From positions 1,054,001 through 1,118,000 of the forward strand of contig NZ_JAVIWI010000001.1 in NCBI RefSeq assembly GCF_034314085.1: 64,000 bases of DNA, in the 5' to 3' direction. This DNA is from Undibacterium sp. 5I1 (GTDB lineage: Bacteria > Pseudomonadota > Gammaproteobacteria > Burkholderiales > Burkholderiaceae_D). Under the pieces are notes generated by a model. The model saw only the letters and a list, made by a program, of their open reading frames with translations. It was not told where the DNA came from and did no database searches. A program made the translations under genes and the position numbers. Of the stretch, positions 1 to 64,000 are shown piece after piece (within the stretch, counting starts at the first letter, position 1; the number at the start of each line of letters is the position of its first letter).

Positions 1-2751
1 GGACGCAAAGTGCTGGGTACAGCGGTAGCCTCAACTTTGTTCATGTTCTCCAGCGCAAACGCTACAGGTCTTGGCAAGTTGACGGTGTTATCTGCTCTGG
101 GGCAGCCACTACGTGCTGAGATCGAATTAACATCACCGAACAAAGATGAAATTGGTTCGCTAGTGCCGAAGTTAGCTTCTGCTGATGCATTTCGCCAAGC
201 AAGCATCGATTTAAACCCGGCATTATTATCTCTGCGCTTTAGCGTTGAGCAACGTGGATCGGGATATGTCATCCGTGTTAGCTCAAATCAGGCCATGAAT
301 GAACCGTTTGTGGATATGTTGTTAGAACTAAACTCTAGCAATGGTAAGTTGTTGCGTGAATACACATTTTTGTTGGATCCTGCAGAATTGAGAAATAGTC
401 AGTCAGCTCAGGTTGCCAATCCGGTCAACGTGCCAGGTGCTACACAATCTAGCTCCAATCAAACATCCGTGCAAAGTAAGGCTGATACTGGTTCGATAAA
501 CACCGCGCGAGCGAGAGATAAGAAAGTAACCGGACTAAAAAATGAATCGAGTGTTCCCGCTAAATCGTCTGGTGACTATCAAGTCAAAATGGGAGACACA
601 TTAAGCAAAATAGCAGGCGCATATAAGAGTGATGGCGTTTCGCTAGATCAGATGCTTGTTAGCTTGTATAAGGCAAATCCACAAGCGTTTGCGGGGAACA
701 ACATGAACCGCCTGAAGTCCGGGCAAATTCTGTCTATTCCTGATGTAGATGCAAGCCGCTCTATTTCCTCCGGCGATGCACACTCTACGGTTATGGCACA
801 TGCTGCTGATTTTAGTGCTTATAGAAACAAGTTGGCTGGTCAAGTAGAAAGAGCACCTGCTGAAAAAGTAGTTGCGCCGAAGCAAACAGCCAGCGGAGTG
901 ATTACGGCTAAAGTAAAAGAGGTGCCGACCGCTACCAATGAAGCATTAGATAAATTGAAATTATCTAAAGCTACTCCAAGCGCGTCAGCTAAATCTACGA
1001 CTGGTAAAGTACTAGCAGAGGAAGATAAACTCGCCAAAGATAAAGCAATTGCAGACGCGAATGCACGGGTCAAAGAGTTGGAGAAAAACGTCGAAGGCTT
1101 GCAAAAAATACTACAAATAAAAGACAAGGATTTGAGTGACAAACAGGCCGCCGCGAAAAAGATGGCTGCTTCTACTTCTGCCCCAGTGGCACCAATTAAT
1201 TCCCCCGCTGTTGACAGTGTTGCAGCCAGTACTGTAGCTGCTTTAGTACCAGCATCGTCAACTGCTGCAACTCCAACTCCAGCTCCCAAACGTAAAATTG
1301 CGCCTCCGCCACCTCCACCACCTGAGCCAGGGATCTTTGATGGAATTATGAGCAGTGGGTTTGTATATCCCATCGCTGCTATCCTTGCACTATTAGGCGG
1401 ATACGGCTTTTACTCTAACCGCCGCAAGAAAAGCCTACAGCAATTTGAAGATAGCATCTTGACCGGTTCGAGTATGAAGGCTAATTCTATGTTCGGATCG
1501 ACCGGCGGCCAGAGTGTTGATACAAATAATAGTGTATTTAACTCTAACTTTGCGCCATCTGCTAGCCAATTGGATGCAAATGAGGTTGATCCGGTCGCTG
1601 AAGCTGATGTGTATATCGCCTACGGACGTGACTCCCAGGCCGAAGAGATTTTAAAAGAAGCACTACGTACTCAGCCCGACAGACATGCGGTCAGAGTTAA
1701 ATTGCTCGAAATTTATTTCACTCGTAAAGATGTGAAATCATTTGAGCGTTTGGCTGGCGAATTGTATGGAATGACAAGCGGTGATGGTGATGATTGGGCG
1801 CAAGCTGCATCTATGGGAATTGTATTAGACCCTCATAATCCGTTATACGCAGGTGGAAAAGCTCAGGTTGATTCTAATGCAACAGGCTTGGGTTCTGGCA
1901 CCCAGCCATTAGAAGATTTGGATCCAGACGCGTTACTGGCAAATTCTTTGTCCCACGATATGTTGGAGTCGATCAGCATTATAGATACAGCTGCTGGTCT
2001 GCATAGTGAGCCTGTCGCTCCTGCTTTAGATCAAACAAGCATGAGCTTTAATATGGTTGATACCAAAGATGCAATGGTGCCTTTGGATTTTGATTTGGAC
2101 ACGCCAGAATCAGAGCCGAAACATGAATTTGATGCACCTCAGTTACCTATGAGTACAAAGGGCAACGCAGATAAAATTAAGAGTGATTTTCCTGAAGACC
2201 AAGAAGTAGTTGATTTTGCTTCAATTGATTTTGATCTTGGTAATGATTTAGAAGAGGAAATCGTAGCGGATACACCCAAGATAGTTGATCCGAATGAAAA
2301 GCAAGATGCTGATAATAAGACAGATCCTTTGGATTTAGACATCAATCCAGTTGAGCAAAATCCAAAGCAGCATGACAACATTGTTTCTTTTGATTCAATG
2401 TCATTAACTGCCAGTGATAATACAGTTGAAACTCACGAGGAAACGGTTTCTCAAGTCAGTACTGGTGATGTGGTCGAAACAACCAGTACTTCTCCTGCTG
2501 CTTTTGAGTTTGATTTATCAGGAATTGATTTTGATCTCGACAATGAGTCATCTAAACCGGATACACATGACGTGATCGTCGCGGAGACGCCATCTTACAA
2601 TGCAGAAATGGCAACTAAGCTTGATCTTGCCGTTGCCTACCATGAGATCGGCGATAAAGACGGAGCGCGCGAATTATTGGATGAAGTAATAAAAGGTGGT
2701 ACACGAGACCAAATTGCTAAAGCACAGGAAATGCTAACGCATTTATCTTGA
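1..2751 (+). CDS. fimV: FimV-like pilus assembly/polar hub protein, 5' partial
   Basis: The reading frame is open from the first base, and the visible N-terminus lies inside a signal peptide (basic residues, then a hydrophobic run ending near SSANA), so the true start is upstream of the window. Numbering from the GTG at 10, an N-terminal FimV domain is followed by a LysM at about residues 190-247, an Ala/Pro-rich and coiled linker, one transmembrane helix near 440-465 and a long acidic cytoplasmic region. The protein ends in the C-terminal FimV TPR-like motif. FimV proteins bind peptidoglycan through LysM and organise type IV pili and polar complexes. A terminator follows directly. Confidence 0.9.
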   Translation, partial: GRKVLGTAVASTLFMFSSANATGLGKLTVLSALGQPLRAEIELTSPNKDEIGSLVPKLASADAFRQASIDLNPALLSLRFSVEQRGSGYVIRVSSNQAMNEPFVDMLLELNSSNGKLLREYTFLLDPAELRNSQSAQVANPVNVPGATQSSSNQTSVQSKADTGSINTARARDKKVTGLKNESSVPAKSSGDYQVKMGDTLSKIAGAYKSDGVSLDQMLVSLYKANPQAFAGNNMNRLKSGQILSIPDVDASRSISSGDAHSTVMAHAADFSAYRNKLAGQVERAPAEKVVAPKQTASGVITAKVKEVPTATNEALDKLKLSKATPSASAKSTTGKVLAEEDKLAKDKAIADANARVKELEKNVEGLQKILQIKDKDLSDKQAAAKKMAASTSAPVAPINSPAVDSVAASTVAALVPASSTAATPTPAPKRKIAPPPPPPPEPGIFDGIMSSGFVYPIAAILALLGGYGFYSNRRKKSLQQFEDSILTGSSMKANSMFGSTGGQSVDTNNSVFNSNFAPSASQLDANEVDPVAEADVYIAYGRDSQAEEILKEALRTQPDRHAVRVKLLEIYFTRKDVKSFERLAGELYGMTSGDGDDWAQAASMGIVLDPHNPLYAGGKAQVDSNATGLGSGTQPLEDLDPDALLANSLSHDMLESISIIDTAAGLHSEPVAPALDQTSMSFNMVDTKDAMVPLDFDLDTPESEPKHEFDAPQLPMSTKGNADKIKSDFPEDQEVVDFASIDFDLGNDLEEEIVADTPKIVDPNEKQDADNKTDPLDLDINPVEQNPKQHDNIVSFDSMSLTASDNTVETHEETVSQVSTGDVVETTSTSPAAFEFDLSGIDFDLDNESSKPDTHDVIVAETPSYNAEMATKLDLAVAYHEIGDKDGARELLDEVIKGGTRDQIAKAQEMLTHLS

Positions 2752-2771
2752 TTTAATTGGTACTTCCCGGC

Positions 2772-2806
2772 GGGCGCAACTTTTGGTTGGCGCCCGTTTT
2801 CGTTTT
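2772..2806 (+). terminator. Rho-independent terminator after fimV
   Basis: GGGCGC (2772-2777) pairs with GCGCCC (2790-2795) across a short loop and is followed by a T-rich run. It lies 20 bases after the fimV stop. The 250 bases from here to truA are AT-rich and hold no gene that I can see. Confidence 0.8.
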
Positions 2807-3055
2807 GATGATTGAAAGGATAAAGTAGAATTTCTGGTCTGATGTCGCTAGCTTGTATAGTTTCCTAGTATACTCCTGGTGAGTATAATTATTCGTCTAT
2901 ATATTAATTGGGTAAGCAGGGATTTTTTGAGAAAAGTATAGGTAGTATATTGAAGTTGTTAATGCTAATAATTACTTTTTCGTTCTTTAATAGTTTGCTT
3001 ACATTTTATCTAAACCTTGATGTTTTCTTTAAATAATTGAATTTGTGAGTTTGAA

Positions 3056-3892
3056 TTGAAACGTCTTGTTCTTGGTGTGCAGTATGATGGTAGCCGATGG
3101 CATGGTTGGCAAACTCAGCCATCCGGTCAGACGGTGCAGGACGCGCTGGAGAAGGCTCTATTTGCTTTTGCTAAAGCGCCTCTCAAGACGACTTGCGCTG
3201 GGCGTACTGACGCAGGTGTTCATGCTCTTGAACAAGTAATTCACTTTGATACCGAGTTAGATCGAAGTATGTATTCTTGGATGAATGGGGTGAATGCATT
3301 TTTGCCAGATTCAATTGCTGTTCTTTGGGCAACTGAAGTGCTATTTGATGACCCTGATGCCCAAGATAATTTTCATGCTCGGTTTAGTGCTTACGCAAGG
3401 ACTTACCATTACGTTCTTTACAATAATCCTGTGCGTTCCCCACTTTGGGCGCAGCGAGCTGGCTGGGTATTTCGTCCGCTCGATGTGAGTAAGATGCGCG
3501 AGGCAACTTCTTATCTGCTTGGCGAACATGATTTTACGGTCTTCCGTGCTGCCGCATGTCAGGCTAAATCACCAATAAAGCATATGTATGACGTGCAAAT
3601 ACGCCAGCAAGGTGATTTGCTTATCTTTACCTTGCGCGCCAGTGCGTTTTTACATCACATGGTACGCAATATTATTGGTTCCTTACTTTTTGTAGGCATT
3701 GGTAAAAAAGAGCCTGATTGGATAAAGCATTTGTTGATGAGTCGTGATCGTAGTTTGTCCGCACCAACTTTTATGCCGGATGGTTTATACCTTGCAAAAA
3801 TTGATTACGATAAAAAATGGAATTTATCACAAAATAAAAACGATAATTTCTTAGGATCGTTACCGTTTAAAGATTCTCAGTTAGATAGTTAA
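3056..3892 (+). CDS. truA: tRNA pseudouridine(38-40) synthase
   Basis: TruA isomerises uridines 38-40 of the tRNA anticodon arm. The 278-residue product has the family's N-terminal VQYDG motif and the catalytic GRTDAGVHA motif with Asp52. Only a TTG start (3056) fits: an in-frame stop lies at 3038 and no ATG or GTG occurs in frame before the conserved N-terminus. The ribosome binding site is weak. It stands alone between AT-rich spacers rather than in an obvious operon. Confidence 0.93.
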   Translation: MKRLVLGVQYDGSRWHGWQTQPSGQTVQDALEKALFAFAKAPLKTTCAGRTDAGVHALEQVIHFDTELDRSMYSWMNGVNAFLPDSIAVLWATEVLFDDPDAQDNFHARFSAYARTYHYVLYNNPVRSPLWAQRAGWVFRPLDVSKMREATSYLLGEHDFTVFRAAACQAKSPIKHMYDVQIRQQGDLLIFTLRASAFLHHMVRNIIGSLLFVGIGKKEPDWIKHLLMSRDRSLSAPTFMPDGLYLAKIDYDKKWNLSQNKNDNFLGSLPFKDSQLDS

Positions 3893-4022
3893 AGGCGGAA
3901 ATATATGTGCTGACTGTTAATTTTTTAATGTATTTTTGGCCTTTGCTTTCTTGCCTGAACATGATTTTTGGGCTTTCCCTTACAAAATCCGGTAAAATGT
4001 AGCTTTGCATAACCCAAAATTG

Positions 4023-4070
4023 AGGCGCTCGCCTGGGGACCATTGCCCGGCTCAGAGCGCCTTTTTTTTA
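4023..4070 (+). terminator. GC-rich hairpin with U-tract just upstream of lepA
   Basis: GGCGCTC (4023-4029) pairs with GAGCGCC (4056-4062), with further pairing inside, and eight T follow (4063-4070). It lies 130 bases after truA and only 20 bases before the lepA ATG. A possible -10 (TAAAAT, 3993-3998) upstream would make this either an attenuator/short leader RNA for lepA or simply the truA terminator. Confidence 0.7.
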
Positions 4071-4090
4071 ACAGGCCTTTCCTCTCCCTA

Positions 4091-5884
4091 ATGAATAACA
4101 TCCGCAATTTTTCAATTATTGCCCATATTGATCATGGCAAATCAACACTTGCTGATCGAATTATCCAGTTGTGTGGTGGTTTGTCTGACCGTGAAATGGA
4201 AGCGCAAGTTCTTGATTCTATGGATATAGAACGTGAGCGCGGTATTACCATCAAGGCTCAGACAGCAGCATTGCAGTACAAGTCTCTTGACGGAAAAATA
4301 TACAATTTAAATCTGATCGACACCCCCGGACACGTAGATTTTAGTTACGAAGTAAGTCGTTCTTTGTCGGCTTGCGAGGGTGCTCTATTAGTCGTAGACG
4401 CATCGCAAGGGGTGGAAGCTCAAACAGTAGCAAATTGCTATACCGCGATCGAATTAGGTGTAGAGGTTGTGCCAGTCCTGAATAAGATTGATTTGCCGTC
4501 AGCAGACCCAGACAATGCGATTAATGAAATTGAAGAAGTCATAGGGATTGATGCCAGCGACGCAGTTCACTGCTCGGCAAAAACAGGCTTGGGCGTTCAG
4601 GCTGTTTTAGAATCTTTAATTATTAAAGTTCCCCCGCCAAAGGGAGATCCAGATGCCCCTTTGCAAGCCTTGATTGTCGATTCCTGGTTTGACAACTACG
4701 TTGGTGTCGTGATGTTGGTACGTATAGTTAATGGTACTTTACGACCAAAAGATAAAATTTTATTCATGGCTACAGAGGCGCAACATCTAGTCGAAAGTGT
4801 CGGAGTTTTTACGCCGAAATCTTTGTCCCGCACTGAGTTGTCGGCTGGGCAAGTTGGTTTTATTATCGCTGGTATTAAAGAGCTTAAGTCAGCCAAGGTT
4901 GGCGACACCATTACGATTGTAGGCAAAGCTGCTAAAGAGCCTTTGCCAGGCTTTAAAGAAGTACAGCCACAAGTGTTTGCGGGTTTATTTCCAGTGGAGG
5001 CAAATCAATATGATGCATTGCGTGACTCTCTGGAGAAGTTAAAGCTCAATGACTCAGCCTTAATGTATGAGCCAGAAGTTTCTCAGGCGCTTGGATTTGG
5101 ATTTCGTTGCGGATTTTTAGGTTTGTTGCACATGGAGATTGTGCAAGAGCGTTTGGAGCGCGAGTTCGACATGGACTTGATCACCACCGCCCCGACCGTT
5201 ATTTATGAGGTCGTAATGGCAGATGGTAGTATTTTGATGGTAGATAATCCGTCAAAAATGCCCGAGCCTTCAAGAACTGAAGAAATACGCGAACCTATCG
5301 TCACCGTCAATCTTTATATGCCGCAAGAGTATGTCGGTGCAGTAATTACTTTGTGCACGTCAAAACGTGGCGTGCAACTTGACATGAACTATCACGGCAG
5401 GCAAGTCAAATTGACATACGAAATGCCCATGGCAGAGATTGTGCTGGACTTCTTTGATAGACTGAAATCAACATCCCGTGGTTATGCCTCTATGGATTAT
5501 GAGTTTAAAGAATACCGTGCGGCAGATGTTGTTAAAGTGGATATGTTGATTAATAGCGAGAAAGTAGATGCGCTAGCAATTATTGTTCATAGGGCGAACA
5601 GTCAGTATCGTGGTCGGGCGGTCGCTGCCAAAATGCGTGAACTTATCCCAAGGCAAATGTTTGACGTAGCTATTCAAGCTGCCATTGGCGCTAACATCAT
5701 TTCACGTGAAAACGTTAAAGCCTTACGTAAAAACGTTTTGGCCAAATGTTACGGTGGCGATATCAGTCGTAAGCGGAAATTATTAGAAAAGCAAAAAGCG
5801 GGCAAAAAGCGAATGAAACAAGTCGGCTCTGTGGAAATCCCACAAGAAGCATTTTTGGCAATTTTACAAGTGGAAGATAAATGA
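4091..5884 (+). CDS. lepA: Elongation factor 4 (LepA), ribosome-associated GTPase
   Basis: LepA is a translational GTPase related to EF-G that acts on ribosomes. From the ATG at 4091 the protein is 597 residues, the usual length. G1 is HIDHGKST (residues 12-19), followed by [10 protein letters not shown] (switch I), DTPGH (G3), NKID (G4) and SAKTG (G5), then the LepA-specific C-terminal domain. An in-frame upstream ATG at 4043 would read through the hairpin, so I reject it. The stop overlaps the lepB start (ATGA), indicating translational coupling. Confidence 0.96.
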
Positions 5885-6786
5885 GTTTTCAATCAATTTT
5901 AGGTAACTTTGCATTAATTCTTTTTGTATTGATGATAACAACCGGAATCATCTGGTTTCTCGACATGTTTGTGTGGGCTAAGCAACGACGATTGAAGGCA
6001 GATCAAGCTTTGGCGAGTTTTGATGCGCGTAATGCAAAACTGACTGCAGATGGGATTCGCTTGCAAGAGGGTGGACGCTTAGAACTAGAGTCGACTTTGC
6101 TAAAGCAGCCTACTTGGGTGGAATACTCTGGTAGTTTTTTTCCAGTGATCGCGCTTGTGTTTTTTTTACGCTCTTTTTTGTATGAACCTTTCAAAATACC
6201 ATCGGGATCAATGTTGCCGACATTATTTGTTGGCGATTTGATTTTGGTTAATAAATATACTTATGGGATTCGTTTACCTATCATTGATAAGAAAATATTA
6301 AATATCAATGATCCTAAACGTGGGGACATTATGGTGTTTAAATATCCAAAAGATACCAGCCTAAATTATATTAAACGTGTAGTTGGCGTACCCGGCGATA
6401 GAATAGTGTATAAAAACAAGCGTTTATTAATTAACGGTAAAGCATTATCGTACGAGGCTATGCCAGATTTTTTAGACGATACACTTACGTATTCTAAGCA
6501 ATTTAGTGAGAATTTGACCGGCGTACAACATAGCATTTTGAATGATGATCAGAAACCAGTTTTTGTGGATAGCCCTGACCAATTTCCAAAGCATGAGTCA
6601 TGCTCGTACGATAGTTTCGGTTTTGCGTGTACGGTACCTGAAAATCAGTATTTTATGATGGGTGATAATCGAGACAACAGCGCTGACAGTCGTTATTGGG
6701 GATTTGTTCCAGATCAAAATATTGTTGGTAAAGCATTTGTAATTTGGATGAACTTTAGTCATCCAAAAAGAATCGGCAGTTTTTAA
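5881..6786 (+). CDS. lepB: Signal peptidase I
   Basis: Type I signal peptidase cleaves Sec/Tat signal peptides at the outer face of the inner membrane. Two N-terminal hydrophobic segments (about residues 7-30 and 85-102) precede the catalytic serine motif PSGSM (Ser110). The general base lysine is in YIKRVVG (Lys165), and the C-terminal [11 protein letters not shown] box is intact. At 301 residues it matches proteobacterial LepB. It starts inside the lepA stop codon. Confidence 0.95.
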
Positions 6787-6808
6787 TAACTTGTGGAGTT
6801 GCATACTT

Positions 6809-7207
6809 ATGCAAAATATAAAAAATCAGCGCTTTGGCCGACAGCTAGGTATTACGTTTATTAGTTTGATATTTATGCTGGTTATCGTTGGGATGATTGC
6901 AATGATAGGGATAAAAATTTCCCCAACGGTGATTGAATTTATGTCTATCAAAAAAGCTATACAGTCAGCAAAACAGTCAGGTGCGACAGTACGTGAAATA
7001 CAGATTGCATTTGATAAACAAGCAGAGATTGGATATTTTGATGCGGTTGCAGGTAAGGATCTTTCCATTGTAAAAACTAGTGATGGCAGTATGGATGTTA
7101 GCTTTGCTTATACAAAAAAAATTCCTTTATTTGGACCAGCTAGTTTATTACTGGAGTATGAAGGTACAACGGCAAAAAATGGGACAGTCCCCAAAAAGCA
7201 GGAATAA
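6809..7207 (+). CDS. DUF4845 family membrane protein
   Basis: A short protein (132 residues) with one N-terminal transmembrane helix (about residues 12-35) and a periplasmic remainder. Its place between lepB and rnc is typical for DUF4845 proteins in betaproteobacteria. I prefer the ATG at 6809, which has GGAG about 11 bases upstream, over the TTG at 6791. The function is unknown. Confidence 0.8.
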
Positions 7208-7218
7208 GCAGATCTCGT

Positions 7219-8106
7219 ATGAATGAACAATTATTGCAAAAGAGATTGGGGCATCAATTCAAGAATGCAGCTTTATTGCAGCAAGCTTTAACGCACCGTA
7301 GCCACAGTGTTTTGCATAATGAGCGCTTGGAATTTTTAGGTGACTCTATTTTAAATTGTGTGGTTGCTTCGCTTTTATTCGATAGCTTCGCCAATATTGA
7401 TGAGGGTGATTTATCTCGAGTTAGAGCAAATTTGGTAAAACAGCAATCTTTGTATGAGATAGCGCAAAGAATTGAGTTGTCTCAGTTTTTACGCCTGGGC
7501 GAGGGGGAGTTGAAATCTGGTGGCTTCCGTAGGCCATCTATTTTGGCGGATACCTTAGAAGCCTTGTTTGGGGCGATTTTTTTAGATGCGGGATTTGATG
7601 CCGCACGTGAAGTGATTAAGTCTCTATACTCACTAGTCCTGGTTACAATAGATCCAACTACTTTAGGCAAAGATGCTAAAACATTGCTGCAAGAATTTTT
7701 GCAGAGTAAAAAAATAGCCTTGCCTCAATATAACGTTGTTGCTACACATGGTGCTGCTCATAATCAGGAATTCGAAATTGAGTGCCTGGTTCCAAAATTA
7801 GAGATACAAGTATTTGGCGCTGGCGGTAGTCGCCGTGCCGGTGAGCAAGCAGCAGCAAAGCTGGCTCTGGAAACTGCTTTAAATTTACTTGCTAAAACTC
7901 CAGCATCTCGCAAAAAGAAACCCCGGACGTCACAACTTAAACTAGCTGGAATAGCAACGGTACAATCAGATGCGCTAGCTAACGCATCGGCTGATGATAA
8001 TAAATCTAACGGTTCGACACAGAAATCTTTGTTAGACATATCTAGTAATCAGCCCGCTGCAAAAACTGACGTTCTAACGCATCAATCTCAACCTAAGATC
8101 GCATGA
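7219..8106 (+). CDS. rnc: Ribonuclease III with long C-terminal tail
   Basis: RNase III cleaves double-stranded RNA in rRNA and mRNA processing. The signature ERLEFLGDS (residues 35-43) supplies Glu35, Glu38 and Asp42, and a dsRNA-binding domain follows (about 155-225). At 295 residues it is about 65 longer than the E. coli enzyme because of a low-complexity Lys/Ser/Thr/Asn-rich C-terminal extension. The stop overlaps the era start (ATGA). Confidence 0.95.
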
Positions 8107-9005
8107 CCGATATCATTAATAACGCAGACTTTCGCTGCGGCTATATAGCCATTGTTGGCCGTCCTAATGTAGGGAAATCTACATTGATGAACGCCTTGAT
8201 TGGCGCTAAAGTCAGTATAACTTCACGTAAGGCACAGACGACGCGTCACAGAATCACAGGAATTCAGACAAAAGACAGCACTCAATATGTGTACGTTGAT
8301 ACTCCTGGTTTTCAGACCCTTCACTCGAATCCCTTAAATAAGACTTTGAACAGAACTGTCACGACTACTTTGACAGCCTCGGATGTCATTTTATTTATTA
8401 TAGAGGCAGGTACTTTTGGTGCCGCCGATCAACAAGTAATTGATTTGTTACCAAAAGATGTTCCTTGTATTTTAGTGATCAATAAGTCGGATCGAGTCAA
8501 AGATAAAGCAATCATGATGCCGTTTGCGCAAAAAATTATGGCTTTGTATCCTTTTGCTGCAGTGGTGCCTGTGTCGGCTACTTTGAGATTTCAACTGGAA
8601 AATCTTGAGGGTGAAATAAAGAAATATCTTCCATTGAATCCTCCTGTTTTTGGCGAGGACGACATTACTGATCGTAGCGAAAAGTTTTTAGCAACTGAGA
8701 TCGTCAGAGAGAAGTTATTTCGCTTTGTAGGTGATGAGTTACCTTATACAAGCACAGTTTTGATCGAGAAGTTCGAACAAGAAGGTAATTTGCGTCGGGT
8801 ATTCGTTGCGATTCTTGTGGACAGAAATACTCATAAATCCATGGTGATTGGAAATAAAGGCGCTAGATTAAAAGATATTTCTACTCAATCACGTCAAGAT
8901 ATGGAGAAGCTATTTGGTGGACCTGTTTATTTAGAAATTTGGGTTAAAGTGAAATCTGGCTGGGCCGATAACGAAGCTGGTTTGCGCGCCTACGGCTACG
9001 AATAG
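8103..9005 (+). CDS. era: GTPase Era
   Basis: Era is an essential GTPase that binds the 3' end of 16S rRNA during 30S assembly. G1 is GRPNVGKS near residue 19, G3 is DTPGF and G4 is NKSD. The C-terminal KH domain includes [10 protein letters not shown]. At 300 residues the length is normal, and it is coupled to rnc by a 4-base overlap. Confidence 0.96.
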
Positions 9006-9012
9006 CGACATC

Positions 9013-9885
9013 ATGAGTGTGCAGGTAATAGATCTGAATGCAGATGTTATATCAATCACAGAGCTTGTGGCTAATGCTTCTGCTGAGCCATCCATAACGG
9101 TAAAACCTGCCACAAAATTTCCTCGAAAATCATCTGTAATCTCCAAAGCACCGCGTACTAAACCAATGACCAAAGATGTGCGCATCTTAGGTCAGCCTGG
9201 CTTTGTATTACATTCATATCCCTACAAAGAAACTAGCTTAATCATTGATGTATTTACTCGTGATTACGGGCGATTAGCGTTAGTAGCTAAGGGTGCCAAA
9301 CGACCACATTCTCAGTTGCGTAATATATTGCAAACCTTCCAGCCTTTAACTATGTCGTGGAGCGGTAAATCAGATATTAAAACGCTTAGCGCCGCAGAAT
9401 GGGTTGGCGGCATGCTCCCGTTAGAAAAATCGGCACTACTGTGTGGATTTTATCTAAATGAATTATTGGTTAAATTTTTGATGCGCGATGAGCCATGCCC
9501 ATCACTTTTTGATCATTACGTTTCTACCATAAATCAGTTGGCACATCAGGAGCCTGCTTTGATTGTTTTGAGAAAATTTGAGCATGCGTTGCTACGAGAG
9601 TCAGGCTTTATAGGCGACTTGACTCGTTGTTACATGACGAAAGCGACTGTGCTGAATCAAGAGCTTTATATAATTGATCCTGAGCTTGGTGCGCGTCCAG
9701 CGCGCCCATCAGACACGACTCCCCGCGTCAACGGTAAAACTCTGATTGATATGCATGCCGGAGAATATCAAGATCCCATAACCCAATCTCAAAGTAAAAT
9801 GTTAATGCGCTTTTTACTGGCTCATCACTTGCATGGCACGCCACTCAACACTCGCCAAATTTTGATTGATTTGCAAAATCTATGA
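9013..9885 (+). CDS. recO: DNA repair protein RecO
   Basis: RecO acts with RecR to load RecA on SSB-coated ssDNA. The OB-fold starts near residue 60 ([13 protein letters not shown]) and the helical C-terminal domain follows. The first 55 or so residues are a low-complexity extension; an internal ATG at 9169 would give a protein of normal length (about 238 residues), so the true start is uncertain. It overlaps pdxJ by 4 bases. Confidence 0.9.
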
Positions 9886-10640
9886 ACATACATCAACAAA
9901 CTCAAACCATTGAACTTGGTATCAATATTGACCATGTCGCTACCTTACGCAATGCACGTGGTACCAATTACCCTGATCCCTTGCAAGCTGCATTAATGGC
10001 GGAAGAGGCAGGTGCTGATTGCATTACTTTGCATATGCGTGAGGATCGCCGTCATATCAAAGATGCAGATGTTGAACGTATTCGTCCTCAACTCATTACG
10101 CGTATGAACTTAGAGGCTGCAGTAACAAATGAGATGATCGCCTTTGCTTGCAAAATAAAACCTCAAGATGTTTGTTTAGTGCCGGAACGCAGAGAAGAGG
10201 TGACTACAGAGGGTGGCTTAGATGTGGTTAAGTATTTTTCTCAAGTGCAGGCGGCGGTACGTCAGTTACAAGCGGAAAGTATTCGCGTCAGTTTATTTAT
10301 TGACGCCGACGCACAACAAATTCAGGCGGCATCTGAGACAGGTGCAACGGTGATTGAGCTTCACACTGGTCGCTATGCTGATGCGAATGACAATACACAG
10401 CAAGCAGCAGAATTACTCCGAATTAAACAAGGAGCTTTGGAAGGCATAAAGCGAGGATTGAAGGTCAATGCGGGACATGGTTTGCATTTTACGAACGTGC
10501 AGACAATTGCGGCAATACCTGACATTTCTGAACTCAATATAGGCCATGCTATTGTTGCTCAAGCGGTTTTTGTTGGTTGGAAAAAAGCGGTGAGTGATAT
10601 GAAAGCGATTATGAGTCAAGCTCGTTCACATGCGCTTTGA
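9882..10640 (+). CDS. pdxJ: Pyridoxine 5'-phosphate synthase
   Basis: PdxJ condenses 1-deoxyxylulose 5-phosphate with 3-amino-2-oxopropyl phosphate in vitamin B6 synthesis. The N-terminal [15 protein letters not shown], the HMREDRRHI segment and ELHTGRYA are all present in a normal-length (252-residue) TIM-barrel protein. The start lies within the recO stop. Confidence 0.96.
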
Positions 10641-10651
10641 TTGAATCAGTA

Positions 10652-11059
10652 ATGATCTACGGAATTGGTACCGATATTGTTCAAACAAGTCGCATAGAAT
10701 CATCTGTGAAACGACATGGTGACCGCTTTGCAGAAAAAATTCTCGGTGTCGACGAACTGACGATATATCATCAACGCAAAGCTAGTACAGAAGTTCGTGG
10801 TTTGCAATTTTTAGCTACACGTTTTGCGGCCAAAGAGGCATTTTCCAAAGCAATCGGGCTGGGAATAACCGAGCCGATGAATTGGTCTTCTGTACAAATA
10901 CTAAACCTAAGTAGTGGCCAGCCTATCATATCGACCATTAACGATTTATCTGACTGGATGAAAGCGCGCGGCCTTACTGCACGTGTATCTATTTCAGATG
11001 AAACTGATTACGTAGTTGCTTTTGTCATCGTAGAGAAAAATAGTGACTCTGATGTCTGA
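10652..11059 (+). CDS. acpS: Holo-acyl carrier protein synthase
   Basis: AcpS transfers 4'-phosphopantetheine from CoA to acyl carrier protein. From the ATG at 10652 the product is 135 residues, with the magnesium-binding GIGTDIV near the N-terminus and the [10 protein letters not shown] motif. A TTG at 10637 is in frame but would add a non-conserved leader. The 3' end overlaps uvrC by 8 bases. Confidence 0.93.
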
Positions 11060-12920
11060 CGATCAATCAAAAAAATCAGTAGATAATGCTAGCGATATTG
11101 TTATTGATACTGTTGCTAAGCTACCTAATTTGCCTGGCGTTTATCGCTATTTTGATTCGCAAGATCAAGTTCTCTATGTCGGTAAGGCACGTGACTTAAA
11201 AAAGCGTGTTTCAAGTTATTTTCAAAAAACTGCAAGTAGTCCACGCATTGCAATGATGGTGGAGAAAATTGCACGGCTTGAAACCACAGTCACGCGAAGC
11301 GAGGCTGAAGCTTTGATTTTAGAAAATAATCTGATCAAAGCTTTACGTCCGCGATATAACATTCTTTTTCGTGACGATAAATCTTATCCCTATTTAAAAA
11401 TCACAAATCAAACTTCTCCGCGTATGACTTATTATCGCGGTGCTGTCGATAAAAAACACCAATATTTTGGACCATTTCCATCAGGATGGGCGGTCAAAGA
11501 ATCAATGCAGATTCTTCAGAAAGTATTTTTGCTGCGTAGCTGTGAAGACAGCGTTTTTTCAAACCGCACACGTCCTTGTTTGTTACACCAGATTCATCGC
11601 TGCAGCGCTCCCTGTGTTGACATTATCTCGAACCAAGACTATCTAGTTGATGTGGAAAACGCGTCCAAATTTTTGCGTGGACGGCAATCTGAAGTAATGC
11701 AGGACTTAGAAAAGAAAATGCTTGCGTACTCGCAAGAACTTAAGTTTGAACAAGCGGCATTGGTTAGAAATCAAATGTCGGCTTTGTCAAAAGTGTTACA
11801 TCAGCAAAGCATGGAAACTACCGGCGATGCTGACATCGATATCATCGCAGTGGTCGTTGAAGGTGGCCGTGCTTGCGTCAATCTGGCAATGGTGCGTGGT
11901 GGACGTCATCTTGGTGACCGTGCTTATTTCCCGTCTCATGTTGATGATGCGCAGTTTGCTGCGGAAGATTCTATTGAGGACGAAGTCCTTTCAGCATTTT
12001 TAGCTCAGCATTATGTCGATCAATTTATTCCTTCCACCTTGGTTTTGAACATGGTGTTGGACGCACCCGATTTAATGATGGCGCTGGCAGAGCAATGCGG
12101 ACATCGTATCCATCTTTCGTTTCAGCCCCAAGAACAGCGTCGTGCTTGGCTTGAGATGGCGGTAAAAGGCGCGCAACTGGCTTTGGCGCGTATGTTATCC
12201 GAACAAGGCTCGCAGCAAGCGCGGACACGTACCTTAGTCAATGTTTTGGAGTTGGAAGTCCAAGACATTGAAACCTTACGAGTAGAGTGCTTTGATATTA
12301 GTCACACTCAAGGCGAAGCTACGCAAGCGTCTTGCGTCGTATTTCATCATCATGCGATGCAAAATGGAGAATATCGCCGTTATAACATTAGCGATATCAC
12401 GCCTGGAGATGATTACGCTGCTATGCGGCAAGTGCTGACCCGACGTTATGAAAAAGTTGCGAATGGTGATGGTGTAATGCCTGACGTCGTATTGATCGAT
12501 GGAGGCAAGGGACAAGTTGAGATCGCGCGTCAGGTCTTCGTTGAACTTGCGCTCGATATTAGTTTGATTGTTGGTGTCGCCAAAGGGGAGGGACGCAAGG
12601 TCGGTTTGGAGACACTGGTGTTTGTCGATGGCAGAGCACAAAAACAGTTGGGAAAAGAATCTGCTGCCTTGATGCTGATTGCACAGATTCGGGATGAGGC
12701 GCATCGCTTTGCGATTACTGGAATGCGTGCAAAGCGAGCCAAGGCTAGACAAAGCTCACAGTTAGAGGAAATAGAGGGTATAGGTCCTAAGCGCCGTCAA
12801 CGCTTGCTGGTGAGGTTTGGTGGCTTAAAAGGTGTTTCCGATGCGAGTGTTGATGATTTGGCTTCTGTGGGGGGTATTTCTCGTCAGTTAGCTGAAGAAA
12901 TTTACAAGCGATTGCGTTAG
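11052..12920 (+). CDS. uvrC: Excinuclease ABC subunit C
   Basis: UvrC makes both incisions in nucleotide excision repair. The N-terminal GIY-YIG nuclease (PGVYRYFD...VLYVGKA) is followed by a UVR motif, an RNase H-like C-terminal nuclease ([18 protein letters not shown]) and terminal helix-hairpin-helix motifs. The ATG at 11052 gives 622 residues. A GTG three codons earlier is possible. Confidence 0.96.
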
Positions 12921-12982
12921 CCAAATATAATACGAAGAATAATATGATGATTCACAGGTATATACTTTTTCGATAATTACAG

Positions 12983-13567
12983 ATGCCATTCAACATTCCT
13001 ATATTGCTTACTTGGTTGCGCGTGGCACTGATTCCTTTGGTCGTTGGTGTTTTTTATTTGCCAAATACATGGCTCAGTTCATTTGACCGAAGCTTAGCAT
13101 CAACCTTAGTATTTATCGTTGCCGCTGTGACTGATTGGTTCGATGGATTTTTAGCTCGTCGCTGGAATCAAACCTCCGCTTTTGGTGCTTTCCTCGACCC
13201 GGTAGCAGATAAGCTAATGGTCGCTGGCGCTCTTTTAGTTTTGGTTCAATTAGATCGGGTGAACGCAGTAATCGCCTTCGTCATTATCGGTCGTGAAATT
13301 ACGATCTCTGCATTGCGTGAATGGATGGCACAGATCGGAGCATCAAAATCTGTTGCAGTGAGCTCATTAGGTAAGATAAAAACTACTGCACAAATGGTCG
13401 CGATCCCGATGTTGCTCTATTACGATAATTTATTTGGCGTGATTGATACGGCATATTGGGGTGCCTGGTTATTATTGATTGCTGCAGTTTTAACCGTGTG
13501 GTCTATGTTCTATTATTTGCGCCGTGCATGGCCTTTGATCAAAGAGTCCACGGACAAAATGTCTTGA
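12983..13567 (+). CDS. pgsA: CDP-diacylglycerol-glycerol-3-phosphate 3-phosphatidyltransferase
   Basis: PgsA makes phosphatidylglycerophosphate in the inner membrane. The CDP-alcohol phosphotransferase signature is intact (DWFDGFLAR, then FLDPVADK), with several hydrophobic segments over 194 residues. Its stop codon overlaps the -35 box of the tRNA-Gly promoter. Confidence 0.95.
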
Positions 13568-13591
13568 CAGTGAAATTGGCTGATATATAAT
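13564..13591 (+). promoter_or_regulatory. Sigma-70 promoter of the tRNA-Gly cluster
   Basis: A consensus TTGACA (13564-13569), a 16-base spacer and TATAAT (13586-13591) are followed by a GC-rich discriminator (GTGCCCCT), typical of stable RNA genes. The first tRNA starts 18 bases downstream. Confidence 0.85.
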
Positions 13592-13608
13592 GTGCCCCTG
13601 TCTTTGAT

Positions 13609-13684
13609 GCGGGAGTAGCTCAGTTGGTAGAGCGCAACCTTGCCAAGGTTGAGGTCGAGAGTTCGAGACTCTTCTCCCGCTCCA
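13609..13684 (+). tRNA. tRNA-Gly(GCC), copy 1
   Basis: A 76-base cloverleaf with acceptor stem GCGGGAG/CTCCCGC, anticodon GCC in loop TTGCCAA, a GTTCGAG T-loop and encoded CCA. Confidence 0.96.
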
Positions 13685-13710
13685 TTAAAGATGAAGTGAC
13701 GTAAAAATTT

Positions 13711-13786
13711 GCGGGAGTAGCTCAGTTGGTAGAGCGCAACCTTGCCAAGGTTGAGGTCGAGAGTTCGAGACTCTTCTCCCGCTCCA
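13711..13786 (+). tRNA. tRNA-Gly(GCC), copy 2
   Basis: Identical in sequence to copy 1, 26 bases downstream of it, with the CCA encoded. Confidence 0.96.
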
Positions 13787-13819
13787 GATTTTTGTGATTG
13801 CTTGCGGTAGATTGTAAAT

Positions 13820-13895
13820 GCGGGAGTAGCTCAGTTGGTAGAGCGCAACCTTGCCAAGGTTGAGGTCGAGAGTTCGAGACTCTTCTCCCGCTCCA
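13820..13895 (+). tRNA. tRNA-Gly(GCC), copy 3
   Basis: A third identical copy, 33 bases downstream of copy 2, followed by a terminator. Confidence 0.96.
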
Positions 13896-13902
13896 GATTT
13901 TG

Positions 13903-13928
13903 AAGGGAAGCAGAGCTTCCCTTTTTTA
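13903..13928 (+). terminator. Terminator after the tRNA-Gly cluster
   Basis: GGGAAGC (13905-13911) and GCTTCCC (13915-13921) form a 7-bp stem followed by six T. Confidence 0.9.
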
Positions 13929-14036
13929 TTCAGTTATATGCTGAATAAAATTTTAGTAAGATTAACCGCGTTTTAATGTAAATAATTTAACTGGCGTCAG
14001 CAAGTAAAAATTATTTGAATTAGAATAGTAACCCTT

Positions 14037-14110
14037 GGCGGGGTAGCAAAGAGGTTATGCAGCGGCCTGCAAAGCCGTTTAGAGCGGTTCGATTCCGCTC
14101 CCCGCCTCCA
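14037..14110 (+). tRNA. tRNA-Cys(GCA), probable integration target
   Basis: A 74-base cloverleaf with acceptor GGCGGGG/CCCCGCC, anticodon GCA in loop CTGCAAA and encoded CCA. The integrase gene begins about 180 bases downstream, so the 3' end of this gene is the likely attB/attL. This cannot be confirmed without the right end. Confidence 0.95.
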
Positions 14111-14136
14111 GAATTTACTTGTTAAATCAAGGACTT

Positions 14137-14166
14137 AGCCCACTTAACCAGTGGGCTATTTTTTTT
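14137..14166 (+). terminator. Terminator after tRNA-Cys
   Basis: AGCCCACT (14137-14144) pairs perfectly with AGTGGGCT (14150-14157) and eight T follow. Confidence 0.9.
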
Positions 14167-14223
14167 GTTTCATCGAAAAAAGTTCAATTAAATCCACCTA
14201 AAGTCAGCTAAAAACAGTGTTTG

Positions 14224-14239
14224 GGGTGGCATGCCACCC
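14224..14239. repeat. 16-bp perfect palindrome before the integrase
   Basis: GGGTGGCATGCCACCC equals its own reverse complement and sits 50 bases upstream of the integrase ATG. It could be a recombinase arm/core site or an operator for int. Confidence 0.6.
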
Positions 14240-14290
14240 AACCAAAAGCTCATTGGTCGTCAATGCGGGTTAAAAAGAGGAACGAAAATC

Positions 14291-15475
14291 ATGGCTACAA
14301 AGCGTAAGCGAGGAACCGGCTGGGAGTACATCGTCAAACGTAAAGGCTTGCTGCCAAAACCGTGGAGCAGAACTTTTCAAGATGAAGTCGAGGGCGACGA
14401 GTTTGTCGCAAAGCTTGAGGCGCTTTTAGACGCCGGTATCGTGCCAAAAGAAATGCTGGATGACGAAAAGTCCTACAAACTTGTTGGCGACGTCATCAGG
14501 GACTATCTAATCGCGTCCTCAGTCAACGATTCAGATAAGAAGCTCCTGAATGTTGTATATGCCCGAATCGGCGCTTATAGGCTCTCTGAGGTCAACTACA
14601 CATGGGTTGAAACATGGATTTACACCATGAAGACGCAGCTCAATTTAAAACCAGGCACAATTCGCCATCATGTAGGTGCTTTGGCGCGATGCTTTGATTG
14701 GGCTGCAAGAAAAAATGTTTCGCAGCTAATGACCAATCCTATCAGAATGCTTCCCAAAAATTACGCTCAATATAACGATAGCGACGCAATCGCGGCCATT
14801 GCCAATAATGACGAGTATGTAAAGCAGGAAGATGATGAACGCGACCGCCGCTTAGAGTCTGGCGAAGAGAAACGGATTCGTGATGTGCTAGACCGAATTA
14901 AGAGCGACAACAAAGAGCGTCCGTTTGCTTTGCCATATCAAGCGGCGTTGGAGTTGCTATTTGACTTGGCGTTGGAAACGGCGATGCGTATGCGTGAAAT
15001 CTATACTCTAAATATTCATCAAATCGACTTCCAAGAAAAAACAATTTTTCTCTATATGAAGAAGTCAGATTATGCGACTAAGGTCAAAAAGCTTAAGCGC
15101 CAAATCCCGCTGTCTTCTGTGGCCATTCCAAAAATCAAAGAGTATATGGAAATTGTGGCCAGACAAGAGCGCGGTATGGCGGGATTTAATTTTGATTCTG
15201 GTCGCTTATTTCCTTGGGCTGGCGTCGATGAATCAGAGCGAAAGTTTGCTCAAATTACTTCGCGGCTTTCTGGGCAGTTCACTCGCATATTTGTTGAAGC
15301 AGAGTGCTTCGATCTAAAATTTCATGATTTGCGCCATGAAGCCACGTCAAGGTTTTTCGAGCGGACAAAGATGACCGAGTCCAAGATTATGAAAATTACT
15401 GGTCACAGCAGTAGTCGAATGTTAGCCCGATATACTAATTTGCGCGGAAGCGAACTAGCTAAAGAAATGTGGTGA
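14291..15475 (+). CDS. int: Tyrosine recombinase/phage integrase
   Basis: A site-specific recombinase, probably integrating the element at tRNA-Cys. With the ATG at 14291 (AGAGG about 10 bases upstream) it has 394 residues: an N-terminal arm-binding part, a SAM-like core-binding domain (about 60-150), then the catalytic domain. Arg233 (TAMRMREI), His345 and Arg348 (HDLRH), His372 (TGHSS) and Tyr381 (ARYTNL) form the expected R-H-R-H-Y set. An in-frame ATG at 14231 lies inside the palindrome and is less likely. The 3' end abuts the convergent excisionase-like gene with no gap. Confidence 0.95.
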   Translation: MATKRKRGTGWEYIVKRKGLLPKPWSRTFQDEVEGDEFVAKLEALLDAGIVPKEMLDDEKSYKLVGDVIRDYLIASSVNDSDKKLLNVVYARIGAYRLSEVNYTWVETWIYTMKTQLNLKPGTIRHHVGALARCFDWAARKNVSQLMTNPIRMLPKNYAQYNDSDAIAAIANNDEYVKQEDDERDRRLESGEEKRIRDVLDRIKSDNKERPFALPYQAALELLFDLALETAMRMREIYTLNIHQIDFQEKTIFLYMKKSDYATKVKKLKRQIPLSSVAIPKIKEYMEIVARQERGMAGFNFDSGRLFPWAGVDESERKFAQITSRLSGQFTRIFVEAECFDLKFHDLRHEATSRFFERTKMTESKIMKITGHSSSRMLARYTNLRGSELAKEMW

Positions 15476-15772
15476 TTAATATTGGCTTAAATCAGGCAGA
15501 GGTTTTCTAGTCTTTACTTTTGACTTTGACACGCTGGGCATAATGTTAGAGACTGCCGCGTCCAAATCTTGCGATACGGTCGCTCGTGCGCGCCGCTCTC
15601 TGACTTGCTTACGCACTTCCGCTTGGAGATATTCTACGAGGTCATTCTCTAAGAAGACCCACTCGCGACCGATCTTCGCGCCAGGCAATTCACCACTTCC
15701 GGCGAGTGTTAGCGCATGTGTTCTTCCAATGTTTAAAAAAGCCGCAGCTTCGTCAATTTCAAATGTTTTCAT
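15476..15772 (-). CDS. Excisionase-like helix-turn-helix protein
   Basis: A 98-residue protein with a MerR/Xis-type winged helix at the N-terminus: an alpha-helical AAAFLNIGRTHALTL segment, then GAKIGREWVFLENDLVEYL. The C-terminus is basic. The start at 15772 is favoured by AGAGG five bases upstream and by an apparent -10 at 15821-15826, which puts transcription start downstream of the alternative start at 15820. Convergence with int fits an Xis, but a DNA-binding regulator remains possible. Confidence 0.75.
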   Translation of the reverse strand: MKTFEIDEAAAFLNIGRTHALTLAGSGELPGAKIGREWVFLENDLVEYLQAEVRKQVRERRARATVSQDLDAAVSNIMPSVSKSKVKTRKPLPDLSQY

Positions 15773-15820
15773 ATTCCTCTCGCCAACCTGCGAAAGGTGC
15801 AATCTTATACAAAAATCCAA

Positions 15821-15843
15821 GTTATAACAAGTCAGTGCTGACT
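15821..15843 (-). promoter_or_regulatory. Operator-promoter motif, copy 1 (xis-like gene)
   Basis: On the minus strand, perfect-arm AGTCAG-CA-CTGACT (15830-15843) is followed by TATAAC (15821-15826) and the xis-like gene 49 bases on. Confidence 0.7.
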
Positions 15844-16059
15844 GATTTATAAAAAGATATGGTTAAAAACATGTTATTTATAATGCGTACTATTACGTAA
15901 GTAGTGTAAAAAGACTATTATTTATTTTTGTGGTGAAGTAGACTCAGAGCAAGTTACAAGGTGTAACAATTGACAATTGGTAAAAAATAAACGTGTCATA
16001 ATTTTTGGTATAAAATTAAAACGAAAACATCTTTTCTAGGCAGCGAATTAAAAAATGAA
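15844..16059. other. Gene-free AT-rich spacer
   Basis: Apart from the motif at its left edge and the terminator at its right edge, this stretch of very AT-rich sequence holds no ORF or RNA gene that I can support. Confidence 0.6.
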
Positions 16060-16088
16060 TAAAAAAAAAGGCACTTAATTTAAGTGCC
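16060..16088 (-). terminator. Terminator of the XRE regulator gene
   Basis: GGCACTTAATTTAAGTGCC (16070-16088) is a perfect inverted repeat. Read on the minus strand it is followed by nine T, 46 bases after the regulator stop. Confidence 0.88.
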
Positions 16089-16134
16089 AAATTATTTGAA
16101 GTTTAGTAGCGGTCATGAAAATAATTATTTAAGC

Positions 16135-16611
16135 CTAATTTTTCAGTGCATTTTTTTGGTGACGCTGACTAATCTTTTGAAAAGCTTTTGCTAAAATTTC
16201 ATGATCTTCCTTGTCTACAAGTCTTGTTTCCTGAATATTAAGATCGCGAACGAGCGCCACAAGATCAAGTTCGTATTTGGTCAAAACGGGTTGCGACAGA
16301 ATGTCATTTTGAATGGTATTCCAAGTGCCAGGTTCGTATTCCTGCATAACAAGACGATAAAGATAGAGCTTTTCTACGTTAAGCGCTTTTGCCATAAGCG
16401 CAATTTTATCAAGCGGGAGCTTACTGGCTCCTTGCTTGATCATTGTGATCATATTTGGCTTTGGGAATCCAACTTCAGAAGCGATTTGCTTTTGGGTCTT
16501 TCCGGATATTTCAATTCGGTTGCTGATAAATTCCGCAACGGTAAGTGGAGCAGAGGCAGAGTTGCCTGCATTGATTGATGGATCGGAATCGACGGGAATG
16601 TTTGTAGTCAT
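16135..16611 (-). CDS. XRE-family HTH regulator, candidate element repressor
   Basis: A 158-residue protein with an XRE helix-turn-helix at about residues 25-85 (KTQKQIASEVGFPKPNMITM then LDKIALMAKALNV). The C-terminal half is predicted helical and shows no peptidase-type Ser-Lys dyad or other LexA-like cleavage domain. Translation starts at 16611 with AGGAGA just upstream. It is transcribed away from the rest of the element and has its own promoter and terminator, as a lysogeny regulator would. It is the best candidate to bind the dispersed palindromes, but nothing in the sequence proves this. Confidence 0.75.
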   Translation of the reverse strand: MTTNIPVDSDPSINAGNSASAPLTVAEFISNRIEISGKTQKQIASEVGFPKPNMITMIKQGASKLPLDKIALMAKALNVEKLYLYRLVMQEYEPGTWNTIQNDILSQPVLTKYELDLVALVRDLNIQETRLVDKEDHEILAKAFQKISQRHQKNALKN

Positions 16612-16662
16612 ACGGCTCTCCTAAATTTAATTAACGATTTGATATTTTGTTGCCTCGTTTGC

Positions 16663-16695
16663 ATTATAGCTAAAGAAATAAGTCTATGCTTACTT
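16663..16695 (-). promoter_or_regulatory. Leftward promoter of the XRE regulator
   Basis: On the minus strand TATAAT (16663-16668) lies about 50 bases before the ATG. Upstream sits a degenerate form of the element motif (AGTAAGCATAGACT then TATTTC). Confidence 0.55.
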
Positions 16696-16840
16696 ACTTG
16701 GGTGATAGTTTAGCAAAAAAAACGAAAATTTAATAATTTTTTATAGCGATTGTATATATATCCAACTGTTTCAATGACGGACTAATAAGACACCTGCGGT
16801 AAGACATCAAAGAAATAAGTATAAAAATCACTTTAAAAAT

Positions 16841-16861
16841 AAGTAAGCGCTGAGCTATAAT
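16841..16861 (+). promoter_or_regulatory. Operator-promoter motif, copy 2 (rightward switch promoter)
   Basis: AGTAAGCGCTGAGC directly precedes TATAAT (16856-16861). It faces away from the XRE gene and drives the 64-residue gene at 16906. Confidence 0.7.
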
Positions 16862-16905
16862 GCAAATGCGTAATTAAGCAAGCAATCTAAAAGAAAGGTA
16901 CAGAA

Positions 16906-17100
16906 ATGTCGGAGAATATCGGAGCAAGTATGAAAAAAATCACGCATGAGGAATATACAGATTTATATACGGATTCAAGTCTTACAGAAACGATGAATTT
17001 AGGTAAGGTTGTCGTGCATCGGATACGTCACGATAAATTAGGCGACGTTACTATTATGATGACGTCCGATGCAGTTTGTGGAATTATCAGCAACAACTAA
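16906..17100 (+). CDS. Small protein, first rightward gene
   Basis: A 64-residue protein I do not recognise. It has its own operator-type promoter, an AAGG ribosome binding site and a strong terminator, so it is a single-gene unit. Its position opposite the XRE regulator is where a Cro-like or antirepressor gene would be, but no helix-turn-helix is evident. An internal ATG at 16930 is an alternative start. Confidence 0.65.
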   Translation: MSENIGASMKKITHEEYTDLYTDSSLTETMNLGKVVVHRIRHDKLGDVTIMMTSDAVCGIISNN

Positions 17101-17108
17101 ATAATCAA

Positions 17109-17129
17109 AGCAGCCCGTGGCTGCTTTTT
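17109..17129 (+). terminator. Terminator after the 64-residue gene
   Basis: AGCAGCC (17109-17115) pairs with GGCTGCT (17119-17125) and is followed by a T-run. Confidence 0.88.
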
Positions 17130-17196
17130 CTTTGTCAGGCAACATTACAATTATAGATTGCGCATCCTAACTAGCGTCTTTATAATAGATTTAATC

Positions 17197-17216
17197 AGTC
17201 AACGCTGACTTAATCT
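17197..17216 (+). promoter_or_regulatory. Operator-promoter motif, copy 3
   Basis: AGTCAACGCTGACT (17197-17210) with -10-like TAATCT (17211-17216), 17 bases before the VWA gene start. Confidence 0.65.
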
Positions 17217-17232
17217 AAAAAGGGGAAACTAA

Positions 17233-19200
17233 ATGGATGAGCAAATCCACATTATTCGTGAAGCTGTCGTAAGACTTACTCAGATGTTAGCAGGCAAGGG
17301 GATTCAAGTAACGCAGTGCGGAATCAGCGCATACGTAAAATCCGATCACACTGGTCGTCCATTCTTAGTCAATCTTCCTTACATACCAGACAACGCCAAG
17401 CGTGACTTGATCGATGCTATTCAAGGCTTCTTGGATCACGAAGTCGCTCATATTTTATTTACTGATTTTGCCGTCATGGGTAAGGCTGGCTCAAATGGCG
17501 GCCTGCTGAACGCCGTTGAAGACACTCGCATCGAGCGCGAAATGGCTAAAAAGTTTCAAGGTTCGGCACTTAATCTTGAAAATACTGGAAAATTCTTTCT
17601 CGACAAATACGTAACGCCGCGTCTGGCTGAAGCGCGTAAAGCTGGCGACACTAATGCAGAAATTGCTTCACTGATGGTTCCGCTCATTCGTGCTATGTCG
17701 GGTCAGGCAATCTTCAAAGAATTTATGAAGACGAACATGGGTCCGATTCAGGACGTGTACGACAAAATTAAAGACCTGACGCCAAAGCTTGAAACCATTA
17801 AAAGCACAACAGAGGCTCTGGAAATGGCGAAAACAATCTCGAAGCGTATTAAAGAAGAAGAGCAGCCAGAAAATGAAGAGGCTCCATCTCCGCCAATACC
17901 GATGCCAAAACCTAAAGCTAAACCGCCGTCATCAAGCAAAGAAAAGCCAGATGACACGGAAGAGAAAAACGAGGACGAAAAAGAAAACGATCCGAACGAA
18001 AGTAAGCCTGACGCAGAAGCGGACGACGGTAGCGCTGGAGACGGCAAAGGCGATGATGACTCTGGCGAGGACAGTGAAGACGGCGTATCTGCTTCCGCAC
18101 CGTCAGATGGCGATGGAGATGACGAAGGTGACGGAGACGACGACCATTTTGCAGAAGCAGATGGGGGAAGCCTTACAAGTGGAGGGAAAGTCGATATTGC
18201 TAAATCTGCGGCAGCGCTTTGGAAAGCTATAGACAAAGAAACCTCCAACGACTACGACAAGTCCGTATCGGCGGCAATTACTGATTCTGCCGCAGCGACA
18301 GCAAAAGAAGCCGACTACCTGATTTATACCAAAGATAAGGACGTTGTTGAGAAGCTGCATATTGGCAGAGACTACAAAGACACTATGCTGACCACGTTGG
18401 AAGATAAGGTCAACCACATGGTCGGCCCATTGCAGAAAGACCTTGAGCGCGCCATCGCATCACGTTCGTTATCTTCTTACACTGCCGGACATCGCAGCGG
18501 TCGTCTTCATTCAGCAAATTTGGCGCGCTTAGCTTTAAATGATGATCGTGTATTTCGCCGTAAGCACGAAGCGACAAGCAAGGACGTTGCGGTTGAGCTG
18601 GTTGTGGACTTATCAGGCTCTATGCAAGGCGAAAAAATCACTATTGCGTCGCAGGCGGCTTATGCACTGGCTAGCGTTTTAGAGCGCATTGGTATCAAGA
18701 GCGAGGTGATATGTTTCACTACCGGCGAAGCATCTGCGGATGTCAGCACATTAACTGCCGAGCGAATAAAAATTGGACGAAGTTTTAGTCGCTATGAATC
18801 GCTGTATATGCCCATTTTAAAAGGCTTTGATGAGCGCATGACAACGGAAGTGCGTAAGCGTTTCGCCTGGGTTCCTAACGTCGATGGAATGATGAATAAC
18901 AATGTCGATGGCGAGTCTATTGAAGTGGCTGCGCGTCGTCTGCTATCTCGTCGCGAGTCCGGCAAGATTATGATGGTGTTATCTGATGGTGCGCCTCATT
19001 GCGCTGGGGAAACTCGCACATTGCCAGCGCATTTAAAGCGCGTCATCAAGGATGCAACCAAGTCGGGCATCAATGTTATTGGCATCGGCATCGACTCTCA
19101 CGAAGTCCAGAAATATTATCCGAAGTATTTGGTTTTGAAAAATGTCGCCGACTTGCCGACGGTAGTAATGAAAGAGTTGCGTGCCTTAATTATTAAGTAA
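17233..19200 (+). CDS. CobT-like VWA protein with N-terminal HExxH motif
   Basis: A 655-residue protein. The N-terminal domain has a putative zinc-binding HEVAH at residues 69-73, as in VWA-linked predicted metallopeptidases. A very acidic, low-complexity linker (about 215-315) follows, then a C-terminal von Willebrand A domain with an intact MIDAS start (Asp459-x-Ser461-x-Ser463) and a later LSDGAPH. CobT of cobaltochelatase has a similar acidic linker plus VWA plan, and the next gene is CobS-like, so the pair probably forms an AAA+/VWA complex. Cobalt chelation is not implied, as no corrin pathway genes occur here. The target is unknown. Confidence 0.82.
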   Translation: MDEQIHIIREAVVRLTQMLAGKGIQVTQCGISAYVKSDHTGRPFLVNLPYIPDNAKRDLIDAIQGFLDHEVAHILFTDFAVMGKAGSNGGLLNAVEDTRIEREMAKKFQGSALNLENTGKFFLDKYVTPRLAEARKAGDTNAEIASLMVPLIRAMSGQAIFKEFMKTNMGPIQDVYDKIKDLTPKLETIKSTTEALEMAKTISKRIKEEEQPENEEAPSPPIPMPKPKAKPPSSSKEKPDDTEEKNEDEKENDPNESKPDAEADDGSAGDGKGDDDSGEDSEDGVSASAPSDGDGDDEGDGDDDHFAEADGGSLTSGGKVDIAKSAAALWKAIDKETSNDYDKSVSAAITDSAAATAKEADYLIYTKDKDVVEKLHIGRDYKDTMLTTLEDKVNHMVGPLQKDLERAIASRSLSSYTAGHRSGRLHSANLARLALNDDRVFRRKHEATSKDVAVELVVDLSGSMQGEKITIASQAAYALASVLERIGIKSEVICFTTGEASADVSTLTAERIKIGRSFSRYESLYMPILKGFDERMTTEVRKRFAWVPNVDGMMNNNVDGESIEVAARRLLSRRESGKIMMVLSDGAPHCAGETRTLPAHLKRVIKDATKSGINVIGIGIDSHEVQKYYPKYLVLKNVADLPTVVMKELRALIIK

Positions 19201-19219
19201 TTAGGCTACTTTTAAAATA

Positions 19220-19240
19220 AGTCAGGACTGACTTGTTATT
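19220..19240 (+). promoter_or_regulatory. Operator-promoter motif, copy 4
   Basis: AGTCAG-GA-CTGACT (19220-19233) followed by a TTATTC -10-like box. It lies in the gap between the VWA and AAA+ genes. Confidence 0.6.
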
Positions 19241-19318
19241 CCTGACTTTCATCAGTATCATTGAATCTGTTGAACGAGAAATCATCTTTAAATTAATGGT
19301 CAAATGACCGGAGGAAAT

Positions 19319-20506
19319 ATGAGCGATAAAATCGAATGCCAACTGTGCAAATCAAAAGAACATTCCATTCGGACACATCTTGCGAAGGCTCATCCTGGCG
19401 TTACGCTGGAAGAGTACAAGTCGAAGTTCTCAGATGCGCCGCTGTTGTCTGAGGTGGCGAAAGACCTCATCAAGAAGAAGCAAGCTGAAAAAGCAGCCGC
19501 AGCTCCAGCAGACGAGACTAAGGTCGAAATGAGCGGCACTGCCGCCTCAGTTACTACACTGATGCCAAAAGGCGCGATCGTCAAGAAGCCACTACATGAA
19601 GTTTTTGACTTGGGTAAAGCGACTGCGGCAATGTCTTCACGCGGCGAACCTATTCCTATTTCGGTATTGACGCCTCACAGTCATCAAAATATGGTGCCGG
19701 AAATCTCCGACAACTATGTGTACGACATTGACGAATTAAAGAATGTGATTCTGGCGCAAGAGCTGAATATTCCATGCTTAGTATGGGGTCACAAGGGTTC
19801 AGGCAAATCAGAATTGCTGGAACAAGTCTCCGCACGAACCAATCGTCCATCACTGCGCATTCAACATACGGTCAACACTGAAGAAAGCCATATTCTTGGT
19901 CAATGGACTGTCAAAGGTGGCGAAACGAAGTTCGAGCTTGGCCCTCTGCCTGTTGCGATGATGAACGGCTGGACCTACTGCGCCGACGAATATGATTTTG
20001 GTATGCCATCTGTTCTCGCTGTGTATCAGCCAGTATTAGAAGGTAAAGCGCTCGTCATTAAGGAGGCGCCAGAAGAGTTGCGTGTTATTAAGCCGCACAA
20101 AGACTTCCGCTTTGTCGCAACTGGTAATACGAACGGTTCCGGCGACGAGACGGGTCTGTATCAGGGAACATTGATCCAGAACAGCGCTAACTATGACCGT
20201 TTCGGCATGGTGATCAATAAGAAATACATGGACAAAAAAGCTGAAAGTCAGATCCTTCAGAACCATTGCAAGCTGACGCCGGCCGACGCCGAAAAGATGG
20301 TCGAGTTTGCCTCACTGGTGCGCGTCGCTTATGACGGCGCAAAAATGAGCGACACTATTTCGCCTCGCACTTTGATCTACGCAAGCCGTATTGGTGTGAT
20401 GCGCGGCTCTTTCCGTCAAGGTCTCAACTTATCCTTTATCAGCAAGCTCACGTCACTTGATCGCCAAGTTGCCGAAGGTCTCTCCCAGCGTGTATTTGGC
20501 AGCTAA
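19319..20506 (+). CDS. CobS/MoxR-like AAA+ ATPase with Ros/MucR-type zinc finger
   Basis: A 395-residue ATPase from the ATG at 19319 (GGAGG four bases upstream; an ATG at 19304 is less likely). Residues Cys7, Cys10, His20 and His25 form a C2H2 finger followed by a LEEYKSKF segment, as in Ros/MucR fingers. The AAA+ core has Walker A GHKGSGKS (157-164), a Walker B-like CADEYD, and sensor-type TGNTNG. CobS-like proteins are common in T4-like phages, where their role is not established. It probably works with the VWA protein upstream. Confidence 0.85.
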   Translation: MSDKIECQLCKSKEHSIRTHLAKAHPGVTLEEYKSKFSDAPLLSEVAKDLIKKKQAEKAAAAPADETKVEMSGTAASVTTLMPKGAIVKKPLHEVFDLGKATAAMSSRGEPIPISVLTPHSHQNMVPEISDNYVYDIDELKNVILAQELNIPCLVWGHKGSGKSELLEQVSARTNRPSLRIQHTVNTEESHILGQWTVKGGETKFELGPLPVAMMNGWTYCADEYDFGMPSVLAVYQPVLEGKALVIKEAPEELRVIKPHKDFRFVATGNTNGSGDETGLYQGTLIQNSANYDRFGMVINKKYMDKKAESQILQNHCKLTPADAEKMVEFASLVRVAYDGAKMSDTISPRTLIYASRIGVMRGSFRQGLNLSFISKLTSLDRQVAEGLSQRVFGS

Positions 20507-20509
20507 ATT

Positions 20510-21274
20510 ATGCATCCGACAATCGAGTTTAAAGATCATGTCGGTCTGGTCCACTTGCAAGCTAAAAAAGGCTTCAAGTGGGCAGATGGGGCTAAAAGTG
20601 GTCTGACCTATGATGACATGTTCCAGGAAGCGTCAGTGGCATTTGTAATGGCGAAAGAAGGCTTTAATCCAGATTTGGGTATCAAGTTCTCTGCCTATTT
20701 TTCACAAGTGGCGTTTTCGCATTTCAGAAGAGCTATAGGGCAGATGACTGGCGTAAAAAATCTGAACCCTGAGCAGAAGCAAGAAATCGAGGCTTTAAAA
20801 GAAGAGAACCAGCGTCGAGCTGCCGCCGCCTTACCTCCATTGATGGGCTGTAACTATGGCATCAAATCGACAAACTTCTCTGAAATAGGCGCCGAAGATG
20901 AGAGCTTTGAGGGTTTTGAATCAACGATTGATTCTGGAATGGATACACCTGAGCAAATTCTGGAGTTCCATCAGATTGTTGAACAGTCTATCGAACGCTT
21001 GTCACCAATTGCGCAACTGATCGTGGAATGGTTACGCGACCCGCCAGCGCAATTGATCGCCGAGCTTGACTGTCAGATAGCTCACGCTGACCAAATGGAA
21101 GAGACGGGCAGCAGTCAAGCGGCTTGGCGTTTTCGAGAAGGTCTAAGTATTAGTAAGGTTGGCAACTTCTTGCAAATGCTTGGCGATATTCCAAGAGGCA
21201 AGTTGGTATTGGCAGAAAACGAACTGCTAAACGTAGTCACGGATATTGAAAAGGCGTATCGATATGGAAGTTGA
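20510..21274 (+). CDS. Sigma-70 region 2-like transcription factor
   Basis: A 254-residue protein. Residues about 30-78 match sigma-70 region 2 (YDDMFQEA, then FNPDLGIKFSAYFSQVAFSHFRRAI), the core-binding and -10-binding part. The C-terminal half has no clear region 4 and is helical. Phages such as T4 encode a minimal sigma (gp55) for late genes, and this could play a similar part. It starts three bases after the AAA+ gene and overlaps the next gene by 11 bases. Confidence 0.7.
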   Translation: MHPTIEFKDHVGLVHLQAKKGFKWADGAKSGLTYDDMFQEASVAFVMAKEGFNPDLGIKFSAYFSQVAFSHFRRAIGQMTGVKNLNPEQKQEIEALKEENQRRAAAALPPLMGCNYGIKSTNFSEIGAEDESFEGFESTIDSGMDTPEQILEFHQIVEQSIERLSPIAQLIVEWLRDPPAQLIAELDCQIAHADQMEETGSSQAAWRFREGLSISKVGNFLQMLGDIPRGKLVLAENELLNVVTDIEKAYRYGS

Positions 21275-21944
21275 ATTGTTGAAAAGCGTGGCGCCAGGTT
21301 GTTTCGGGTCAGCAAGCGTGTATGGATCAGATTCTAAGACATGCAAAGCTTGTATGGCTTTTGAAGAATGCGGCGAGCAATCAATCAAGACGCTGGAGTC
21401 GATTCGCGCACAGATTGACGTTCGTGACTTGCTGGCTCGTCACTCCAAGACAAGAAGCTTATCGAATATGCAGCCTCCCAATGTCAGTCAGCCTGTCGAC
21501 TCTTCACCTATTCCAGTTAAGCAGCCAAAACAACTTGCTTCGGTGATAGAAAGAAAAACGCCAACGCAGCGCGTTAATTTTCATATCAGCGAAACGGACT
21601 TGGGCGTGCTTGCGCGTATGGAGCAAGCCAGTACAAAAGTCGCTAAGCAGGCGTTGGTTTTATGCAAGCAAGACAAGATCAACGAGTGTCGCAGCCAGCT
21701 ACCTAAAGGTGTCAATCCCTTTACTGAGAGCGGGCCACGTTTCTTTCGTATCGCATGCGACATGCTGATTAGTGGCGGGTTCACGAAAGCGTCTTTGAAA
21801 GCAAAGTTCATAGAGGAGCTTGGTTGGAACGAAGGCACCGCAGGGCCTCATGTTGCCTTAACTGTAGGGGTATTAAACGGCTTTGGTATCGTCAAAGTAT
21901 CGTTGCCTGACCTCTTTATTCTTAATCCAGAACTCAGTCGATAA
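21264..21944 (+). CDS. Unrecognised protein with N-terminal cysteine cluster
   Basis: A 226-residue protein from the ATG at 21264. Near the N-terminus four cysteines (C..CKACMAFEEC) could bind zinc or an iron-sulfur cluster. The C-terminal part is alpha-helical and looks like a winged-helix DNA-binding fold (RFFRIACDMLISGGFTKASL). It overlaps the sigma-like gene, so the two are probably coupled. Confidence 0.65.
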   Translation: MEVELLKSVAPGCFGSASVYGSDSKTCKACMAFEECGEQSIKTLESIRAQIDVRDLLARHSKTRSLSNMQPPNVSQPVDSSPIPVKQPKQLASVIERKTPTQRVNFHISETDLGVLARMEQASTKVAKQALVLCKQDKINECRSQLPKGVNPFTESGPRFFRIACDMLISGGFTKASLKAKFIEELGWNEGTAGPHVALTVGVLNGFGIVKVSLPDLFILNPELSR

Positions 21945-21982
21945 ACTACAGACTGAGCGCAACAACCACAAAGGATTCTTTA

Positions 21983-24900
21983 ATGGATATATCTCATGCC
22001 TTGAGTGTAAGAAGCGACTTCTCAATTGGCAAATCATTACTCCAGGTCGATCATATCGTTGACAGTGCTAAGCTGCATGGATATGAGTCTGTAGCTATTT
22101 GCGACAACATGTCACTGCATAGCATGGTGGATTTTGCTAATCGCGCCAATAAAGCAGCGATTAAGCCAATCATCGGCTGCGTTTTACGCGTCGTGAATGA
22201 CCCGACATATCGTAAGCCAGCAAAATCGACTGGCATTAAAGAGCTACCTAACCGCATGGTGACGATTAAGGCTTACGCCAAAAACGAAAAAGGTATTTCA
22301 TCGTTGATGAAGTTGCTTTCTAAGGCGAACAGCAAAGAATATTTTTACTACTACTCACGCGTTGGATGGGATGACGTTTTAGATCTCGAAGGCGTTGCGA
22401 TCACAACCGGCGACTTTGAGAATTTGTGGCATCACGAAAATGCACATGATATTTTGGCGAAACTAATAACTCGCTTTGGTCGTAACGATGTCTTTGTCGA
22501 GCTAGTACCAATCAATACGCCACTATTTGATACGCTGAATGAGAAGGCGCTACGCTCAGCAATCACGCATAAAGCGCAAACGCTGGCGACCTATCCTTTC
22601 TTATACCGCGATGATGCAGACGCGTCCACGCTAGACGTTCTCAATGTCATTACAACGCAAGAGAAAATGTCTACCACGTATCGTCCTAAACAGTTCATTA
22701 AGGACTTCGGCTTCAGACCGCCTCTAGCAATTGCGAAGCGTGTGTCTGAAATGGCAAAGCGTATTGTCACACATTACAAATTTGCGCCGACAGAAATAGC
22801 CCCATTAGTACGTGAGTCCGTCACCAACATTGGCGTGTTTGCAGAAAACTGCAATTACAGTTTTAAGAAACAGCCAGTGTCTTTGCCACTAATGGCAGCA
22901 AATGAATTTGAGGCACTGGGCAAGAAGTGTATTGAGGGCTGGAAGCGTCGTTTCTCACGTCCGGTTATGGGCTATCTTCCAGACGCGTCTATTCTTCCTG
23001 TGTACAAAGAGCGCTTGTCCTATGAGTTGTCGGTCTTGAAAAAGATGGGCTTCGCTGGCTACTTCTTGCTCGTGGAAGACTTAGTTATGTGGGCAAAAAG
23101 CAATGACATTATCGTGGGTCCCGGACGCGGTTCAGTAGGTGGTAGCTTAGTCGCATACTTAATTGGCATTACTGATGTAGATCCTATTCGCTTTAATTTG
23201 CTCTTTGAGCGCTTCATCAACCCAGAACGCCAAGATTTACCCGATGCCGACTTAGACTTTATGTCCACGCGTCGTCATGAGGTGATCACATATTTGGCGA
23301 CCAAGTATGGCACCGATCGCGTTGCTGGCATTTCAAACTTTTCTACACTGGCGTCTGCCTCCGCATTGCGTGACGCCGGACGCGTACACGATATTTCAGC
23401 GCTTGATTTATCAGCGACGAAGCTAGTGCCTAAAGAGCATGGCATTTCATTTACGCTGACTGAGGCGGCAAAGGTCGTGCCGGAGCTTGAGCGCTTTCGT
23501 GACACGCATACGAATATTTGGAACCACGCATTAAAACTAGAAGGCGTTATGCGTTCATTCGGTAAGCATGCTGCCGGTGTTGTTGTTGCTGGTGAGCCGC
23601 TGATTAATCGCGCCGTAGTTGAGACACGCGAGTCGGATGATGGTGTTCCAGTAGTCAATTGGGATAAACGGGTTGTCGAGGATTGGGGCTTAGTCAAGAT
23701 GGATATTTTGGGCTTATCCACACTCGACGTATTGGAAATAGCTCGACGTTACATTAAAGACCGTCATGGCGTAAATGTAGTTTATTCAGAGCTGCCTCTG
23801 GAAGAGAAAGACATTATGGATTCTTTTGGTCGAGGCGACACAACTGGCGTGTTCCAGTTTGAGTCGGGCGGCATGAAGAAGCTATTACGTGATTTGGCAA
23901 CGGGTGGGCGACTGACATTTGAAGATATAACAGCGGCGACCGCTCTGTATCGGCCTGGTCCGATGGACTCTGGCTTGATGGAGGATTTTATTCAGATTAA
24001 GCAGGGTAATAGAGACCCATATTACGACCATCCAAATATGGAAGCCGCTCTAAAAGACACTTACTCTGTGATCGTTTATCAGGAGCAAGTAATGCAAGTG
24101 GCGGTTGATCTTGCAGGCTTTACTAAAGCAGAAGCGGATAACCTTCGTAAAGCAATGGGCAAAAAAGACAAAGACAAGATGGCGGCAATGCGCGATCAGT
24201 GGATTGTTGGCTGTAAGTCAAAGTCAGGACTCAATGAAGTCGAGTCAAGTAATCTGTTTGACAAGATCGAAGCCTTTGCTGGCTATGGCTTTAATAGATC
24301 ACATGCCGTCGAGTATTCCTGTATTTCATACTGGACGATGTGGGTTCGGGTTCGCTATCCGGCTGAATACTTCGCCGCATGCTTATCAATTGTCGCAGAT
24401 GACAAGCTAACTGGCTTAGTTAATGACGCTCGCGAATATGGCATTGAAATACTGCCGCCAGACGTGAATAAGTCCACAGACCGATTCACGATTCCTGATG
24501 ATAAGCATTTGCTTGCGCCGTTCTCGTCGGTAAAGGGCGTATCTGAGAACACCGCCAAAGCGATCATGAAGCTGCGGCATGACGCTCGTGAGGTCTCACT
24601 CGATGCGAAGGGTAAGAAGGTGTTTGGCGCACGTCTGGGTCGCTTTGAGTCGTTTGAACATTTCTCAACCTTGGCAGCAACTAAAGGATCGAAAGTGAAT
24701 GTCGCTGTCGTGGCATCGCTAGAGAAGGTAGGAGCATTTGCCGCAATCGAGAAAGGTTTGCCAGCAAGGCATCCTGACCGTCGCCGCGACCAGACAGAAC
24801 TCATGCCAGGATTAATCATCGACGCCGTTAAAGCAGACCGGACGACAGACGTGACGGACAAGTTCGTGCGAGCCAAAATCATTCACTTAGTTCAGGACTA

Positions 24901-25414
24901 CCGCTCTTGTAATGGCTGTGATTTAGCAGACCAGCCTCATCCGGCGATTCGTTTGAAGTCGAATGTTAAGTTTATGGTCGTCTCGGACTGCCCTTCATGG
25001 CAAGAGGAGAAAGCGGACAAGCTTCTCGAAGGTGAGTCAGCGGAGTTTGTGAAAGCGGCAATCAAAGCGGCAGGGTTGTCTCCTGGCGATGGCTACTTTA
25101 CGACGTTGGTAAAGGCAAAGAAGAGCGAGAAATTTCTTACTAATGCGCAACTTAATGGATGCTCTCAATTCTTTGACCGTGAACTAGAGCTGATTAAACC
25201 GGCTGTAATCGTAGCGTTAGGATCGGCAGCAATCAAGCGGCTCGTGCCGGGCATTAAAGGCAGCACTGCGGAGCTGGCGGGTAAGGTGATCTATGACTCT
25301 AAGCTCAACGCATCGATTGTGTGTGGCATTAATGCGCAGCAAATCATCTTTGATGAAACTAAGTTAGACATTTTGCAAGCTGTATTTGAAAAAGTTGCCG
25401 ATATTATTTCTTAA
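21983..25414 (+). CDS. DNA polymerase III alpha (DnaE-type) fused to a family-4 UDG-like domain
   Basis: A C-family replicative polymerase of 1143 residues. An N-terminal PHP domain (about 1-270) has lost metal-binding histidines. The polymerase core has GPGRGSVGG, PDADLDF with catalytic Asp423 and Asp425, YRPGPM, VYQEQVMQ and GFNRSHAV, then a helix-hairpin-helix. The usual C-terminal OB and tau-binding parts are absent. Instead residues about 965-1140 match family-4 uracil-DNA glycosylases: CNGC (Cys976, Cys979), AAGLSPGDGYFTTLVK, Cys1060 and KPAVIVALG. The glycosylase GE.PG motif reads SDCPS and the HPS motif is lost, so catalysis is doubtful; three of four cluster cysteines remain. A UDG4 domain fused to an A-family polymerase is known from phage SPO1, so this is an independent combination. 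Confidence 0.92.
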   Translation: MDISHALSVRSDFSIGKSLLQVDHIVDSAKLHGYESVAICDNMSLHSMVDFANRANKAAIKPIIGCVLRVVNDPTYRKPAKSTGIKELPNRMVTIKAYAKNEKGISSLMKLLSKANSKEYFYYYSRVGWDDVLDLEGVAITTGDFENLWHHENAHDILAKLITRFGRNDVFVELVPINTPLFDTLNEKALRSAITHKAQTLATYPFLYRDDADASTLDVLNVITTQEKMSTTYRPKQFIKDFGFRPPLAIAKRVSEMAKRIVTHYKFAPTEIAPLVRESVTNIGVFAENCNYSFKKQPVSLPLMAANEFEALGKKCIEGWKRRFSRPVMGYLPDASILPVYKERLSYELSVLKKMGFAGYFLLVEDLVMWAKSNDIIVGPGRGSVGGSLVAYLIGITDVDPIRFNLLFERFINPERQDLPDADLDFMSTRRHEVITYLATKYGTDRVAGISNFSTLASASALRDAGRVHDISALDLSATKLVPKEHGISFTLTEAAKVVPELERFRDTHTNIWNHALKLEGVMRSFGKHAAGVVVAGEPLINRAVVETRESDDGVPVVNWDKRVVEDWGLVKMDILGLSTLDVLEIARRYIKDRHGVNVVYSELPLEEKDIMDSFGRGDTTGVFQFESGGMKKLLRDLATGGRLTFEDITAATALYRPGPMDSGLMEDFIQIKQGNRDPYYDHPNMEAALKDTYSVIVYQEQVMQVAVDLAGFTKAEADNLRKAMGKKDKDKMAAMRDQWIVGCKSKSGLNEVESSNLFDKIEAFAGYGFNRSHAVEYSCISYWTMWVRVRYPAEYFAACLSIVADDKLTGLVNDAREYGIEILPPDVNKSTDRFTIPDDKHLLAPFSSVKGVSENTAKAIMKLRHDAREVSLDAKGKKVFGARLGRFESFEHFSTLAATKGSKVNVAVVASLEKVGAFAAIEKGLPARHPDRRRDQTELMPGLIIDAVKADRTTDVTDKFVRAKIIHLVQDYRSCNGCDLADQPHPAIRLKSNVKFMVVSDCPSWQEEKADKLLEGESAEFVKAAIKAAGLSPGDGYFTTLVKAKKSEKFLTNAQLNGCSQFFDRELELIKPAVIVALGSAAIKRLVPGIKGSTAELAGKVIYDSKLNASIVCGINAQQIIFDETKLDILQAVFEKVADIIS

Positions 25415-25421
25415 AATAGTA

Positions 25422-25440
25422 AGTCATTACTGACTATAAT
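25422..25440 (+). promoter_or_regulatory. Operator-promoter motif, copy 5
   Basis: AGTCATTACTGAC (25422-25434) directly abuts TATAAT (25435-25440), 45 bases before the next gene. Confidence 0.75.
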
Positions 25441-25484
25441 AGTAACACGTTAATTTTAACCGTATAACCCATTAGGAGATCGCT

Positions 25485-26414
25485 ATGGCGACAAATGAAG
25501 CTTTGATGCAAGACGACGAACTAGACGCTTTAATGGCTGAACTCGAAGCTGAGACAGCAGATATGGTGACGCAGCCCGTAGTGAGCGCGGCTCTCGCACC
25601 AGTATCGACACCGGAACCGGAAGTCGTTAAATCTGAGCCAGAGCCGGTAAAGCCCGTTGTGGCTCAGACAGAGAAAGAAGCACCTTGGGAGGATAAGACG
25701 CCAACCAATAGCGAAGACGATCTGGAAGCAATGTTGGCAGAAATAGACGCGCAGCCAGAGGAGCCAAAATTGGCTTCGGCTCCCGCACCTGAACTGAAAG
25801 AGGTGGTTGCTCCACCTGTTGAAGCTGAAAAGAAAATCCAACTCGTAACAACGACACCGGCTGCAAAAGTTGCGGCGTCAGAGCCAGTTGCAACATCAGC
25901 AACGCCAGCACCTAAAGCCACATTGAAGCATTACATTGATGCAGATCGTTTTGCGCGTGATATGAAGATATCGGAGACGACATTGGATAAAGCAATGATG
26001 GAGCAGGCTTCTTTACGTGCTTATCACGGATCGGAAGCCGCTTATGCAGAGGCACAGCATGCTCGTGTAAAGCGACGCTTTGAGGTGAAAGAGGCAGAGT
26101 TGTATGCAAAGCACCGTCGTGCCTTCGCAGAATCAGGCGAAAAAGCGACAGAGCGCATGATCGAAGTAGCGGTCAAGCTCGATCCTAGCTGGATTGCTGG
26201 CGTCAACACAGTCGTCGAGGCAGAAACTGTCGCCGCAATCTGCAAGACATGTTCTTTGAGTTTGAATGATCGCCGCGACATGATTATTCAGTTGGGCGCT
26301 GATCGTCGGGAGGAGGGCAAGGGCGCCGCCCGAATTTTGGCCTCTGCTAACAATTATGACGACACTCGTCAGCGCGCAATGGATGCGGCTCGTCAATTAC
26401 AGAACGCAGGTTAA
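25485..26414 (+). CDS. Unrecognised protein, possible recombination mediator
   Basis: A 309-residue protein with an AGGAGA ribosome binding site. Residues 1-145 are acidic and Ala/Pro-rich, probably disordered; residues 150-309 form a charged helical domain. It lies between the polymerase and the ssDNA-binding protein. In T4-like systems a small helical mediator (UvsY) loads UvsX on gp32-coated DNA, and the context would allow a similar role, but I see no diagnostic motif. Confidence 0.65.
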   Translation: MATNEALMQDDELDALMAELEAETADMVTQPVVSAALAPVSTPEPEVVKSEPEPVKPVVAQTEKEAPWEDKTPTNSEDDLEAMLAEIDAQPEEPKLASAPAPELKEVVAPPVEAEKKIQLVTTTPAAKVAASEPVATSATPAPKATLKHYIDADRFARDMKISETTLDKAMMEQASLRAYHGSEAAYAEAQHARVKRRFEVKEAELYAKHRRAFAESGEKATERMIEVAVKLDPSWIAGVNTVVEAETVAAICKTCSLSLNDRRDMIIQLGADRREEGKGAARILASANNYDDTRQRAMDAARQLQNAG

Positions 26415-26447
26415 ATATCCCAAGTGACTTATTTTCCTCTAAAATTA

Positions 26448-26467
26448 AGTCACCGCTGAGCTATAAT
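26448..26467 (+). promoter_or_regulatory. Operator-promoter motif, copy 6
   Basis: AGTCACCGCTGAGC (26448-26461) followed at once by TATAAT (26462-26467). It drives the SSB gene from a 68-base leader. Confidence 0.78.
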
Positions 26468-26534
26468 AAGTAAGCTGAACGACGAAAGTCTAAAAGCAAT
26501 CCTCTCACTATCACCACACTACGAAAGACTAAAA

Positions 26535-27371
26535 ATGGATATTAAAAAACTTCAAGAATTAATGGCTCAGAAAAAAGCTTCAATGAAAAAAGCAGAAAAG
26601 ACCGTCAAGGTTGCTTCTGGCAAGAACCGCATTCGTTTGCTGCCAGGCTGGCGTAAAGGCGAAGAATACGTGTGGTTTCATGACTTCGGTCAACACTTCA
26701 TTAAAGATGCCGCAGATCAAATTAAGGCAGTTTATCTGTGTACTGACGCCACGTTTGAAAAACCTTGCGAAGTTTGCGCTGCGTTGGCGACTGCACAACA
26801 TGCCATTACAGATGATGCGACGGCCGAAGTTCTGGCAAAAGCAAAGGCTTCTCGCACTGTGTTGATTAACGCGCTGATGCTAGATAGCACAGAGCCAAAT
26901 ACACCCGTCATTCTGGAATTGAAGCGTGGTGTGTTCGGTCAGTTGGTTGACATCGTGGAAGAGTGGGGCGCAAGCGTACTCGATCCAGTTGAGGGCAAAG
27001 AAATCGTCATTACTCGCGACGGTAAAGGCTTGAATACAAAGTATTCGGCTCAGATTAGCCCGAAACAGTATCAAGTGCCAGCCGCTTCATTGACGAAGTT
27101 GAATGACTTGGACGCTTACGTTAAGCAAGAGTCCGATGAACAGCAACGTCGTGCAATCGCCGCAGTCAACAGCGTTGCAGGTTTCTTGCCTTCACCAAGC
27201 GATATTCCTGGCACTTCACCTTCGCGCTTGGCTTCAAGCTCTCGTCCGTCTGTTTCGACGGACTTTGATGATGTTGCTGAGTTCACGGAGACTCGCGCTG
27301 GCTCTTCTAGCGCTGACGCAGATATCTCTTTGGACTCTGATCTGGACGCATTGCTAAGCGATCTCGGCTAA
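26535..27371 (+). CDS. gp32-like single-stranded DNA-binding protein
   Basis: A 278-residue protein with a basic N-terminal segment, an OB-like core beginning NRIRLLPGWRKGEEYVWFHDFGQHF, a cysteine cluster (C.....KPCEVC) like the zinc site of T4 gp32, and a strongly acidic C-terminal tail (DSDLDALLSDLG) as used by SSBs to recruit partners. It is flanked by its own promoter and terminator, so it is an independently expressed unit. Confidence 0.82.
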   Translation: MDIKKLQELMAQKKASMKKAEKTVKVASGKNRIRLLPGWRKGEEYVWFHDFGQHFIKDAADQIKAVYLCTDATFEKPCEVCAALATAQHAITDDATAEVLAKAKASRTVLINALMLDSTEPNTPVILELKRGVFGQLVDIVEEWGASVLDPVEGKEIVITRDGKGLNTKYSAQISPKQYQVPAASLTKLNDLDAYVKQESDEQQRRAIAAVNSVAGFLPSPSDIPGTSPSRLASSSRPSVSTDFDDVAEFTETRAGSSSADADISLDSDLDALLSDLG

Positions 27372-27387
27372 TCGGTATCGTCTTACA

Positions 27388-27419
27388 GGGTCGGTTCCTT
27401 AACGGGTTCCGACCCTTTT
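27388..27419 (+). terminator. Terminator after the ssDNA-binding protein gene
   Basis: GGGTCGG (27388-27394) pairs with CCGACCC (27409-27415) and TTTT follows. Confidence 0.85.
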
Positions 27420-27441
27420 CAATTCAAGAGCGGGAGAGGCT

Positions 27442-28458
27442 ATGAGCCACACATTATTAATCGACGGTAACTCAATTGGCTATGCAGCGCAATCGGCAGT
27501 CAAGTTGACATCTGGCGGAATGGAAACGCAAGCAGCATTTGGGATTATCAAGACAGTGCGCGAGTTACGTCAAAGTTACCCAAAATTTACACCATTGTTT
27601 CTCTGGGACGGTCGTGCTGACTGGCGCTTCGCACTTCATCCAGCGTACAAGTCAAATCGCGATAGCGATCCAGAAAAGGTGCGTAACAAAGAAGCTTACG
27701 CCAAAATGAGACCTTACATCGCTCGACTTTTACGCCACTTAGGTGTGCGTCAAATGACGGCAACTTTTCATGAAGCGGACGACCTGGCTGGCTACTTCGT
27801 ACAGAAGCTATCGTCCGATCCAGAAAACCAAATTGGCTTAATCACCGGCGACCGCGACTGGTTACAGTTGGTACGCAAAAACGTGTTTTGGCGTGACATG
27901 CGTGACGACAGTCGCCTGATAACCGCTAAGAACTTCTACGACAAAACAGGCTGCAAAACGCCATTCGCTTTTCTCGAAACCAAGATTCTCGAAGGCGATA
28001 CGTCGGACGTTATCTCTGGCGTGGGTGGGATTGGTGCGACAGGTGCGCCAGAGTTCATCGCTGAGTTCGGGAGTGTGCGCGAGTTTTGGCGTCGCTGTGA
28101 CAGCGGCGAGTTCGTTCCCAAGTACAAAAACCATAAGAACCTCTGGCAAGGCACTAGCCCGATCACGTTAGAGGAACACATGGGCCAGTTTCCAGCTAAT
28201 GACGGCAGTGTCGATGAAAAGGTCTACGCCAAAAGCCAAAAAAAGCACCGTGACGCTTGGATAGGTCAGGGTCGCTCGATTTACAAGCGCAATTTCCAAC
28301 TGATGCAATTGCTTCGCGTCACACCGCCAGAAAAGAAAGACACACAAGTCGATCCTGGCAAATTCGATGTGAGGGCTTTTGCCTCTGTTTGCGAGGAGCT
28401 TGCATTCACTTCCATCTTGAGAAATCTCGATGAATTCACTTCCTTCTTTAAAGGTTAA
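27442..28458 (+). CDS. 5'-3' exonuclease/flap endonuclease (T4 RNase H-like)
   Basis: A 338-residue FEN-family nuclease that would remove RNA primers and flaps. Acidic metal ligands are visible in LLIDGN (Asp8), FHEADDLAGYF, ITGDRDWLQL and EGDTSDVISGVGGIG, the last also the helix-hairpin-helix region. GGGAGAGG precedes the ATG. It is followed two bases on by the recombinase gene. Confidence 0.9.
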   Translation: MSHTLLIDGNSIGYAAQSAVKLTSGGMETQAAFGIIKTVRELRQSYPKFTPLFLWDGRADWRFALHPAYKSNRDSDPEKVRNKEAYAKMRPYIARLLRHLGVRQMTATFHEADDLAGYFVQKLSSDPENQIGLITGDRDWLQLVRKNVFWRDMRDDSRLITAKNFYDKTGCKTPFAFLETKILEGDTSDVISGVGGIGATGAPEFIAEFGSVREFWRRCDSGEFVPKYKNHKNLWQGTSPITLEEHMGQFPANDGSVDEKVYAKSQKKHRDAWIGQGRSIYKRNFQLMQLLRVTPPEKKDTQVDPGKFDVRAFASVCEELAFTSILRNLDEFTSFFKG

Positions 28459-28460
28459 AT

Positions 28461-29537
28461 ATGTCCTCAGTTAAATCCAAACCTACCGGTTCCGTCTCTG
28501 ACTTAATCAGCGCGCTCGACGCTGCATTAGGAGCGAACGATGCTAACGCATCTGTCACGCAGTTCATTGACACCGGCTACGCGCCACTCAACTACGCTAT
28601 CTCAGGTCGCTATGACGGCGGTCTGCCGTTCGGTCGTATGGTTGAAATGTTTGGCGAGTCATCCTCTGGCAAGACCGCACTGGCAACTGAATGGATGGTC
28701 GCGGCTCAGAAAATGGGCGGCGTGGCTGGCTTTATCGATTGGGAGCGCTCATTCGACGTGGGTCTGGCAGAAGGGTTCGGTCTGAACGTTAATCGCCCTT
28801 ACTGGCTCTACAACAAGGCTGAAACATGGGAAAGCGGTAATACGTGGGCGGCGAAGGCGTGTCGTGCGATTCGCGCCTCTAAAGCTATCCCGGATGACGC
28901 GCCAATTCTGTTCGTATTCGATTCAATCGCGTCCGCTATTCCAATGTCGATGCTGTATGACTCAAAAGGCGCCAAGCGTGAAATCGAGTCCTTCACCATG
29001 AATGACACGTCGGCGCTGTCTCGTGTGACGTCAACTACTTTGAAAGTCATGGCGCAATACTGCGAAGAATACAACGCCACGTTCTTATACCTGAACCAGA
29101 TTCGTCTGAAAATCGGCGTAGTGTTTGGCGATCCACGTACAACGCCAGGTGGTAAGGCGATGGAGTATTACGCAACGAACCGCCTGTCACTTGGTCGCGA
29201 AAAGATCATGCAAGCCTCTGCCGGCGGCAAAGAGTTTGTCGGTCAGAAGATCAATATTGAAGTGACGAAGTCCAAATTGACTAAGCCTTTCAAAAAGTGC
29301 GCGATTCGCATGGACTTTGATGAATTGGGCGTGGCGCGTTTTGACCCGACTTACTCTTTGGTTGAGTTGCTTCTGGAAAAGAAGAAGCTGGTATCTCCCG
29401 CCAATGGTTATGTCACATGGGATGGAAAGCGCCTGTCAAAACGTGCGATGGCTGAGCTGATCGATAAAGAAGGTCGGATTGGTGAATTGAACGCGATGTT
29501 AGAACCAGAAGCAGAAGATTCCACGCTGCCGGTCTAG
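28461..29537 (+). CDS. UvsX/RecA-type recombinase
   Basis: A 358-residue strand-exchange ATPase with Walker A GESSSGKT (65-72), Walker B-like ILFVFDSIAS and the loop segment GDPRTTPGGKAMEYY. The size and the short N-terminal domain resemble T4 UvsX more than host RecA. It would act with the gp32-like and gp46/47-like proteins in recombination-dependent replication or repair. Confidence 0.9.
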   Translation: MSSVKSKPTGSVSDLISALDAALGANDANASVTQFIDTGYAPLNYAISGRYDGGLPFGRMVEMFGESSSGKTALATEWMVAAQKMGGVAGFIDWERSFDVGLAEGFGLNVNRPYWLYNKAETWESGNTWAAKACRAIRASKAIPDDAPILFVFDSIASAIPMSMLYDSKGAKREIESFTMNDTSALSRVTSTTLKVMAQYCEEYNATFLYLNQIRLKIGVVFGDPRTTPGGKAMEYYATNRLSLGREKIMQASAGGKEFVGQKINIEVTKSKLTKPFKKCAIRMDFDELGVARFDPTYSLVELLLEKKKLVSPANGYVTWDGKRLSKRAMAELIDKEGRIGELNAMLEPEAEDSTLPV

Positions 29538-29549
29538 CCCAAGTGGAAG

Positions 29550-29595
29550 TTCTCTCTACAATGTGACTGACAGTGTTGTCACATTATGGAGAGAA
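29550..29595 (+). promoter_or_regulatory. 18-bp hairpin covering the next gene's ribosome binding site
   Basis: The arm at 29550-29567 pairs with 29578-29595 (16 of 18 positions) around a 10-base loop. The right arm contains GGAGAGA, the ribosome binding site of the gene at 29598. It could block translation, or serve as a weak 3' end for the recombinase transcript; no U-run follows. Confidence 0.65.
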
Positions 29596-29597
29596 CT

Positions 29598-29948
29598 ATG
29601 CAAGTACAAGTAATTGGATTTATTCCACCAATGAAAGGTCTTGAGGATTCATTTAACACCTTTCGTCTTGGTGGAGCATTAGCAAAACGCCTTGAGGTAG
29701 GACATGAAGTGCTATTGATGGACGAAAAGACAAAGATAGTCTTCGGCAGGGCAGAAGTAAAAGAAGTGGTAACGGGAACCTTGGGCGAGCTTTGTTTGGT
29801 TCATGCTCACAAAAATCATTTAGAGATTAGTAACGAAGAAAGTGGCGCTTCAGAGCGCTTGTTTAAATATTTACAGCGCGTGTATGGACCTCACATCGCC
29901 ACTGCGACGAAAAAGGCATGCGTTCTATATCTGAAAAGGCTTGAATAA
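29598..29948 (+). CDS. ASCH/PUA-like small protein
   Basis: A 116-residue protein whose pattern (an RLGG turn, a KRLEVGHEVLLMD strand-turn-strand, FGRAEVKEV) resembles the ASCH/PUA-like RNA-binding beta-barrel. I prefer the ATG at 29598 over the one at 29586, because GGAGAGA lies between them. The stop and next start share TAATG. Confidence 0.55.
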   Translation: MQVQVIGFIPPMKGLEDSFNTFRLGGALAKRLEVGHEVLLMDEKTKIVFGRAEVKEVVTGTLGELCLVHAHKNHLEISNEESGASERLFKYLQRVYGPHIATATKKACVLYLKRLE

Positions 29949-30265
29949 TGGGACTGAAACTAACAGACACGCTTGATTTTGGAAAACATAAAGGCAGCAA
30001 GATCGAAGACGTCTATAAAGCGGACGCTGGCTACCTTGTTTGGCTAAGACAGGAGCGACACAGTAAGAACGGCGAGACAAAGTTCTTCGCTTCTGAAATG
30101 CATATCTTATTGGATGACTGTATTAGAAATTCAAAGTCTCTTCGGAGTAAATACTCGGTATGGGAAGTGACCGTGCCGGGTATTGAGATTGAGCCGAGCG
30201 TCGAAGTGCAGGCGGCAAGATCCTTATCGGCACAAGCCTATCAAGAGCAATGGGGCGTCTACTAA
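29948..30265 (+). CDS. ExoX C-terminal-like/DUF3820-type protein
   Basis: A 105-residue protein whose N-terminal half carries the FGKHKGSKIEDV...YLVWL pattern found at the C-terminus of ExoX-like exonucleases and in small stand-alone phage proteins. No nuclease residues are present. It overlaps its neighbours on both sides by TAATG. Confidence 0.6.
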   Translation: MGLKLTDTLDFGKHKGSKIEDVYKADAGYLVWLRQERHSKNGETKFFASEMHILLDDCIRNSKSLRSKYSVWEVTVPGIEIEPSVEVQAARSLSAQAYQEQWGVY

Positions 30266-30636
30266 TGCCCTCCAAGCGTGAGAAGCATAGCGTCAATGGC
30301 AAATTGCTTGGCGTCTGGTATGAAAGCGCTGACGGCAAGAAAATGTATCTTGCGCATAGAACGCAAAAGCAGGTCTATCGCGAGCGAAACGCTTGGTGTA
30401 TGGATTTGTCTATTTTAGAGCGCGCTAAGCTGCGTGGCGTGACTGCGATCGGAGTAGTGCGCAAAGAAGGTGGCCAGCGTCTTGTTTGGCTTACTCATAT
30501 CAATGACTTTTACGATTCGCCGCATAGCTTCAGCATCTTTCACGGCTCAAGACAATTAGGTTTGCCAATGAAGCGATTTAGAATTGATCCTCTTCGTAGT
30601 GAAGTTGTGATCAATGTTGCCGTGAAAATTAGATAG
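30265..30636 (+). CDS. Unrecognised basic protein
   Basis: A 123-residue basic protein with several Trp/Tyr residues, translated from a TAATG junction with the gene before. No motif identified. Confidence 0.6.
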   Translation: MPSKREKHSVNGKLLGVWYESADGKKMYLAHRTQKQVYRERNAWCMDLSILERAKLRGVTAIGVVRKEGGQRLVWLTHINDFYDSPHSFSIFHGSRQLGLPMKRFRIDPLRSEVVINVAVKIR

Positions 30637-30662
30637 TCAGTCCTGACTTACTTAACTATAAT
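30635..30662 (+). promoter_or_regulatory. Operator-promoter motif, copy 7
   Basis: AGTCAG-TC-CTGACT (30635-30648) with TATAAT (30657-30662) eight bases further on, a wider spacing than in most copies. Confidence 0.65.
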
Positions 30663-30685
30663 ATTACTTTATAGAGAGGTAAAGA

Positions 30686-31093
30686 ATGATTCTAACAACA
30701 GCGGCGTTATGCCTCGCAATTAATATTTATCAGGAGGCTCGTGGAGAGCCAATTCTGGGCCAGTATGCCGTAGCGTCAGTCACGATGAACAGAGCGAAAG
30801 AGCCTGATAAAGTTTGTAAAACCGTATTAGCAAGAAAACAGTTTTCGTGGACGACCAAGCTTGTTAAGGGCGAACGACTCTTAAAAGCAGGCGAGCCAAA
30901 AGATAAAGATGCATGGAGAACGGCGCAAATCATCGCGAAAGTAACGCTCGAAGGTCGCATGATGGATATGACCAAAGGCGCTACTCATTACCATGCAGAT
31001 TACGTGCGACCGTATTGGTGCAGCTCGATGAAGGAAACGAACGTGCTAGGTCGTCATATTTTTTATAAAGTAAATCAGTCACAACTGACGTAG
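30686..31093 (+). CDS. SleB-type cell wall hydrolase
   Basis: A 135-residue protein of the SleB/Hydrolase_2 family with the conserved YQEARGEP, VMNR-like MNRAKEP, QFSW and GATHYHADYVRPYW segments. Such enzymes cut peptidoglycan and serve phages as endolysins. The N-terminus (ILTTAALCLAIN) is mildly hydrophobic and may be a short export signal or part of the fold. No holin is adjacent. Confidence 0.85.
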   Translation: MILTTAALCLAINIYQEARGEPILGQYAVASVTMNRAKEPDKVCKTVLARKQFSWTTKLVKGERLLKAGEPKDKDAWRTAQIIAKVTLEGRMMDMTKGATHYHADYVRPYWCSSMKETNVLGRHIFYKVNQSQLT

Positions 31094-31096
31094 ATA
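31077..31096 (+). promoter_or_regulatory. Operator-promoter motif, copy 8
   Basis: AGTCACAACTGACG (31077-31090) followed by TAGATA (31091-31096). It overlaps the end of the hydrolase gene, and the initiation point would leave almost no leader before 31105. Confidence 0.5.
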
Positions 31097-31104
31097 GGAG
31101 CAAT

Positions 31105-32157
31105 ATGAAACCTTATGGAGTTATATCTGATACACACAATCACAATTGGTCAGCTTTTGGCGTTGTGAATGCGGACGGCGTGAACAGCCGTCTTCGTTTT
31201 ACCTTAGACGAAACTAAGCGCTCAGCCGAAGAAGTGAAGAACGCCGGTGGCAACACTCTGTATCACGGCGGTGATTTGTTTCATGTTCGCGGCTCTATTG
31301 CGCCAAGCGTATTAAACCCGACGCTTGACTGCTACAGCGAGATTATCAAGTCAGGCGTCAATATTGTGATCAATGCCGGTAATCATGACTTGGAAAGCAA
31401 AACGGCAGCACGAGTGTCGTCTGCTATTACGGCGCTTGAAGGCATCGGCTGTGTTGTGATTAATTCGCCTTGTTATTACTTGGATGACGTAGTGGTTATT
31501 CCCTGGATTCAGGACTTGAACGAACTCAAGCGCTTGATCGAACATGTTGACCCTGCCGACCGTCCTCATTGCGACTTGCTATTACATGCGCCGATCGACG
31601 GTGTCATTCCTGGCTTGCCTGATCACGGTCTCAACGATGCGTATCTGTCGGGTCTCGGCTTTCGCCGTGTTCTCTCTGGTCACTACCATCATCACAAGCA
31701 AATGGCCGGCGAAGTCTATTCAATCGGCGCGCTCACACATCAAACATGGGGAGACGTTGACACGAAAGCTGGGTTTCTGATCGTCACTGAGAGCGAAGTG
31801 AAGTGGTTCGCCACACATGCACCGTCATTTGTCGAAATTGATGGCTCAACCGATCCAGACGAAATCCCATTGATCGTTGATGGCAACTTTGTGCGCGTTC
31901 GTATCGATAACGCTAAAGCGTCGGATGTGGAGAGCATGCGTCAATACATGATCGAGTGTGGCGCAAAGGGTGTCAACGTGCTGCAAATGACATCTGCCGC
32001 GATCACCGCACGAGCTGGCGGCACAACGCTGAAAGCTGGCGTAACGGTAGAGGCAAGCATCAATGATTTTGTGAATGCGCAAGCCTTCAAAAACAAAGCA
32101 GCGGTTGCGACTTTGTGCCAAGACATTTTGACATCTGTAAGGAGCGCAGAGGCATGA
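31105..32157 (+). CDS. SbcD/Mre11-like nuclease (T4 gp47-like)
   Basis: A 350-residue metallophosphoesterase with the metal-binding motifs ISDTHNH, HGGDLFH, NAGNHDLE and a late SGHYHHHK. It pairs with the SbcC-like protein two genes on to make the end-processing complex that produces ssDNA for UvsX. AGGAG precedes the ATG. Confidence 0.92.
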   Translation: MKPYGVISDTHNHNWSAFGVVNADGVNSRLRFTLDETKRSAEEVKNAGGNTLYHGGDLFHVRGSIAPSVLNPTLDCYSEIIKSGVNIVINAGNHDLESKTAARVSSAITALEGIGCVVINSPCYYLDDVVVIPWIQDLNELKRLIEHVDPADRPHCDLLLHAPIDGVIPGLPDHGLNDAYLSGLGFRRVLSGHYHHHKQMAGEVYSIGALTHQTWGDVDTKAGFLIVTESEVKWFATHAPSFVEIDGSTDPDEIPLIVDGNFVRVRIDNAKASDVESMRQYMIECGAKGVNVLQMTSAAITARAGGTTLKAGVTVEASINDFVNAQAFKNKAAVATLCQDILTSVRSAEA

Positions 32158-32354
32158 CAAAGGGCGAAGAATTTGACGCATGGGTGGACGAGTTCGAAGA
32201 GACGCTTTTGTGCGATTTTGGAATTGACGTCGATGACACCGGCTTATCGCATGAAGAGTTGCTTTGCATGGCGGACGAACCGGCGTATCAAGCAGTGGCT
32301 CGCTTTGCAGAGAAGCGCAACTTAACCAACAAAAATGAAGGACGCTTTCTATGA
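32154..32354 (+). CDS. Small acidic protein between gp47- and gp46-like genes
   Basis: A 66-residue acidic protein from the ATG at 32154, overlapping both neighbours by ATGA. Unrecognised. Its fixed place inside the nuclease operon suggests a partner or modulator. Confidence 0.65.
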   Translation: MTKGEEFDAWVDEFEETLLCDFGIDVDDTGLSHEELLCMADEPAYQAVARFAEKRNLTNKNEGRFL

Positions 32355-34303
32355 ACATTACAAAATTAAATATTTGCAACTTCCTGACAATCGGCGAAGC
32401 GAGCTTTGATCTGGATGGTCGTGGCTTGATGCTGATTCAAGGTGAGAACGAAGATGACACGAGCGCGAAGTCAAACGGCGCTGGTAAGTCTTCCATTGTT
32501 GACGCGCTGTGTTGGGCGCTCTATGGCACGACCGCTCGTGAAGTCACCGGCGATGACGTAGTCAATGAGACTGCCAAAAAGAATTGCAGCGTCAGCGTGG
32601 TTCTGGAAGACGGCGATGACGCCTACACCATCAAACGTTACCGCAAAGATAAGACGATGAAAAATCAACTTATCGTCCATCGCATCCCTAACTATGGTGT
32701 CGCTGTTGATCTGTCTAAAGGCACAGACAAAGAAACACAGGAAGTCGTGAATAAGATTATGGGTTGCAGCCTTGATGTATTTGTTGGCTCAATCTATGCC
32801 GGTCAAGAAAAGATGCCAGATCTTCCCAACATGACCGACAAGCAATTGAAGCTCTTGATCGAGGAAGCAGCCGGCGTTGAAGAGTTGGCGACAGCATACG
32901 CAGAAGCGCGGACTCGTTCCACACAAGTCAACTTAGAGCTGTTAGGCGCAGAGACAGAAGCGAACGTACTCACTGCTCAATTGGCGACCTCAGAAGCGGG
33001 TCTGCTCAAGGCGCAGACGGACTTTGATCAGTTCGAAGCGAACCGCAAGGATCGTGCGCGTGAAGAGTTAAAAGCGGTATCGCCGATACAAGACAAAATT
33101 AACGAAGAAAAAGCGAAGGTCGCCTCAATTGATGCGCCAGCTTTATCAAAGCGTAAGACAGAGCTGGAGTCGATTCTGGCAAAGCGTAACGTTGAAGAGC
33201 AAGGCTTGCGTGAACTCGCTATCGCTGAGCGCAGTATCAGCGACAAGGTAACGCGATTTAGATCCACAACCGAGATTGAGAAGGGCGCCCTCAAACGCCA
33301 AGAAGACTCTATCGCGTCGATCAATTCACAGGTAGGGACGCCATGCGGTTCATGTGGCAAGGTCTATTGTGAACACGATCTGGAAGAAGCAGTCAATGCG
33401 CGTAACGCCGCACTTACATTGCAAAAGAAATCGTTGCTACAAGCCGCCACAGGGCTGCGTGACGCTTTGACTGAGCATGAAGCGGCAAAAGCGAAGGTCG
33501 CGACATTTCAAGCTTCGATGTCTGACGTAACGGCGGTGTCCGAAGAAATGCGCAAAATCGACACGCAATTACGCCTTTCGACAATGTTTGATGAGGCGCA
33601 AGCAAAGATGCTGGCTGCAATTGATGAGGTGAAGAACAGAGCGAAGGCGAAAATGTCTGAGCCGAACCCCTGGAAGAATCTGATCGAGACACAAGTGGAA
33701 CAGATTGAAGCGCTCAAGGTAAAAATTCACAATGTCCAAACTAGCATCGCGACTTTAGAAGACAAAGCCGAAGTGTATATGGACGCAGTCAAGGTATTTG
33801 GACCTGCTGGCGTTCGCGCTCACATTCTCGATACAGTCACGCCTTTCTTGAACGACAAGACCGGCGAATATCTCGATGCATTGTCAGACGGCAATATTCA
33901 CGCCGTCTGGTCAACCTTGTCGCGCACAAGCAAAGGCGACATGAAGGAGAAGTTCAACATCGAAGTCACCAATGACAAGGGCGGCAAGACGTTCAAGTCA
34001 ATCTCTGGCGGTGAGAAGCGCAAGGTGCGTATCGCAACCGCAATGGCATTACAAGACATGGTTGCATCACGCGCAGCGAAGCCGATCAACTTATTTATGG
34101 CGGACGAGATTGATCACGCATTGGATGAGCCGGGCTTGGAGCGTTTGATGACTGTTCTGGATAAGAAAGCCAAAGAGCGCGGCACGGTTCTGGTGGTCAG
34201 CCATAACAGCTTGTCGGACTGGATCGACTCGGTCATTACGATCAAGAAGACTGGCGGCATTTCAACCGTATCAGGAGCAAACGAACGTGGCGTCATTCTC
34301 TAG
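32351..34303 (+). CDS. SbcC/Rad50-like ATPase (T4 gp46-like)
   Basis: A 650-residue SMC-type ATPase with Walker A SNGAGKSS (41-48), two coiled-coil arms around a CGSC zinc hook near residue 332, the ABC signature SGGEKRKVRIA and Walker B FMADEIDHALDE. It is the ATPase partner of the gp47-like nuclease. Confidence 0.93.
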   Translation: MNITKLNICNFLTIGEASFDLDGRGLMLIQGENEDDTSAKSNGAGKSSIVDALCWALYGTTAREVTGDDVVNETAKKNCSVSVVLEDGDDAYTIKRYRKDKTMKNQLIVHRIPNYGVAVDLSKGTDKETQEVVNKIMGCSLDVFVGSIYAGQEKMPDLPNMTDKQLKLLIEEAAGVEELATAYAEARTRSTQVNLELLGAETEANVLTAQLATSEAGLLKAQTDFDQFEANRKDRAREELKAVSPIQDKINEEKAKVASIDAPALSKRKTELESILAKRNVEEQGLRELAIAERSISDKVTRFRSTTEIEKGALKRQEDSIASINSQVGTPCGSCGKVYCEHDLEEAVNARNAALTLQKKSLLQAATGLRDALTEHEAAKAKVATFQASMSDVTAVSEEMRKIDTQLRLSTMFDEAQAKMLAAIDEVKNRAKAKMSEPNPWKNLIETQVEQIEALKVKIHNVQTSIATLEDKAEVYMDAVKVFGPAGVRAHILDTVTPFLNDKTGEYLDALSDGNIHAVWSTLSRTSKGDMKEKFNIEVTNDKGGKTFKSISGGEKRKVRIATAMALQDMVASRAAKPINLFMADEIDHALDEPGLERLMTVLDKKAKERGTVLVVSHNSLSDWIDSVITIKKTGGISTVSGANERGVIL

Positions 34304-34880
34304 CGCGCTAGAGGCGTTATTGAATACGCCAGGCATGTCAACAGATTCGTCTAAATACAAAGCTCTTCTTGGCGGCAGCAGGGTGGCGTCAATGTTGGCG
34401 CCAGAGAAGCTTCGTGGCGTAACAGCAGACTTGGCAATTGTTGATGATCTTTTAAACTACAAAGGAAAGAATGTGGATTTAGAGCAAATTTCAAATGAGC
34501 TTTCGGAAAATCTGAATTTCACCAAGACGCCAAACGTGTCTTTGAGAGCGCCAACTAATCTGACGGTAGTGTGTCCGAAAGGCTTCTCTAAACAGTCACA
34601 TATTGGGGGTGAGGAGTTCACCATCACCGATGCGCGGGTAGGCAAAAAAGGCAAGATCATTCTGTCTCTGCGTCCAAAAGATGCGACTAATTATTCTCAT
34701 GCCGAAGTTCTCTTGGATGACGCTAAGCAGCAATTGAATGGCGTCATGGAGACATTAGAGACGGCTCTGCCTGGATTCGATGACTTTATCAAAGGCGTCA
34801 AAGTTCTTGAAGTTCAGAAGAAAGAAGTCGCCGAAGTCGCCGTCAAGATGAAAGATTACCAAGACTTCGGATCATGGTAG
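34287..34880 (+). CDS. Unrecognised protein downstream of gp46-like gene
   Basis: A 197-residue protein starting at a GTG inside the end of the gp46-like gene, with AGGAG 11 bases upstream. No motif recognised. The central part alternates Lys/Gly-rich beta-like segments. Confidence 0.6.
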   Translation: MASFSSALEALLNTPGMSTDSSKYKALLGGSRVASMLAPEKLRGVTADLAIVDDLLNYKGKNVDLEQISNELSENLNFTKTPNVSLRAPTNLTVVCPKGFSKQSHIGGEEFTITDARVGKKGKIILSLRPKDATNYSHAEVLLDDAKQQLNGVMETLETALPGFDDFIKGVKVLEVQKKEVAEVAVKMKDYQDFGSW

Positions 34881-34950
34881 AGCAAGGCATTTAACCGATT
34901 CACTCACCACAACTCAACCAGACTTTTGTGTCTGGTAACAGGAGAAACAC

Positions 34951-35562
34951 ATGAATACAAAATTGAACATCGTTGGCTTTGACCCAAGTTTAAGCAATTG
35001 GGGCGTCGCTCTTGGAACATTGGACATCGAAACTATGAAGGTCGAGATTACCGACTTAAGCGTGATCCAGACCGATCCTGAAAAAGACAAGAAGATGCGT
35101 AAGGTCGTGCGTAAGAACAGCGAAGACTTAGAGCGCTCCAAGATTTTGCACAATGGTGTCGTTGAGGCGATGAAAGATACGTTTATCGCCTTTGTGGAGG
35201 TGCCGGTCGGTAGTCAGTCAAGTCGTGCGATGGCGAGTTACGGTGTCTGCATCGGCGTATTGGCTACGATTGCGTCCGCCATGCCGGTGATTCAGGTCAC
35301 ACCGACCGAAGTCAAGATGGCTGGCTGCGGCATCAAGACTGCGACAAAGGAAGAAATGATCGAGGCGATGATGAATAAGTATCCAACTGCACCTTGGCCC
35401 ACCAAGGTCGTCAAAGGTATCGTCACGCCAATCTTCAGCAAATGTGAACACATGGCAGACGCAGTTGCGGCAATCGAAGCGGGTATCGCAACGGATGAGT
35501 TCCAAGCAACAATCGCTATGTTTAAATCGATGCCAATGTTTAAGCGCGCATTCGCCGCTTAG
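34951..35562 (+). CDS. RuvC-like Holliday junction resolvase
   Basis: A 203-residue RNase H-fold protein. Asp11 in VGFDPSLSNWG, Glu83 in FVEVPVGSQS and His167/Asp170 in HMADAVAA match the acidic active site of RuvC-family resolvases. It would resolve recombination or branched replication products, a role held by gp49 in T4. Confidence 0.82.
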   Translation: MNTKLNIVGFDPSLSNWGVALGTLDIETMKVEITDLSVIQTDPEKDKKMRKVVRKNSEDLERSKILHNGVVEAMKDTFIAFVEVPVGSQSSRAMASYGVCIGVLATIASAMPVIQVTPTEVKMAGCGIKTATKEEMIEAMMNKYPTAPWPTKVVKGIVTPIFSKCEHMADAVAAIEAGIATDEFQATIAMFKSMPMFKRAFAA

Positions 35563-35567
35563 ATTGT

Positions 35568-35587
35568 AAGCGATGACTGTCTATAAT
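35568..35587 (+). promoter_or_regulatory. Operator-promoter motif, degenerate copy 9
   Basis: AAGCGATGACTGTC then TATAAT (35582-35587). The left arm is degenerate but the spacing to the -10 is kept. Confidence 0.55.
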
Positions 35588-35633
35588 TGATTGAACCGAA
35601 AATAAGCAATTCTATTTTTTTATCCTTATAGTC

Positions 35634-35657
35634 AGTCACAACTGACGTATATATAAT
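35634..35657 (+). promoter_or_regulatory. Operator-promoter motif, copy 10 (nrdA)
   Basis: AGTCACAACTGACG (35634-35647) followed by overlapping TATATA and TATAAT (35648-35657). It lies 29 bases before the nrdA start. Confidence 0.7.
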
Positions 35658-35685
35658 TATTCTCCACCTTTTACAAAGGAAATAA

Positions 35686-38600
35686 ATGAACGTCACAAAA
35701 CGCGATGGATCGACAGAACCGCTCAGCATTGAAAAAATTCACAAGGTAGCGCAGTGGGCAACAACCGGACTGGACGTCTCTCAATCAGAGCTAGAAGTCG
35801 AAGCGAACCTATTATTTTTTGATGGCATCAAAACAGCGACCATCCATGATGCACTCATATCTGCCGCAGCCGGTCTGAACTCAGTTGAGGCTCAGGACTA
35901 TACATTTGTCGCGGCTCGACTCTTGCTGCAAAAATTGTATAAAGAAACGTCTGGCTCAATCGAGTATCCACATCTGGCATCCTACATTCATTTTGGCGTA
36001 TTCATCAATCGCCTCAGTCCCAAGATGACGCAAGTATTTGACCTTGAAGTGTTAGACAATGTAATCGATCCTAGCCGTGACATGCTGTTCACGTACATCG
36101 GCTTGCAGACGATTGCCGATCGCTATTTGATACGAGACGACGAGGACGAAATCATTGAGCTGCCACAGCACTTCTTCATGCGTGTGGCAATGGGCTTGGC
36201 GCAGAACGAATCGAACCCGACATCGGCAGCGGTGGAGTTTTATAACGTTCTGTCATCGCATGAGTTTATTAATTCCACGCCGACATTATTCAACTCTGGC
36301 ACTTTGCACGAACAATTGGCGTCATGCTTTCTGAATACGGTGGCGGATTCTATTTCCAATGACGAGGGCAAGCATCGTTACGCTTCGATTTTTGGCACGA
36401 TTGAAGAGTGCGCTAACTTATCCAAGTATGCAGGCGGCATTGGTACGGACTGGCATCGCGTTCGTGGCACTGGCGACCGCATCAAGGGAACAGACGGCAA
36501 ATCCTCCGGCATCGTTCCTTACTTGAAGGTCTATAACGATACAGCGGTAGCGGTCAATCAATGTTTTGCGCCAGATACATTAATTCGGGTTCCGGAAGGT
36601 GTAAAGCGAATTGCGGACATAAAAATTGGCGATTTAGTTCTGGGTCAACGTGGCGCATATCGTGAAGTACGCGAAGTTATGTCTTACAGCCAGAAAGATG
36701 CGATGGTTTCAATAAAGCCGAAATACGCACTAGAGCCATTAATCGTCACATCTGGACACCCTATTTACGCGATTCAAGGTATTGAAGAAAATCAATCACT
36801 TGAAAGAACGCTTTCCCAGATCACGGCAGGTAAATATGCGGCAGAGTGGGTAGAGGCTGGCGAGTTGAAGAAGGGCGACTATGTTGCTCAGGTTATTCCT
36901 GACGAAATAGTGCCGGTTGAGGGCTTTACCGAAGATGATGCACGTCTTTATGGAATCATGTTAGGCGACGGTCATTGCGCTAAAAAGTCGATGATTGACT
37001 TTAAAGGTGATGACGTGACGGCGAAAGAGTGGGGTGTTACAGGTTCTTCGTCAGAGGAAAAGACTTTGGTTTTTGTTGCTGAATATTTGACAGCGCGTGG
37101 CTTAAAGTATGGCTATTCGACCGTAGGAAGTGGCGCGACGCAAATTAAGTGGTCATTCGGTGGAAAACAGCAAGAGCGCGATTCGTTCGGAAAGTTTGTC
37201 AGCGGTGTAAATTGTCTGCCATTTGATTACGAAGACCTTTATGACGGGGATGGAAATAAGCGTATCAGCCAAAGACTTTCTCATCTGCCACTTAATCAGG
37301 CATTAGCGATTGTTCAAGGTTTAATCGACTCAGATGGATGTATCTCTCGCGGTAAAGAAATCTCCTTTACAAATACTTCTATCAAGCTGATTGAAGGCTT
37401 GAGATACCAGCTTTTGCGGTTGGGCATTCCTACTGCCGGCAATAAGAAGGTGCGTAGTAACGAGCATCTTGGATACGATTCTATTACAACTTCGTGGGAC
37501 GTGCGCATTCCGGCGTTTGCTGAATTGGCTCAAATTTTTGGCATTCCGTCAGTGACGAAATTTAACTGGTTCAGAATTGATAATATGATCTTTGGGCGAG
37601 TTTCTTCAGTTACCGAAATTGAACCTATTTCAATTGTGCATGATCTGAAAGTGGATGGTGACGCCACTTACTCGACAACTTCCGCCCTAGTTCACAACGG
37701 CGGTAAGCGTAATGGCGCTTTTGCCGCATACATTGAGCCAATGCACCCAGATTTGTATGACTTCATCGACTTGAAGAAAGAGTCCGGTGATGATCGTCGC
37801 CGCACTCATGACATCTTTCCAGCATTGTGGATTCCCGACCTGTTCATGCAGCGCGTGAAAGATCGTGGCGTCTGGAGCTTCTTTAGCCCTAACGTCTATC
37901 CAGAGCTGCATGAAACCTATGGCGACTTATTTGAGGCGCGTTTTGAGCAGTTAGAGCGCGAAGGTAAGTTTGTTCGCCAGGTTCCTGCGCTCGACGTCTG
38001 GAAGAAAGTCATTAACGGCTTGTTCGAGACGGGCCACCCTTGGCTGACGTTCAAAGATACCTGCAACCGCCGTAATCCACAACAGCATGCAGGCATGATT
38101 CATAACTCCAATCTGTGTACAGAAATCACTCTGAACACGTCGGACGACGAGACTGCCGTGTGTAACATTGGCTCGATCAATATGTCGAAGATCAAGTCTG
38201 ATGAACATTTACGGAAAGTCGTGAGAACGGCAATGCGTATGTTGGACAACGTGATCGACATTACATTCTATCCATCTGAGCGCGCAGCGAATGCCAACAA
38301 GCGTCATCGCCCTGCAGGTCTTGGCGTGATGGGCTACACCGAGTATCTGGTTAAGCGCGGCATTGATTGGGAAAGCCAAGAGCATTTAGAAGCGGCTGAC
38401 GAATTTATGGAAAAGTTCTCTTACTACGCCATTGAAGCGTCAAGCGACTTGGCGGCAGAGCGCGGTCTGTATGAGTCGTTTAGCGGTAGCTTGTGGAGTC
38501 AAGGCATTCTACCGATCGATACAGCCAATGCTAAAGCAGCCAGCTTGACCACTCGCAAGCATGCAATGGACTGGAACGCTTTGCGTGAAAAAGTTCAACT

Positions 38601-39078
38601 GCAAGGCATGCGTAACAGCAACACGATGGCGATTGCGCCGACCGCGACAATCAGCAACATCGTCGGCACGACCGCAACTATCGAGCCGATCTATCAGCGT
38701 GAAGTGGCGAAAAAGAACATGTCCGGTCTCTTCATTGTGACCGATCCTTGCTTGCGTTATGGCGACCCGTCTCTGTGCAAAGAGGCGTTCGACATCGACC
38801 CGATCAAGTTAATTCTTGCAGCCGCAGTGCGTCAGAAGTGGCTTGACCAAGCACAGTCCACCAACATTTTCGTCAAAGGGAATGTCAAGGGACGTGATTT
38901 GGACAATATCTACATGACCGCTTGGGAGTATGGTTTAAAGACGACGTATTACTTGCGTGGTCAGTCAGCCGAAATGACGAAGTCTGTCATCGCTCCGGTC
39001 GCTGCTCCTCAAGAGCCAGATGAGCCAGTCAATAACTTGTGCAGCCTGGACAATCCCGACTGCGAGGCGTGTCAATGA
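35686..39078 (+). CDS. nrdA: Ribonucleotide reductase alpha subunit with in-frame intein
   Basis: Class I ribonucleoside-diphosphate reductase, large subunit, which supplies dNTPs. The reading frame is 1130 residues; removing the intein (residues 293-671) leaves 751, a normal NrdA. The ATP cone is at the N-terminus. Active-site Cys is in LASCFLN, the NLCTE motif and CNIGS follow, and the C-terminal redox pair lies in CSLDNPDCEAC. The intein interrupts the conserved Q-GGKRNG segment, so splicing or loss of function would directly decide activity. nrdB follows after an HNH gene. Confidence 0.93.
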   Translation: MNVTKRDGSTEPLSIEKIHKVAQWATTGLDVSQSELEVEANLLFFDGIKTATIHDALISAAAGLNSVEAQDYTFVAARLLLQKLYKETSGSIEYPHLASYIHFGVFINRLSPKMTQVFDLEVLDNVIDPSRDMLFTYIGLQTIADRYLIRDDEDEIIELPQHFFMRVAMGLAQNESNPTSAAVEFYNVLSSHEFINSTPTLFNSGTLHEQLASCFLNTVADSISNDEGKHRYASIFGTIEECANLSKYAGGIGTDWHRVRGTGDRIKGTDGKSSGIVPYLKVYNDTAVAVNQCFAPDTLIRVPEGVKRIADIKIGDLVLGQRGAYREVREVMSYSQKDAMVSIKPKYALEPLIVTSGHPIYAIQGIEENQSLERTLSQITAGKYAAEWVEAGELKKGDYVAQVIPDEIVPVEGFTEDDARLYGIMLGDGHCAKKSMIDFKGDDVTAKEWGVTGSSSEEKTLVFVAEYLTARGLKYGYSTVGSGATQIKWSFGGKQQERDSFGKFVSGVNCLPFDYEDLYDGDGNKRISQRLSHLPLNQALAIVQGLIDSDGCISRGKEISFTNTSIKLIEGLRYQLLRLGIPTAGNKKVRSNEHLGYDSITTSWDVRIPAFAELAQIFGIPSVTKFNWFRIDNMIFGRVSSVTEIEPISIVHDLKVDGDATYSTTSALVHNGGKRNGAFAAYIEPMHPDLYDFIDLKKESGDDRRRTHDIFPALWIPDLFMQRVKDRGVWSFFSPNVYPELHETYGDLFEARFEQLEREGKFVRQVPALDVWKKVINGLFETGHPWLTFKDTCNRRNPQQHAGMIHNSNLCTEITLNTSDDETAVCNIGSINMSKIKSDEHLRKVVRTAMRMLDNVIDITFYPSERAANANKRHRPAGLGVMGYTEYLVKRGIDWESQEHLEAADEFMEKFSYYAIEASSDLAAERGLYESFSGSLWSQGILPIDTANAKAASLTTRKHAMDWNALREKVQLQGMRNSNTMAIAPTATISNIVGTTATIEPIYQREVAKKNMSGLFIVTDPCLRYGDPSLCKEAFDIDPIKLILAAAVRQKWLDQAQSTNIFVKGNVKGRDLDNIYMTAWEYGLKTTYYLRGQSAEMTKSVIAPVAAPQEPDEPVNNLCSLDNPDCEACQ
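36562..37698 (+). mobile_element. Intein with LAGLIDADG endonuclease in nrdA
   Basis: A 379-residue Hint/LAGLIDADG insertion. It starts with CFAPDT (Cys293), as in splicing block A, and ends in VHN (Asn671). Two endonuclease motifs are present: LYGIMLGDGH near 421 and VQGLIDSDG near 542. The residue after the C-terminal Asn is Gly (GGC, 37699-37701), not the Cys, Ser or Thr that canonical splicing needs. Confidence 0.9.
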
Positions 39079-39083
39079 GAATC

Positions 39084-39112
39084 TTGACAGTAAGTCAGTA
39101 GTGACGTAGCAT
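39084..39112 (+). promoter_or_regulatory. Operator-promoter motif, copy 11, with consensus -35
   Basis: TTGACA (39084-39089), a 17-base spacer that contains AGTCAGTAGTGACG, then TAGCAT (39107-39112). This copy places the palindrome exactly in the promoter spacer. Confidence 0.75.
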
Positions 39113-39146
39113 AAGGGGTTGAAACTAACCCCTGAATTGGAGATTT

Positions 39147-39770
39147 ATGAAAATTGTGGATTTAACCGGACGTACATTTGGTCGTTTAAAAGTCATAGCG
39201 CAAGACACTTATGTTCCAGGAAAGCACAAACGCTGGAAATGTCTTTGCGAATGCGGTAAGAAGATTTCGTTTCGCGGAACATCTTTGACGCAAGAAGATG
39301 TCAAATCGTGTGGCTGTCTTAGAAAGGATCGTGGCTCAAAGTCGCTAACAAAGCATGGTCTCTATTACCACACCTCTTACTCGACTTGGAGCAGAATGAT
39401 GACGCGTTGTTATAACGTGAAGTCAGCGGACTTTCCAGAGTACGGCGGCAGGGGAATTATTGTATGTGCGAGATGGCACGATGTTGCAAATTTCATTGCA
39501 GATATGGGGGTAAAGCCGCTTGGCGCATCTATTGACCGGATTGAGAACGATAAAGGCTATAAGCCTGACAACTGTCGTTGGTCGAATCCAGTTGAGCAAG
39601 CGAACAATACGCGAAAAAACGTCAGAGTGTCCTTTGAGGGCGAATCTATGACGATAGCAGAGGTCGCAAGGCGTGCAGATGTTAATTACAAAGCTCTGCA
39701 CTATCTTATTCACACTAAGGGGCTGCTTGCCGAAGGCGCAGTTCTAACACTTGTAGGGAAGAAAACATGA
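39147..39770 (+). CDS. HNH homing endonuclease-like protein between nrdA and nrdB
   Basis: A 207-residue protein with N-terminal zinc-ribbon cysteines (CLCECG, CGCL). The HNH-type core reads YGGRGIIVC..W, IDRIENDKGYKPDNCRW, and a C-terminal helix-turn-helix resembles those of phage homing endonucleases. It is a paralogue of the protein at 43329. It overlaps nrdB by ATGA and has its own promoter. Confidence 0.85.
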   Translation: MKIVDLTGRTFGRLKVIAQDTYVPGKHKRWKCLCECGKKISFRGTSLTQEDVKSCGCLRKDRGSKSLTKHGLYYHTSYSTWSRMMTRCYNVKSADFPEYGGRGIIVCARWHDVANFIADMGVKPLGASIDRIENDKGYKPDNCRWSNPVEQANNTRKNVRVSFEGESMTIAEVARRADVNYKALHYLIHTKGLLAEGAVLTLVGKKT

Positions 39771-40771
39771 ACGTCAAAGATTTAATCAACCAACGCCGGC
39801 TTATTAATGGACCAAAGGACAAGCTTATGTGCGTCAATCCATTGAAGCATAAGTGGGCGTGGGAAATGCTGGATACATTTGAAAAGAATACGTGGTTCCC
39901 CAAGTCGATTGCGATGGGTCGCGACATTCAGGACTATAAAGAGCGGCTTGATGATGCTGAGCGCAACATGTTCGACAAGGCGACCGCGTTCTTATCCAAT
40001 CTGGATGGCATTCAGTTCGATAACCTGATCACCAACATCGGTAGCCACATTACCAGCCCAGAAGTGTCCATGTGCATTGCCCGGCAAGCGTATGAAGAGG
40101 CGAATCATGTGCGCGCCTATGCCACCATCATTGAGGCGGTTTCTTTAGATCCTTTAAAGGTGTACGGCATGTATGAAACCGACGACATTCTGGCAAAAAA
40201 GAATGCATTCATCATGGCGCAGTCAGCAGCGTTAGGGGAGGGCGAATTCACCGCCGAGAAGTTTGCCTTAGCTGTAATTGGCAATATCGTTCTCGAAGGC
40301 ATTTACTTCTTTAGTGGCTTTTACGCTTTCTACCTTCTTGCGAAAAACGGCAAGATGCTAGGATCTGCCGATCAGATTAAGTACATCGAGCGCGACGAAC
40401 TAGGACATCTTGAGCTTTTTATCCACATGTTTCACACGTTGCAGGTAGAGGAGCCGCAAGTCTTTACGCCGGCATTTAAAGAGAAGGCGCTCAATATCAT
40501 TCGCCAAGCAGTTGAGCTGGAGACGGCGTGGGGTAAGCACATTATCTCAGGTGGCGTATTAGGTGCAACAGACGCAATTATCACTGAGCGCATCAAATAC
40601 CTGGCGAATTTACGTGTAGCACGTCTGGGTTGGGAGCCTTTGTATCCTAACGTGAAAAATCCAACACCGTGGGTCGAGAAGATATCTGCCATTAATGGTG
40701 TGGAGTCGAATTTCTTTGAAGCTCGTCCAACCGACTACCAAGCCGGTGGCGCACTTGAATGGGACATATAA
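39767..40771 (+). CDS. nrdB: Ribonucleotide reductase beta subunit
   Basis: The 334-residue radical-generating subunit. Iron ligands and the radical tyrosine are in YEEANHVRAY (E-x2-H-x3-Tyr), with further ligands in VLEGIYFFSGFY and ERDELGHLE. It partners the nrdA product. Confidence 0.93.
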   Translation: MNVKDLINQRRLINGPKDKLMCVNPLKHKWAWEMLDTFEKNTWFPKSIAMGRDIQDYKERLDDAERNMFDKATAFLSNLDGIQFDNLITNIGSHITSPEVSMCIARQAYEEANHVRAYATIIEAVSLDPLKVYGMYETDDILAKKNAFIMAQSAALGEGEFTAEKFALAVIGNIVLEGIYFFSGFYAFYLLAKNGKMLGSADQIKYIERDELGHLELFIHMFHTLQVEEPQVFTPAFKEKALNIIRQAVELETAWGKHIISGGVLGATDAIITERIKYLANLRVARLGWEPLYPNVKNPTPWVEKISAINGVESNFFEARPTDYQAGGALEWDI

Positions 40772-40787
40772 TTTCCATTAAAAGATC

Positions 40788-40807
40788 AGTCAGCACTGAA
40801 CTATAAT
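40788..40807 (+). promoter_or_regulatory. Operator-promoter motif, copy 12
   Basis: AGTCAGCACTGAAC (40788-40801) directly followed by TATAAT (40802-40807). Confidence 0.78.
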
Positions 40808-40852
40808 ATAAGAGAGCGGGGCATAAGATGCCCTGCAATCTAGGAGATATGA

Positions 40853-41107
40853 ATGAGTAACGTGTTTGAGTTTAAAGCGCGCAAAGCAAGCGCGGCAAGT
40901 AGTGAACCAGCAAAGCAAGTGGCGAGTGTACAGGTAGCGCAAACGCAGCATAAACCGCAATCAAAAGATGAAGCCGCGTTGACTATTGTTAGCGCACTCT
41001 CATTTTACGCCCAACAAGGGTTCGATCATGGGGAGAGAGCGAGACAAGCTCTTCACACGATGAAAGCGGCATCAGAAATAGAAGCACCGCAGGACGAACG
41101 AGCGTAG
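40853..41107 (+). CDS. Unrecognised small protein
   Basis: 84 residues, with AGGAG before the ATG and its own promoter. The N-terminus begins VFEFKARKA and the first half is Ala/Gln-rich. It may form a helical C-terminal segment. Function not recognised. Confidence 0.6.
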   Translation: MSNVFEFKARKASAASSEPAKQVASVQVAQTQHKPQSKDEAALTIVSALSFYAQQGFDHGERARQALHTMKAASEIEAPQDERA

Positions 41108-41167
41108 CCGATCACATTCCAACACTCGGTCTGTATCGTCTTATTTATCAACTTTTAAGGGTTAAAC

Positions 41168-41677
41168 ATGAAGAAAATACTTTTAGCATTGGCGATTGCT
41201 TCCGCATTATCAGCTTGCGGTAGCAGAAACGACGACGCACGACAACCAATTCAGTATGCACAGCAGGCTCAGCCGCAATACGCATCACAAGCGGCGCCCG
41301 TAATCGTGCAGCAGCCACAACAAAGCTCTGGCACTGGCGATATGTTGATGGGTGCAGCAATTGGCGCAATGGGTATGCATCTGTTAAGTGGCAACAATAA
41401 TTCTTCGCAACAGACGCAGGTAGTTGAGAGGCGCACCGTGGTCAACAACTACATCGAGCGGCCAGCAACGCCAGCGTCAACTTCTACGCCTACACCTACA
41501 CCTACGGTCAAGCCGGTAGTCTCAGTTGTGTCTCCTAAGCCAGCGGCTCCAAGTTACGCCAATGTGTACAGAGCGCCAGCACCGAAGCCTGCCGCACCTT
41601 CTTATGTCAGTGTGTACAAGCCTTCTGCGCCGAGCTATAGCAGCCCCTATCGTCCTTCAACTTCATCACGAAAGTAA
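41168..41677 (+). CDS. Small lipoprotein with Pro/Ala-rich tail
   Basis: A 169-residue protein with a clear lipoprotein signal: basic start, hydrophobic run, lipobox LSAC (Cys17). A Gly/Met-rich hydrophobic patch (about 58-75) and a repetitive Pro-Ser-Tyr tail (P.APSYxxVY repeats) follow. It could be an i-spanin-like or a surface protein. It shares TAATG with the next gene. Confidence 0.75.
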   Translation: MKKILLALAIASALSACGSRNDDARQPIQYAQQAQPQYASQAAPVIVQQPQQSSGTGDMLMGAAIGAMGMHLLSGNNNSSQQTQVVERRTVVNNYIERPATPASTSTPTPTPTVKPVVSVVSPKPAAPSYANVYRAPAPKPAAPSYVSVYKPSAPSYSSPYRPSTSSRK

Positions 41678-41802
41678 TGTCGGTCTTGATGCACGGAGAA
41701 GGACTCGCGATCCTTTTCTTCGTTGGTTTTGTTAGCGGAGTTGCCACGACGATTTACGTGTGGCGTAAATTAAACAAGTCTTACAAGAAAGTATCAGGAT
41801 GA
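41677..41802 (+). CDS. Tiny membrane protein
   Basis: A 41-residue frame from the ATG at 41677 (TAATG with the lipoprotein stop) to the TGA at 41800. One transmembrane helix (about residues 9-29) is followed by a basic tail. It also overlaps thyX by ATGA. With the lipoprotein it may form a lysis or envelope pair, though the order is not the classic one. Confidence 0.65.
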   Translation: MSVLMHGEGLAILFFVGFVSGVATTIYVWRKLNKSYKKVSG

Positions 41803-42659
41803 CCTCTACTGTAAAAGTCATAGAACACACTTTAGCCGCTAATGGAAAGCAGTTGATCACTTTCGTATTGCGGTATCCGAGATTTATTCATGCGGAGCTG
41901 ATGACTCATCGGGTATTCAGTCGTAACGCTTCATCTTCACGAGCCATTCCGGTTAAGAAGATGATCGCTCAAGTCTGGAACGATCCAGCGATGCCTATTC
42001 ATTGGGGTGCGAATCAGCCTGGCATGCAGGCTCGTGCAGAGTTGACCGGCTTTAAACGAAACGTCGCAAAAGCTTGCTGGCGCTTGGCTGGTAAAGTCGC
42101 CGCAAGTATCGCATGGGTAGCGGACAAAGTTGGCTTGCACAAACAAGTCGCTAATCGAATCTTGGAGCCATTCCAGTACATCAGCGTTGTTCTAACTACG
42201 ACTGAAATGAGCAATTGGAACGAGTTACGCGCCCATCCTGATGCGCAGCCGGAGATTCGTGATTTGGCAATGAAAATGATTGTAGCTGCCGGACTTAGCG
42301 TGCCTGAAACTCGCGGCCCAAACCGTCTTTATGCGTCTGGTTGGCATTTGCCTTTTATTACTGAAGCCGAACGCCTTGTGTGTAAAGAATGTCCTATTTT
42401 CTTGGCAAAACTATCGGCAGCTCGTTGTGCGCGTGTTAGCTATTTGACACACGATGGGGAAAAACCTAGTGCGGCAAAAGATATAGCGCTCTTTGAGCAA
42501 TTAGTCGGTAGCGTTCCATTGCATGCCAGCCCGACCGAGCATCAAGGCTATTCGGTTTATAGCGCTAAATCCACATGCAAGAACTTTGTCGGCTTCGGGC
42601 AGTTCCGCCATCTGGTCGAGCATTGCGTGTTCCACAATCAAGAATTGGTCGATTGGTAA
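41799..42659 (+). CDS. thyX: FAD-dependent thymidylate synthase
   Basis: ThyX methylates dUMP with flavin and methylene-tetrahydrofolate. The 286-residue product has the ThyX signature in the form THRVFSRNASSSRAIP, followed by the substrate-binding helix, and a LRAHPDAQPEI segment. It supplies dTTP alongside the element's ribonucleotide reductase. Confidence 0.88.
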   Translation: MTSTVKVIEHTLAANGKQLITFVLRYPRFIHAELMTHRVFSRNASSSRAIPVKKMIAQVWNDPAMPIHWGANQPGMQARAELTGFKRNVAKACWRLAGKVAASIAWVADKVGLHKQVANRILEPFQYISVVLTTTEMSNWNELRAHPDAQPEIRDLAMKMIVAAGLSVPETRGPNRLYASGWHLPFITEAERLVCKECPIFLAKLSAARCARVSYLTHDGEKPSAAKDIALFEQLVGSVPLHASPTEHQGYSVYSAKSTCKNFVGFGQFRHLVEHCVFHNQELVDW

Positions 42660-42721
42660 ATTTTATTATTCGTACTTAATAAAAATCGTAGTAATTCTCA
42701 ACAACACAGAAAGGCAACAAC

Positions 42722-43345
42722 ATGAACTCAAAAGACTATATTAAAAACGCCACCGCAACCGAAAGCGTTCCTGCGTCTATTGAAATTGACCAAGTGATGC
42801 TACACGCCTCACTTACGCTGATGATTAAAGCAGCAGAGCTAGGCGACCTTATCAAACGCAAAATCTACTACGGCAAGGCATTCGATCAAGCGAAGCTAAA
42901 AGAAAATTTGTCTTATGTGACTAGCGTCGCCAATTTTATTAGCGAGGGTCAAGAGGCTGGCGTTGATTTCAATACACCTAAAACGCAAGAAGAGGCAAGA
43001 CAAGGTCTGCCAGCCGAATTGCGAGGCATAAGCTTAAACAATATTAATCCTCGCTTACTGCATGCAGCGATTGGCTGCTTTACTGAGTCTGGCGAATTAC
43101 TCGATTCGGTTATAAAACAATATGAGACCGGCGTAATTGATCTGGTGAATTTCAAAGAAGAAGTTGGCGACTTGCAATGGTATCAAGCTATCGGGTGTTC
43201 CGAAATTGGCGCTGATTTGGACGAATTGCGTGACGTAAATATCGCTAAATTGAAAGCGCGTTACCCAAATAAGTTTTCTAATGAAGCGGCGCTAAACCGA
43301 GACACTTCCGTCGAGAGAGAAATTTTAAATGGCTCCAGTCTGTAA
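42722..43345 (+). CDS. MazG-like nucleoside triphosphate pyrophosphohydrolase
   Basis: A 207-residue all-alpha protein with the metal-binding pattern FTESGELLD...FKEEVGDLQWY of the MazG/dUTPase-like family. It probably hydrolyses unwanted (d)NTPs. The 3' end overlaps the HNH gene at 43329. Confidence 0.78.
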   Translation: MNSKDYIKNATATESVPASIEIDQVMLHASLTLMIKAAELGDLIKRKIYYGKAFDQAKLKENLSYVTSVANFISEGQEAGVDFNTPKTQEEARQGLPAELRGISLNNINPRLLHAAIGCFTESGELLDSVIKQYETGVIDLVNFKEEVGDLQWYQAIGCSEIGADLDELRDVNIAKLKARYPNKFSNEAALNRDTSVEREILNGSSL

Positions 43346-44000
43346 TTTGATTGGAAAGCGATTTGGGAGACTTGTCGTCGTTTCGAGAGACCGGTCTCCC
43401 AAGAAACATAAAGCGGCGTGCTGGCTTTGCGTATGTGACTGTGGGAAGTCATCAAGCGTCAGGGCGGATGCGCTAAAGGGTGGCACTACTCAGTCTTGCG
43501 GCTGTTTCTCTAGCGAAGTTCACGCCGCTATCGCTATCCAAATAGGGCATTTGAATAGAACTCACGGTCATACGCGCCAAGGTTTAAAGAGTAAATATTC
43601 AGCAACTTATATGAGTTGGATGGCGATGCGGCAGCGATGCAATTACTCAAAGAATATTAATTACTCAAATTATGGAGGTAGAGGAATTAAGGTTTGTGAG
43701 CGTTGGGGTGCATTCATTAACTTTCTTGAGGATATGGGTGAGAGGCCAGAAGACACTCAAATCGACAGAATTGATTCAAATGGTAATTATGAGCCTGGAA
43801 ATTGCAGATGGGCGACTGTTAAGGAGCAGCAGTCTAACAGACGCGACACCTTCCATATTACGCATAACGGAGTAACTAGAACACTAGAAGAGTGGGGAAG
43901 GGTCAGAAATATGGATTCAAGATTAATTTCGATCAGAATTAGAAAGTTAGGATGGAGTGTAGAGCGAGCGTTGAGCTTTGACTTAGAGGCGTCAGCATGA
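43329..44000 (+). CDS. HNH homing endonuclease-like protein, second copy
   Basis: A 223-residue paralogue of the protein at 39147, with the same zinc ribbon (CVCDCG, CGCF), YGGRGIKVCERW, IDRIDSNGNYEPGNCRW and a C-terminal helix-turn-helix. It is inserted between the MazG-like and kinase-like genes, overlapping both. Confidence 0.85.
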   Translation: MAPVCNLIGKRFGRLVVVSRDRSPKKHKAACWLCVCDCGKSSSVRADALKGGTTQSCGCFSSEVHAAIAIQIGHLNRTHGHTRQGLKSKYSATYMSWMAMRQRCNYSKNINYSNYGGRGIKVCERWGAFINFLEDMGERPEDTQIDRIDSNGNYEPGNCRWATVKEQQSNRRDTFHITHNGVTRTLEEWGRVRNMDSRLISIRIRKLGWSVERALSFDLEASA

Positions 44001-44635
44001 GCTTGATTGGTCTTCTAGGTAGCCACCGCACTGGCAAGACCACGCTTGCAAAAGTCTACGCTGAAAAACATGACTTGATCTTTGTCGAGACTTCGGTCTC
44101 GTCAATTTTCAAGCAAATGGGGTTGGACCCGGCTGCAAAGTTCAAATTTAAAGAGCGATTAGAAATTCAGGAAGAAGTTCTTCGTTCTGTGGAGGAGATT
44201 TACAACCGGATTGATCCTAGCGTGAGCGCAATCGCTGACAGAACGCCACTCGACATGCTTGCATACACGATGAGCGAAGCGATTGGCGACTCTGTAGGTA
44301 AGCGTGAGCAAGCGAAATTCGCTTCCTATGTACGTCGATGTTTTGAAGTGACGAATCGTCGGTTCTCCAGTCTTATCTTGGTACAGCCTGGCATTCCGGT
44401 CATTGCGATGCAGGGTAAGGCGATAGCAAATGAAGCCTACATGGAGCATTTGAACTCGCTGATGCTTGGACTCAGTCTTGATGAACGGATAAAAGTTCCT
44501 CACTTCTATATTCCGCGAGGTGTACTTAGTCTTGAAGGGCGCGTGACGGCATTGGATGGTGCGGTCAACATGGTAACAAGGTCGGCGCAACATGAAGTCG
44601 AGCAGTACACGGCTTCGGGCGGTAAGTTTCAATAG
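43997..44635 (+). CDS. P-loop ATPase/kinase-like protein
   Basis: A 212-residue protein with Walker A GSHRTGKTT (residues 8-16) and an acidic-basic ADRTPLDMLAY segment like nucleoside or nucleotide kinases and AAA_28 proteins. Its place beside thyX and MazG suggests nucleotide metabolism. The substrate is not identifiable. Confidence 0.7.
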   Translation: MSLIGLLGSHRTGKTTLAKVYAEKHDLIFVETSVSSIFKQMGLDPAAKFKFKERLEIQEEVLRSVEEIYNRIDPSVSAIADRTPLDMLAYTMSEAIGDSVGKREQAKFASYVRRCFEVTNRRFSSLILVQPGIPVIAMQGKAIANEAYMEHLNSLMLGLSLDERIKVPHFYIPRGVLSLEGRVTALDGAVNMVTRSAQHEVEQYTASGGKFQ

Positions 44636-44642
44636 GCAATGT

Positions 44643-44678
44643 GCTTGGGTATGTTTAAAAGAGTGACTATACCCAAGC
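44643..44678 (+). repeat. Inverted repeat/hairpin with 10-bp perfect stem
   Basis: GCTTGGGTAT (44643-44652) pairs perfectly with ATACCCAAGC (44669-44678) over a 16-base loop. No U-run follows. A degenerate operator half-site (AGTCACACGACTT, from 44707) lies between it and the next gene. Confidence 0.7.
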
Positions 44679-44741
44679 GTGAATTTATACAATTTGTTTG
44701 TCAGTAAGTCACACGACTTGCAATCACTGGAGATTAATAGA

Positions 44742-44993
44742 ATGAATACGAGCAAGGTATCTACTAGCATTATGAAAATCACGCCAACGATAGCGGCTAA
44801 TCTTTTGAAAAAGAATAAGCCAGATAATCGTGATGTTAGACCTGGAAATGTCGCCAAGTTTGTCAAAGAATTAAAGTCAGGCAATTTTAAAACAACTCAT
44901 CAGGGCATTGCCTTTGATCAAGATGGCTTTTTGACTGACGCTCACGCTGCTGCCCTGTATGCGACCGGCGTATTGAGTCGGGTAATTGGCTAG
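44742..44993 (+). CDS. ParB-like domain protein, apparently truncated
   Basis: An 83-residue protein. ITPTIAANLL..N......VRPGNVAKFVKEL..G.FKTTHQGIAFDQDGFLTD follows the opening of phage ParB/DGQHR-type proteins, but the DGQHR motif is replaced by DAHAA and the protein ends where the family usually goes on for 200 or more residues. It is probably a remnant. GGAG lies before the ATG. Confidence 0.6.
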   Translation: MNTSKVSTSIMKITPTIAANLLKKNKPDNRDVRPGNVAKFVKELKSGNFKTTHQGIAFDQDGFLTDAHAAALYATGVLSRVIG

Positions 44994-45020
44994 GCTAATT
45001 TAAGGTTTGCGTTAAAAGTA

Positions 45021-45039
45021 AGTCATCGGTGACTATACT
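45021..45039 (+). promoter_or_regulatory. Operator-promoter motif, copy 13
   Basis: AGTCATCGGTGAC (45021-45033) abuts TATACT (45034-45039). It heads the small-gene operon from 45102. Confidence 0.75.
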
Positions 45040-45101
45040 TTGTTGACGCAAACCTTTATAATTTAAGAATGAAATGCGCAGCGTTGCGCAAGGGGGCATA
45101 A

Positions 45102-45284
45102 ATGACCACATTACAGATTTTTATCATTGCCATCTGGTTGTGCATCTTACTAGGCTTATTTAGCTTCGTCATTGTATCCAGTTTCGGATACAGAATGCTA
45201 TTGGAAACTATTGCGACCATGATGTTTTATGTGGGCGTGATTGTCTCAGTGATTATCTTCGCTCATGAGTGGATAACAAAATGA
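45102..45284 (+). CDS. Small membrane protein, two predicted helices
   Basis: 60 residues, nearly all hydrophobic, with a strong AGGGGG ribosome binding site. It overlaps the next gene by ATGA. A holin-like role is possible but not shown. Confidence 0.6.
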   Translation: MTTLQIFIIAIWLCILLGLFSFVIVSSFGYRMLLETIATMMFYVGVIVSVIIFAHEWITK

Positions 45285-45697
45285 GTGACGTTCCAGTCTT
45301 ACGCGAAGAGTTAGACCGCAAGTCGCTGGAGACAGCTCAATGGTTGCTGAACTCGTTTCAAAACCATAGCATCACTGCCGAGCAGTTCAGCACTGGGCTT
45401 GATACGTTATTCATGGCGGTGTCCGGTCTGGTGGATGAAGAATTGATCGACCTCATTACGGCATGCGATCAGTACACCAAGAATTTGAACAATGTCGTAA
45501 AGGCGCATTTCTGCAAAGACAGATTCACGCATTCGGTTACTTGGAAAGTGGGCGAGACTTCTTTATTGATAGAGAAACGCCAGGATGGAAGCATTTACGA
45601 CGAAGAGACAAAACACTTCGGATCAGCCGAGATTGCGAACAAAGCCATGCAACTGATCGAAAACAATTACATCAAAAGCGGCTGTGAAAAACTTTAG
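45281..45697 (+). CDS. Unrecognised protein
   Basis: 138 residues, predicted helical at the N-terminus with a beta-rich C-terminus (SVTWKVGETSLLIEKR). Coupled to the membrane protein upstream. No motif recognised. Confidence 0.6.
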   Translation: MSDVPVLREELDRKSLETAQWLLNSFQNHSITAEQFSTGLDTLFMAVSGLVDEELIDLITACDQYTKNLNNVVKAHFCKDRFTHSVTWKVGETSLLIEKRQDGSIYDEETKHFGSAEIANKAMQLIENNYIKSGCEKL

Positions 45698-45706
45698 GAG
45701 GGGCCT

Positions 45707-46138
45707 ATGCCTGTTGCTTCAACGTCTATCGCGGCATTTAAGACAGCGCCGATCAAACCGATGCGTGACATGGTCTATGAAGTGATAGAGAGCTATGGCG
45801 CGTCAGGATGCATTACAGACGACGTTATCGCGTTCTTTGCAAAGACGGACAAGACCAACACCGGACGCATCACTGGGCGCTTCTCAGAGCTGGAAAAAGA
45901 GAAGCGCATCGTGAGAGTAGGGGATACACGGTCGGGCATATCGGGCAAACAGCAATTAGTGATGCGAGCCACGGTTCACGCTGCCGGTATGAAGGTAATG
46001 ACGCCAGCGAAGGTTGCGCGGAAAACGGGATTCTTGGCAGGCATGATGTTCGCTGCAAGACTGGTGGCAAAAGAGACTGATATCTCAGTGGCAAAAGGGG
46101 CGCTCAAGCGCGAGTTATTAAAAGTGGCGAAAAGGTAG
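45707..46138 (+). CDS. Winged-helix-like protein
   Basis: A 143-residue basic protein with a strong AGGAGGGG ribosome binding site. Residues 15-75 (MRDMVYEVIESYGASGCITDDVIAFF...GRITGRFSELEKEKRIVRVG) look like a winged helix. The C-terminal half is Lys/Ala-rich. Possible DNA-binding protein. Confidence 0.55.
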   Translation: MPVASTSIAAFKTAPIKPMRDMVYEVIESYGASGCITDDVIAFFAKTDKTNTGRITGRFSELEKEKRIVRVGDTRSGISGKQQLVMRATVHAAGMKVMTPAKVARKTGFLAGMMFAARLVAKETDISVAKGALKRELLKVAKR

Positions 46139-46145
46139 AGCAAAT

Positions 46146-46433
46146 ATGGATAAAGATATTAAGTCGCCAATCAAAAGTGGCTGGCGCAATAACATCAATG
46201 GGTATGTGGAAGGCTGCGTGAAAACTGAGGTAAAGGTTAGCCAAATTAACCTTTCTCTTGATCAGGAGACCGCATGGGCGCTGTGCAATTTACTGTGTGA
46301 CAGCGAGTTAGAAAAGTCAGGCGCAATAAATAGACCGCAATTTCCGATGATGTCTAACCTTGGCGCTGCATTGGGGCGAATGATCGACCATAGCGCCGCA
46401 AACAACAGCGGTAGAAAGGTGATAAAAACATGA
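46146..46433 (+). CDS. Unrecognised small protein
   Basis: 95 residues, with no motif recognised; it overlaps the MazG-like gene by ATGA. Confidence 0.55.
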   Translation: MDKDIKSPIKSGWRNNINGYVEGCVKTEVKVSQINLSLDQETAWALCNLLCDSELEKSGAINRPQFPMMSNLGAALGRMIDHSAANNSGRKVIKT

Positions 46434-47947
46434 GCGACGATAAACAAATTGATAGGTTTTCAAATTGGCTCGCAACTTCAAGATACAAGCAAGTAATGCG
46501 GACGAGCGCCCACGAAGACACCATGATGGAAAACGCCTGGTGTGCGGCGTTGGCATCGCATCCTAAAAAGGATCTCAAATGGAGCAATTTCAAGCCGGAC
46601 TTACTGATCCAGTTCATCAAAGAAAACTCGAATTTTGATGCCAAGCTGACCGAAGAAATGCTTAATTTTGCCATCAACAATTGTGGCGAGGGTTCGCAGA
46701 CAAAGCCATACCAAGTCGAGGTTGCGTCATGGATGAAAGCGTGTTTCGGCGATGTAATTTCCGCCGACACAATCGAGCGCAATCATCGCTTTCTTGAAGA
46801 GGCGCTTGAACTGGTTCAGGCATGTGAATGCACTCAGAGCGAGGCGCATCAATTAGTCGATTATGTCTTTAACCGACCGATCGGCGAGAAGACTCAAGAG
46901 GTTGGCGGTGTAATGGTCACTCTTGCCGCATTGTGTCAGGCGCAATCAATTGACATGCAAGAGGCGGGGAGAGTTGAGCTAGAGAGAGTCTGGACTAAGG
47001 TTGAGCAGATTCGAGCAAAGCAAGCATCAAAGCCGAGATATTCGCCACTTCCTATTTCGCAGCCAGTACAGGAAAGCGACTACGAATTTGAGGCTTTTGG
47101 TGAACCGCATGTATCAATACCATATATTGAGCTTTTTAATTTACGTGCAGAGAATGCAAGACTTAAATCTGAGTCAGTGCAGGTAAGCGCGGAGCCATCT
47201 AATGAAATTATTATCGACTGCATAAAAGATTTTAAATATAAATACGACGATGGCGTGCCATTGTTAAGATTTCAAGACAGCCCACTGTTTGCTGAGTTTT
47301 GTGTGCGAATTTATAGAATGGGTTGGGGTGATTGCAATGCGTCCATAAAGTCAAAGCCAGTAAAGGTAAGTGCGGAGCCTGTCGGTTGGCTTTCGTGGGT
47401 TGGGGATAAAAACAAAATTCATTCAAGTGCGTCATACACTGACTATGAGCCACTTGCTTATGAGTCACGCGTAAAGATTTATACAGACGCGCCGAATACC
47501 GAAGCACGAATGACAGAACTCGAAAAAGAACTGGCGCACTGGAAGAGCAATCATGCCGACGTAGTCAAGCGCCTAGCGATAGCGACACAGCGCCTAGACT
47601 TGCCTGTTGAAAGAATTCTGGCGATGCGGGAAATGGAAACGTTGCAAACAAAAGTGGCGGAACTCGAAAAAGAAAACGCGCTGCTTAAAGATGTGGAAGC
47701 CAGCTTTGCACATTTAAGCGAGGCGCTTCAAGCTGATTGCGCAGCAATGAAAGAAGAGAATAAGGAGCTGCGAGCTTTATTGTGTATTCGTTCAGCTTCG
47801 CCAACACACATACCTTATATGGATGACGGAGAGATGCAGGATAACAGTATGCTACCGCGCATTGACTACAAGCGAGACTCCGTAGAAGCCATTAAGCGAA
47901 AGCTGACAGCTCGGACAGTGGCTAAATTGAAAGGCGGTGCAGCATGA
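46430..47947 (+). CDS. MazG-like domain plus coiled-coil protein
   Basis: A 505-residue protein. Residues about 100-200 carry a MazG-type helical domain (RNHRFLEEALELVQA, then EVGGVMVTLAALC) common in phage proteins. The remaining 300 residues are a variable linker containing two PVKVSAEP-like segments and a C-terminal coiled coil rich in ELEKE heptads. The domain mix suggests a nucleotide hydrolase attached to a modular tail. Confidence 0.75.
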   Translation: MSDDKQIDRFSNWLATSRYKQVMRTSAHEDTMMENAWCAALASHPKKDLKWSNFKPDLLIQFIKENSNFDAKLTEEMLNFAINNCGEGSQTKPYQVEVASWMKACFGDVISADTIERNHRFLEEALELVQACECTQSEAHQLVDYVFNRPIGEKTQEVGGVMVTLAALCQAQSIDMQEAGRVELERVWTKVEQIRAKQASKPRYSPLPISQPVQESDYEFEAFGEPHVSIPYIELFNLRAENARLKSESVQVSAEPSNEIIIDCIKDFKYKYDDGVPLLRFQDSPLFAEFCVRIYRMGWGDCNASIKSKPVKVSAEPVGWLSWVGDKNKIHSSASYTDYEPLAYESRVKIYTDAPNTEARMTELEKELAHWKSNHADVVKRLAIATQRLDLPVERILAMREMETLQTKVAELEKENALLKDVEASFAHLSEALQADCAAMKEENKELRALLCIRSASPTHIPYMDDGEMQDNSMLPRIDYKRDSVEAIKRKLTARTVAKLKGGAA

Positions 47948-47983
47948 TCCCGTACTTTAAAAAAACAAAAAAGATGATCAAAC

Positions 47984-48238
47984 ATGAAAAAGCTAAAAGT
48001 TGGCGACACTGTATCGCTCAATGATCATGGGCTACGCCAAATTTATCTCACGCCAATTGGGTGTGACGTGCTTATCGACACGAACTCCTCTGGCGAAGAA
48101 CTATGCACCGTCACCGGATACCATGCCTGGGCATCGCTGCATAACAAGGACGATCATCGCGTGTTTGTTGACGTTGTCTATAAAGGTACGACTACGCCTA
48201 ATGCCCGTCTTTTAAACGAAGTAAAGCCAGCCTTTTAA
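47984..48238 (+). CDS. Unrecognised small protein
   Basis: 84 residues, predicted beta-rich and starting MKKLKVGDTVSLND, which resembles small barrel folds. No family recognised. Confidence 0.5.
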   Translation: MKKLKVGDTVSLNDHGLRQIYLTPIGCDVLIDTNSSGEELCTVTGYHAWASLHNKDDHRVFVDVVYKGTTTPNARLLNEVKPAF

Positions 48239-48265
48239 TTAAGAGCGGCTATCAAGGAGTGAAGA

Positions 48266-48454
48266 ATGAAAGCGACTATTAACTCAAAAGGCGTTCTGAC
48301 TGTAATGGCAGAAACAGAATTGGAAGCGTATGCGCTTCGCATGTGGTGCGTCCAAAATTATGTGCAATCTCCAAACATATCTGAGACTACAGTTGCCGCT
48401 TACATGGTCTTTAAAGGTGAATCGATGATTGTGCATGGCTTTCTTGAAACATAA
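48266..48454 (+). CDS. Unrecognised small protein
   Basis: 62 residues, with AAGGAG before the ATG. No motif recognised. Confidence 0.5.
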   Translation: MKATINSKGVLTVMAETELEAYALRMWCVQNYVQSPNISETTVAAYMVFKGESMIVHGFLET

Positions 48455-48476
48455 GCATTTATCGACATTTTTTTGC

Positions 48477-48506
48477 TATAATAAGTAAGTCAGCGCTGAG
48501 TAACAA
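48477..48506 (+). promoter_or_regulatory. Operator-promoter motif, copy 15
   Basis: A TATAAT (48477-48482) lies upstream of AGTCAGCGCTGAG (48488-48500), which is followed by TAACAA. Either the operator overlaps the transcription start, or TAACAA is the -10. Confidence 0.6.
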
Positions 48507-48539
48507 AATTTTATTTAACTAACTAGGAGTAATAACAAC

Positions 48540-48848
48540 ATGGCAAAAGTAACAATGCACAAAGCGAACGACGGCACACTGTTTGATAAAGCGAAAGACT
48601 GCGAGGCGCACAACTACAAACTTCGACTGACTCCGATTGTGAAAGAGTTCGCCGAAGGTCTGACTAGCGACAACAATTCCGGCGTTTGTGAAGCAGATCA
48701 TGGAGGTTTAGCTGTATTCGTTTATAACCTGCCTGAATTTATTTGTCATAACGCCGACAAAATTCGCAGCATGTTGGCAAATGCCTCAGTAGTTCGTAAG
48801 CCTCGTAAGCCAGCGAAACAGATCGTAACGCAAACAGTTGTCGCCTAA
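48540..48848 (+). CDS. Unrecognised small protein with basic C-terminus
   Basis: 102 residues, beginning MAKVTMHKANDGTLFDKAKDC (a pattern seen in several short phage proteins) and ending in a Lys/Arg-rich segment. Function unknown. Confidence 0.55.
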   Translation: MAKVTMHKANDGTLFDKAKDCEAHNYKLRLTPIVKEFAEGLTSDNNSGVCEADHGGLAVFVYNLPEFICHNADKIRSMLANASVVRKPRKPAKQIVTQTVVA

Positions 48849-48864
48849 CGTAAAGCTTTTACCA

Positions 48865-48898
48865 CTAACATCAGTCAGCACTGATTGACTGATGTTAG
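48865..48898. repeat. 13-bp perfect inverted repeat built on operator half-sites
   Basis: CTAACATCAGTCA (48865-48877), loop GCACTGAT, TGACTGATGTTAG (48886-48898). The left arm plus loop also reads AGTCAGCACTGA, the operator core, so the element motif is nested in a larger hairpin. No U-run follows. Confidence 0.75.
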
Positions 48899-48956
48899 GA
48901 GTGAACGTTTTACCAGTTTCATAAATCGGCAAAGTTGCCATTAAAGGAGAAAACCC

Positions 48957-49116
48957 ATGAGTCAGTTCGAATGCCCCGTCGTCCGCATCATTATTGAACC
49001 ACACCCGAACGCCGACGCTATCGAGATTGCGTGAGTAGGCGACTACCAATCAATCGTCAAGAAGCATCAGTGAGTTCTACCTGCTGCGTAAAGGCGAAAC
49101 AACTGAGTTTCAATAA
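48957..49116 (+). pseudogene. Remnant of an RNA ligase-like gene
   Basis: After a good ribosome binding site (AAGGAG) an ATG opens a frame ending after 25 codons at a TGA. Reading through, the frame continues VGDYQSIVKKHQ to another stop. HPNADAIEIA followed by VGDYQSIVKK matches the N-terminal OB domain of RNA ligases of the DRB0094-like type. A sensible C-terminus (EFYLLRKGETTEFQ) appears in another frame. The gene is thus broken by stops, a frameshift and a large internal deletion. Confidence 0.55.
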
Positions 49117-49156
49117 CCCAACACAAATCCAATACTTTAATTTAATAATATATGTC

Positions 49157-49176
49157 AGTCATTACTGACGTATATA
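49157..49176 (+). promoter_or_regulatory. Operator-promoter motif, copy 17
   Basis: AGTCATTACTGACG (49157-49170) followed by TATATA (49171-49176), 12 bases before the next ATG. Confidence 0.7.
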
Positions 49177-49187
49177 AGGAGAAAACC

Positions 49188-49784
49188 ATGTCGAGCAAAC
49201 GAATTACAAAAGAACTATTCGCAACAATCGTCAGCAACGCCATAAAAGGAGCTTATCAAAGTGAGTTTGACGAAATCACTAAGCGCCAAAAAGAAATCAC
49301 ATTGAAAGTCTATCGTCTTCTTGTTACGGAAGAGCAAGAGAAGGCTATGAAGAAGTTACCTCATGGCTTCTTCAATGTCACGTCAGGACGGCAGGGCATA
49401 TATGTTTCTGCCGGTAGAGGCGATGACGCCAGACGCACAAAATTTTCCGCTCATTTCGGCGATGGTTGCCGTATGCCTGCCAATAGTTCTGGCTTTAACT
49501 CAATCAACGTAACGAGCGACGAGATATATAAGGAGTTTGAACAACTGAAGCAGGATGAAAGTGAAGTTCGTTCCAAGGTCGCATTATTAGAAGAAAAAGT
49601 TAAGGCAATTGTAGGCTCTGTTTTTACCGTCAAAAAGCTCATTCTTGTGTGGCCCGAAGGCAAAGTTTTCATTCCAGAAGAAGCGCTCGTTGATCGCTCA
49701 GAGAACCTTCCTGCCTTAATTGTTGATGGCTTAAACAATTTATTGATGTCGGCGCGTCCAGGTCTTGAGCTGACAGCACCTTAG
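49188..49784 (+). CDS. Unrecognised protein, weak Nmad5-like character
   Basis: 198 residues from the ATG at 49188 with AAGGAG upstream; the in-frame ATG at 49152 lies inside the operator. KRITKELFATIVSNAI at the start, a long central helix and a C-terminal VWPEGKVFIP recall Nmad5-type phage proteins associated with nucleotide modification, but the resemblance is from memory and weak. Confidence 0.5.
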   Translation: MSSKRITKELFATIVSNAIKGAYQSEFDEITKRQKEITLKVYRLLVTEEQEKAMKKLPHGFFNVTSGRQGIYVSAGRGDDARRTKFSAHFGDGCRMPANSSGFNSINVTSDEIYKEFEQLKQDESEVRSKVALLEEKVKAIVGSVFTVKKLILVWPEGKVFIPEEALVDRSENLPALIVDGLNNLLMSARPGLELTAP

Positions 49785-49796
49785 TAGCAAGGCAAA

Positions 49797-49822
49797 GCGT
49801 CCGGCAAGCGTATGTCGGACGC
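49797..49822 (+). repeat. Hairpin preceding the NFELLKDAY gene pair
   Basis: GCGTCCG (49797-49803) pairs perfectly with CGGACGC (49816-49822). The sequence after it (AAGAGTGAAATTAGATAATTTGTATGTC) resembles the sequence after the 44643 hairpin (AAGCGTGAATTTATACAATTTGTTTGTC), suggesting a shared element. Confidence 0.6.
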
Positions 49823-49886
49823 ACACTCTCCAAGAGTGAAATTAGATAATTTGTATGTCGAATGACAAACAACTAGCGAGAAAGAA

Positions 49887-50315
49887 ATGACAAAAAATCC
49901 TCTTACTTCTACAGCCACACTACAACCTAACTTTGAATTGCTCAAAGACGCCTACGCAATTATCGATGGCATTCCAGATAAGCAATTTGATCTTGACCGT
50001 GTCGTGTCTAAGGGTTATGCCAAAAAAGCTGATTGCAATACGATCGCTTGTGCTATCGGATTCTTAGCGATGCACCCACAATTTAACGCGCTTGGGCTGT
50101 CATACAGTCCGCCAAATGGTCTTCAATTCAAGGGGAGACAATTAGATAGTTACAAAACGGTAATCAGTAAAGTTTTTGGCGTAAGCGAAGACGACGCTCG
50201 AAACCTGTTCGGCGCCGCATACTCAAGCGACTATGATCCGCCTTTCTCGGATCGCTCACATAAGAAGCTTTGGCAGCACCGCGTTATGCGGTTCTTAGAA
50301 AAAACGGTCAGGTGA
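49887..50315 (+). CDS. NFELLKDAY paralogue 1
   Basis: 142 residues. Residues 16-60 and 70-85 closely match the next gene (NFELLKDAYAII.GIP, CNTIACA.G.LAMHPQFNALGLS). The conserved CNTIAC and MHPQFNALGL suggest a small helical fold of unknown role. Confidence 0.65.
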   Translation: MTKNPLTSTATLQPNFELLKDAYAIIDGIPDKQFDLDRVVSKGYAKKADCNTIACAIGFLAMHPQFNALGLSYSPPNGLQFKGRQLDSYKTVISKVFGVSEDDARNLFGAAYSSDYDPPFSDRSHKKLWQHRVMRFLEKTVR

Positions 50316-50319
50316 AATC

Positions 50320-50745
50320 ATGAGTGGCCCGAACTTTGAACTTCTGAAAGATGCCTACGCCATCATTAGCGGTATTCCAGAAAGCCAGATTGACCTTGGG
50401 AGTATTACGAAGAACGACTGTACTGAGGCAAGCTGCAACACCATCGCTTGCGCTGCCGGTTACTTGGCGATGCATCCTCAGTTTAATGCGCTTGGCTTAT
50501 CAATCGGCGTACATGGCGGACTCGCGTATCAGAACCAAAATTATGGGGACTTTACCACGCCTTTAAGTCAGGTCTTTAATTTAACTGAGAGACAGGCGAT
50601 GAATCTGTTTTCGTATGTTGGCGGAAGTGGATATGACGCTGAGATTGGCGCTTCATCAGACAAAACACGGTGGCAAAAACGCGTTGAAGCTTTCTTAAAC
50701 TATTACGATCAATGGCGCGGTCTTGAAGAAAAGAGCGCAAAATGA
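50320..50745 (+). CDS. NFELLKDAY paralogue 2
   Basis: 141 residues, a tandem duplicate of the gene before, with diverged central and C-terminal parts. It overlaps the exonuclease gene by ATGA. Confidence 0.65.
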   Translation: MSGPNFELLKDAYAIISGIPESQIDLGSITKNDCTEASCNTIACAAGYLAMHPQFNALGLSIGVHGGLAYQNQNYGDFTTPLSQVFNLTERQAMNLFSYVGGSGYDAEIGASSDKTRWQKRVEAFLNYYDQWRGLEEKSAK

Positions 50746-51296
50746 AAATCATTGGCTTCGATACAGAGACGACAGGTCTTAAACCGATGGACGGCGACAA
50801 GATCATCGAAATCGCCTTGCTGACTTACGATTCCGATACACGCAAGCTGATCGATAAATACGTCCAGCGTATTAACCCAGAGCGTCCAATCTCGGCAGGC
50901 GCGCAAGACATTCACGGCATCACGTTTGAATCGCTTGTGTTGATGCCGAAGTTCAAACAGATAGCGCATGAAGTGAAGAGCCGGTTGGACGCTGCTGATT
51001 TGCTTGTAGCGCATAACCTGAACTTCGATGCCGAGTTTCTTATCTGCGAGTTCGCCGCATGTGGTCTTCCTATTCGGGATATGCCAAGCATCGACACAAT
51101 GACAGAGGCGCGTTGGGCATGCGCAGAGGGTAAATATCCAAAGCTGAGCGAATTGTGTTTCGCGCTTGGCGTGACCTACGATCAAAGTGCCGCTCATGCC
51201 GCAGATTATGACGTGGACGTCATGATGCAATGTTTGTGGCGCGGTCTGGATCGTGGCTTCTATCAATTACCGGCAGCGTTGAAGGTGGCAGCATGA
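50742..51296 (+). CDS. DnaQ-like DEDDh 3'-5' exonuclease
   Basis: A 184-residue nuclease with Exo I FDTETTG (Asp7, Glu9), Exo II HNLNFDAEF and Exo III HAADYDVDV. It resembles the proofreading epsilon subunit. DnaE-type polymerases lack their own exonuclease, so this may proofread for the DnaE-UDG protein, although it lies 25 kb away. Confidence 0.88.
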   Translation: MKIIGFDTETTGLKPMDGDKIIEIALLTYDSDTRKLIDKYVQRINPERPISAGAQDIHGITFESLVLMPKFKQIAHEVKSRLDAADLLVAHNLNFDAEFLICEFAACGLPIRDMPSIDTMTEARWACAEGKYPKLSELCFALGVTYDQSAAHAADYDVDVMMQCLWRGLDRGFYQLPAALKVAA

Positions 51297-51688
51297 AGAG
51301 CTATACATGTCCTCAATGCGCCAATTACCTGATGGGTAGCGACGGCGAATGCCATGACTGTCACTGTGGTTGGAAGCAGCCAGACGAAGTGATCAATCAT
51401 GATGCCAGAGTTGAAGAGCTAGAGCGACGCGTCGAAGAGTTAGAAAAGCCTACGAACCTCAATGCGCCATGCCAAGCCAGGCTGACCGCTTATGGCGCAC
51501 AAGTATGGAATGCGCAATATGCGAAGACTCCGATAGAGTTCAAGCCAGAGCCGGTCAAGGCGAACGATCTGATTAAAACTCAGCTTTGGCTGTTAATGCA
51601 GGTTTATGGCGCTGGTTTGTATCTCAGTATGCATAAAAGCAAACTGCCTTTCGTTAACAACGAAATTACGATTGGAAAATCAGTATGA
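51293..51688 (+). CDS. Zinc-ribbon protein with coiled coil
   Basis: 131 residues. CPQC and CHDCHCGW form an N-terminal zinc ribbon, then a short coiled coil (ARVEELERRVEELEK). It starts within the exonuclease stop. Confidence 0.65.
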   Translation: MKSYTCPQCANYLMGSDGECHDCHCGWKQPDEVINHDARVEELERRVEELEKPTNLNAPCQARLTAYGAQVWNAQYAKTPIEFKPEPVKANDLIKTQLWLLMQVYGAGLYLSMHKSKLPFVNNEITIGKSV

Positions 51689-51912
51689 GTTCAACTGCCT
51701 TTGCCGTCATGTTCGTCACAGGGTCACTTATCGCCGGGATTATTGGCTTAATTGGTTCTTATGTCTTGCTTTACCGCGCAGTTTTATATCGTCTGAAAAG
51801 CTATCGCTGGCGCAGCGAAGATGTGGAAACTACTGCGGCGCTGACAAGCGTTTTTATATTTGGCGTTGTTGCGACGATGATCGGCTTTGTTGGTTTGTGG
51901 GCTTCTCAATGA
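51685..51912 (+). CDS. Two-helix membrane protein
   Basis: 75 residues, with hydrophobic segments near 5-28 and 48-72 separated by a basic, Arg-rich loop. It overlaps the previous gene by ATGA. A holin is conceivable. Confidence 0.6.
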   Translation: MSSTAFAVMFVTGSLIAGIIGLIGSYVLLYRAVLYRLKSYRWRSEDVETTAALTSVFIFGVVATMIGFVGLWASQ

Positions 51913-51925
51913 AAGGCGCCAAAGC

Positions 51926-52486
51926 ATGACTAAGCCAACAATCTCAAAAGGCGTAGCCGACGTCTATCACATCAGAACGCCAGATGGTGATTTCGCCGCA
52001 GTGTATATCGAGCATGGGTCTTATGCGAGTCACGGAACAACAAATTATTGGGTTCGAGTCGCATCAACGGGATCTTTTGGCACTTATGGCACATATTGGA
52101 ATTCTGTCGGCAGCGATCATGTCAGCTTCCTAACAGGAATCGACTTCGATTACGCGATGAAAAATCTAACGTCCTACAAGCATCGCGAGTTCGATTTGGA
52201 CGAGTCGGTTAAACAGGCAAAGGTATGGCTATTTGTAGAACGCCGTAGAGAAGACCTGACGAAAGAAGAGGCGAGAGAGGCTTTTGATGTGTTGCTTGAG
52301 GTATCTGGAACAAACTCTAAAGACGCGTTCGTGAACTCTTTACTTGAGTCTAACTTGCCATTCTTTAATGAGTGTTACGAGTGGATTGTCTGCGAACGCT
52401 ACAAGTCCGACTGCGTTGGCTTCTGGGAAAACATCTGGAGCGTCTTGGTCAAACAATTACAGGAAGAGAAAAATGCAAAACAATGA
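51926..52486 (+). CDS. Unrecognised protein
   Basis: 186 residues, with an aromatic-rich N-terminal half (TTNYWVRVASTGSFGTYGTYW) and a helical, charged C-terminal half. No family recognised. It overlaps the next gene. Confidence 0.6.
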   Translation: MTKPTISKGVADVYHIRTPDGDFAAVYIEHGSYASHGTTNYWVRVASTGSFGTYGTYWNSVGSDHVSFLTGIDFDYAMKNLTSYKHREFDLDESVKQAKVWLFVERRREDLTKEEAREAFDVLLEVSGTNSKDAFVNSLLESNLPFFNECYEWIVCERYKSDCVGFWENIWSVLVKQLQEEKNAKQ

Positions 52487-52784
52487 AACTAAAGCTGCGA
52501 TGGAGAAAACAATCTGGCTCCCGGACCCGCACCAGATTTTTATCCATCGTAACCGAAACTATTTTCACTCGCTGTTTTTAGGCTTGACGAACCCGCTCTG
52601 GCATCTGCCGTTTATGATCTTTCATATCTTGATCAAGCCTGCTTTCAAGGGCGCCTTTTTTATTTTGAGCTATTGGGCAAGAACGACGGTAATGGGCTTG
52701 TCTGGCTCGCTCATTACCGTAGATATGAACCGTCCGAAGATAGTTGTTCTTATTGATGGTAAGCCGCACGACGACTCCGACTAA
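52473..52784 (+). CDS. Unrecognised membrane-associated protein
   Basis: 103 residues from the ATG at 52473, with a hydrophobic stretch at about 33-70. No family recognised. Confidence 0.55.
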   Translation: MQNNETKAAMEKTIWLPDPHQIFIHRNRNYFHSLFLGLTNPLWHLPFMIFHILIKPAFKGAFFILSYWARTTVMGLSGSLITVDMNRPKIVVLIDGKPHDDSD

Positions 52785-52851
52785 ACGGGTTGTAGTTCCA
52801 GTTTCTACAATGCAAAATAACGATCTGAGCATAAAACAAAAAGAGGTAACT

Positions 52852-53433
52852 ATGGCGCTACTTAAACGCAACGACAAATACGTTAAAGGCATTCTTTCAG
52901 CGCTAAGCATAAAACCGACCGCATTCATCGCCAAAGGTAAGTTCTCGCTGGTCTATCAAGATGCTTTTGAGGATTGCGTATTGAAGTTGTCTGCTGAGCG
53001 GCTGACGGATCGTTATTTTGAAACCATGCGCGGACAGCACTTCCCGCAACGCATGGCGGTTCTTTACAAAGGGCAGAGAATGATTAATGGCGCAGACACA
53101 TTGATTGTGTTGAGCCGGCTTCGCAAGCTCTACAACGTGCGCCAATCAGAAGCAGCCTTGCTATACGCTAAGTTGATCATTAGCGAGGCAAGTGCAGCGC
53201 GCAGCCGGTTTATATTCGATCCAAGCGTAAGTGATGCTCAACTGAATTACAGGACGATTATGGAGGTTGCTAAGCATACGGCGTTCCCACATTTGTTAAG
53301 TGTCGCATTATGTGAATTGGCAAAATTTGCACGAGACACGCCGAATTGTGCATTGGACTTCCACTTGAATAACTTTATGGTGGATGATAGCGGTCTATTA
53401 ATTTTCTCGGACCCGTTCCAAACACACACATGA
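52852..53433 (+). CDS. Protein kinase-like protein
   Basis: 193 residues from the ATG at 52852 (AGAGG upstream). FIAKGKFSLVYQD...CVLKLS resembles a glycine-rich loop and the ATP-anchoring lysine, and LDFHLNNFMVDDSGLLIFSDPF resembles the catalytic loop and Asp-containing metal site of small kinases. Some phages encode kinases that modify host proteins; this may be one, but the substrate is unknown. It overlaps the next gene by ATGA. Confidence 0.7.
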   Translation: MALLKRNDKYVKGILSALSIKPTAFIAKGKFSLVYQDAFEDCVLKLSAERLTDRYFETMRGQHFPQRMAVLYKGQRMINGADTLIVLSRLRKLYNVRQSEAALLYAKLIISEASAARSRFIFDPSVSDAQLNYRTIMEVAKHTAFPHLLSVALCELAKFARDTPNCALDFHLNNFMVDDSGLLIFSDPFQTHT

Positions 53434-53777
53434 AAAAGATCACTTTTTTGGCATTAGCATTATTGGTTAGTGCGGTCGCGCAGGCAGACGTAACAGGCGA
53501 TCGACGTTTTAACATGTGTCAAAAAATAGGCAATATCGCACGTCAAAATGTAAAAGCTAAAACAAACAGCAACTACAAGCCGGAGCAGATAGTAGGGCGG
53601 GGCTTCCCTCCCAATGTGCGAGAGATAGGATTTTGGGCAGTTGACTTTGCTAAACACACCGATATGGACGAATACGACGCCGAGCTGTATGTGCGCCGAA
53701 AGTGTTTGAGCTATATCAATGAAGCGATGTATGGCGACGCAATCGCCAGACCGTTTAAACGAGAAGATATTAAGTGA
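53430..53777 (+). CDS. Small secreted protein
   Basis: 115 residues with a clear signal peptide (MKKITFLALALLVSAVAQA) cleaved after about residue 19. The mature part has two cysteines that could form a disulfide. The role is unknown. Confidence 0.65.
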   Translation: MKKITFLALALLVSAVAQADVTGDRRFNMCQKIGNIARQNVKAKTNSNYKPEQIVGRGFPPNVREIGFWAVDFAKHTDMDEYDAELYVRRKCLSYINEAMYGDAIARPFKREDIK

Positions 53778-53784
53778 GGTAAGA

Positions 53785-54228
53785 ATGATTGGCTATTTTG
53801 ATAAAACAGGCGCCCGTATAGAGAAATTGAAGTGGGCTGCGCTCTCTAAAGACGAGAAATACACGACGGTCAAAGCCTACGACAACGGCGTCGTGAATGT
53901 GCATTTGAAGTGGATTGGTCGCGTCCCTATGAACGACTGTTTGCCTGAGTATTATTGGTTGTTTGTGATCTTGGTCAAGAACTACAGGCCCGACGGCACG
54001 ATGGTCAATGATCCAGTAGATAACGATCAATATTTTCCAACAATGGAGGACGCAGTAGAGGCGTATGAGAAGTTTTTGCTTAAATGGACATCGTCAAGTT
54101 TGAATGACGATATGGAGTTTGAAGAAGTAGACAATCGGCTTGCGCCACCGGTTCCAGAGTTGCCACCTGATCCAAATAGACCAGAGGGCGGACAATTTGA
54201 AATCGATGGCATGTCTTGCGCTTGGTAA
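53785..54228 (+). CDS. Unrecognised acidic protein
   Basis: 147 residues from the ATG at 53785 with GAGG upstream. It has an acidic, Pro-rich C-terminal tail. No family recognised. Confidence 0.6.
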   Translation: MIGYFDKTGARIEKLKWAALSKDEKYTTVKAYDNGVVNVHLKWIGRVPMNDCLPEYYWLFVILVKNYRPDGTMVNDPVDNDQYFPTMEDAVEAYEKFLLKWTSSSLNDDMEFEEVDNRLAPPVPELPPDPNRPEGGQFEIDGMSCAW

Positions 54229-54240
54229 AGGAGAAAATAA

Positions 54241-54780
54241 ATGAAGCTAAATTTAACAGATAAGTACGAAGAAATAATTAACACGCTGTATGTCATGTCG
54301 GCTGAATTGGACCTGGACGAAAATTACATGGATATTTTGTCCGATCCAGAGAGCGCAACGCAAGAAATGATCGACGCAATGTTGCCTTTCAAGTCCAGTC
54401 TAATGAGTGAACTAGAAACACAGCGATTAAAGCTGGCTGCTTGTGGAGTGTGCGCCATGTCAAACACGGTAGAAAGCACGAAAGAGCGACTTACTTCGAA
54501 CAACCCGTATTACTCGGCAAGTTATGCCGATGTGTGCCGAACAGTTGACGCCGAGATTCGACTAAGAACAGAGAACGCGGATTTAAAAGCACGTCTGGAC
54601 AAGCTAGAAAAAGACCGTTTAGCCGCTGACAAACCTGAGTTGGGGATCGACATTACTGTCAATACGATGGCGGGCTTTTTTGGCGCCTTCTTTGTAGAGC
54701 ATGGTCGCAAACCATCTGAGCAAGAGATATTCAACGCCGGCCGACGTAGTGGACTGGATGAGGCGAAGCGCGCCGAGTAG
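54241..54780 (+). CDS. Unrecognised helical protein
   Basis: 179 residues, with a coiled-coil stretch in the middle and a C-terminal MAGFFGAFFVEHGRKPSEQEIFNAGRRSG segment of the kind that ends several phage proteins. Followed by a terminator. Confidence 0.6.
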   Translation: MKLNLTDKYEEIINTLYVMSAELDLDENYMDILSDPESATQEMIDAMLPFKSSLMSELETQRLKLAACGVCAMSNTVESTKERLTSNNPYYSASYADVCRTVDAEIRLRTENADLKARLDKLEKDRLAADKPELGIDITVNTMAGFFGAFFVEHGRKPSEQEIFNAGRRSGLDEAKRAE

Positions 54781-54800
54781 CCTGATCAACGCACTTTAAC

Positions 54801-54826
54801 GGGCGATCTTCGGGTCGCCTTTTTTA
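54801..54826 (+). terminator. Terminator
   Basis: GGCGATC (54802-54808) and GGTCGCC (54813-54819) form a stem followed by six T. Downstream to 55045 is a gene-free stretch of about 220 bases with no clear motif. Confidence 0.8.
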
Positions 54827-55045
54827 TTGCACGTCGCCGCAGTTCCATACGGCGGTAGCCATCAAAAGCGCTTTTTGTCCAATAGTGGTTTGAGATTATA
54901 TGTCTGTCGGTTGCAGAGACAAACGCGAAAAACGAGATTGAAAGTAGCCAACCAAATCGCTTCTTTGTCCACGATTCGAGTGAGAAACTGAAATTGTTGC
55001 AGAACACTAATTGAACATCAAATTAAACTTTTTTGGAGAAACAAA

Positions 55046-55897
55046 ATGACTACATCTACCGCCTTAGTTGGTTCAATGGAAGCAAGCGAAGAGCTGCTGT
55101 TGGATTCTTTACTAAGCGAACTCAATGAAGAGGACATCATCGAAGGGCTGGACACGGTTGAGCCAATCATTGTCGTCGCCGCTACTGCAACCGCTGCCGC
55201 ACCGATTGAAGTGGAAAGCGACGAATCCTTGCTTGACGACGCCATCGCCGAAGCTGAATTGAAGACTGCAAAAGCCGAACTGTACGCTGACCAGAAGTCG
55301 CCGGCAGTAGGCGAGGGCGAAGTGCCAGAAGCGCTGACCAAAGGTGCGAAGGCTAAGAAAAGCAAGAAGGTAAAAAAAGCCGCAGAAGAGGGCGCAGAGC
55401 CAAAAGCACCGAAAGAGCCAAAAGCGCCGATGGCGACACTGGTCAATACGAAGCCCGGCGCGCTGCTGAAAATTCGCTTAGGTGCCAAGTTGGCAGATTA
55501 CCTGACCTTTAACGTTGCCGACATGGAAGAGCAGTCCGAACAGAAGCGCGCCAACTTTATCGACAAGATGAACGACCCTGACGCCATCGCCGACAAGGTA
55601 CGTGAAAAGGTCTTGCAGTTCTTTAGCTGGATGCTCAAAGCTGACAAGCCAAACGAAGTGATCCGTCGTGCCTTAGTAGTCTTGAAGCGTGACGGTGAAT
55701 TGACGTCTGGCGACAAAGGTAATCTGCAACTGGACTTGTTAGCGAAACCTTATAGCTTGGGAACCGCTCGTAGCCAAGCGAATCAGGTTTTCATGCTGTT
55801 TCCACTGTTAGAAATCACGATGAAGGAGAAGGGAAAGATGGTTGCCAACCCTGACTCGACCTTGCTGATGACTGCAAACGCCATGCTCGGTCTGTAA
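55046..55897 (+). CDS. Unrecognised protein, acidic head, Lys/Ala linker, helical tail
   Basis: 283 residues. Residues 1-80 are acidic, 95-130 are a Lys/Ala/Pro-rich linker, and 135-283 are an ordered domain of unknown family. GGAG precedes the ATG, and a terminator follows, so it is transcribed apart from its neighbours. Confidence 0.65.
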   Translation: MTTSTALVGSMEASEELLLDSLLSELNEEDIIEGLDTVEPIIVVAATATAAAPIEVESDESLLDDAIAEAELKTAKAELYADQKSPAVGEGEVPEALTKGAKAKKSKKVKKAAEEGAEPKAPKEPKAPMATLVNTKPGALLKIRLGAKLADYLTFNVADMEEQSEQKRANFIDKMNDPDAIADKVREKVLQFFSWMLKADKPNEVIRRALVVLKRDGELTSGDKGNLQLDLLAKPYSLGTARSQANQVFMLFPLLEITMKEKGKMVANPDSTLLMTANAMLGL

Positions 55898-55908
55898 TTG
55901 AATTGTAA

Positions 55909-55932
55909 GGGTGGCAGACGCCACCCGTTTTT
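55909..55932 (+). terminator. Terminator
   Basis: GGGTGGC (55909-55915) pairs with GCCACCC (55920-55926), followed by GTTTTT. Confidence 0.9.
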
Positions 55933-55950
55933 AACTTTGAAGAGGTAATG

Positions 55951-56289
55951 ATGGAACAAAAGCTTAGATCGCTCTCGGTTGAGGCGCTGATATCGCTAGG
56001 TGACGCGGTTCAGGCGGTATTGAAAGAGAAACTGCCTATGATGCTGCGTGTTGGAAAAATATGCACCTTTGTCGATAAACAAGGCAAAACTACCGCGATT
56101 GTAATCACCAAGGTCAACCAAACGACATATAGCGGCTACATCTATAACCTGGAGCGCGGAACGCATCATCATAATCAAAGGTGGAAAATCTCTAAGTCAA
56201 TCTGTAGACCATACTTTCCACCGTCAATACCTAAACCGATGCCAACTGGTGTCGGGAAGGACAAACCGGCAGTTGCCTCTCAATGGTAA
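55951..56289 (+). CDS. Unrecognised small protein
   Basis: 112 residues, basic, with GAGG before the ATG and a terminator just after. Confidence 0.55.
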   Translation: MEQKLRSLSVEALISLGDAVQAVLKEKLPMMLRVGKICTFVDKQGKTTAIVITKVNQTTYSGYIYNLERGTHHHNQRWKISKSICRPYFPPSIPKPMPTGVGKDKPAVASQW

Positions 56290-56294
56290 TAAAT

Positions 56295-56315
56295 GGAGCT
56301 TGAAAGCTCCTTTTT
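56295..56315 (+). terminator. Terminator
   Basis: GGAGCT (56295-56300) pairs with AGCTCC (56305-56310), followed by five T. Confidence 0.85.
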
Positions 56316-56476
56316 CATATCTGGTGTCGTCCGAGGCTTGTACTCACAATCAGCGCTAACTAAGGTCGAAGGCGAGAAAAACGGTTCGCTTAATCGCGCT
56401 ATGAGCTTCTTCCGGTAGTGAGTTGATATGTGAGTGACAGTACGAAAACAAATAAAGGCATGCTCTTATAAAAATA

Positions 56477-56498
56477 AGTCACAACTGACTTGTATTGA
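56477..56498 (+). promoter_or_regulatory. Operator-promoter motif, copy 18
   Basis: AGTCACAACTGACT (56477-56490) followed by TATTGA; no intact gene follows directly. Confidence 0.55.
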
Positions 56499-56563
56499 GC
56501 GTCAATGTATAAGATAATTCGGCTGTCGTCGCAAATAAGCGGCAAAGGCTACTTTCTTGGATA

Positions 56564-56582
56564 CGTCACAACTGACTGTAAT
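56564..56582 (+). promoter_or_regulatory. Operator-promoter motif, copy 19
   Basis: CGTCACAACTGAC (56564-56576) abuts TGTAAT (56577-56582). Confidence 0.6.
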
Positions 56583-56739
56583 ATCCATAAGTGAGCAGTC
56601 ATACTAACTCTATCGCGTTGTGCGACAGTGCAGAAAGAGGCAGGGATTACAACCGGCGACGTGGCTGGCTTGTTCTACTCAGGACCGGAAGGCGACGAGT
56701 GGGGCGCGAGAGTACGTCATTTTTAAGCCTCTATAAATC

Positions 56740-56759
56740 AGTCATCACTGAGCTATTCA
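56740..56759 (+). promoter_or_regulatory. Operator-promoter motif, copy 20
   Basis: AGTCATCACTGAGC (56740-56753) then TATTCA, 25 bases before the ATG at 56784. Confidence 0.65.
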
Positions 56760-56783
56760 TCCAATTTAATGTAAAGGACAAAC

Positions 56784-57071
56784 ATGTTCGATCACAATCC
56801 AAATTCAGTCGTTGCTAACGGCATCGACTACCAAATGACAACGCACTTTGGCGCGGTCTTGTTTCATGATCGATCTGAGCCAGTTTTAGAGTTCAAGATT
56901 GGCAAGCCTGCCTGTATCGCCATCAGCTCCGCTAAGGGCAAAGTAGGCGATCTTGAGTTTGAAAACGAGCAGTGGACAATGTACGAGTCGCCAATACGCA
57001 CACGCACACCGCTTGGGACTTCCAGTTCGGTGACGGCGATTCGTCTCGCTGCCGAAATGCTTCTGTCTTAA
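56784..57071 (+). CDS. Unrecognised small protein
   Basis: 95 residues with AAGGA upstream. No motif recognised. Confidence 0.55.
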   Translation: MFDHNPNSVVANGIDYQMTTHFGAVLFHDRSEPVLEFKIGKPACIAISSAKGKVGDLEFENEQWTMYESPIRTRTPLGTSSSVTAIRLAAEMLLS

Positions 57072-57159
57072 CCAGCCACCGATTAACGCAGGTAGCCACC
57101 ACAACGCCTCAGTTTGACTGAGAAGATACTCATATCGAAACAACAAAACGAGTTTAAAA

Positions 57160-57813
57160 ATGATACATACGATATTTGAATGGCGCGAAAATAGAGAATA
57201 TGGCGAAGAGGGCTGGATCTTAAAGGGTTTTCCTAACTTCAACGCATCAAGTGGAAGAGGCGTCGCGCACGACACACTAGAACACTTCAAGGATGGCGAC
57301 GGCTCTCTGGCTGACGAAATGATGGCTTTCGGCGCAATGCTTCACATAAGGGGCGAAAGCGGCTGGTTTGCCTCTCTTCCAACCCGAGACAATCGCTTAG
57401 ATAAGCAAATGGGATTCGATATTGCGCGGTTTCTTCAGGAGCTTCGTTCAGGCAATGTTGATCTAAGAAAGCCGCCGCGCACATACCGCCTCAAAGATGC
57501 CGACCTTGAAAGTGACTTATTTAACATTATCAAAGAGGGCGTCAAAGAGGCTAATCAAGGAAGAGATAACGACGCAGAAATTTTTCAGCCAGGCTTAGTA
57601 ACGGACAAGATGATTCATTGGATGCGAGTCGGATACAGAAAAGCGTTAAAGCGCTTCAAAGGCAATAAGCCACACGATATCGCATATTGCTTCGACACAA
57701 TTGCCAACAGAGTTGATCTTGGATTCGACCTTGGTGATATCGGCGACGAATTGCATGTTTGCGTCAATACTGAATCGTTGGCAGTAAAAATCTACAGTAA
57801 AGAAATTTATTAA
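57160..57813 (+). CDS. Unrecognised protein
   Basis: 217 residues. The N-terminal part (HDTLEHF..GDGSLADEMMAFGAMLHIRGE) recalls a short conserved motif of phage hypothetical proteins. The ribosome binding site is weak. Function unknown. Confidence 0.6.
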   Translation: MIHTIFEWRENREYGEEGWILKGFPNFNASSGRGVAHDTLEHFKDGDGSLADEMMAFGAMLHIRGESGWFASLPTRDNRLDKQMGFDIARFLQELRSGNVDLRKPPRTYRLKDADLESDLFNIIKEGVKEANQGRDNDAEIFQPGLVTDKMIHWMRVGYRKALKRFKGNKPHDIAYCFDTIANRVDLGFDLGDIGDELHVCVNTESLAVKIYSKEIY

Positions 57814-57820
57814 CAAAGTA

Positions 57821-57840
57821 AGTCACCACTGAGATAGGAG
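57821..57840 (+). promoter_or_regulatory. Operator motif, copy 21, next to a ribosome binding site
   Basis: AGTCACCACTGAG (57821-57833) is followed by ATAGGAG, so the motif ends at the ribosome binding site of the gene at 57849. No good -10 follows; this copy may act only as an operator. Confidence 0.5.
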
Positions 57841-57848
57841 AAGCAAAA

Positions 57849-58238
57849 ATGAGCAATACACCAGTTTACATTAAGCCAACAACAGCGCCAATCGCCGACC
57901 TAATTGAGCAGCTTAATAAAGCGATGCAGGAAAAGTATGACGCCGATTACAGTTTAGCAATTACTCACGGCGACGGCGTGATATCGCTAAGAACAAACAT
58001 AACTGGCTTCGTTTCGCCAATTGTCGAGCCGCCAAAACAAAAGCAACAAGTTGCCATGATTAAGTTGCTGGTTCGGTATGACGCAGGTTGGATTGTGAAT
58101 CGTTCCGCTCACTTTGACTCGGAAATATGGACGAAACGAGACCAGTCTTGGATCAACACGATGATGGAGTGCGGCGACAACGAATTAATTGTTGGCGACC
58201 ATGCTTATCAGTTGGAAATAGTTGAAGTTAATGGCTAA
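57849..58238 (+). CDS. Unrecognised protein
   Basis: 129 residues with AGGAG upstream. No motif recognised. It overlaps the next gene by 8 bases. Confidence 0.55.
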   Translation: MSNTPVYIKPTTAPIADLIEQLNKAMQEKYDADYSLAITHGDGVISLRTNITGFVSPIVEPPKQKQQVAMIKLLVRYDAGWIVNRSAHFDSEIWTKRDQSWINTMMECGDNELIVGDHAYQLEIVEVNG

Positions 58239-58533
58239 GCCTGCTGAAAAAAACTCAAGGCGAGAAAAGCCCATTGAGGACGTGGTGGAGTATGGCGAAG
58301 ATACTTTTACATGTCATCACTGTAATTCTGCCATTGGCACGGAATGTCTTTTTACGGACGGCTCCTGGCGCGGGCGGTGCTGCCACTGCGGTCAAACCTA
58401 CGACATTACGACCGAGCTGGAAGATATAGGCGAAGACGACGAGCCGGTATTACGTGACGCCAGTCAATCTGAAATCGAACGCTTGTTCGGCATTAAGCCA
58501 AGCCCTTACGGTAAAGACTTTGGAAGCTTCTAG
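58231..58533 (+). CDS. Zinc-ribbon protein
   Basis: 100 residues from the ATG at 58231. CHHC and CCHC (about residues 27-30 and 49-53) form a zinc ribbon; the rest is acidic. Confidence 0.65.
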   Translation: MAKPAEKNSRREKPIEDVVEYGEDTFTCHHCNSAIGTECLFTDGSWRGRCCHCGQTYDITTELEDIGEDDEPVLRDASQSEIERLFGIKPSPYGKDFGSF

Positions 58534-58541
58534 GATAAAAA

Positions 58542-58757
58542 ATGAAACAAGCTCCACTTTTTAAAGTTGGCGATCTCGTTATTTGGACCAACGAGTACGG
58601 CGTCAATCTTGGGATAAGAAGAGTGACGGAAGTTACGGAAGATAAATTCTCATATCAATACTTTCTAAGTCCAAATGAAGCAGGTTGGTCGCCTATACGA
58701 GAAAGAAACTTGGCGAAGGCAAGCTTTGAATACAAAACATACCTTGGCAGCTTTTAA
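58542..58757 (+). CDS. Unrecognised small protein
   Basis: 71 residues, beginning MKQAPLFKVGDLVIW, which suggests a small beta barrel. Confidence 0.55.
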   Translation: MKQAPLFKVGDLVIWTNEYGVNLGIRRVTEVTEDKFSYQYFLSPNEAGWSPIRERNLAKASFEYKTYLGSF

Positions 58758-58774
58758 TATTAATAGGATAAAAA

Positions 58775-59071
58775 ATGATTGAAATTACACTTGAAGATTA
58801 TGGATATCCACAATCTCTCGAAGAAGAAAATGTTATTCGGCTGATGGTGAACGTCGTGCCTCGCATTGGCGAAACTATAACTCTGCACAGAGATTTAATC
58901 ACCGACTACTGGATGGCTGGAGGTCAAGAGCTTGAGAATTGTCGCGCAGATATCTTCATGCCAGAGAATAACGCACATTTTACCGTGGACTATATCACGC
59001 ACGATTTCGATAAAACAGGCAAGCAACGCATTCTGCTTGGTGTTGAGATTGAATCGGGTGAAACAGAGTAG
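58775..59071 (+). CDS. Unrecognised acidic protein
   Basis: 98 residues, with a leader (AATAGGATAAAAA) nearly identical to that of the gene before it. Confidence 0.55.
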   Translation: MIEITLEDYGYPQSLEEENVIRLMVNVVPRIGETITLHRDLITDYWMAGGQELENCRADIFMPENNAHFTVDYITHDFDKTGKQRILLGVEIESGETE

Positions 59072-59153
59072 GGACTCGAATAAGTTCCCAATGAATCGCC
59101 ATAAATCGCTTGCGATAATAACTCTATCGAAACAAACAACAGAGAGAAACAAA

Positions 59154-59501
59154 ATGAAATGGATTATCACAGAAGATAAATTAGACTCACTTTCAAGCAG
59201 CGTTGTCGGTTATGGCGACTACATCGAAAATGGCATGATTGTGAACATGTCAGAGACAGTGCCGAACCCTAGATCGCGTCTGGAAATTATCAAAAAAGAG
59301 CTTTTAAACGAAACAGACTTCCCGTTCGAGTTTCAGCTTTTGGATGACGACGACAATCTGTATTTCGTTGGACGTTGTGGCGACCTGGACCACGCTGATG
59401 GCGATCAAGCATTCGCACCGCAAGATTGGGCAGAGAATCTATTTGGCACAACGACAATGACTTATCGCAAACTCGGAGAAACAGAATGGCAAATACTGTA
59501 A
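59154..59501 (+). CDS. Unrecognised acidic protein
   Basis: 115 residues from the ATG at 59154. The C-terminal LLDDDDNLYFVGRCGDLD...AFAPQDWAENLFGTTTM pattern is common in small phage proteins of unknown role. It overlaps the next gene by 16 bases. Confidence 0.6.
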   Translation: MKWIITEDKLDSLSSSVVGYGDYIENGMIVNMSETVPNPRSRLEIIKKELLNETDFPFEFQLLDDDDNLYFVGRCGDLDHADGDQAFAPQDWAENLFGTTTMTYRKLGETEWQIL

Positions 59502-59875
59502 AGGCTGTGTCAGACGCCGATTTTCTCAAAGAGGCTTTGAAATGGTACTCGGCTCAATTTAAAGCCGAGAAGGGCGATTTCAACAGAATGACCGGCGTTT
59601 GCTGGGCGGTTTATGAAGCGGGTAAAAATTTGGCATGTCGTCCGAATGCTAACTATTGGGCTTTATTAAAGACCGAACAGCGTCTTAGTTTCTGGATAGG
59701 ACAGCTTCTTGGTCCTTCTGTCTATCTGCAAGGCTGGATAGGTAGAGCGCATCCAGAGACAGACCTTCTTTGGAATGAATTATCCAATGAAGAGCTAAAC
59801 ATCAAAATGGCACATACACGCATTGCGTGGATGAAATGGATGATTCAACACTGTGAAGAATTGGACGGCAAATGA
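59486..59875 (+). CDS. Unrecognised protein
   Basis: 129 residues, Trp-rich, with no family recognised. It overlaps the next gene by ATGA. Confidence 0.55.
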   Translation: MANTVKAVSDADFLKEALKWYSAQFKAEKGDFNRMTGVCWAVYEAGKNLACRPNANYWALLKTEQRLSFWIGQLLGPSVYLQGWIGRAHPETDLLWNELSNEELNIKMAHTRIAWMKWMIQHCEELDGK

Positions 59876-60201
59876 ACAAAATTACCATCAACGGCTTGAA
59901 CATTTCAGGCGCTCGCAGTATCTCAATAAATAATGGACGCGTAGTAGTTAACGGCAAAGACGTAACGCCGGACTCTAAAGAGATTCGCATCGAAGTGCAT
60001 GGCGATATTGAAACCATTAATGCGGACGCATGCGAATCAATTTCAGTGACCGGAACAGCAGGCACAGTAAAAACGCTATCTGGAGACGTTCGTTGCGGCA
60101 ATGTTAGCGGCTCTGTCAAAACAATGTCCGGTGATGTTCATTGTGGCGCCATCTCCGGTGATGTCGAAACGATGTCGGGCAACATTAGGAGAGAAAAGTA
60201 A
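59872..60201 (+). CDS. Beta-helix-like repeat protein
   Basis: 109 residues. After a beta-rich N-terminus three 16-residue repeats occur (VKTLSGDVRCGNVSGS, VKTMSGDVHCGAISGD, VETMSGNIR), each predicted to form a turn of a beta-solenoid like DUF4097-type proteins. The role is unknown. Confidence 0.65.
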   Translation: MNKITINGLNISGARSISINNGRVVVNGKDVTPDSKEIRIEVHGDIETINADACESISVTGTAGTVKTLSGDVRCGNVSGSVKTMSGDVHCGAISGDVETMSGNIRREK

Positions 60202-60202
60202 A

Positions 60203-60475
60203 ATGATTACACCTTTTCAGCGCGCCACCATGATCAGCTTGGCTGAGCGTCAAGCATTAGGGCAGTTCTTAAATGACTGGCCCGCCGGTCTCAACTTTCA
60301 GCAAGTCATGAACATGATGCATGGCGACGTACCAAAGAACGAACATGGACGCTACGTGATCACTATTTGGCAACCGCTCGAAGATCATGATTTTAAGCAA
60401 GTCGCCAGCTTTATCACAGAAGCCAAAGACAACCTCGTCGGCATGATGGAACATCTGTTCACAGAGCTGGAATAA
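60203..60475 (+). CDS. Unrecognised protein, paralogue A
   Basis: 90 residues from the ATG at 60203. A pattern of QAL..FL.DWP...NFQQV....GD recurs in the next gene, so the two look like diverged duplicates. Confidence 0.6.
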   Translation: MITPFQRATMISLAERQALGQFLNDWPAGLNFQQVMNMMHGDVPKNEHGRYVITIWQPLEDHDFKQVASFITEAKDNLVGMMEHLFTELE

Positions 60476-60502
60476 CCAAACACGAATTGAAAGGTAAAGC
60501 AC

Positions 60503-60775
60503 ATGGACACCGAAGTAGAAGAATGCGCAAAGAACCAGGCTGAACAAGTGGCACTCAGCACATGGCTAGATGAATATCCGAACGACAAATCGTTTGATGA
60601 AATCCTCGAAGCGATCGGCAAGGGCGACTATCTTCCGGACGATGAAGGCGATAATCAGATCTTGTTTCGCTACATGGTCGAGAGCCTAGATGGCCCAACC
60701 GTCGTAGGCATTATTGATGATACTTATCATAGCGTTTTAGAAGCCATTAATCACACCGTTAACGAAATGTTCTAA
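60503..60775 (+). CDS. Unrecognised protein, paralogue B
   Basis: 90 residues, acidic, with the pattern QVAL.TWLDEYP...SFDEIL..IGKGD shared with paralogue A. Confidence 0.6.
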   Translation: MDTEVEECAKNQAEQVALSTWLDEYPNDKSFDEILEAIGKGDYLPDDEGDNQILFRYMVESLDGPTVVGIIDDTYHSVLEAINHTVNEMF

Positions 60776-61106
60776 GGCTTAAAGTTGTCAAAGAGGCAGG
60801 ATTATTCCTGTCTTTTAAGCAACTTTATTAATCCAAGGCTAAGTCATTGATTTTAAACAATTATTTCAATGTTGTCCGAGAAGAAACTCGCAGCCAAGTC
60901 GTACCTAGCCTGATTAAATCATTAACATCTAATCGCTTCTTTCAAATCATAACCGGAAACCGCATTAATCAGCGCGGCATGACGTTTAAATCTCTTTTAC
61001 ATAACCGACTAAGTCTAACAATTTAAAGCGCTCAAACAGCGTTTAAATCAGTCGGCAATCTTACTTCAAAAGAACTACCGCCTGTCTCATTGTTTTAATA
61101 TAACTA
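60776..61106. other. Non-coding stretch with two hairpins
   Basis: About 330 bases without a gene. Just after paralogue B, GGCAGGA...TCCTGTC with a T-run (about 60794-60817) looks like a terminator. At about 61003-61054 CCGACT...AGTCGG encloses ATTTAAAGCGCT/AGCGTTTAAAT, a large imperfect hairpin. Confidence 0.5.
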
Positions 61107-61125
61107 AGTCAGCACTGACAAACAA
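61107..61125 (+). promoter_or_regulatory. Operator motif, copy 22
   Basis: AGTCAGCACTGAC (61107-61119) followed by AAACAA, a poor -10; a better TATAAC lies just upstream (61099-61104). Confidence 0.55.
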
Positions 61126-61142
61126 TTCACCTTTAAACCGAT

Positions 61143-61340
61143 ATGAACTTTCCATCACTCAACACTAGAAATCACGCAAGCTTGGATTACTTCTCGATCC
61201 AAATTGATAACCTATTTGAACTCAATGAGCCGACACTACCTGGCAACTTCGCAATGAATGAAAGCAAACGCGAAAGAATAGAGCAAGAGCTTAGCGGCTC
61301 AGCGGGCGGATTAAGTAAAGAGAATAACAAGCGGAGATAG
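61143..61340 (+). CDS. Unrecognised small protein
   Basis: 65 residues with a very short leader after operator copy 22 and no clear ribosome binding site. Hydrophilic. Moderately doubtful as a gene. Confidence 0.4.
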   Translation: MNFPSLNTRNHASLDYFSIQIDNLFELNEPTLPGNFAMNESKRERIEQELSGSAGGLSKENNKRR

Positions 61341-61403
61341 AAATAACTCAACATTGCAAATTGGCATTACAATTAAATTCTTAACATCTAATGAAGGAAC
61401 TGT

Positions 61404-61820
61404 ATGAGCAACAACAATAACAGCAATGTCGTTTGGACTTTGGTTGGTTTGTGTATTGGCGTATTAATTCTAGGTTACTTGGCATTAAAATCTGTCGCAG
61501 ACATGCTAAGCGTGGATATAAAAACTCTTGGATGGATGATTTTCTTCGCCGCAATAATAATTTGTCTGATAGTTTTAGCTATTGCATTTGAGTTTAAATG
61601 TTGGCTACCTTTCACCCTTGCAGCGGCGTGGTTCATTATGACGCCAGCTTTGAAATATTGGTCAAGACTCTCCGTTGATGTACTCAGCGAGCGGGCTGGA
61701 ATTGAAACACTTGATCCAGTATATGACTGGTACGGACGACTTGGATATCAAGGTCTAATCATTGCAGGCTTAATTATTGTTGGAGTAGCGGCTCGTGGAC
61801 TCTTTTGCCCGAACAGGTAG
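61404..61820 (+). CDS. Membrane protein with about four helices
   Basis: 138 residues with AAGGA before the ATG and hydrophobic segments near 10-27, 42-64, 67-85 and 113-132. The family was not recognised. Confidence 0.7.
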   Translation: MSNNNNSNVVWTLVGLCIGVLILGYLALKSVADMLSVDIKTLGWMIFFAAIIICLIVLAIAFEFKCWLPFTLAAAWFIMTPALKYWSRLSVDVLSERAGIETLDPVYDWYGRLGYQGLIIAGLIIVGVAARGLFCPNR

Positions 61821-62304
61821 ACAAAGAACTCTACCGGCGTAATTCTCACTCTATAAAGACAACTAGGCACTAGAGAAGACACGTAAGACGCTCAGGCTGA
61901 CATCGACTATATGCAAACGTCAGGCTTTTTCGCTTGATGTCGGTAGAAGGGTAGGCCTATAGGTAGATGTATGAGGGTGAAGAGGCGAGTGGAGTAAGTT
62001 GTTAGTGAGATTAGGATATTGTGTGTTTGCATCTGTGTTTGCATGCGTATGTGGAAGGATTGCCTGGCAAGGTGTTGTATTCATTAAAAATTACAACAGA
62101 CCCGGCAATCCTTCCACTTTCTCTCGACGTCAATCAAACGTTGAACAACAATCGGCACATCGCCGTTTTATATTCAGCAGCCTGTGCCACTACACACAAG
62201 CCACCGTCTCGCCTACACAGAAAAGCTCATAGCGGACACAGTTATTGTAGTCCAGACCCACTAGACCCAAGGAACCCAAGCTTTAATTTGCCACTTGCAA
62301 GATA
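61821..62304. other. Gene-free stretch with a long hairpin
   Basis: No convincing coding sequence. A weak terminator-like T-run lies near 61925-61930, and a strong nested hairpin at 62052-62116. Short forward frames here lack ribosome binding sites. Confidence 0.5.
62052..62116 (+). repeat. Nested 65-base hairpin
   Basis: TGGAAGGATTGCC (62052-62064) pairs perfectly with GGCAATCCTTCCA (62104-62116), and inside GTTGTA (62074-62079) pairs with TACAAC (62092-62097). Confidence 0.8.
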
Positions 62305-62324
62305 AGTCACGGCTGAGCTATAAT
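62305..62324 (+). promoter_or_regulatory. Operator-promoter motif, copy 23
   Basis: TTGCAA (62295-62300), an 18-base spacer containing AGTCACGGCTGAGC (62305-62318), then TATAAT (62319-62324). No coding gene follows for almost 600 bases. Confidence 0.78.
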
Positions 62325-62330
62325 CCTGAC

Positions 62331-62700
62331 CATATTGTTTGCCGTTATGTCCCTTGAGCCTGAAACTAGGCTTTAAACAGAGTCGGGAGTGAGTTGGTCT
62401 TTTGGGGGATTTGTTCTTAAATGTGGGGTTGCCATACGCAGAGAAGCTTCTGATGTGGCCCTAGCAAGAACGAATCTCTCCTTACTTTTCTATAGCGTTG
62501 TTGGCTAAGGGGGGTAAGGGGGGATTTGTTCTTTCCTAGGGTTCCTCATCAGAGGGCAGTTGTAATTCTTCTTGAATGCTGAAATTGTATCCAGAGTCCT
62601 TGTAACCCAAGGACTTTTGTTTTAAAAGGCTTTGCCGAGCCGACGGGTTATTCCAAAGTTTTCTACGTACACAAGCCAAGGATTCGACGCCTTGGCTTTT
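62331..62700 (+). ncRNA. Candidate structured non-coding RNA
   Basis: The transcript expected from operator copy 23 would run through about 370 non-coding bases to two consecutive terminators (62595-62619 and 62674-62701). It carries a repeated GGGGGATTTGTTCTT (62404-62418 and again near 62518-62532) and an AGCCT/AGGCT hairpin (from 62356). No known RNA family is recognised. Confidence 0.4.
62595..62619 (+). terminator. Terminator 1 of the candidate ncRNA
   Basis: AGTCCTTG (62595-62602) pairs with CAAGGACT (62608-62615) before TTTTGTTTT. Confidence 0.8.
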
Positions 62701-62701
62701 T
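62674..62701 (+). terminator. Terminator 2 of the candidate ncRNA
   Basis: AGCCAAGG (62674-62681) pairs with CCTTGGCT (62690-62697), followed by a T-run. From here to 62916 there is no gene that I can support. Confidence 0.8.
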
Positions 62702-62916
62702 GCTTACCAGGCTACAAAAATCGTCGCCGCACTCATCCTTGGCATGCCTGATCCGGTGTGTTTGTTTGGTGATCCTAGGCTTTTACCAAATTGAATCGAA
62801 CAAAACTCGAAGGCTGAGCCTAACAAAGTTCGGTTTGGCTCGTTTTAACCCGCCACGCACATGCCAATATCTTCGCTTCATACTTCATACATCGAAACAA
62901 CACAACGAAAGAAGAT

Positions 62917-63237
62917 ATGAACCAGCACCCAAAGCAGCACCTTTATCCGATTATCGATTCAGAGTTCGGCACCCGCTTTTTTGATCAAGACTTAATATAT
63001 GCGATCCAAGAGTGTGACGACGACAGCTTTGCTGATCCGATTGTACGTCAACGGTGCGAAGACGCCGGTTTGAAGCCGATGGTCTGGTCCGAGATGTCGT
63101 TGCATGATCAGGTCATGGCGCAGATTGGTTTCGTTGCTCCACCGCCGCGTCGTGATGTATCGCCGAAAGAAGAACATGTCAGAGAAGAAGCGTGGGCGAC
63201 GAAGGTGATTGCTTCCATCAATGCATTGGGAGAATAA
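62917..63237 (+). CDS. Unrecognised acidic protein
   Basis: 106 residues with AAAGAAG before the ATG. The context is a new run of small genes after the non-coding stretch. No family recognised. Confidence 0.6.
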   Translation: MNQHPKQHLYPIIDSEFGTRFFDQDLIYAIQECDDDSFADPIVRQRCEDAGLKPMVWSEMSLHDQVMAQIGFVAPPPRRDVSPKEEHVREEAWATKVIASINALGE

Positions 63238-63239
63238 TC

Positions 63240-63383
63240 ATGAGCCTTCCATTCACAAAAGACCGGATCAAGACATACCGCACAATCAGCAAGCGCTTAG
63301 GCGTCCAGGTAGTTGCCAGGCTCTTCGCTGAGTTTAATGTGCCGGTTGAGCTGGCTGTGAAGATTTTGGCAAAGAAGGGCTGA
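63240..63383 (+). CDS. Unrecognised small basic protein
   Basis: 47 residues, two bases after the previous stop. MSLPFTKDRIKTYRTISKRLG suggests a compact helical protein. Confidence 0.55.
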   Translation: MSLPFTKDRIKTYRTISKRLGVQVVARLFAEFNVPVELAVKILAKKG

Positions 63384-63385
63384 TC

Positions 63386-63493
63386 ATGAAAAGCCTACTT
63401 ACTCTCATCGCAGGCAAATACATCGAAGAGCTGGCGATGTACAGGACACTTCAACGCATAGGCCGTCAGGCTACTCGCAGGCATTACCCTTGA
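63386..63493 (+). CDS. Very small basic protein
   Basis: A 35-codon frame from the ATG at 63386, two bases after the previous stop, ending QATRRHYP. Supported only by its tight spacing. Confidence 0.4.
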   Translation: MKSLLTLIAGKYIEELAMYRTLQRIGRQATRRHYP

Positions 63494-63868
63494 CCCTTGC
63501 AGGCTGTAGGCACTACCGGTTAGGACGGTAGGCTTTCAGGCTCATCACGCTCTCAGGCCGTATGCGCTCAGGCTAATGAATCACTTCTACATAGATCTCA
63601 CGCTACAGGCTATGTACTTTGCTAAAGATGCCAAGGATTAGGGCACAGCATTCTCACTTCCAATTATCACTCTTACGCCAATACAGAAACACGGTAAGTC
63701 ACTTAATCGTTTTCTCGTATATGCGAGCCAATTAAACGCCTTGGCCATTCTTGATTTGTAGCCATCGAGCTTGCCTGCCGCCGCTGACTAACGCCTGAGT
63801 GTGATCGTCATACTTCAGTTGTCGAGCAAATAACAACGACCGCAACTAATTAACCTTACGGAGAACCT
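63494..63868. other. Non-coding stretch with short AGGCT repeats
   Basis: No gene seen. From about 63465 to 63615 the hexamer CAGGCT or its variants TAGGCT/CAGGC occur about nine times at irregular spacing, along with ACTACCGGTTAGGACGGTAGG. Confidence 0.5.
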
Positions 63869-64000
63869 ATGACTAAGCCACTTATCGTCGCATCAAACGC
63901 TATTGCAGCACCTACATGGACACATCAGGACCTCTATTTAGCGTCAAGCCGAGCTGAAGCTGAGCTGGTCGGCACCGATCACTTACAAGAGCAGGAAAAT
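63869..64000 (+). CDS. Unrecognised protein, 3' partial
   Basis: An ATG with ACGGAG eight bases upstream opens a frame of 44 codons (MTKPLIVASNAIAAPTW...) that runs off the window end. Too short to identify. Confidence 0.55.
   Translation, partial: MTKPLIVASNAIAAPTWTHQDLYLASSRAEAELVGTDHLQEQEN

Follow-up and report, generated by a model that had tools for sequence, protein, structure and literature searches.

Phage P1 is a phage-plasmid in which one repressor, C1, has many scattered operators. The P1 operators lack two-fold symmetry, and C1 is not known to belong to the XRE family. The 434 repressors have an operator of 14 bp, and their few operators lie in one control region. In the SPbeta prophage of Bacillus subtilis, the repressor MrpR acts on SPBRE, an element found in many promoter regions, for which ten genes are named in the accessible text of the report (PMC10516654). 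Cluster A mycobacteriophages have up to 30 dispersed sites per genome, whose motifs vary with the distance between repressors, and they show a spectrum of immunity types; in the sections available, these stoperators are described as mostly not associated with promoters and as blocking elongation (PMC6550527). Cyrano, a phage-plasmid of E. coli LF82, encodes the putative repressor CYRAN_45, an XRE homolog divergent from a CobT-like gene and among the prophage genes expressed at least 5-fold over local background; the accessible text describes no operator (PMC9928086). No description of lysogeny operators of the phage group treated here was found in the literature searched, most subscription journals being outside its reach.

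In the window, the 64,000-nucleotide stretch of Undibacterium sp. 5I1 that was analysed, part of an integrated phage element is found. The palindrome TAAGTCANNNNTGACTTA exists in about 35 copies across the 105-kb element, nearly all at gene starts. To judge from sequence comparison, it is very probably the operator of a lysogeny repressor, the XRE protein, which would silence most of the element. As with MrpR and SPBRE, one phage repressor would act on a repeated element at many promoters of a large prophage. Unlike the recombinase-like MrpR, the candidate has a Cro-type helix-turn-helix (HTH), SPBRE is a different 15-bp motif with fewer sites, and the series of specificities seen here has no counterpart in the accessible text of PMC10516654. 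While cluster A sites are asymmetric and oriented (PMC6550527, in the part available), the most enriched element here is a perfect palindrome, the sites lie close to where genes begin, and a single residue covaries with a single base pair. The arrangement resembles P1 in having one repressor with many operators but differs from it in the palindromic sites and the XRE protein. Dispersed prophage operators are already known from SPbeta and the cluster A stoperators; the present case differs in the natural rewriting of the operator that is proposed for it.

The element is bounded by 52-bp direct repeats (att) at tRNA-Cys. attL (14063-14114) overlaps the 3' part of the tRNA gene, and its partner lies at 119026-119077 in window-extended coordinates, so that the far end of the element, 119077, is past the window end. 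Next to attL are a tyrosine integrase on the forward strand (14291-15475; phrog_1 1.7e-34, PF00589) and, on the reverse strand, an excisionase-like HTH_17 protein with an operator upstream (15476-15820; PF12728, phrog_25665) and the XRE protein of Cro/CI type, the proposed master repressor (16135-16611). A sigma-like protein is encoded at 20510-21274. DnaE, CobT, and CobS homologs are common to the element and the SSU5 and AB_1 phage-plasmids (DnaE identity 36-58%). According to the text available, these phage-plasmids are episomal prophages, as a rule without an integrase (PMC12977533), whereas the element is integrated. It is classed here as a relative of the SSU5 and AB_1 phage-plasmids, not a member. 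Among 399 genomes from the host's order, the pol gene is found (E up to 1e-150) only in the genome that carries the element; among 98 related genomes, the XRE protein is found in that genome and one other.

The XRE protein has 158 amino acids. It matches phrog_8 (1.6e-9), and Pfam HTH_3 scores 19.8, below the cut-off of 23. The modelled HTH superposes on 2cro with an rmsd of 1.9 Å over 64 columns (TM 0.80 by target); in the model, this domain is of the Cro/CI fold. The top Foldseek matches by E-value are Stl chains at an rmsd of 12-14 Å, which limits the confident structural match to the HTH. The fold of the DNA-binding domain and the 14-bp symmetric operator are like those of 434 Cro and CI-type repressors (2cro, 3cro), but here about 35 sites are spread across early and late operons. 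K51-P52-N53 stands at the start of the recognition helix. The gene is divergent from CobT and close to the integrase, as is expected of an immunity repressor.

Exact AGTCAN4TGACT occurs 16 times in the 105-kb element (0.2 expected), and the other ~4.77 Mb of the host genome has three among the matches listed, in which exact copies come first. With one mismatch permitted, the genome-wide count (153) equals the control (157), so only the element shows an excess. This agrees with the first-pass annotation, which had placed all copies inside the element and suggested a scan of the whole host genome; similar motif density elsewhere was not seen. At three or fewer mismatches, AGTCAGNNCTGACT is found 54 times in the window (20.5 expected), a number reached in none of 100 shuffles. 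For scoring, a matrix was trained on five relatives only, with the window phage left out; an earlier self-retrained matrix drifted to more than 100 sites and was dropped. Across the element, 34 positions score more than 12 bits with the relatives-only matrix (1.6 expected), and three of these fall inside called genes (31077, 71832, and 107983). All 20 copies first listed in the window are recovered to within one base (39092 is 39093), and 19 score above 8 bits, the exception being 16842 (AGTAAGCGCTGAGC). Of two degenerate forms also proposed, one is found again with a shift of three bases (35565 for 35568), but 44707 is not. The estimate of about 20 copies was therefore real but an undercount, since the element continues to 119077 beyond the window. 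Two sites are new to the list, a weak one at 16681 in the promoter of the XRE gene itself and one at 48873 in a long inverted repeat.

The bit scores that follow are those of the relatives-only matrix. At the left end of the element, sites are found before the xis-like gene (15830-15843, 21.4 bits) and in the promoter of the XRE gene itself, where by inspection of the sequence the site covers the -35 region (16681-16694, 8.5 bits). A weak operator-like copy below 8 bits, the exception noted above, is directly before the TATAAT of gene 16906 (16842-16855). The CobT-like gene 17233 is preceded by a site just downstream of TATAAT (17197-17210, 22.5 bits), and the site before the CobS-like gene (19220-19233, 20.1 bits) is common to relatives including pABTJ2 and G461. 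TATAAT abuts the sites before gene 25485 (25422-25435, 22.7 bits), the single-strand binding protein gene 26535 (26448-26461, 12.3 bits), and gene 40853 (40788-40801, 11.1 bits), as well as the site at 62305-62318 (10.6 bits). Others precede the endolysin-like gene 30686 (30635-30648, 21.0 bits) and the SbcD-like gene 31105 (31077-31090, 17.5 bits, overlapping the end of the preceding gene). The ribonucleotide reductase gene 35686 has two (35565-35578, weak, 8.9 bits; 35634-35647, 17.5 bits), and the HNH gene 39147 has one inside its TTGACA-17-TAGCAT promoter (39093-39106, 19.3 bits). The site at 45021-45034 (21.4 bits) is intergenic. Gene 48540 has its site downstream of TATAAT (48488-48501, 18.6 bits), and the match at 48873-48886 (17.8 bits) may be a terminator hairpin instead of an operator. 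The remaining sites are located before genes 49188 (49157-49170, 18.1 bits), 56784 (56740-56753, 11.8 bits), 57849 (57821-57834, 14.2 bits), and 61143 (61107-61120, 17.5 bits) and at 56477-56490 (21.3 bits) and 56564-56577 (17.0 bits).

That almost all copies are at gene starts holds beyond the window. In 10 genomes, with gene calls made in this analysis, 314 of 351 sites are noncoding. Another count places 231 of 268 sites no more than 300 bp upstream of a called gene. Among 214 sites, a -10 box is found in the spacer placement at 43 (7.4 by shuffling, 17 antisense) and in the start-side placement at 33 (10.9 by shuffling, 21 antisense); 142 have no -10 above threshold in either placement, and the antisense counts are not low. 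A -10 box 13 or 14 bases on, as first described, fits about ten of the listed copies, but in a second group (17197, 48488, 68726, and 84592) the palindrome follows the -10. The -35 boxes had been called mostly poor; spacer-class sites pooled from 7 genomes instead average a -35 score of 1.75, against -1.01 for shuffled flanks. With 15-19 bp permitted in the scan, the element's promoters score best at a spacer length of 16-18 bp.

Conservation of the palindromic sites extends to the relatives of SSU5 and pABTJ2, both phages and phage-plasmids. Orthologous genes share the status of bearing a site, with odds ratios of 6.5-75 (p from 0.024 to 8e-10). In one set, 13 of 14 whole records have 7-37 exact copies, as do all 14 K-P-N records of another (0-9 in the reversed-pattern control). 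For 12 of the latter the prediction was fixed beforehand, and all 12 agreed with it, as did L137 and L150, added later. AGTAA is enriched as predicted in L142 (12, control 2), yet AGTCA is present (2), and L143 departs from prediction with 3 AGTAA, 4 AGTCA, and 15 hybrid sites. Of 19 pol-relatives with a stretch that extends far enough upstream of CobT, 16 have the XRE gene there; three motif-bearing fragments (L031, L034, and L035) have none in the 2.6-4.2 kb upstream of CobT. RHEph10 has an XRE protein, but its exact AGTCA sites number 3 against 3 in the control. In the presumed virulent relatives nickie and BUCTxx99, no XRE gene is found within the 50-kb stretch searched, and the whole records contain zero exact copies of the AGTCA or AGTAA palindrome.

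The first-pass annotation compared the sites with stoperators or middle-promoter activator sites and left repression and activation both open. The stoperator likeness is partial, since almost every copy is noncoding and close to the start of a gene. The layout of many dispersed copies for one repressor is the same in cluster A phages (PMC6550527, in the part available), but with the noncoding and upstream counts given above it is very unlikely that the sites mainly serve to halt elongating polymerase. If the XRE protein were an activator, it would bind the spacer in a MerR-type or middle-promoter manner and turn genes on in lytic growth. The commonest placement, abutting the -10, would suit this. 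Sites downstream of the -10 ruled out a MerR-like activator as first choice, and the better-than-chance -35 boxes also argue against activation. MerR promoters have lengthened spacers, unlike the best-scoring ones of the element. The motif is also absent from nickie and BUCTxx99, and the XRE gene occupies an immunity-repressor position. Activation is thus very unlikely, and repression is favoured.

It is similarly improbable that the motif is read by another protein, whether the sigma-like protein, the HTH_17 protein, or a host protein. The sigma-like protein is found in most motif-bearing phages and not detected in nickie or BUCTxx99, and the three fragments without XRE at the usual place would also fit such a reader. 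Sigma factors, however, do not read two-fold symmetric sites at variable distance from the -10. HTH_17 is not found around the pol gene in several motif-bearing phages (e.g., L012, L026, and L030), the scarcity of exact sites outside the element, three among the matches listed, speaks against a host protein, and the covariation indicates residue 51 of XRE.

Conservation and this covariation give good support to the element-wide regulon first proposed, with the XRE protein as its reader, and covariation together with placement suggests that XRE binds and represses. A dimer would occupy each symmetric site, with residue 51 of helix 3 reading base pair 4 of each half-site. RNA polymerase would be blocked by a dimer lying either between the -35 and -10 boxes or on the start side of a sigma-70 promoter that is complete in other respects. 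Since the replication, nucleotide-metabolism, packaging, capsid, and tail operons each have their own operators, one small protein would, if this is true, act directly on most phage operons to silence them and need no lambda-style cascade. XRE probably also represses itself weakly via 16681.

Half-site classes were compared in rows with at least six half-sites, which excluded 24 of 59; L159 (K51; 3 C and 3 A half-sites, 12-kb fragment) was also left out. Residue 51 is the only XRE column among 25-110 that separates 30 AGTCA rows (K in 25, R in 2, and S, T, and Q in one each) from three independent AGTAA-majority lineages (N in each), provided that a one-residue gap in the Acinetobacter protein is re-placed left of N53; with the aligner's own gap placement, no column of 25-110 separates the classes. 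The independent AGTAA/AGTCA pairs are three only, too few for significance in a sign test. On a quickly built CobS tree (51 rows), four changes are needed to account for the N state. A rule that Gln at residue 52 gives AGTAA fails on L008 (S51-Q52, AGTCA), and residue 51 was used instead.

In phages with K51 proteins, 487 of 518 half-sites have C, and the N51-Q52 phages G461 and pABTJ2 have AGTAA half-sites. Phage G464 (N51-P52) has 23 C and 21 A half-sites, with hybrids at 15 of 22 sites, and G465 (N51-R52) has mostly AGTAA but is mixed. L142, counted in the AGTAA class, is mixed as well (53 A, 23 C, 12 T, and 4 G). N51 alone does not predict the operator, because AGTAAN4TTACT occurs in the whole records of Cyrano (N51-A52) and pJN2-26 (N51-P52) zero times and once, respectively. 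The dispersed palindromes of Cyrano have a different spacing and are TAAGTN4ACTTA and AACAANTTGTT, not AGTCAN4TGACT.

On balance we lean towards a history in which the DNA specificity of a global repressor changed at least three separate times via residue 51. The operators would have been rewritten by one base pair per half-site, core orthologous promoters being kept, with G464 and G465 as present-day intermediates of relaxed specificity. If so, these two phages show a route by which immunity resting on more than 20 operators passes to a new specificity. Natural repressor/operator pairs make it possible to test how specificity changes in a regulator of dozens of targets, and the pairs, if real, would predict which phages are mutually exclusive through immunity.

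Members of this group, large phages and phage-plasmids, are found in many viral contigs and also among clinical Acinetobacter plasmid records. In bacterial genomes with distant XRE homologs (L042-L062, mostly Rhodobacterales by name), AGTCA is not among the four best palindromes. In one of them, L047, GTCAN4TGA[CG] occurs 5 times, where 0.9 are expected.

AGTCAN4TGACT occurs 16 times exactly in the integrated phage element (mean of 0.2 in five third-order simulations); allowing one mismatch raises the count to 33 (simulated mean 4.0). Within the window, AGTCAGNNCTGACT with at most three mismatches has 54 matches against 20.5 expected, a number that none of 100 shuffles reaches. Over the whole genome, the one-mismatch count of AGTCAN4TGACT (153) does not exceed that of the reversed-pattern control (157), so the excess is located in the element; at least three exact copies are among the matches listed for the remaining ~4.77 Mb. 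The first-pass annotation had confined the motif to the element, and the host genome scan agrees, with an excess there alone. The palindromes it listed are indeed found at their positions, and a position matrix built from five related phages alone recovers 19 of the 20 above 8 bits. With the cut-off raised to 12 bits, the matrix has 34 hits in the element, where 1.6 are expected, and no hit in 31 kb of flanking host DNA. Since the palindrome at 48873 is enclosed by a longer inverted repeat (TAACATCAGTCA ... TGACTGATGTTA, 48860-48900), this copy may be a terminator.

The element is 105 kb long between 52-bp att direct repeats, one over the 3' part of tRNA-Cys (14063-14114) and the other at 119026-119077 (window-extended). 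About half of it lies beyond the window (C1:1054001-1118000 in the 4.88-Mb genome), and the next 72 kb were also analysed. It encodes an integrase, a DnaE-type polymerase, CobT and CobS homologs, a sigma-like protein, and a ParB-like protein, as well as the large terminase subunit, portal, and major capsid protein. The ORF at 66648-67280 (window-extended), which has homologs in several relatives, looks ParA-like from its own sequence. Among the matches listed for the polymerase, the best phage records are Stenotrophomonas BUCTxx99 (44%), Rhizobium RHEph10 and Pseudomonas nickie (42%), followed by Klebsiella, Cyrano, and SSU5 (36%). The best plasmid matches listed are Acinetobacter baumannii phage-plasmids (56-58%), and one more record reaches 60-80% over a smaller part of the query. 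In the available part of the source (PMC12977533), the Acinetobacter phage-plasmids are typed as AB_1, 'SSU5 (distant)', and chromosomal copies of phage-plasmids are regarded as captured and defective. While phage-plasmids, SSU5/AB_1 included, typically have no integrase according to the same part, the element has one and is integrated in the chromosome; because of this integration it is classed as a relative, not a member, of SSU5/AB_1. At 14037-15475 and 119026-119077 (window-extended), the integrase and the perfect 52-bp att repeats mark this SSU5/AB_1 relative as inserted at tRNA-Cys. The ribonucleotide reductase at 35686-39078 (1130 aa) matches its families in two parts, 1-292 and 664-1130, separated by about 370 residues of a different kind, which are possibly an intein.

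Sequence comparison indicates that the motif is an old feature common to related phages. GTCAN4TGA[CG] is at least three times as frequent as expected in 25 of the 29 loci found by a polymerase search of viral contigs. In 19 of the 24 loci long enough for a de novo palindrome search, AGTCAN4TGACT or its core came out on top. Thirteen of 14 whole records carry 9-34 exact AGTCA copies (0-5 for the reversed-pattern control), and the fourteenth, G461, has no AGTCAN4TGACT and 17 AGTAAN4TTACT (control 0). Both palindromes were counted in 24 further records. The 14 with a K-P-N repressor (residues 51-53) have 7-37 AGTCA (control 0-9) and 0-1 AGTAA copies. There are 13 AGTAA and no AGTCA copies in pABTJ2 and G480, 12 and two in G465, and three and four in G464. 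SSU5 and pJN2-26 each have a single AGTAA copy and lack AGTCA, the three AGTCA copies of RHEph10 equal its control (3), and the whole records of nickie, BUCTxx99, and Cyrano have no exact palindrome of either type. The viral contig G465 (L189-L199) is 215 kb long, twice the usual size; it has an XRE homolog, and its AGTAA-type palindromes are spread from 28 to 213 kb.

By our own gene calls, which are crude, noncoding DNA makes up 11-26% of each of 10 genomes and holds 314 of their 351 sites. When an element gene bears a site, its reciprocal best hits also carry one far more often than those of other genes. The odds ratios are 9-75 for five AGTCA relatives (p 0.0012 to 8e-10), 23 for G461 (p 2e-4), 8 for pABTJ2 (p 0.007), 9 for G464 (p 0.002), and 6.5 for G465 (p 0.024). 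Sites common to several changed-operator genomes are those of the CobS, helicase, ParB-like, portal, major capsid, and tail-Ig genes; therefore early and late operons have their own operators. The promoter scan used 214 of 268 sites from seven genomes, namely those that are noncoding, orientable to a downstream gene, and clear of a contig end. A good -10 box abuts the site in 43 of them (7.4 with shuffled flanks; 17 antisense) and lies upstream of it in 33 (10.9 and 21, respectively). Four sites are counted in both placements and 142 fall below the threshold in both. The mean -35 score of the abutting group is 1.75 compared to -1.01 for shuffled flanks, as scored with hexamer frequencies. Two placements around complete promoters are more in line with steric repression than with activation.

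The likely reader of the motif is the XRE protein, encoded at 16135-16611 on the minus strand. Of the 19 polymerase loci whose stretch covers the region upstream of CobT, 16 have a homolog there (the other 10 loci end short). L031, L034, and L035 have no homolog within 2.6-4.2 kb upstream of CobT and carry 2-6 motif copies further along; as these are fragments, the gene may be elsewhere or lost. In this sublineage, the stretch from a 458-aa ORF (ligase-like by position) to CobT shows no repressor. XRE homologs were not found in the 50-kb stretches searched of nickie, BUCTxx99, and SSU5. The XRE protein model (mean pLDDT 88, pTM 0.61) has an HTH whose helix 3 begins at N53. In Foldseek, Stl chains have the best E-values but an rmsd of 12-14 Å, and 434 Cro (2cro) matches the HTH with an rmsd of 1.9 Å over 64 columns. 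Upstream of the repressor, in the direction of CobT, each of the 20 stretches examined has an ORF of ~60-75 aa (at most 95 aa if an upstream start is used). Its window copy, 16906-17100, sits where cro would be expected, matches nothing in PHROG or Pfam, and is a possible antirepressor or Cro-like partner.

Base 4 of the half-site was tallied over 59 loci or records. It is C in 487 of 518 half-sites with K51 proteins and A in 144 of 214 with N51 proteins. Among the 35 rows with at least six half-sites, 30 are C-class, and their residue 51 is K in 25, R in two, and S, T, or Q in one each. One further row of the 35, L159 (K51 with 3 C and 3 A half-sites in 12 kb), was left out of the class comparison. 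N51 is found in the A-majority loci L038 (35 A, 1 C), L142 (53 A, 23 C, 12 T, 4 G), and L070 (32 A, 5 T, 1 G), and in the mixed L143 (21 A, 23 C). Residue 51 is the only column of 25-110 at which the states of L038, L142, and L070 are missing from the C-class, provided that the one-residue gap of L070 is moved to the left of N53; with the aligner's own placement, no column in this range separates the classes. Cyrano and pJN2-26, among the rows with too few half-sites to be kept, have 0 and 1 AGTAAN4TTACT despite N51. The N state requires four changes on a quick CobS tree, and the three usable independent pairs (mean of 2.7 in the same direction, 0 in the opposite) are too few for a sign test. 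The prediction fixed before testing held for all 12 K-P-N records that it named and for two more, and in the main for L142. It failed for L143, which fits neither class and looks like an intermediate.

Because MrpR/SPBRE, the cluster A stoperators, and phage P1 C1, a further comparison system, resemble it, the dispersed operator layout of the element is already known in kind. SPbeta MrpR with SPBRE (PMC10516654) and the cluster A stoperators (PMC6550527) are the nearest systems. No operator description for these phages was found in the accessible portions of the literature searched (including PMC9928086, PMC10516654, PMC6550527, and PMC12977533). As far as could be seen, what is new is the phage group, the promoter-placed palindrome across early and late operons, and an apparent natural series of repressor and operator specificities.

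Other dispersed repeats occur among the relatives. Cyrano (OV696614.1; L065, L066) has a second palindrome, AACAANTTGTT, ahead of many gene starts, and also TAAGTN4ACTTA, in which the same outer half-site is spaced differently. p1DB053 (L071, NZ_CP087336.1) has 40 TCATCN5GATGA copies within its first 50 kb and cas3f annotated at 43416-46652; this may be a phage-plasmid with a CRISPR array.
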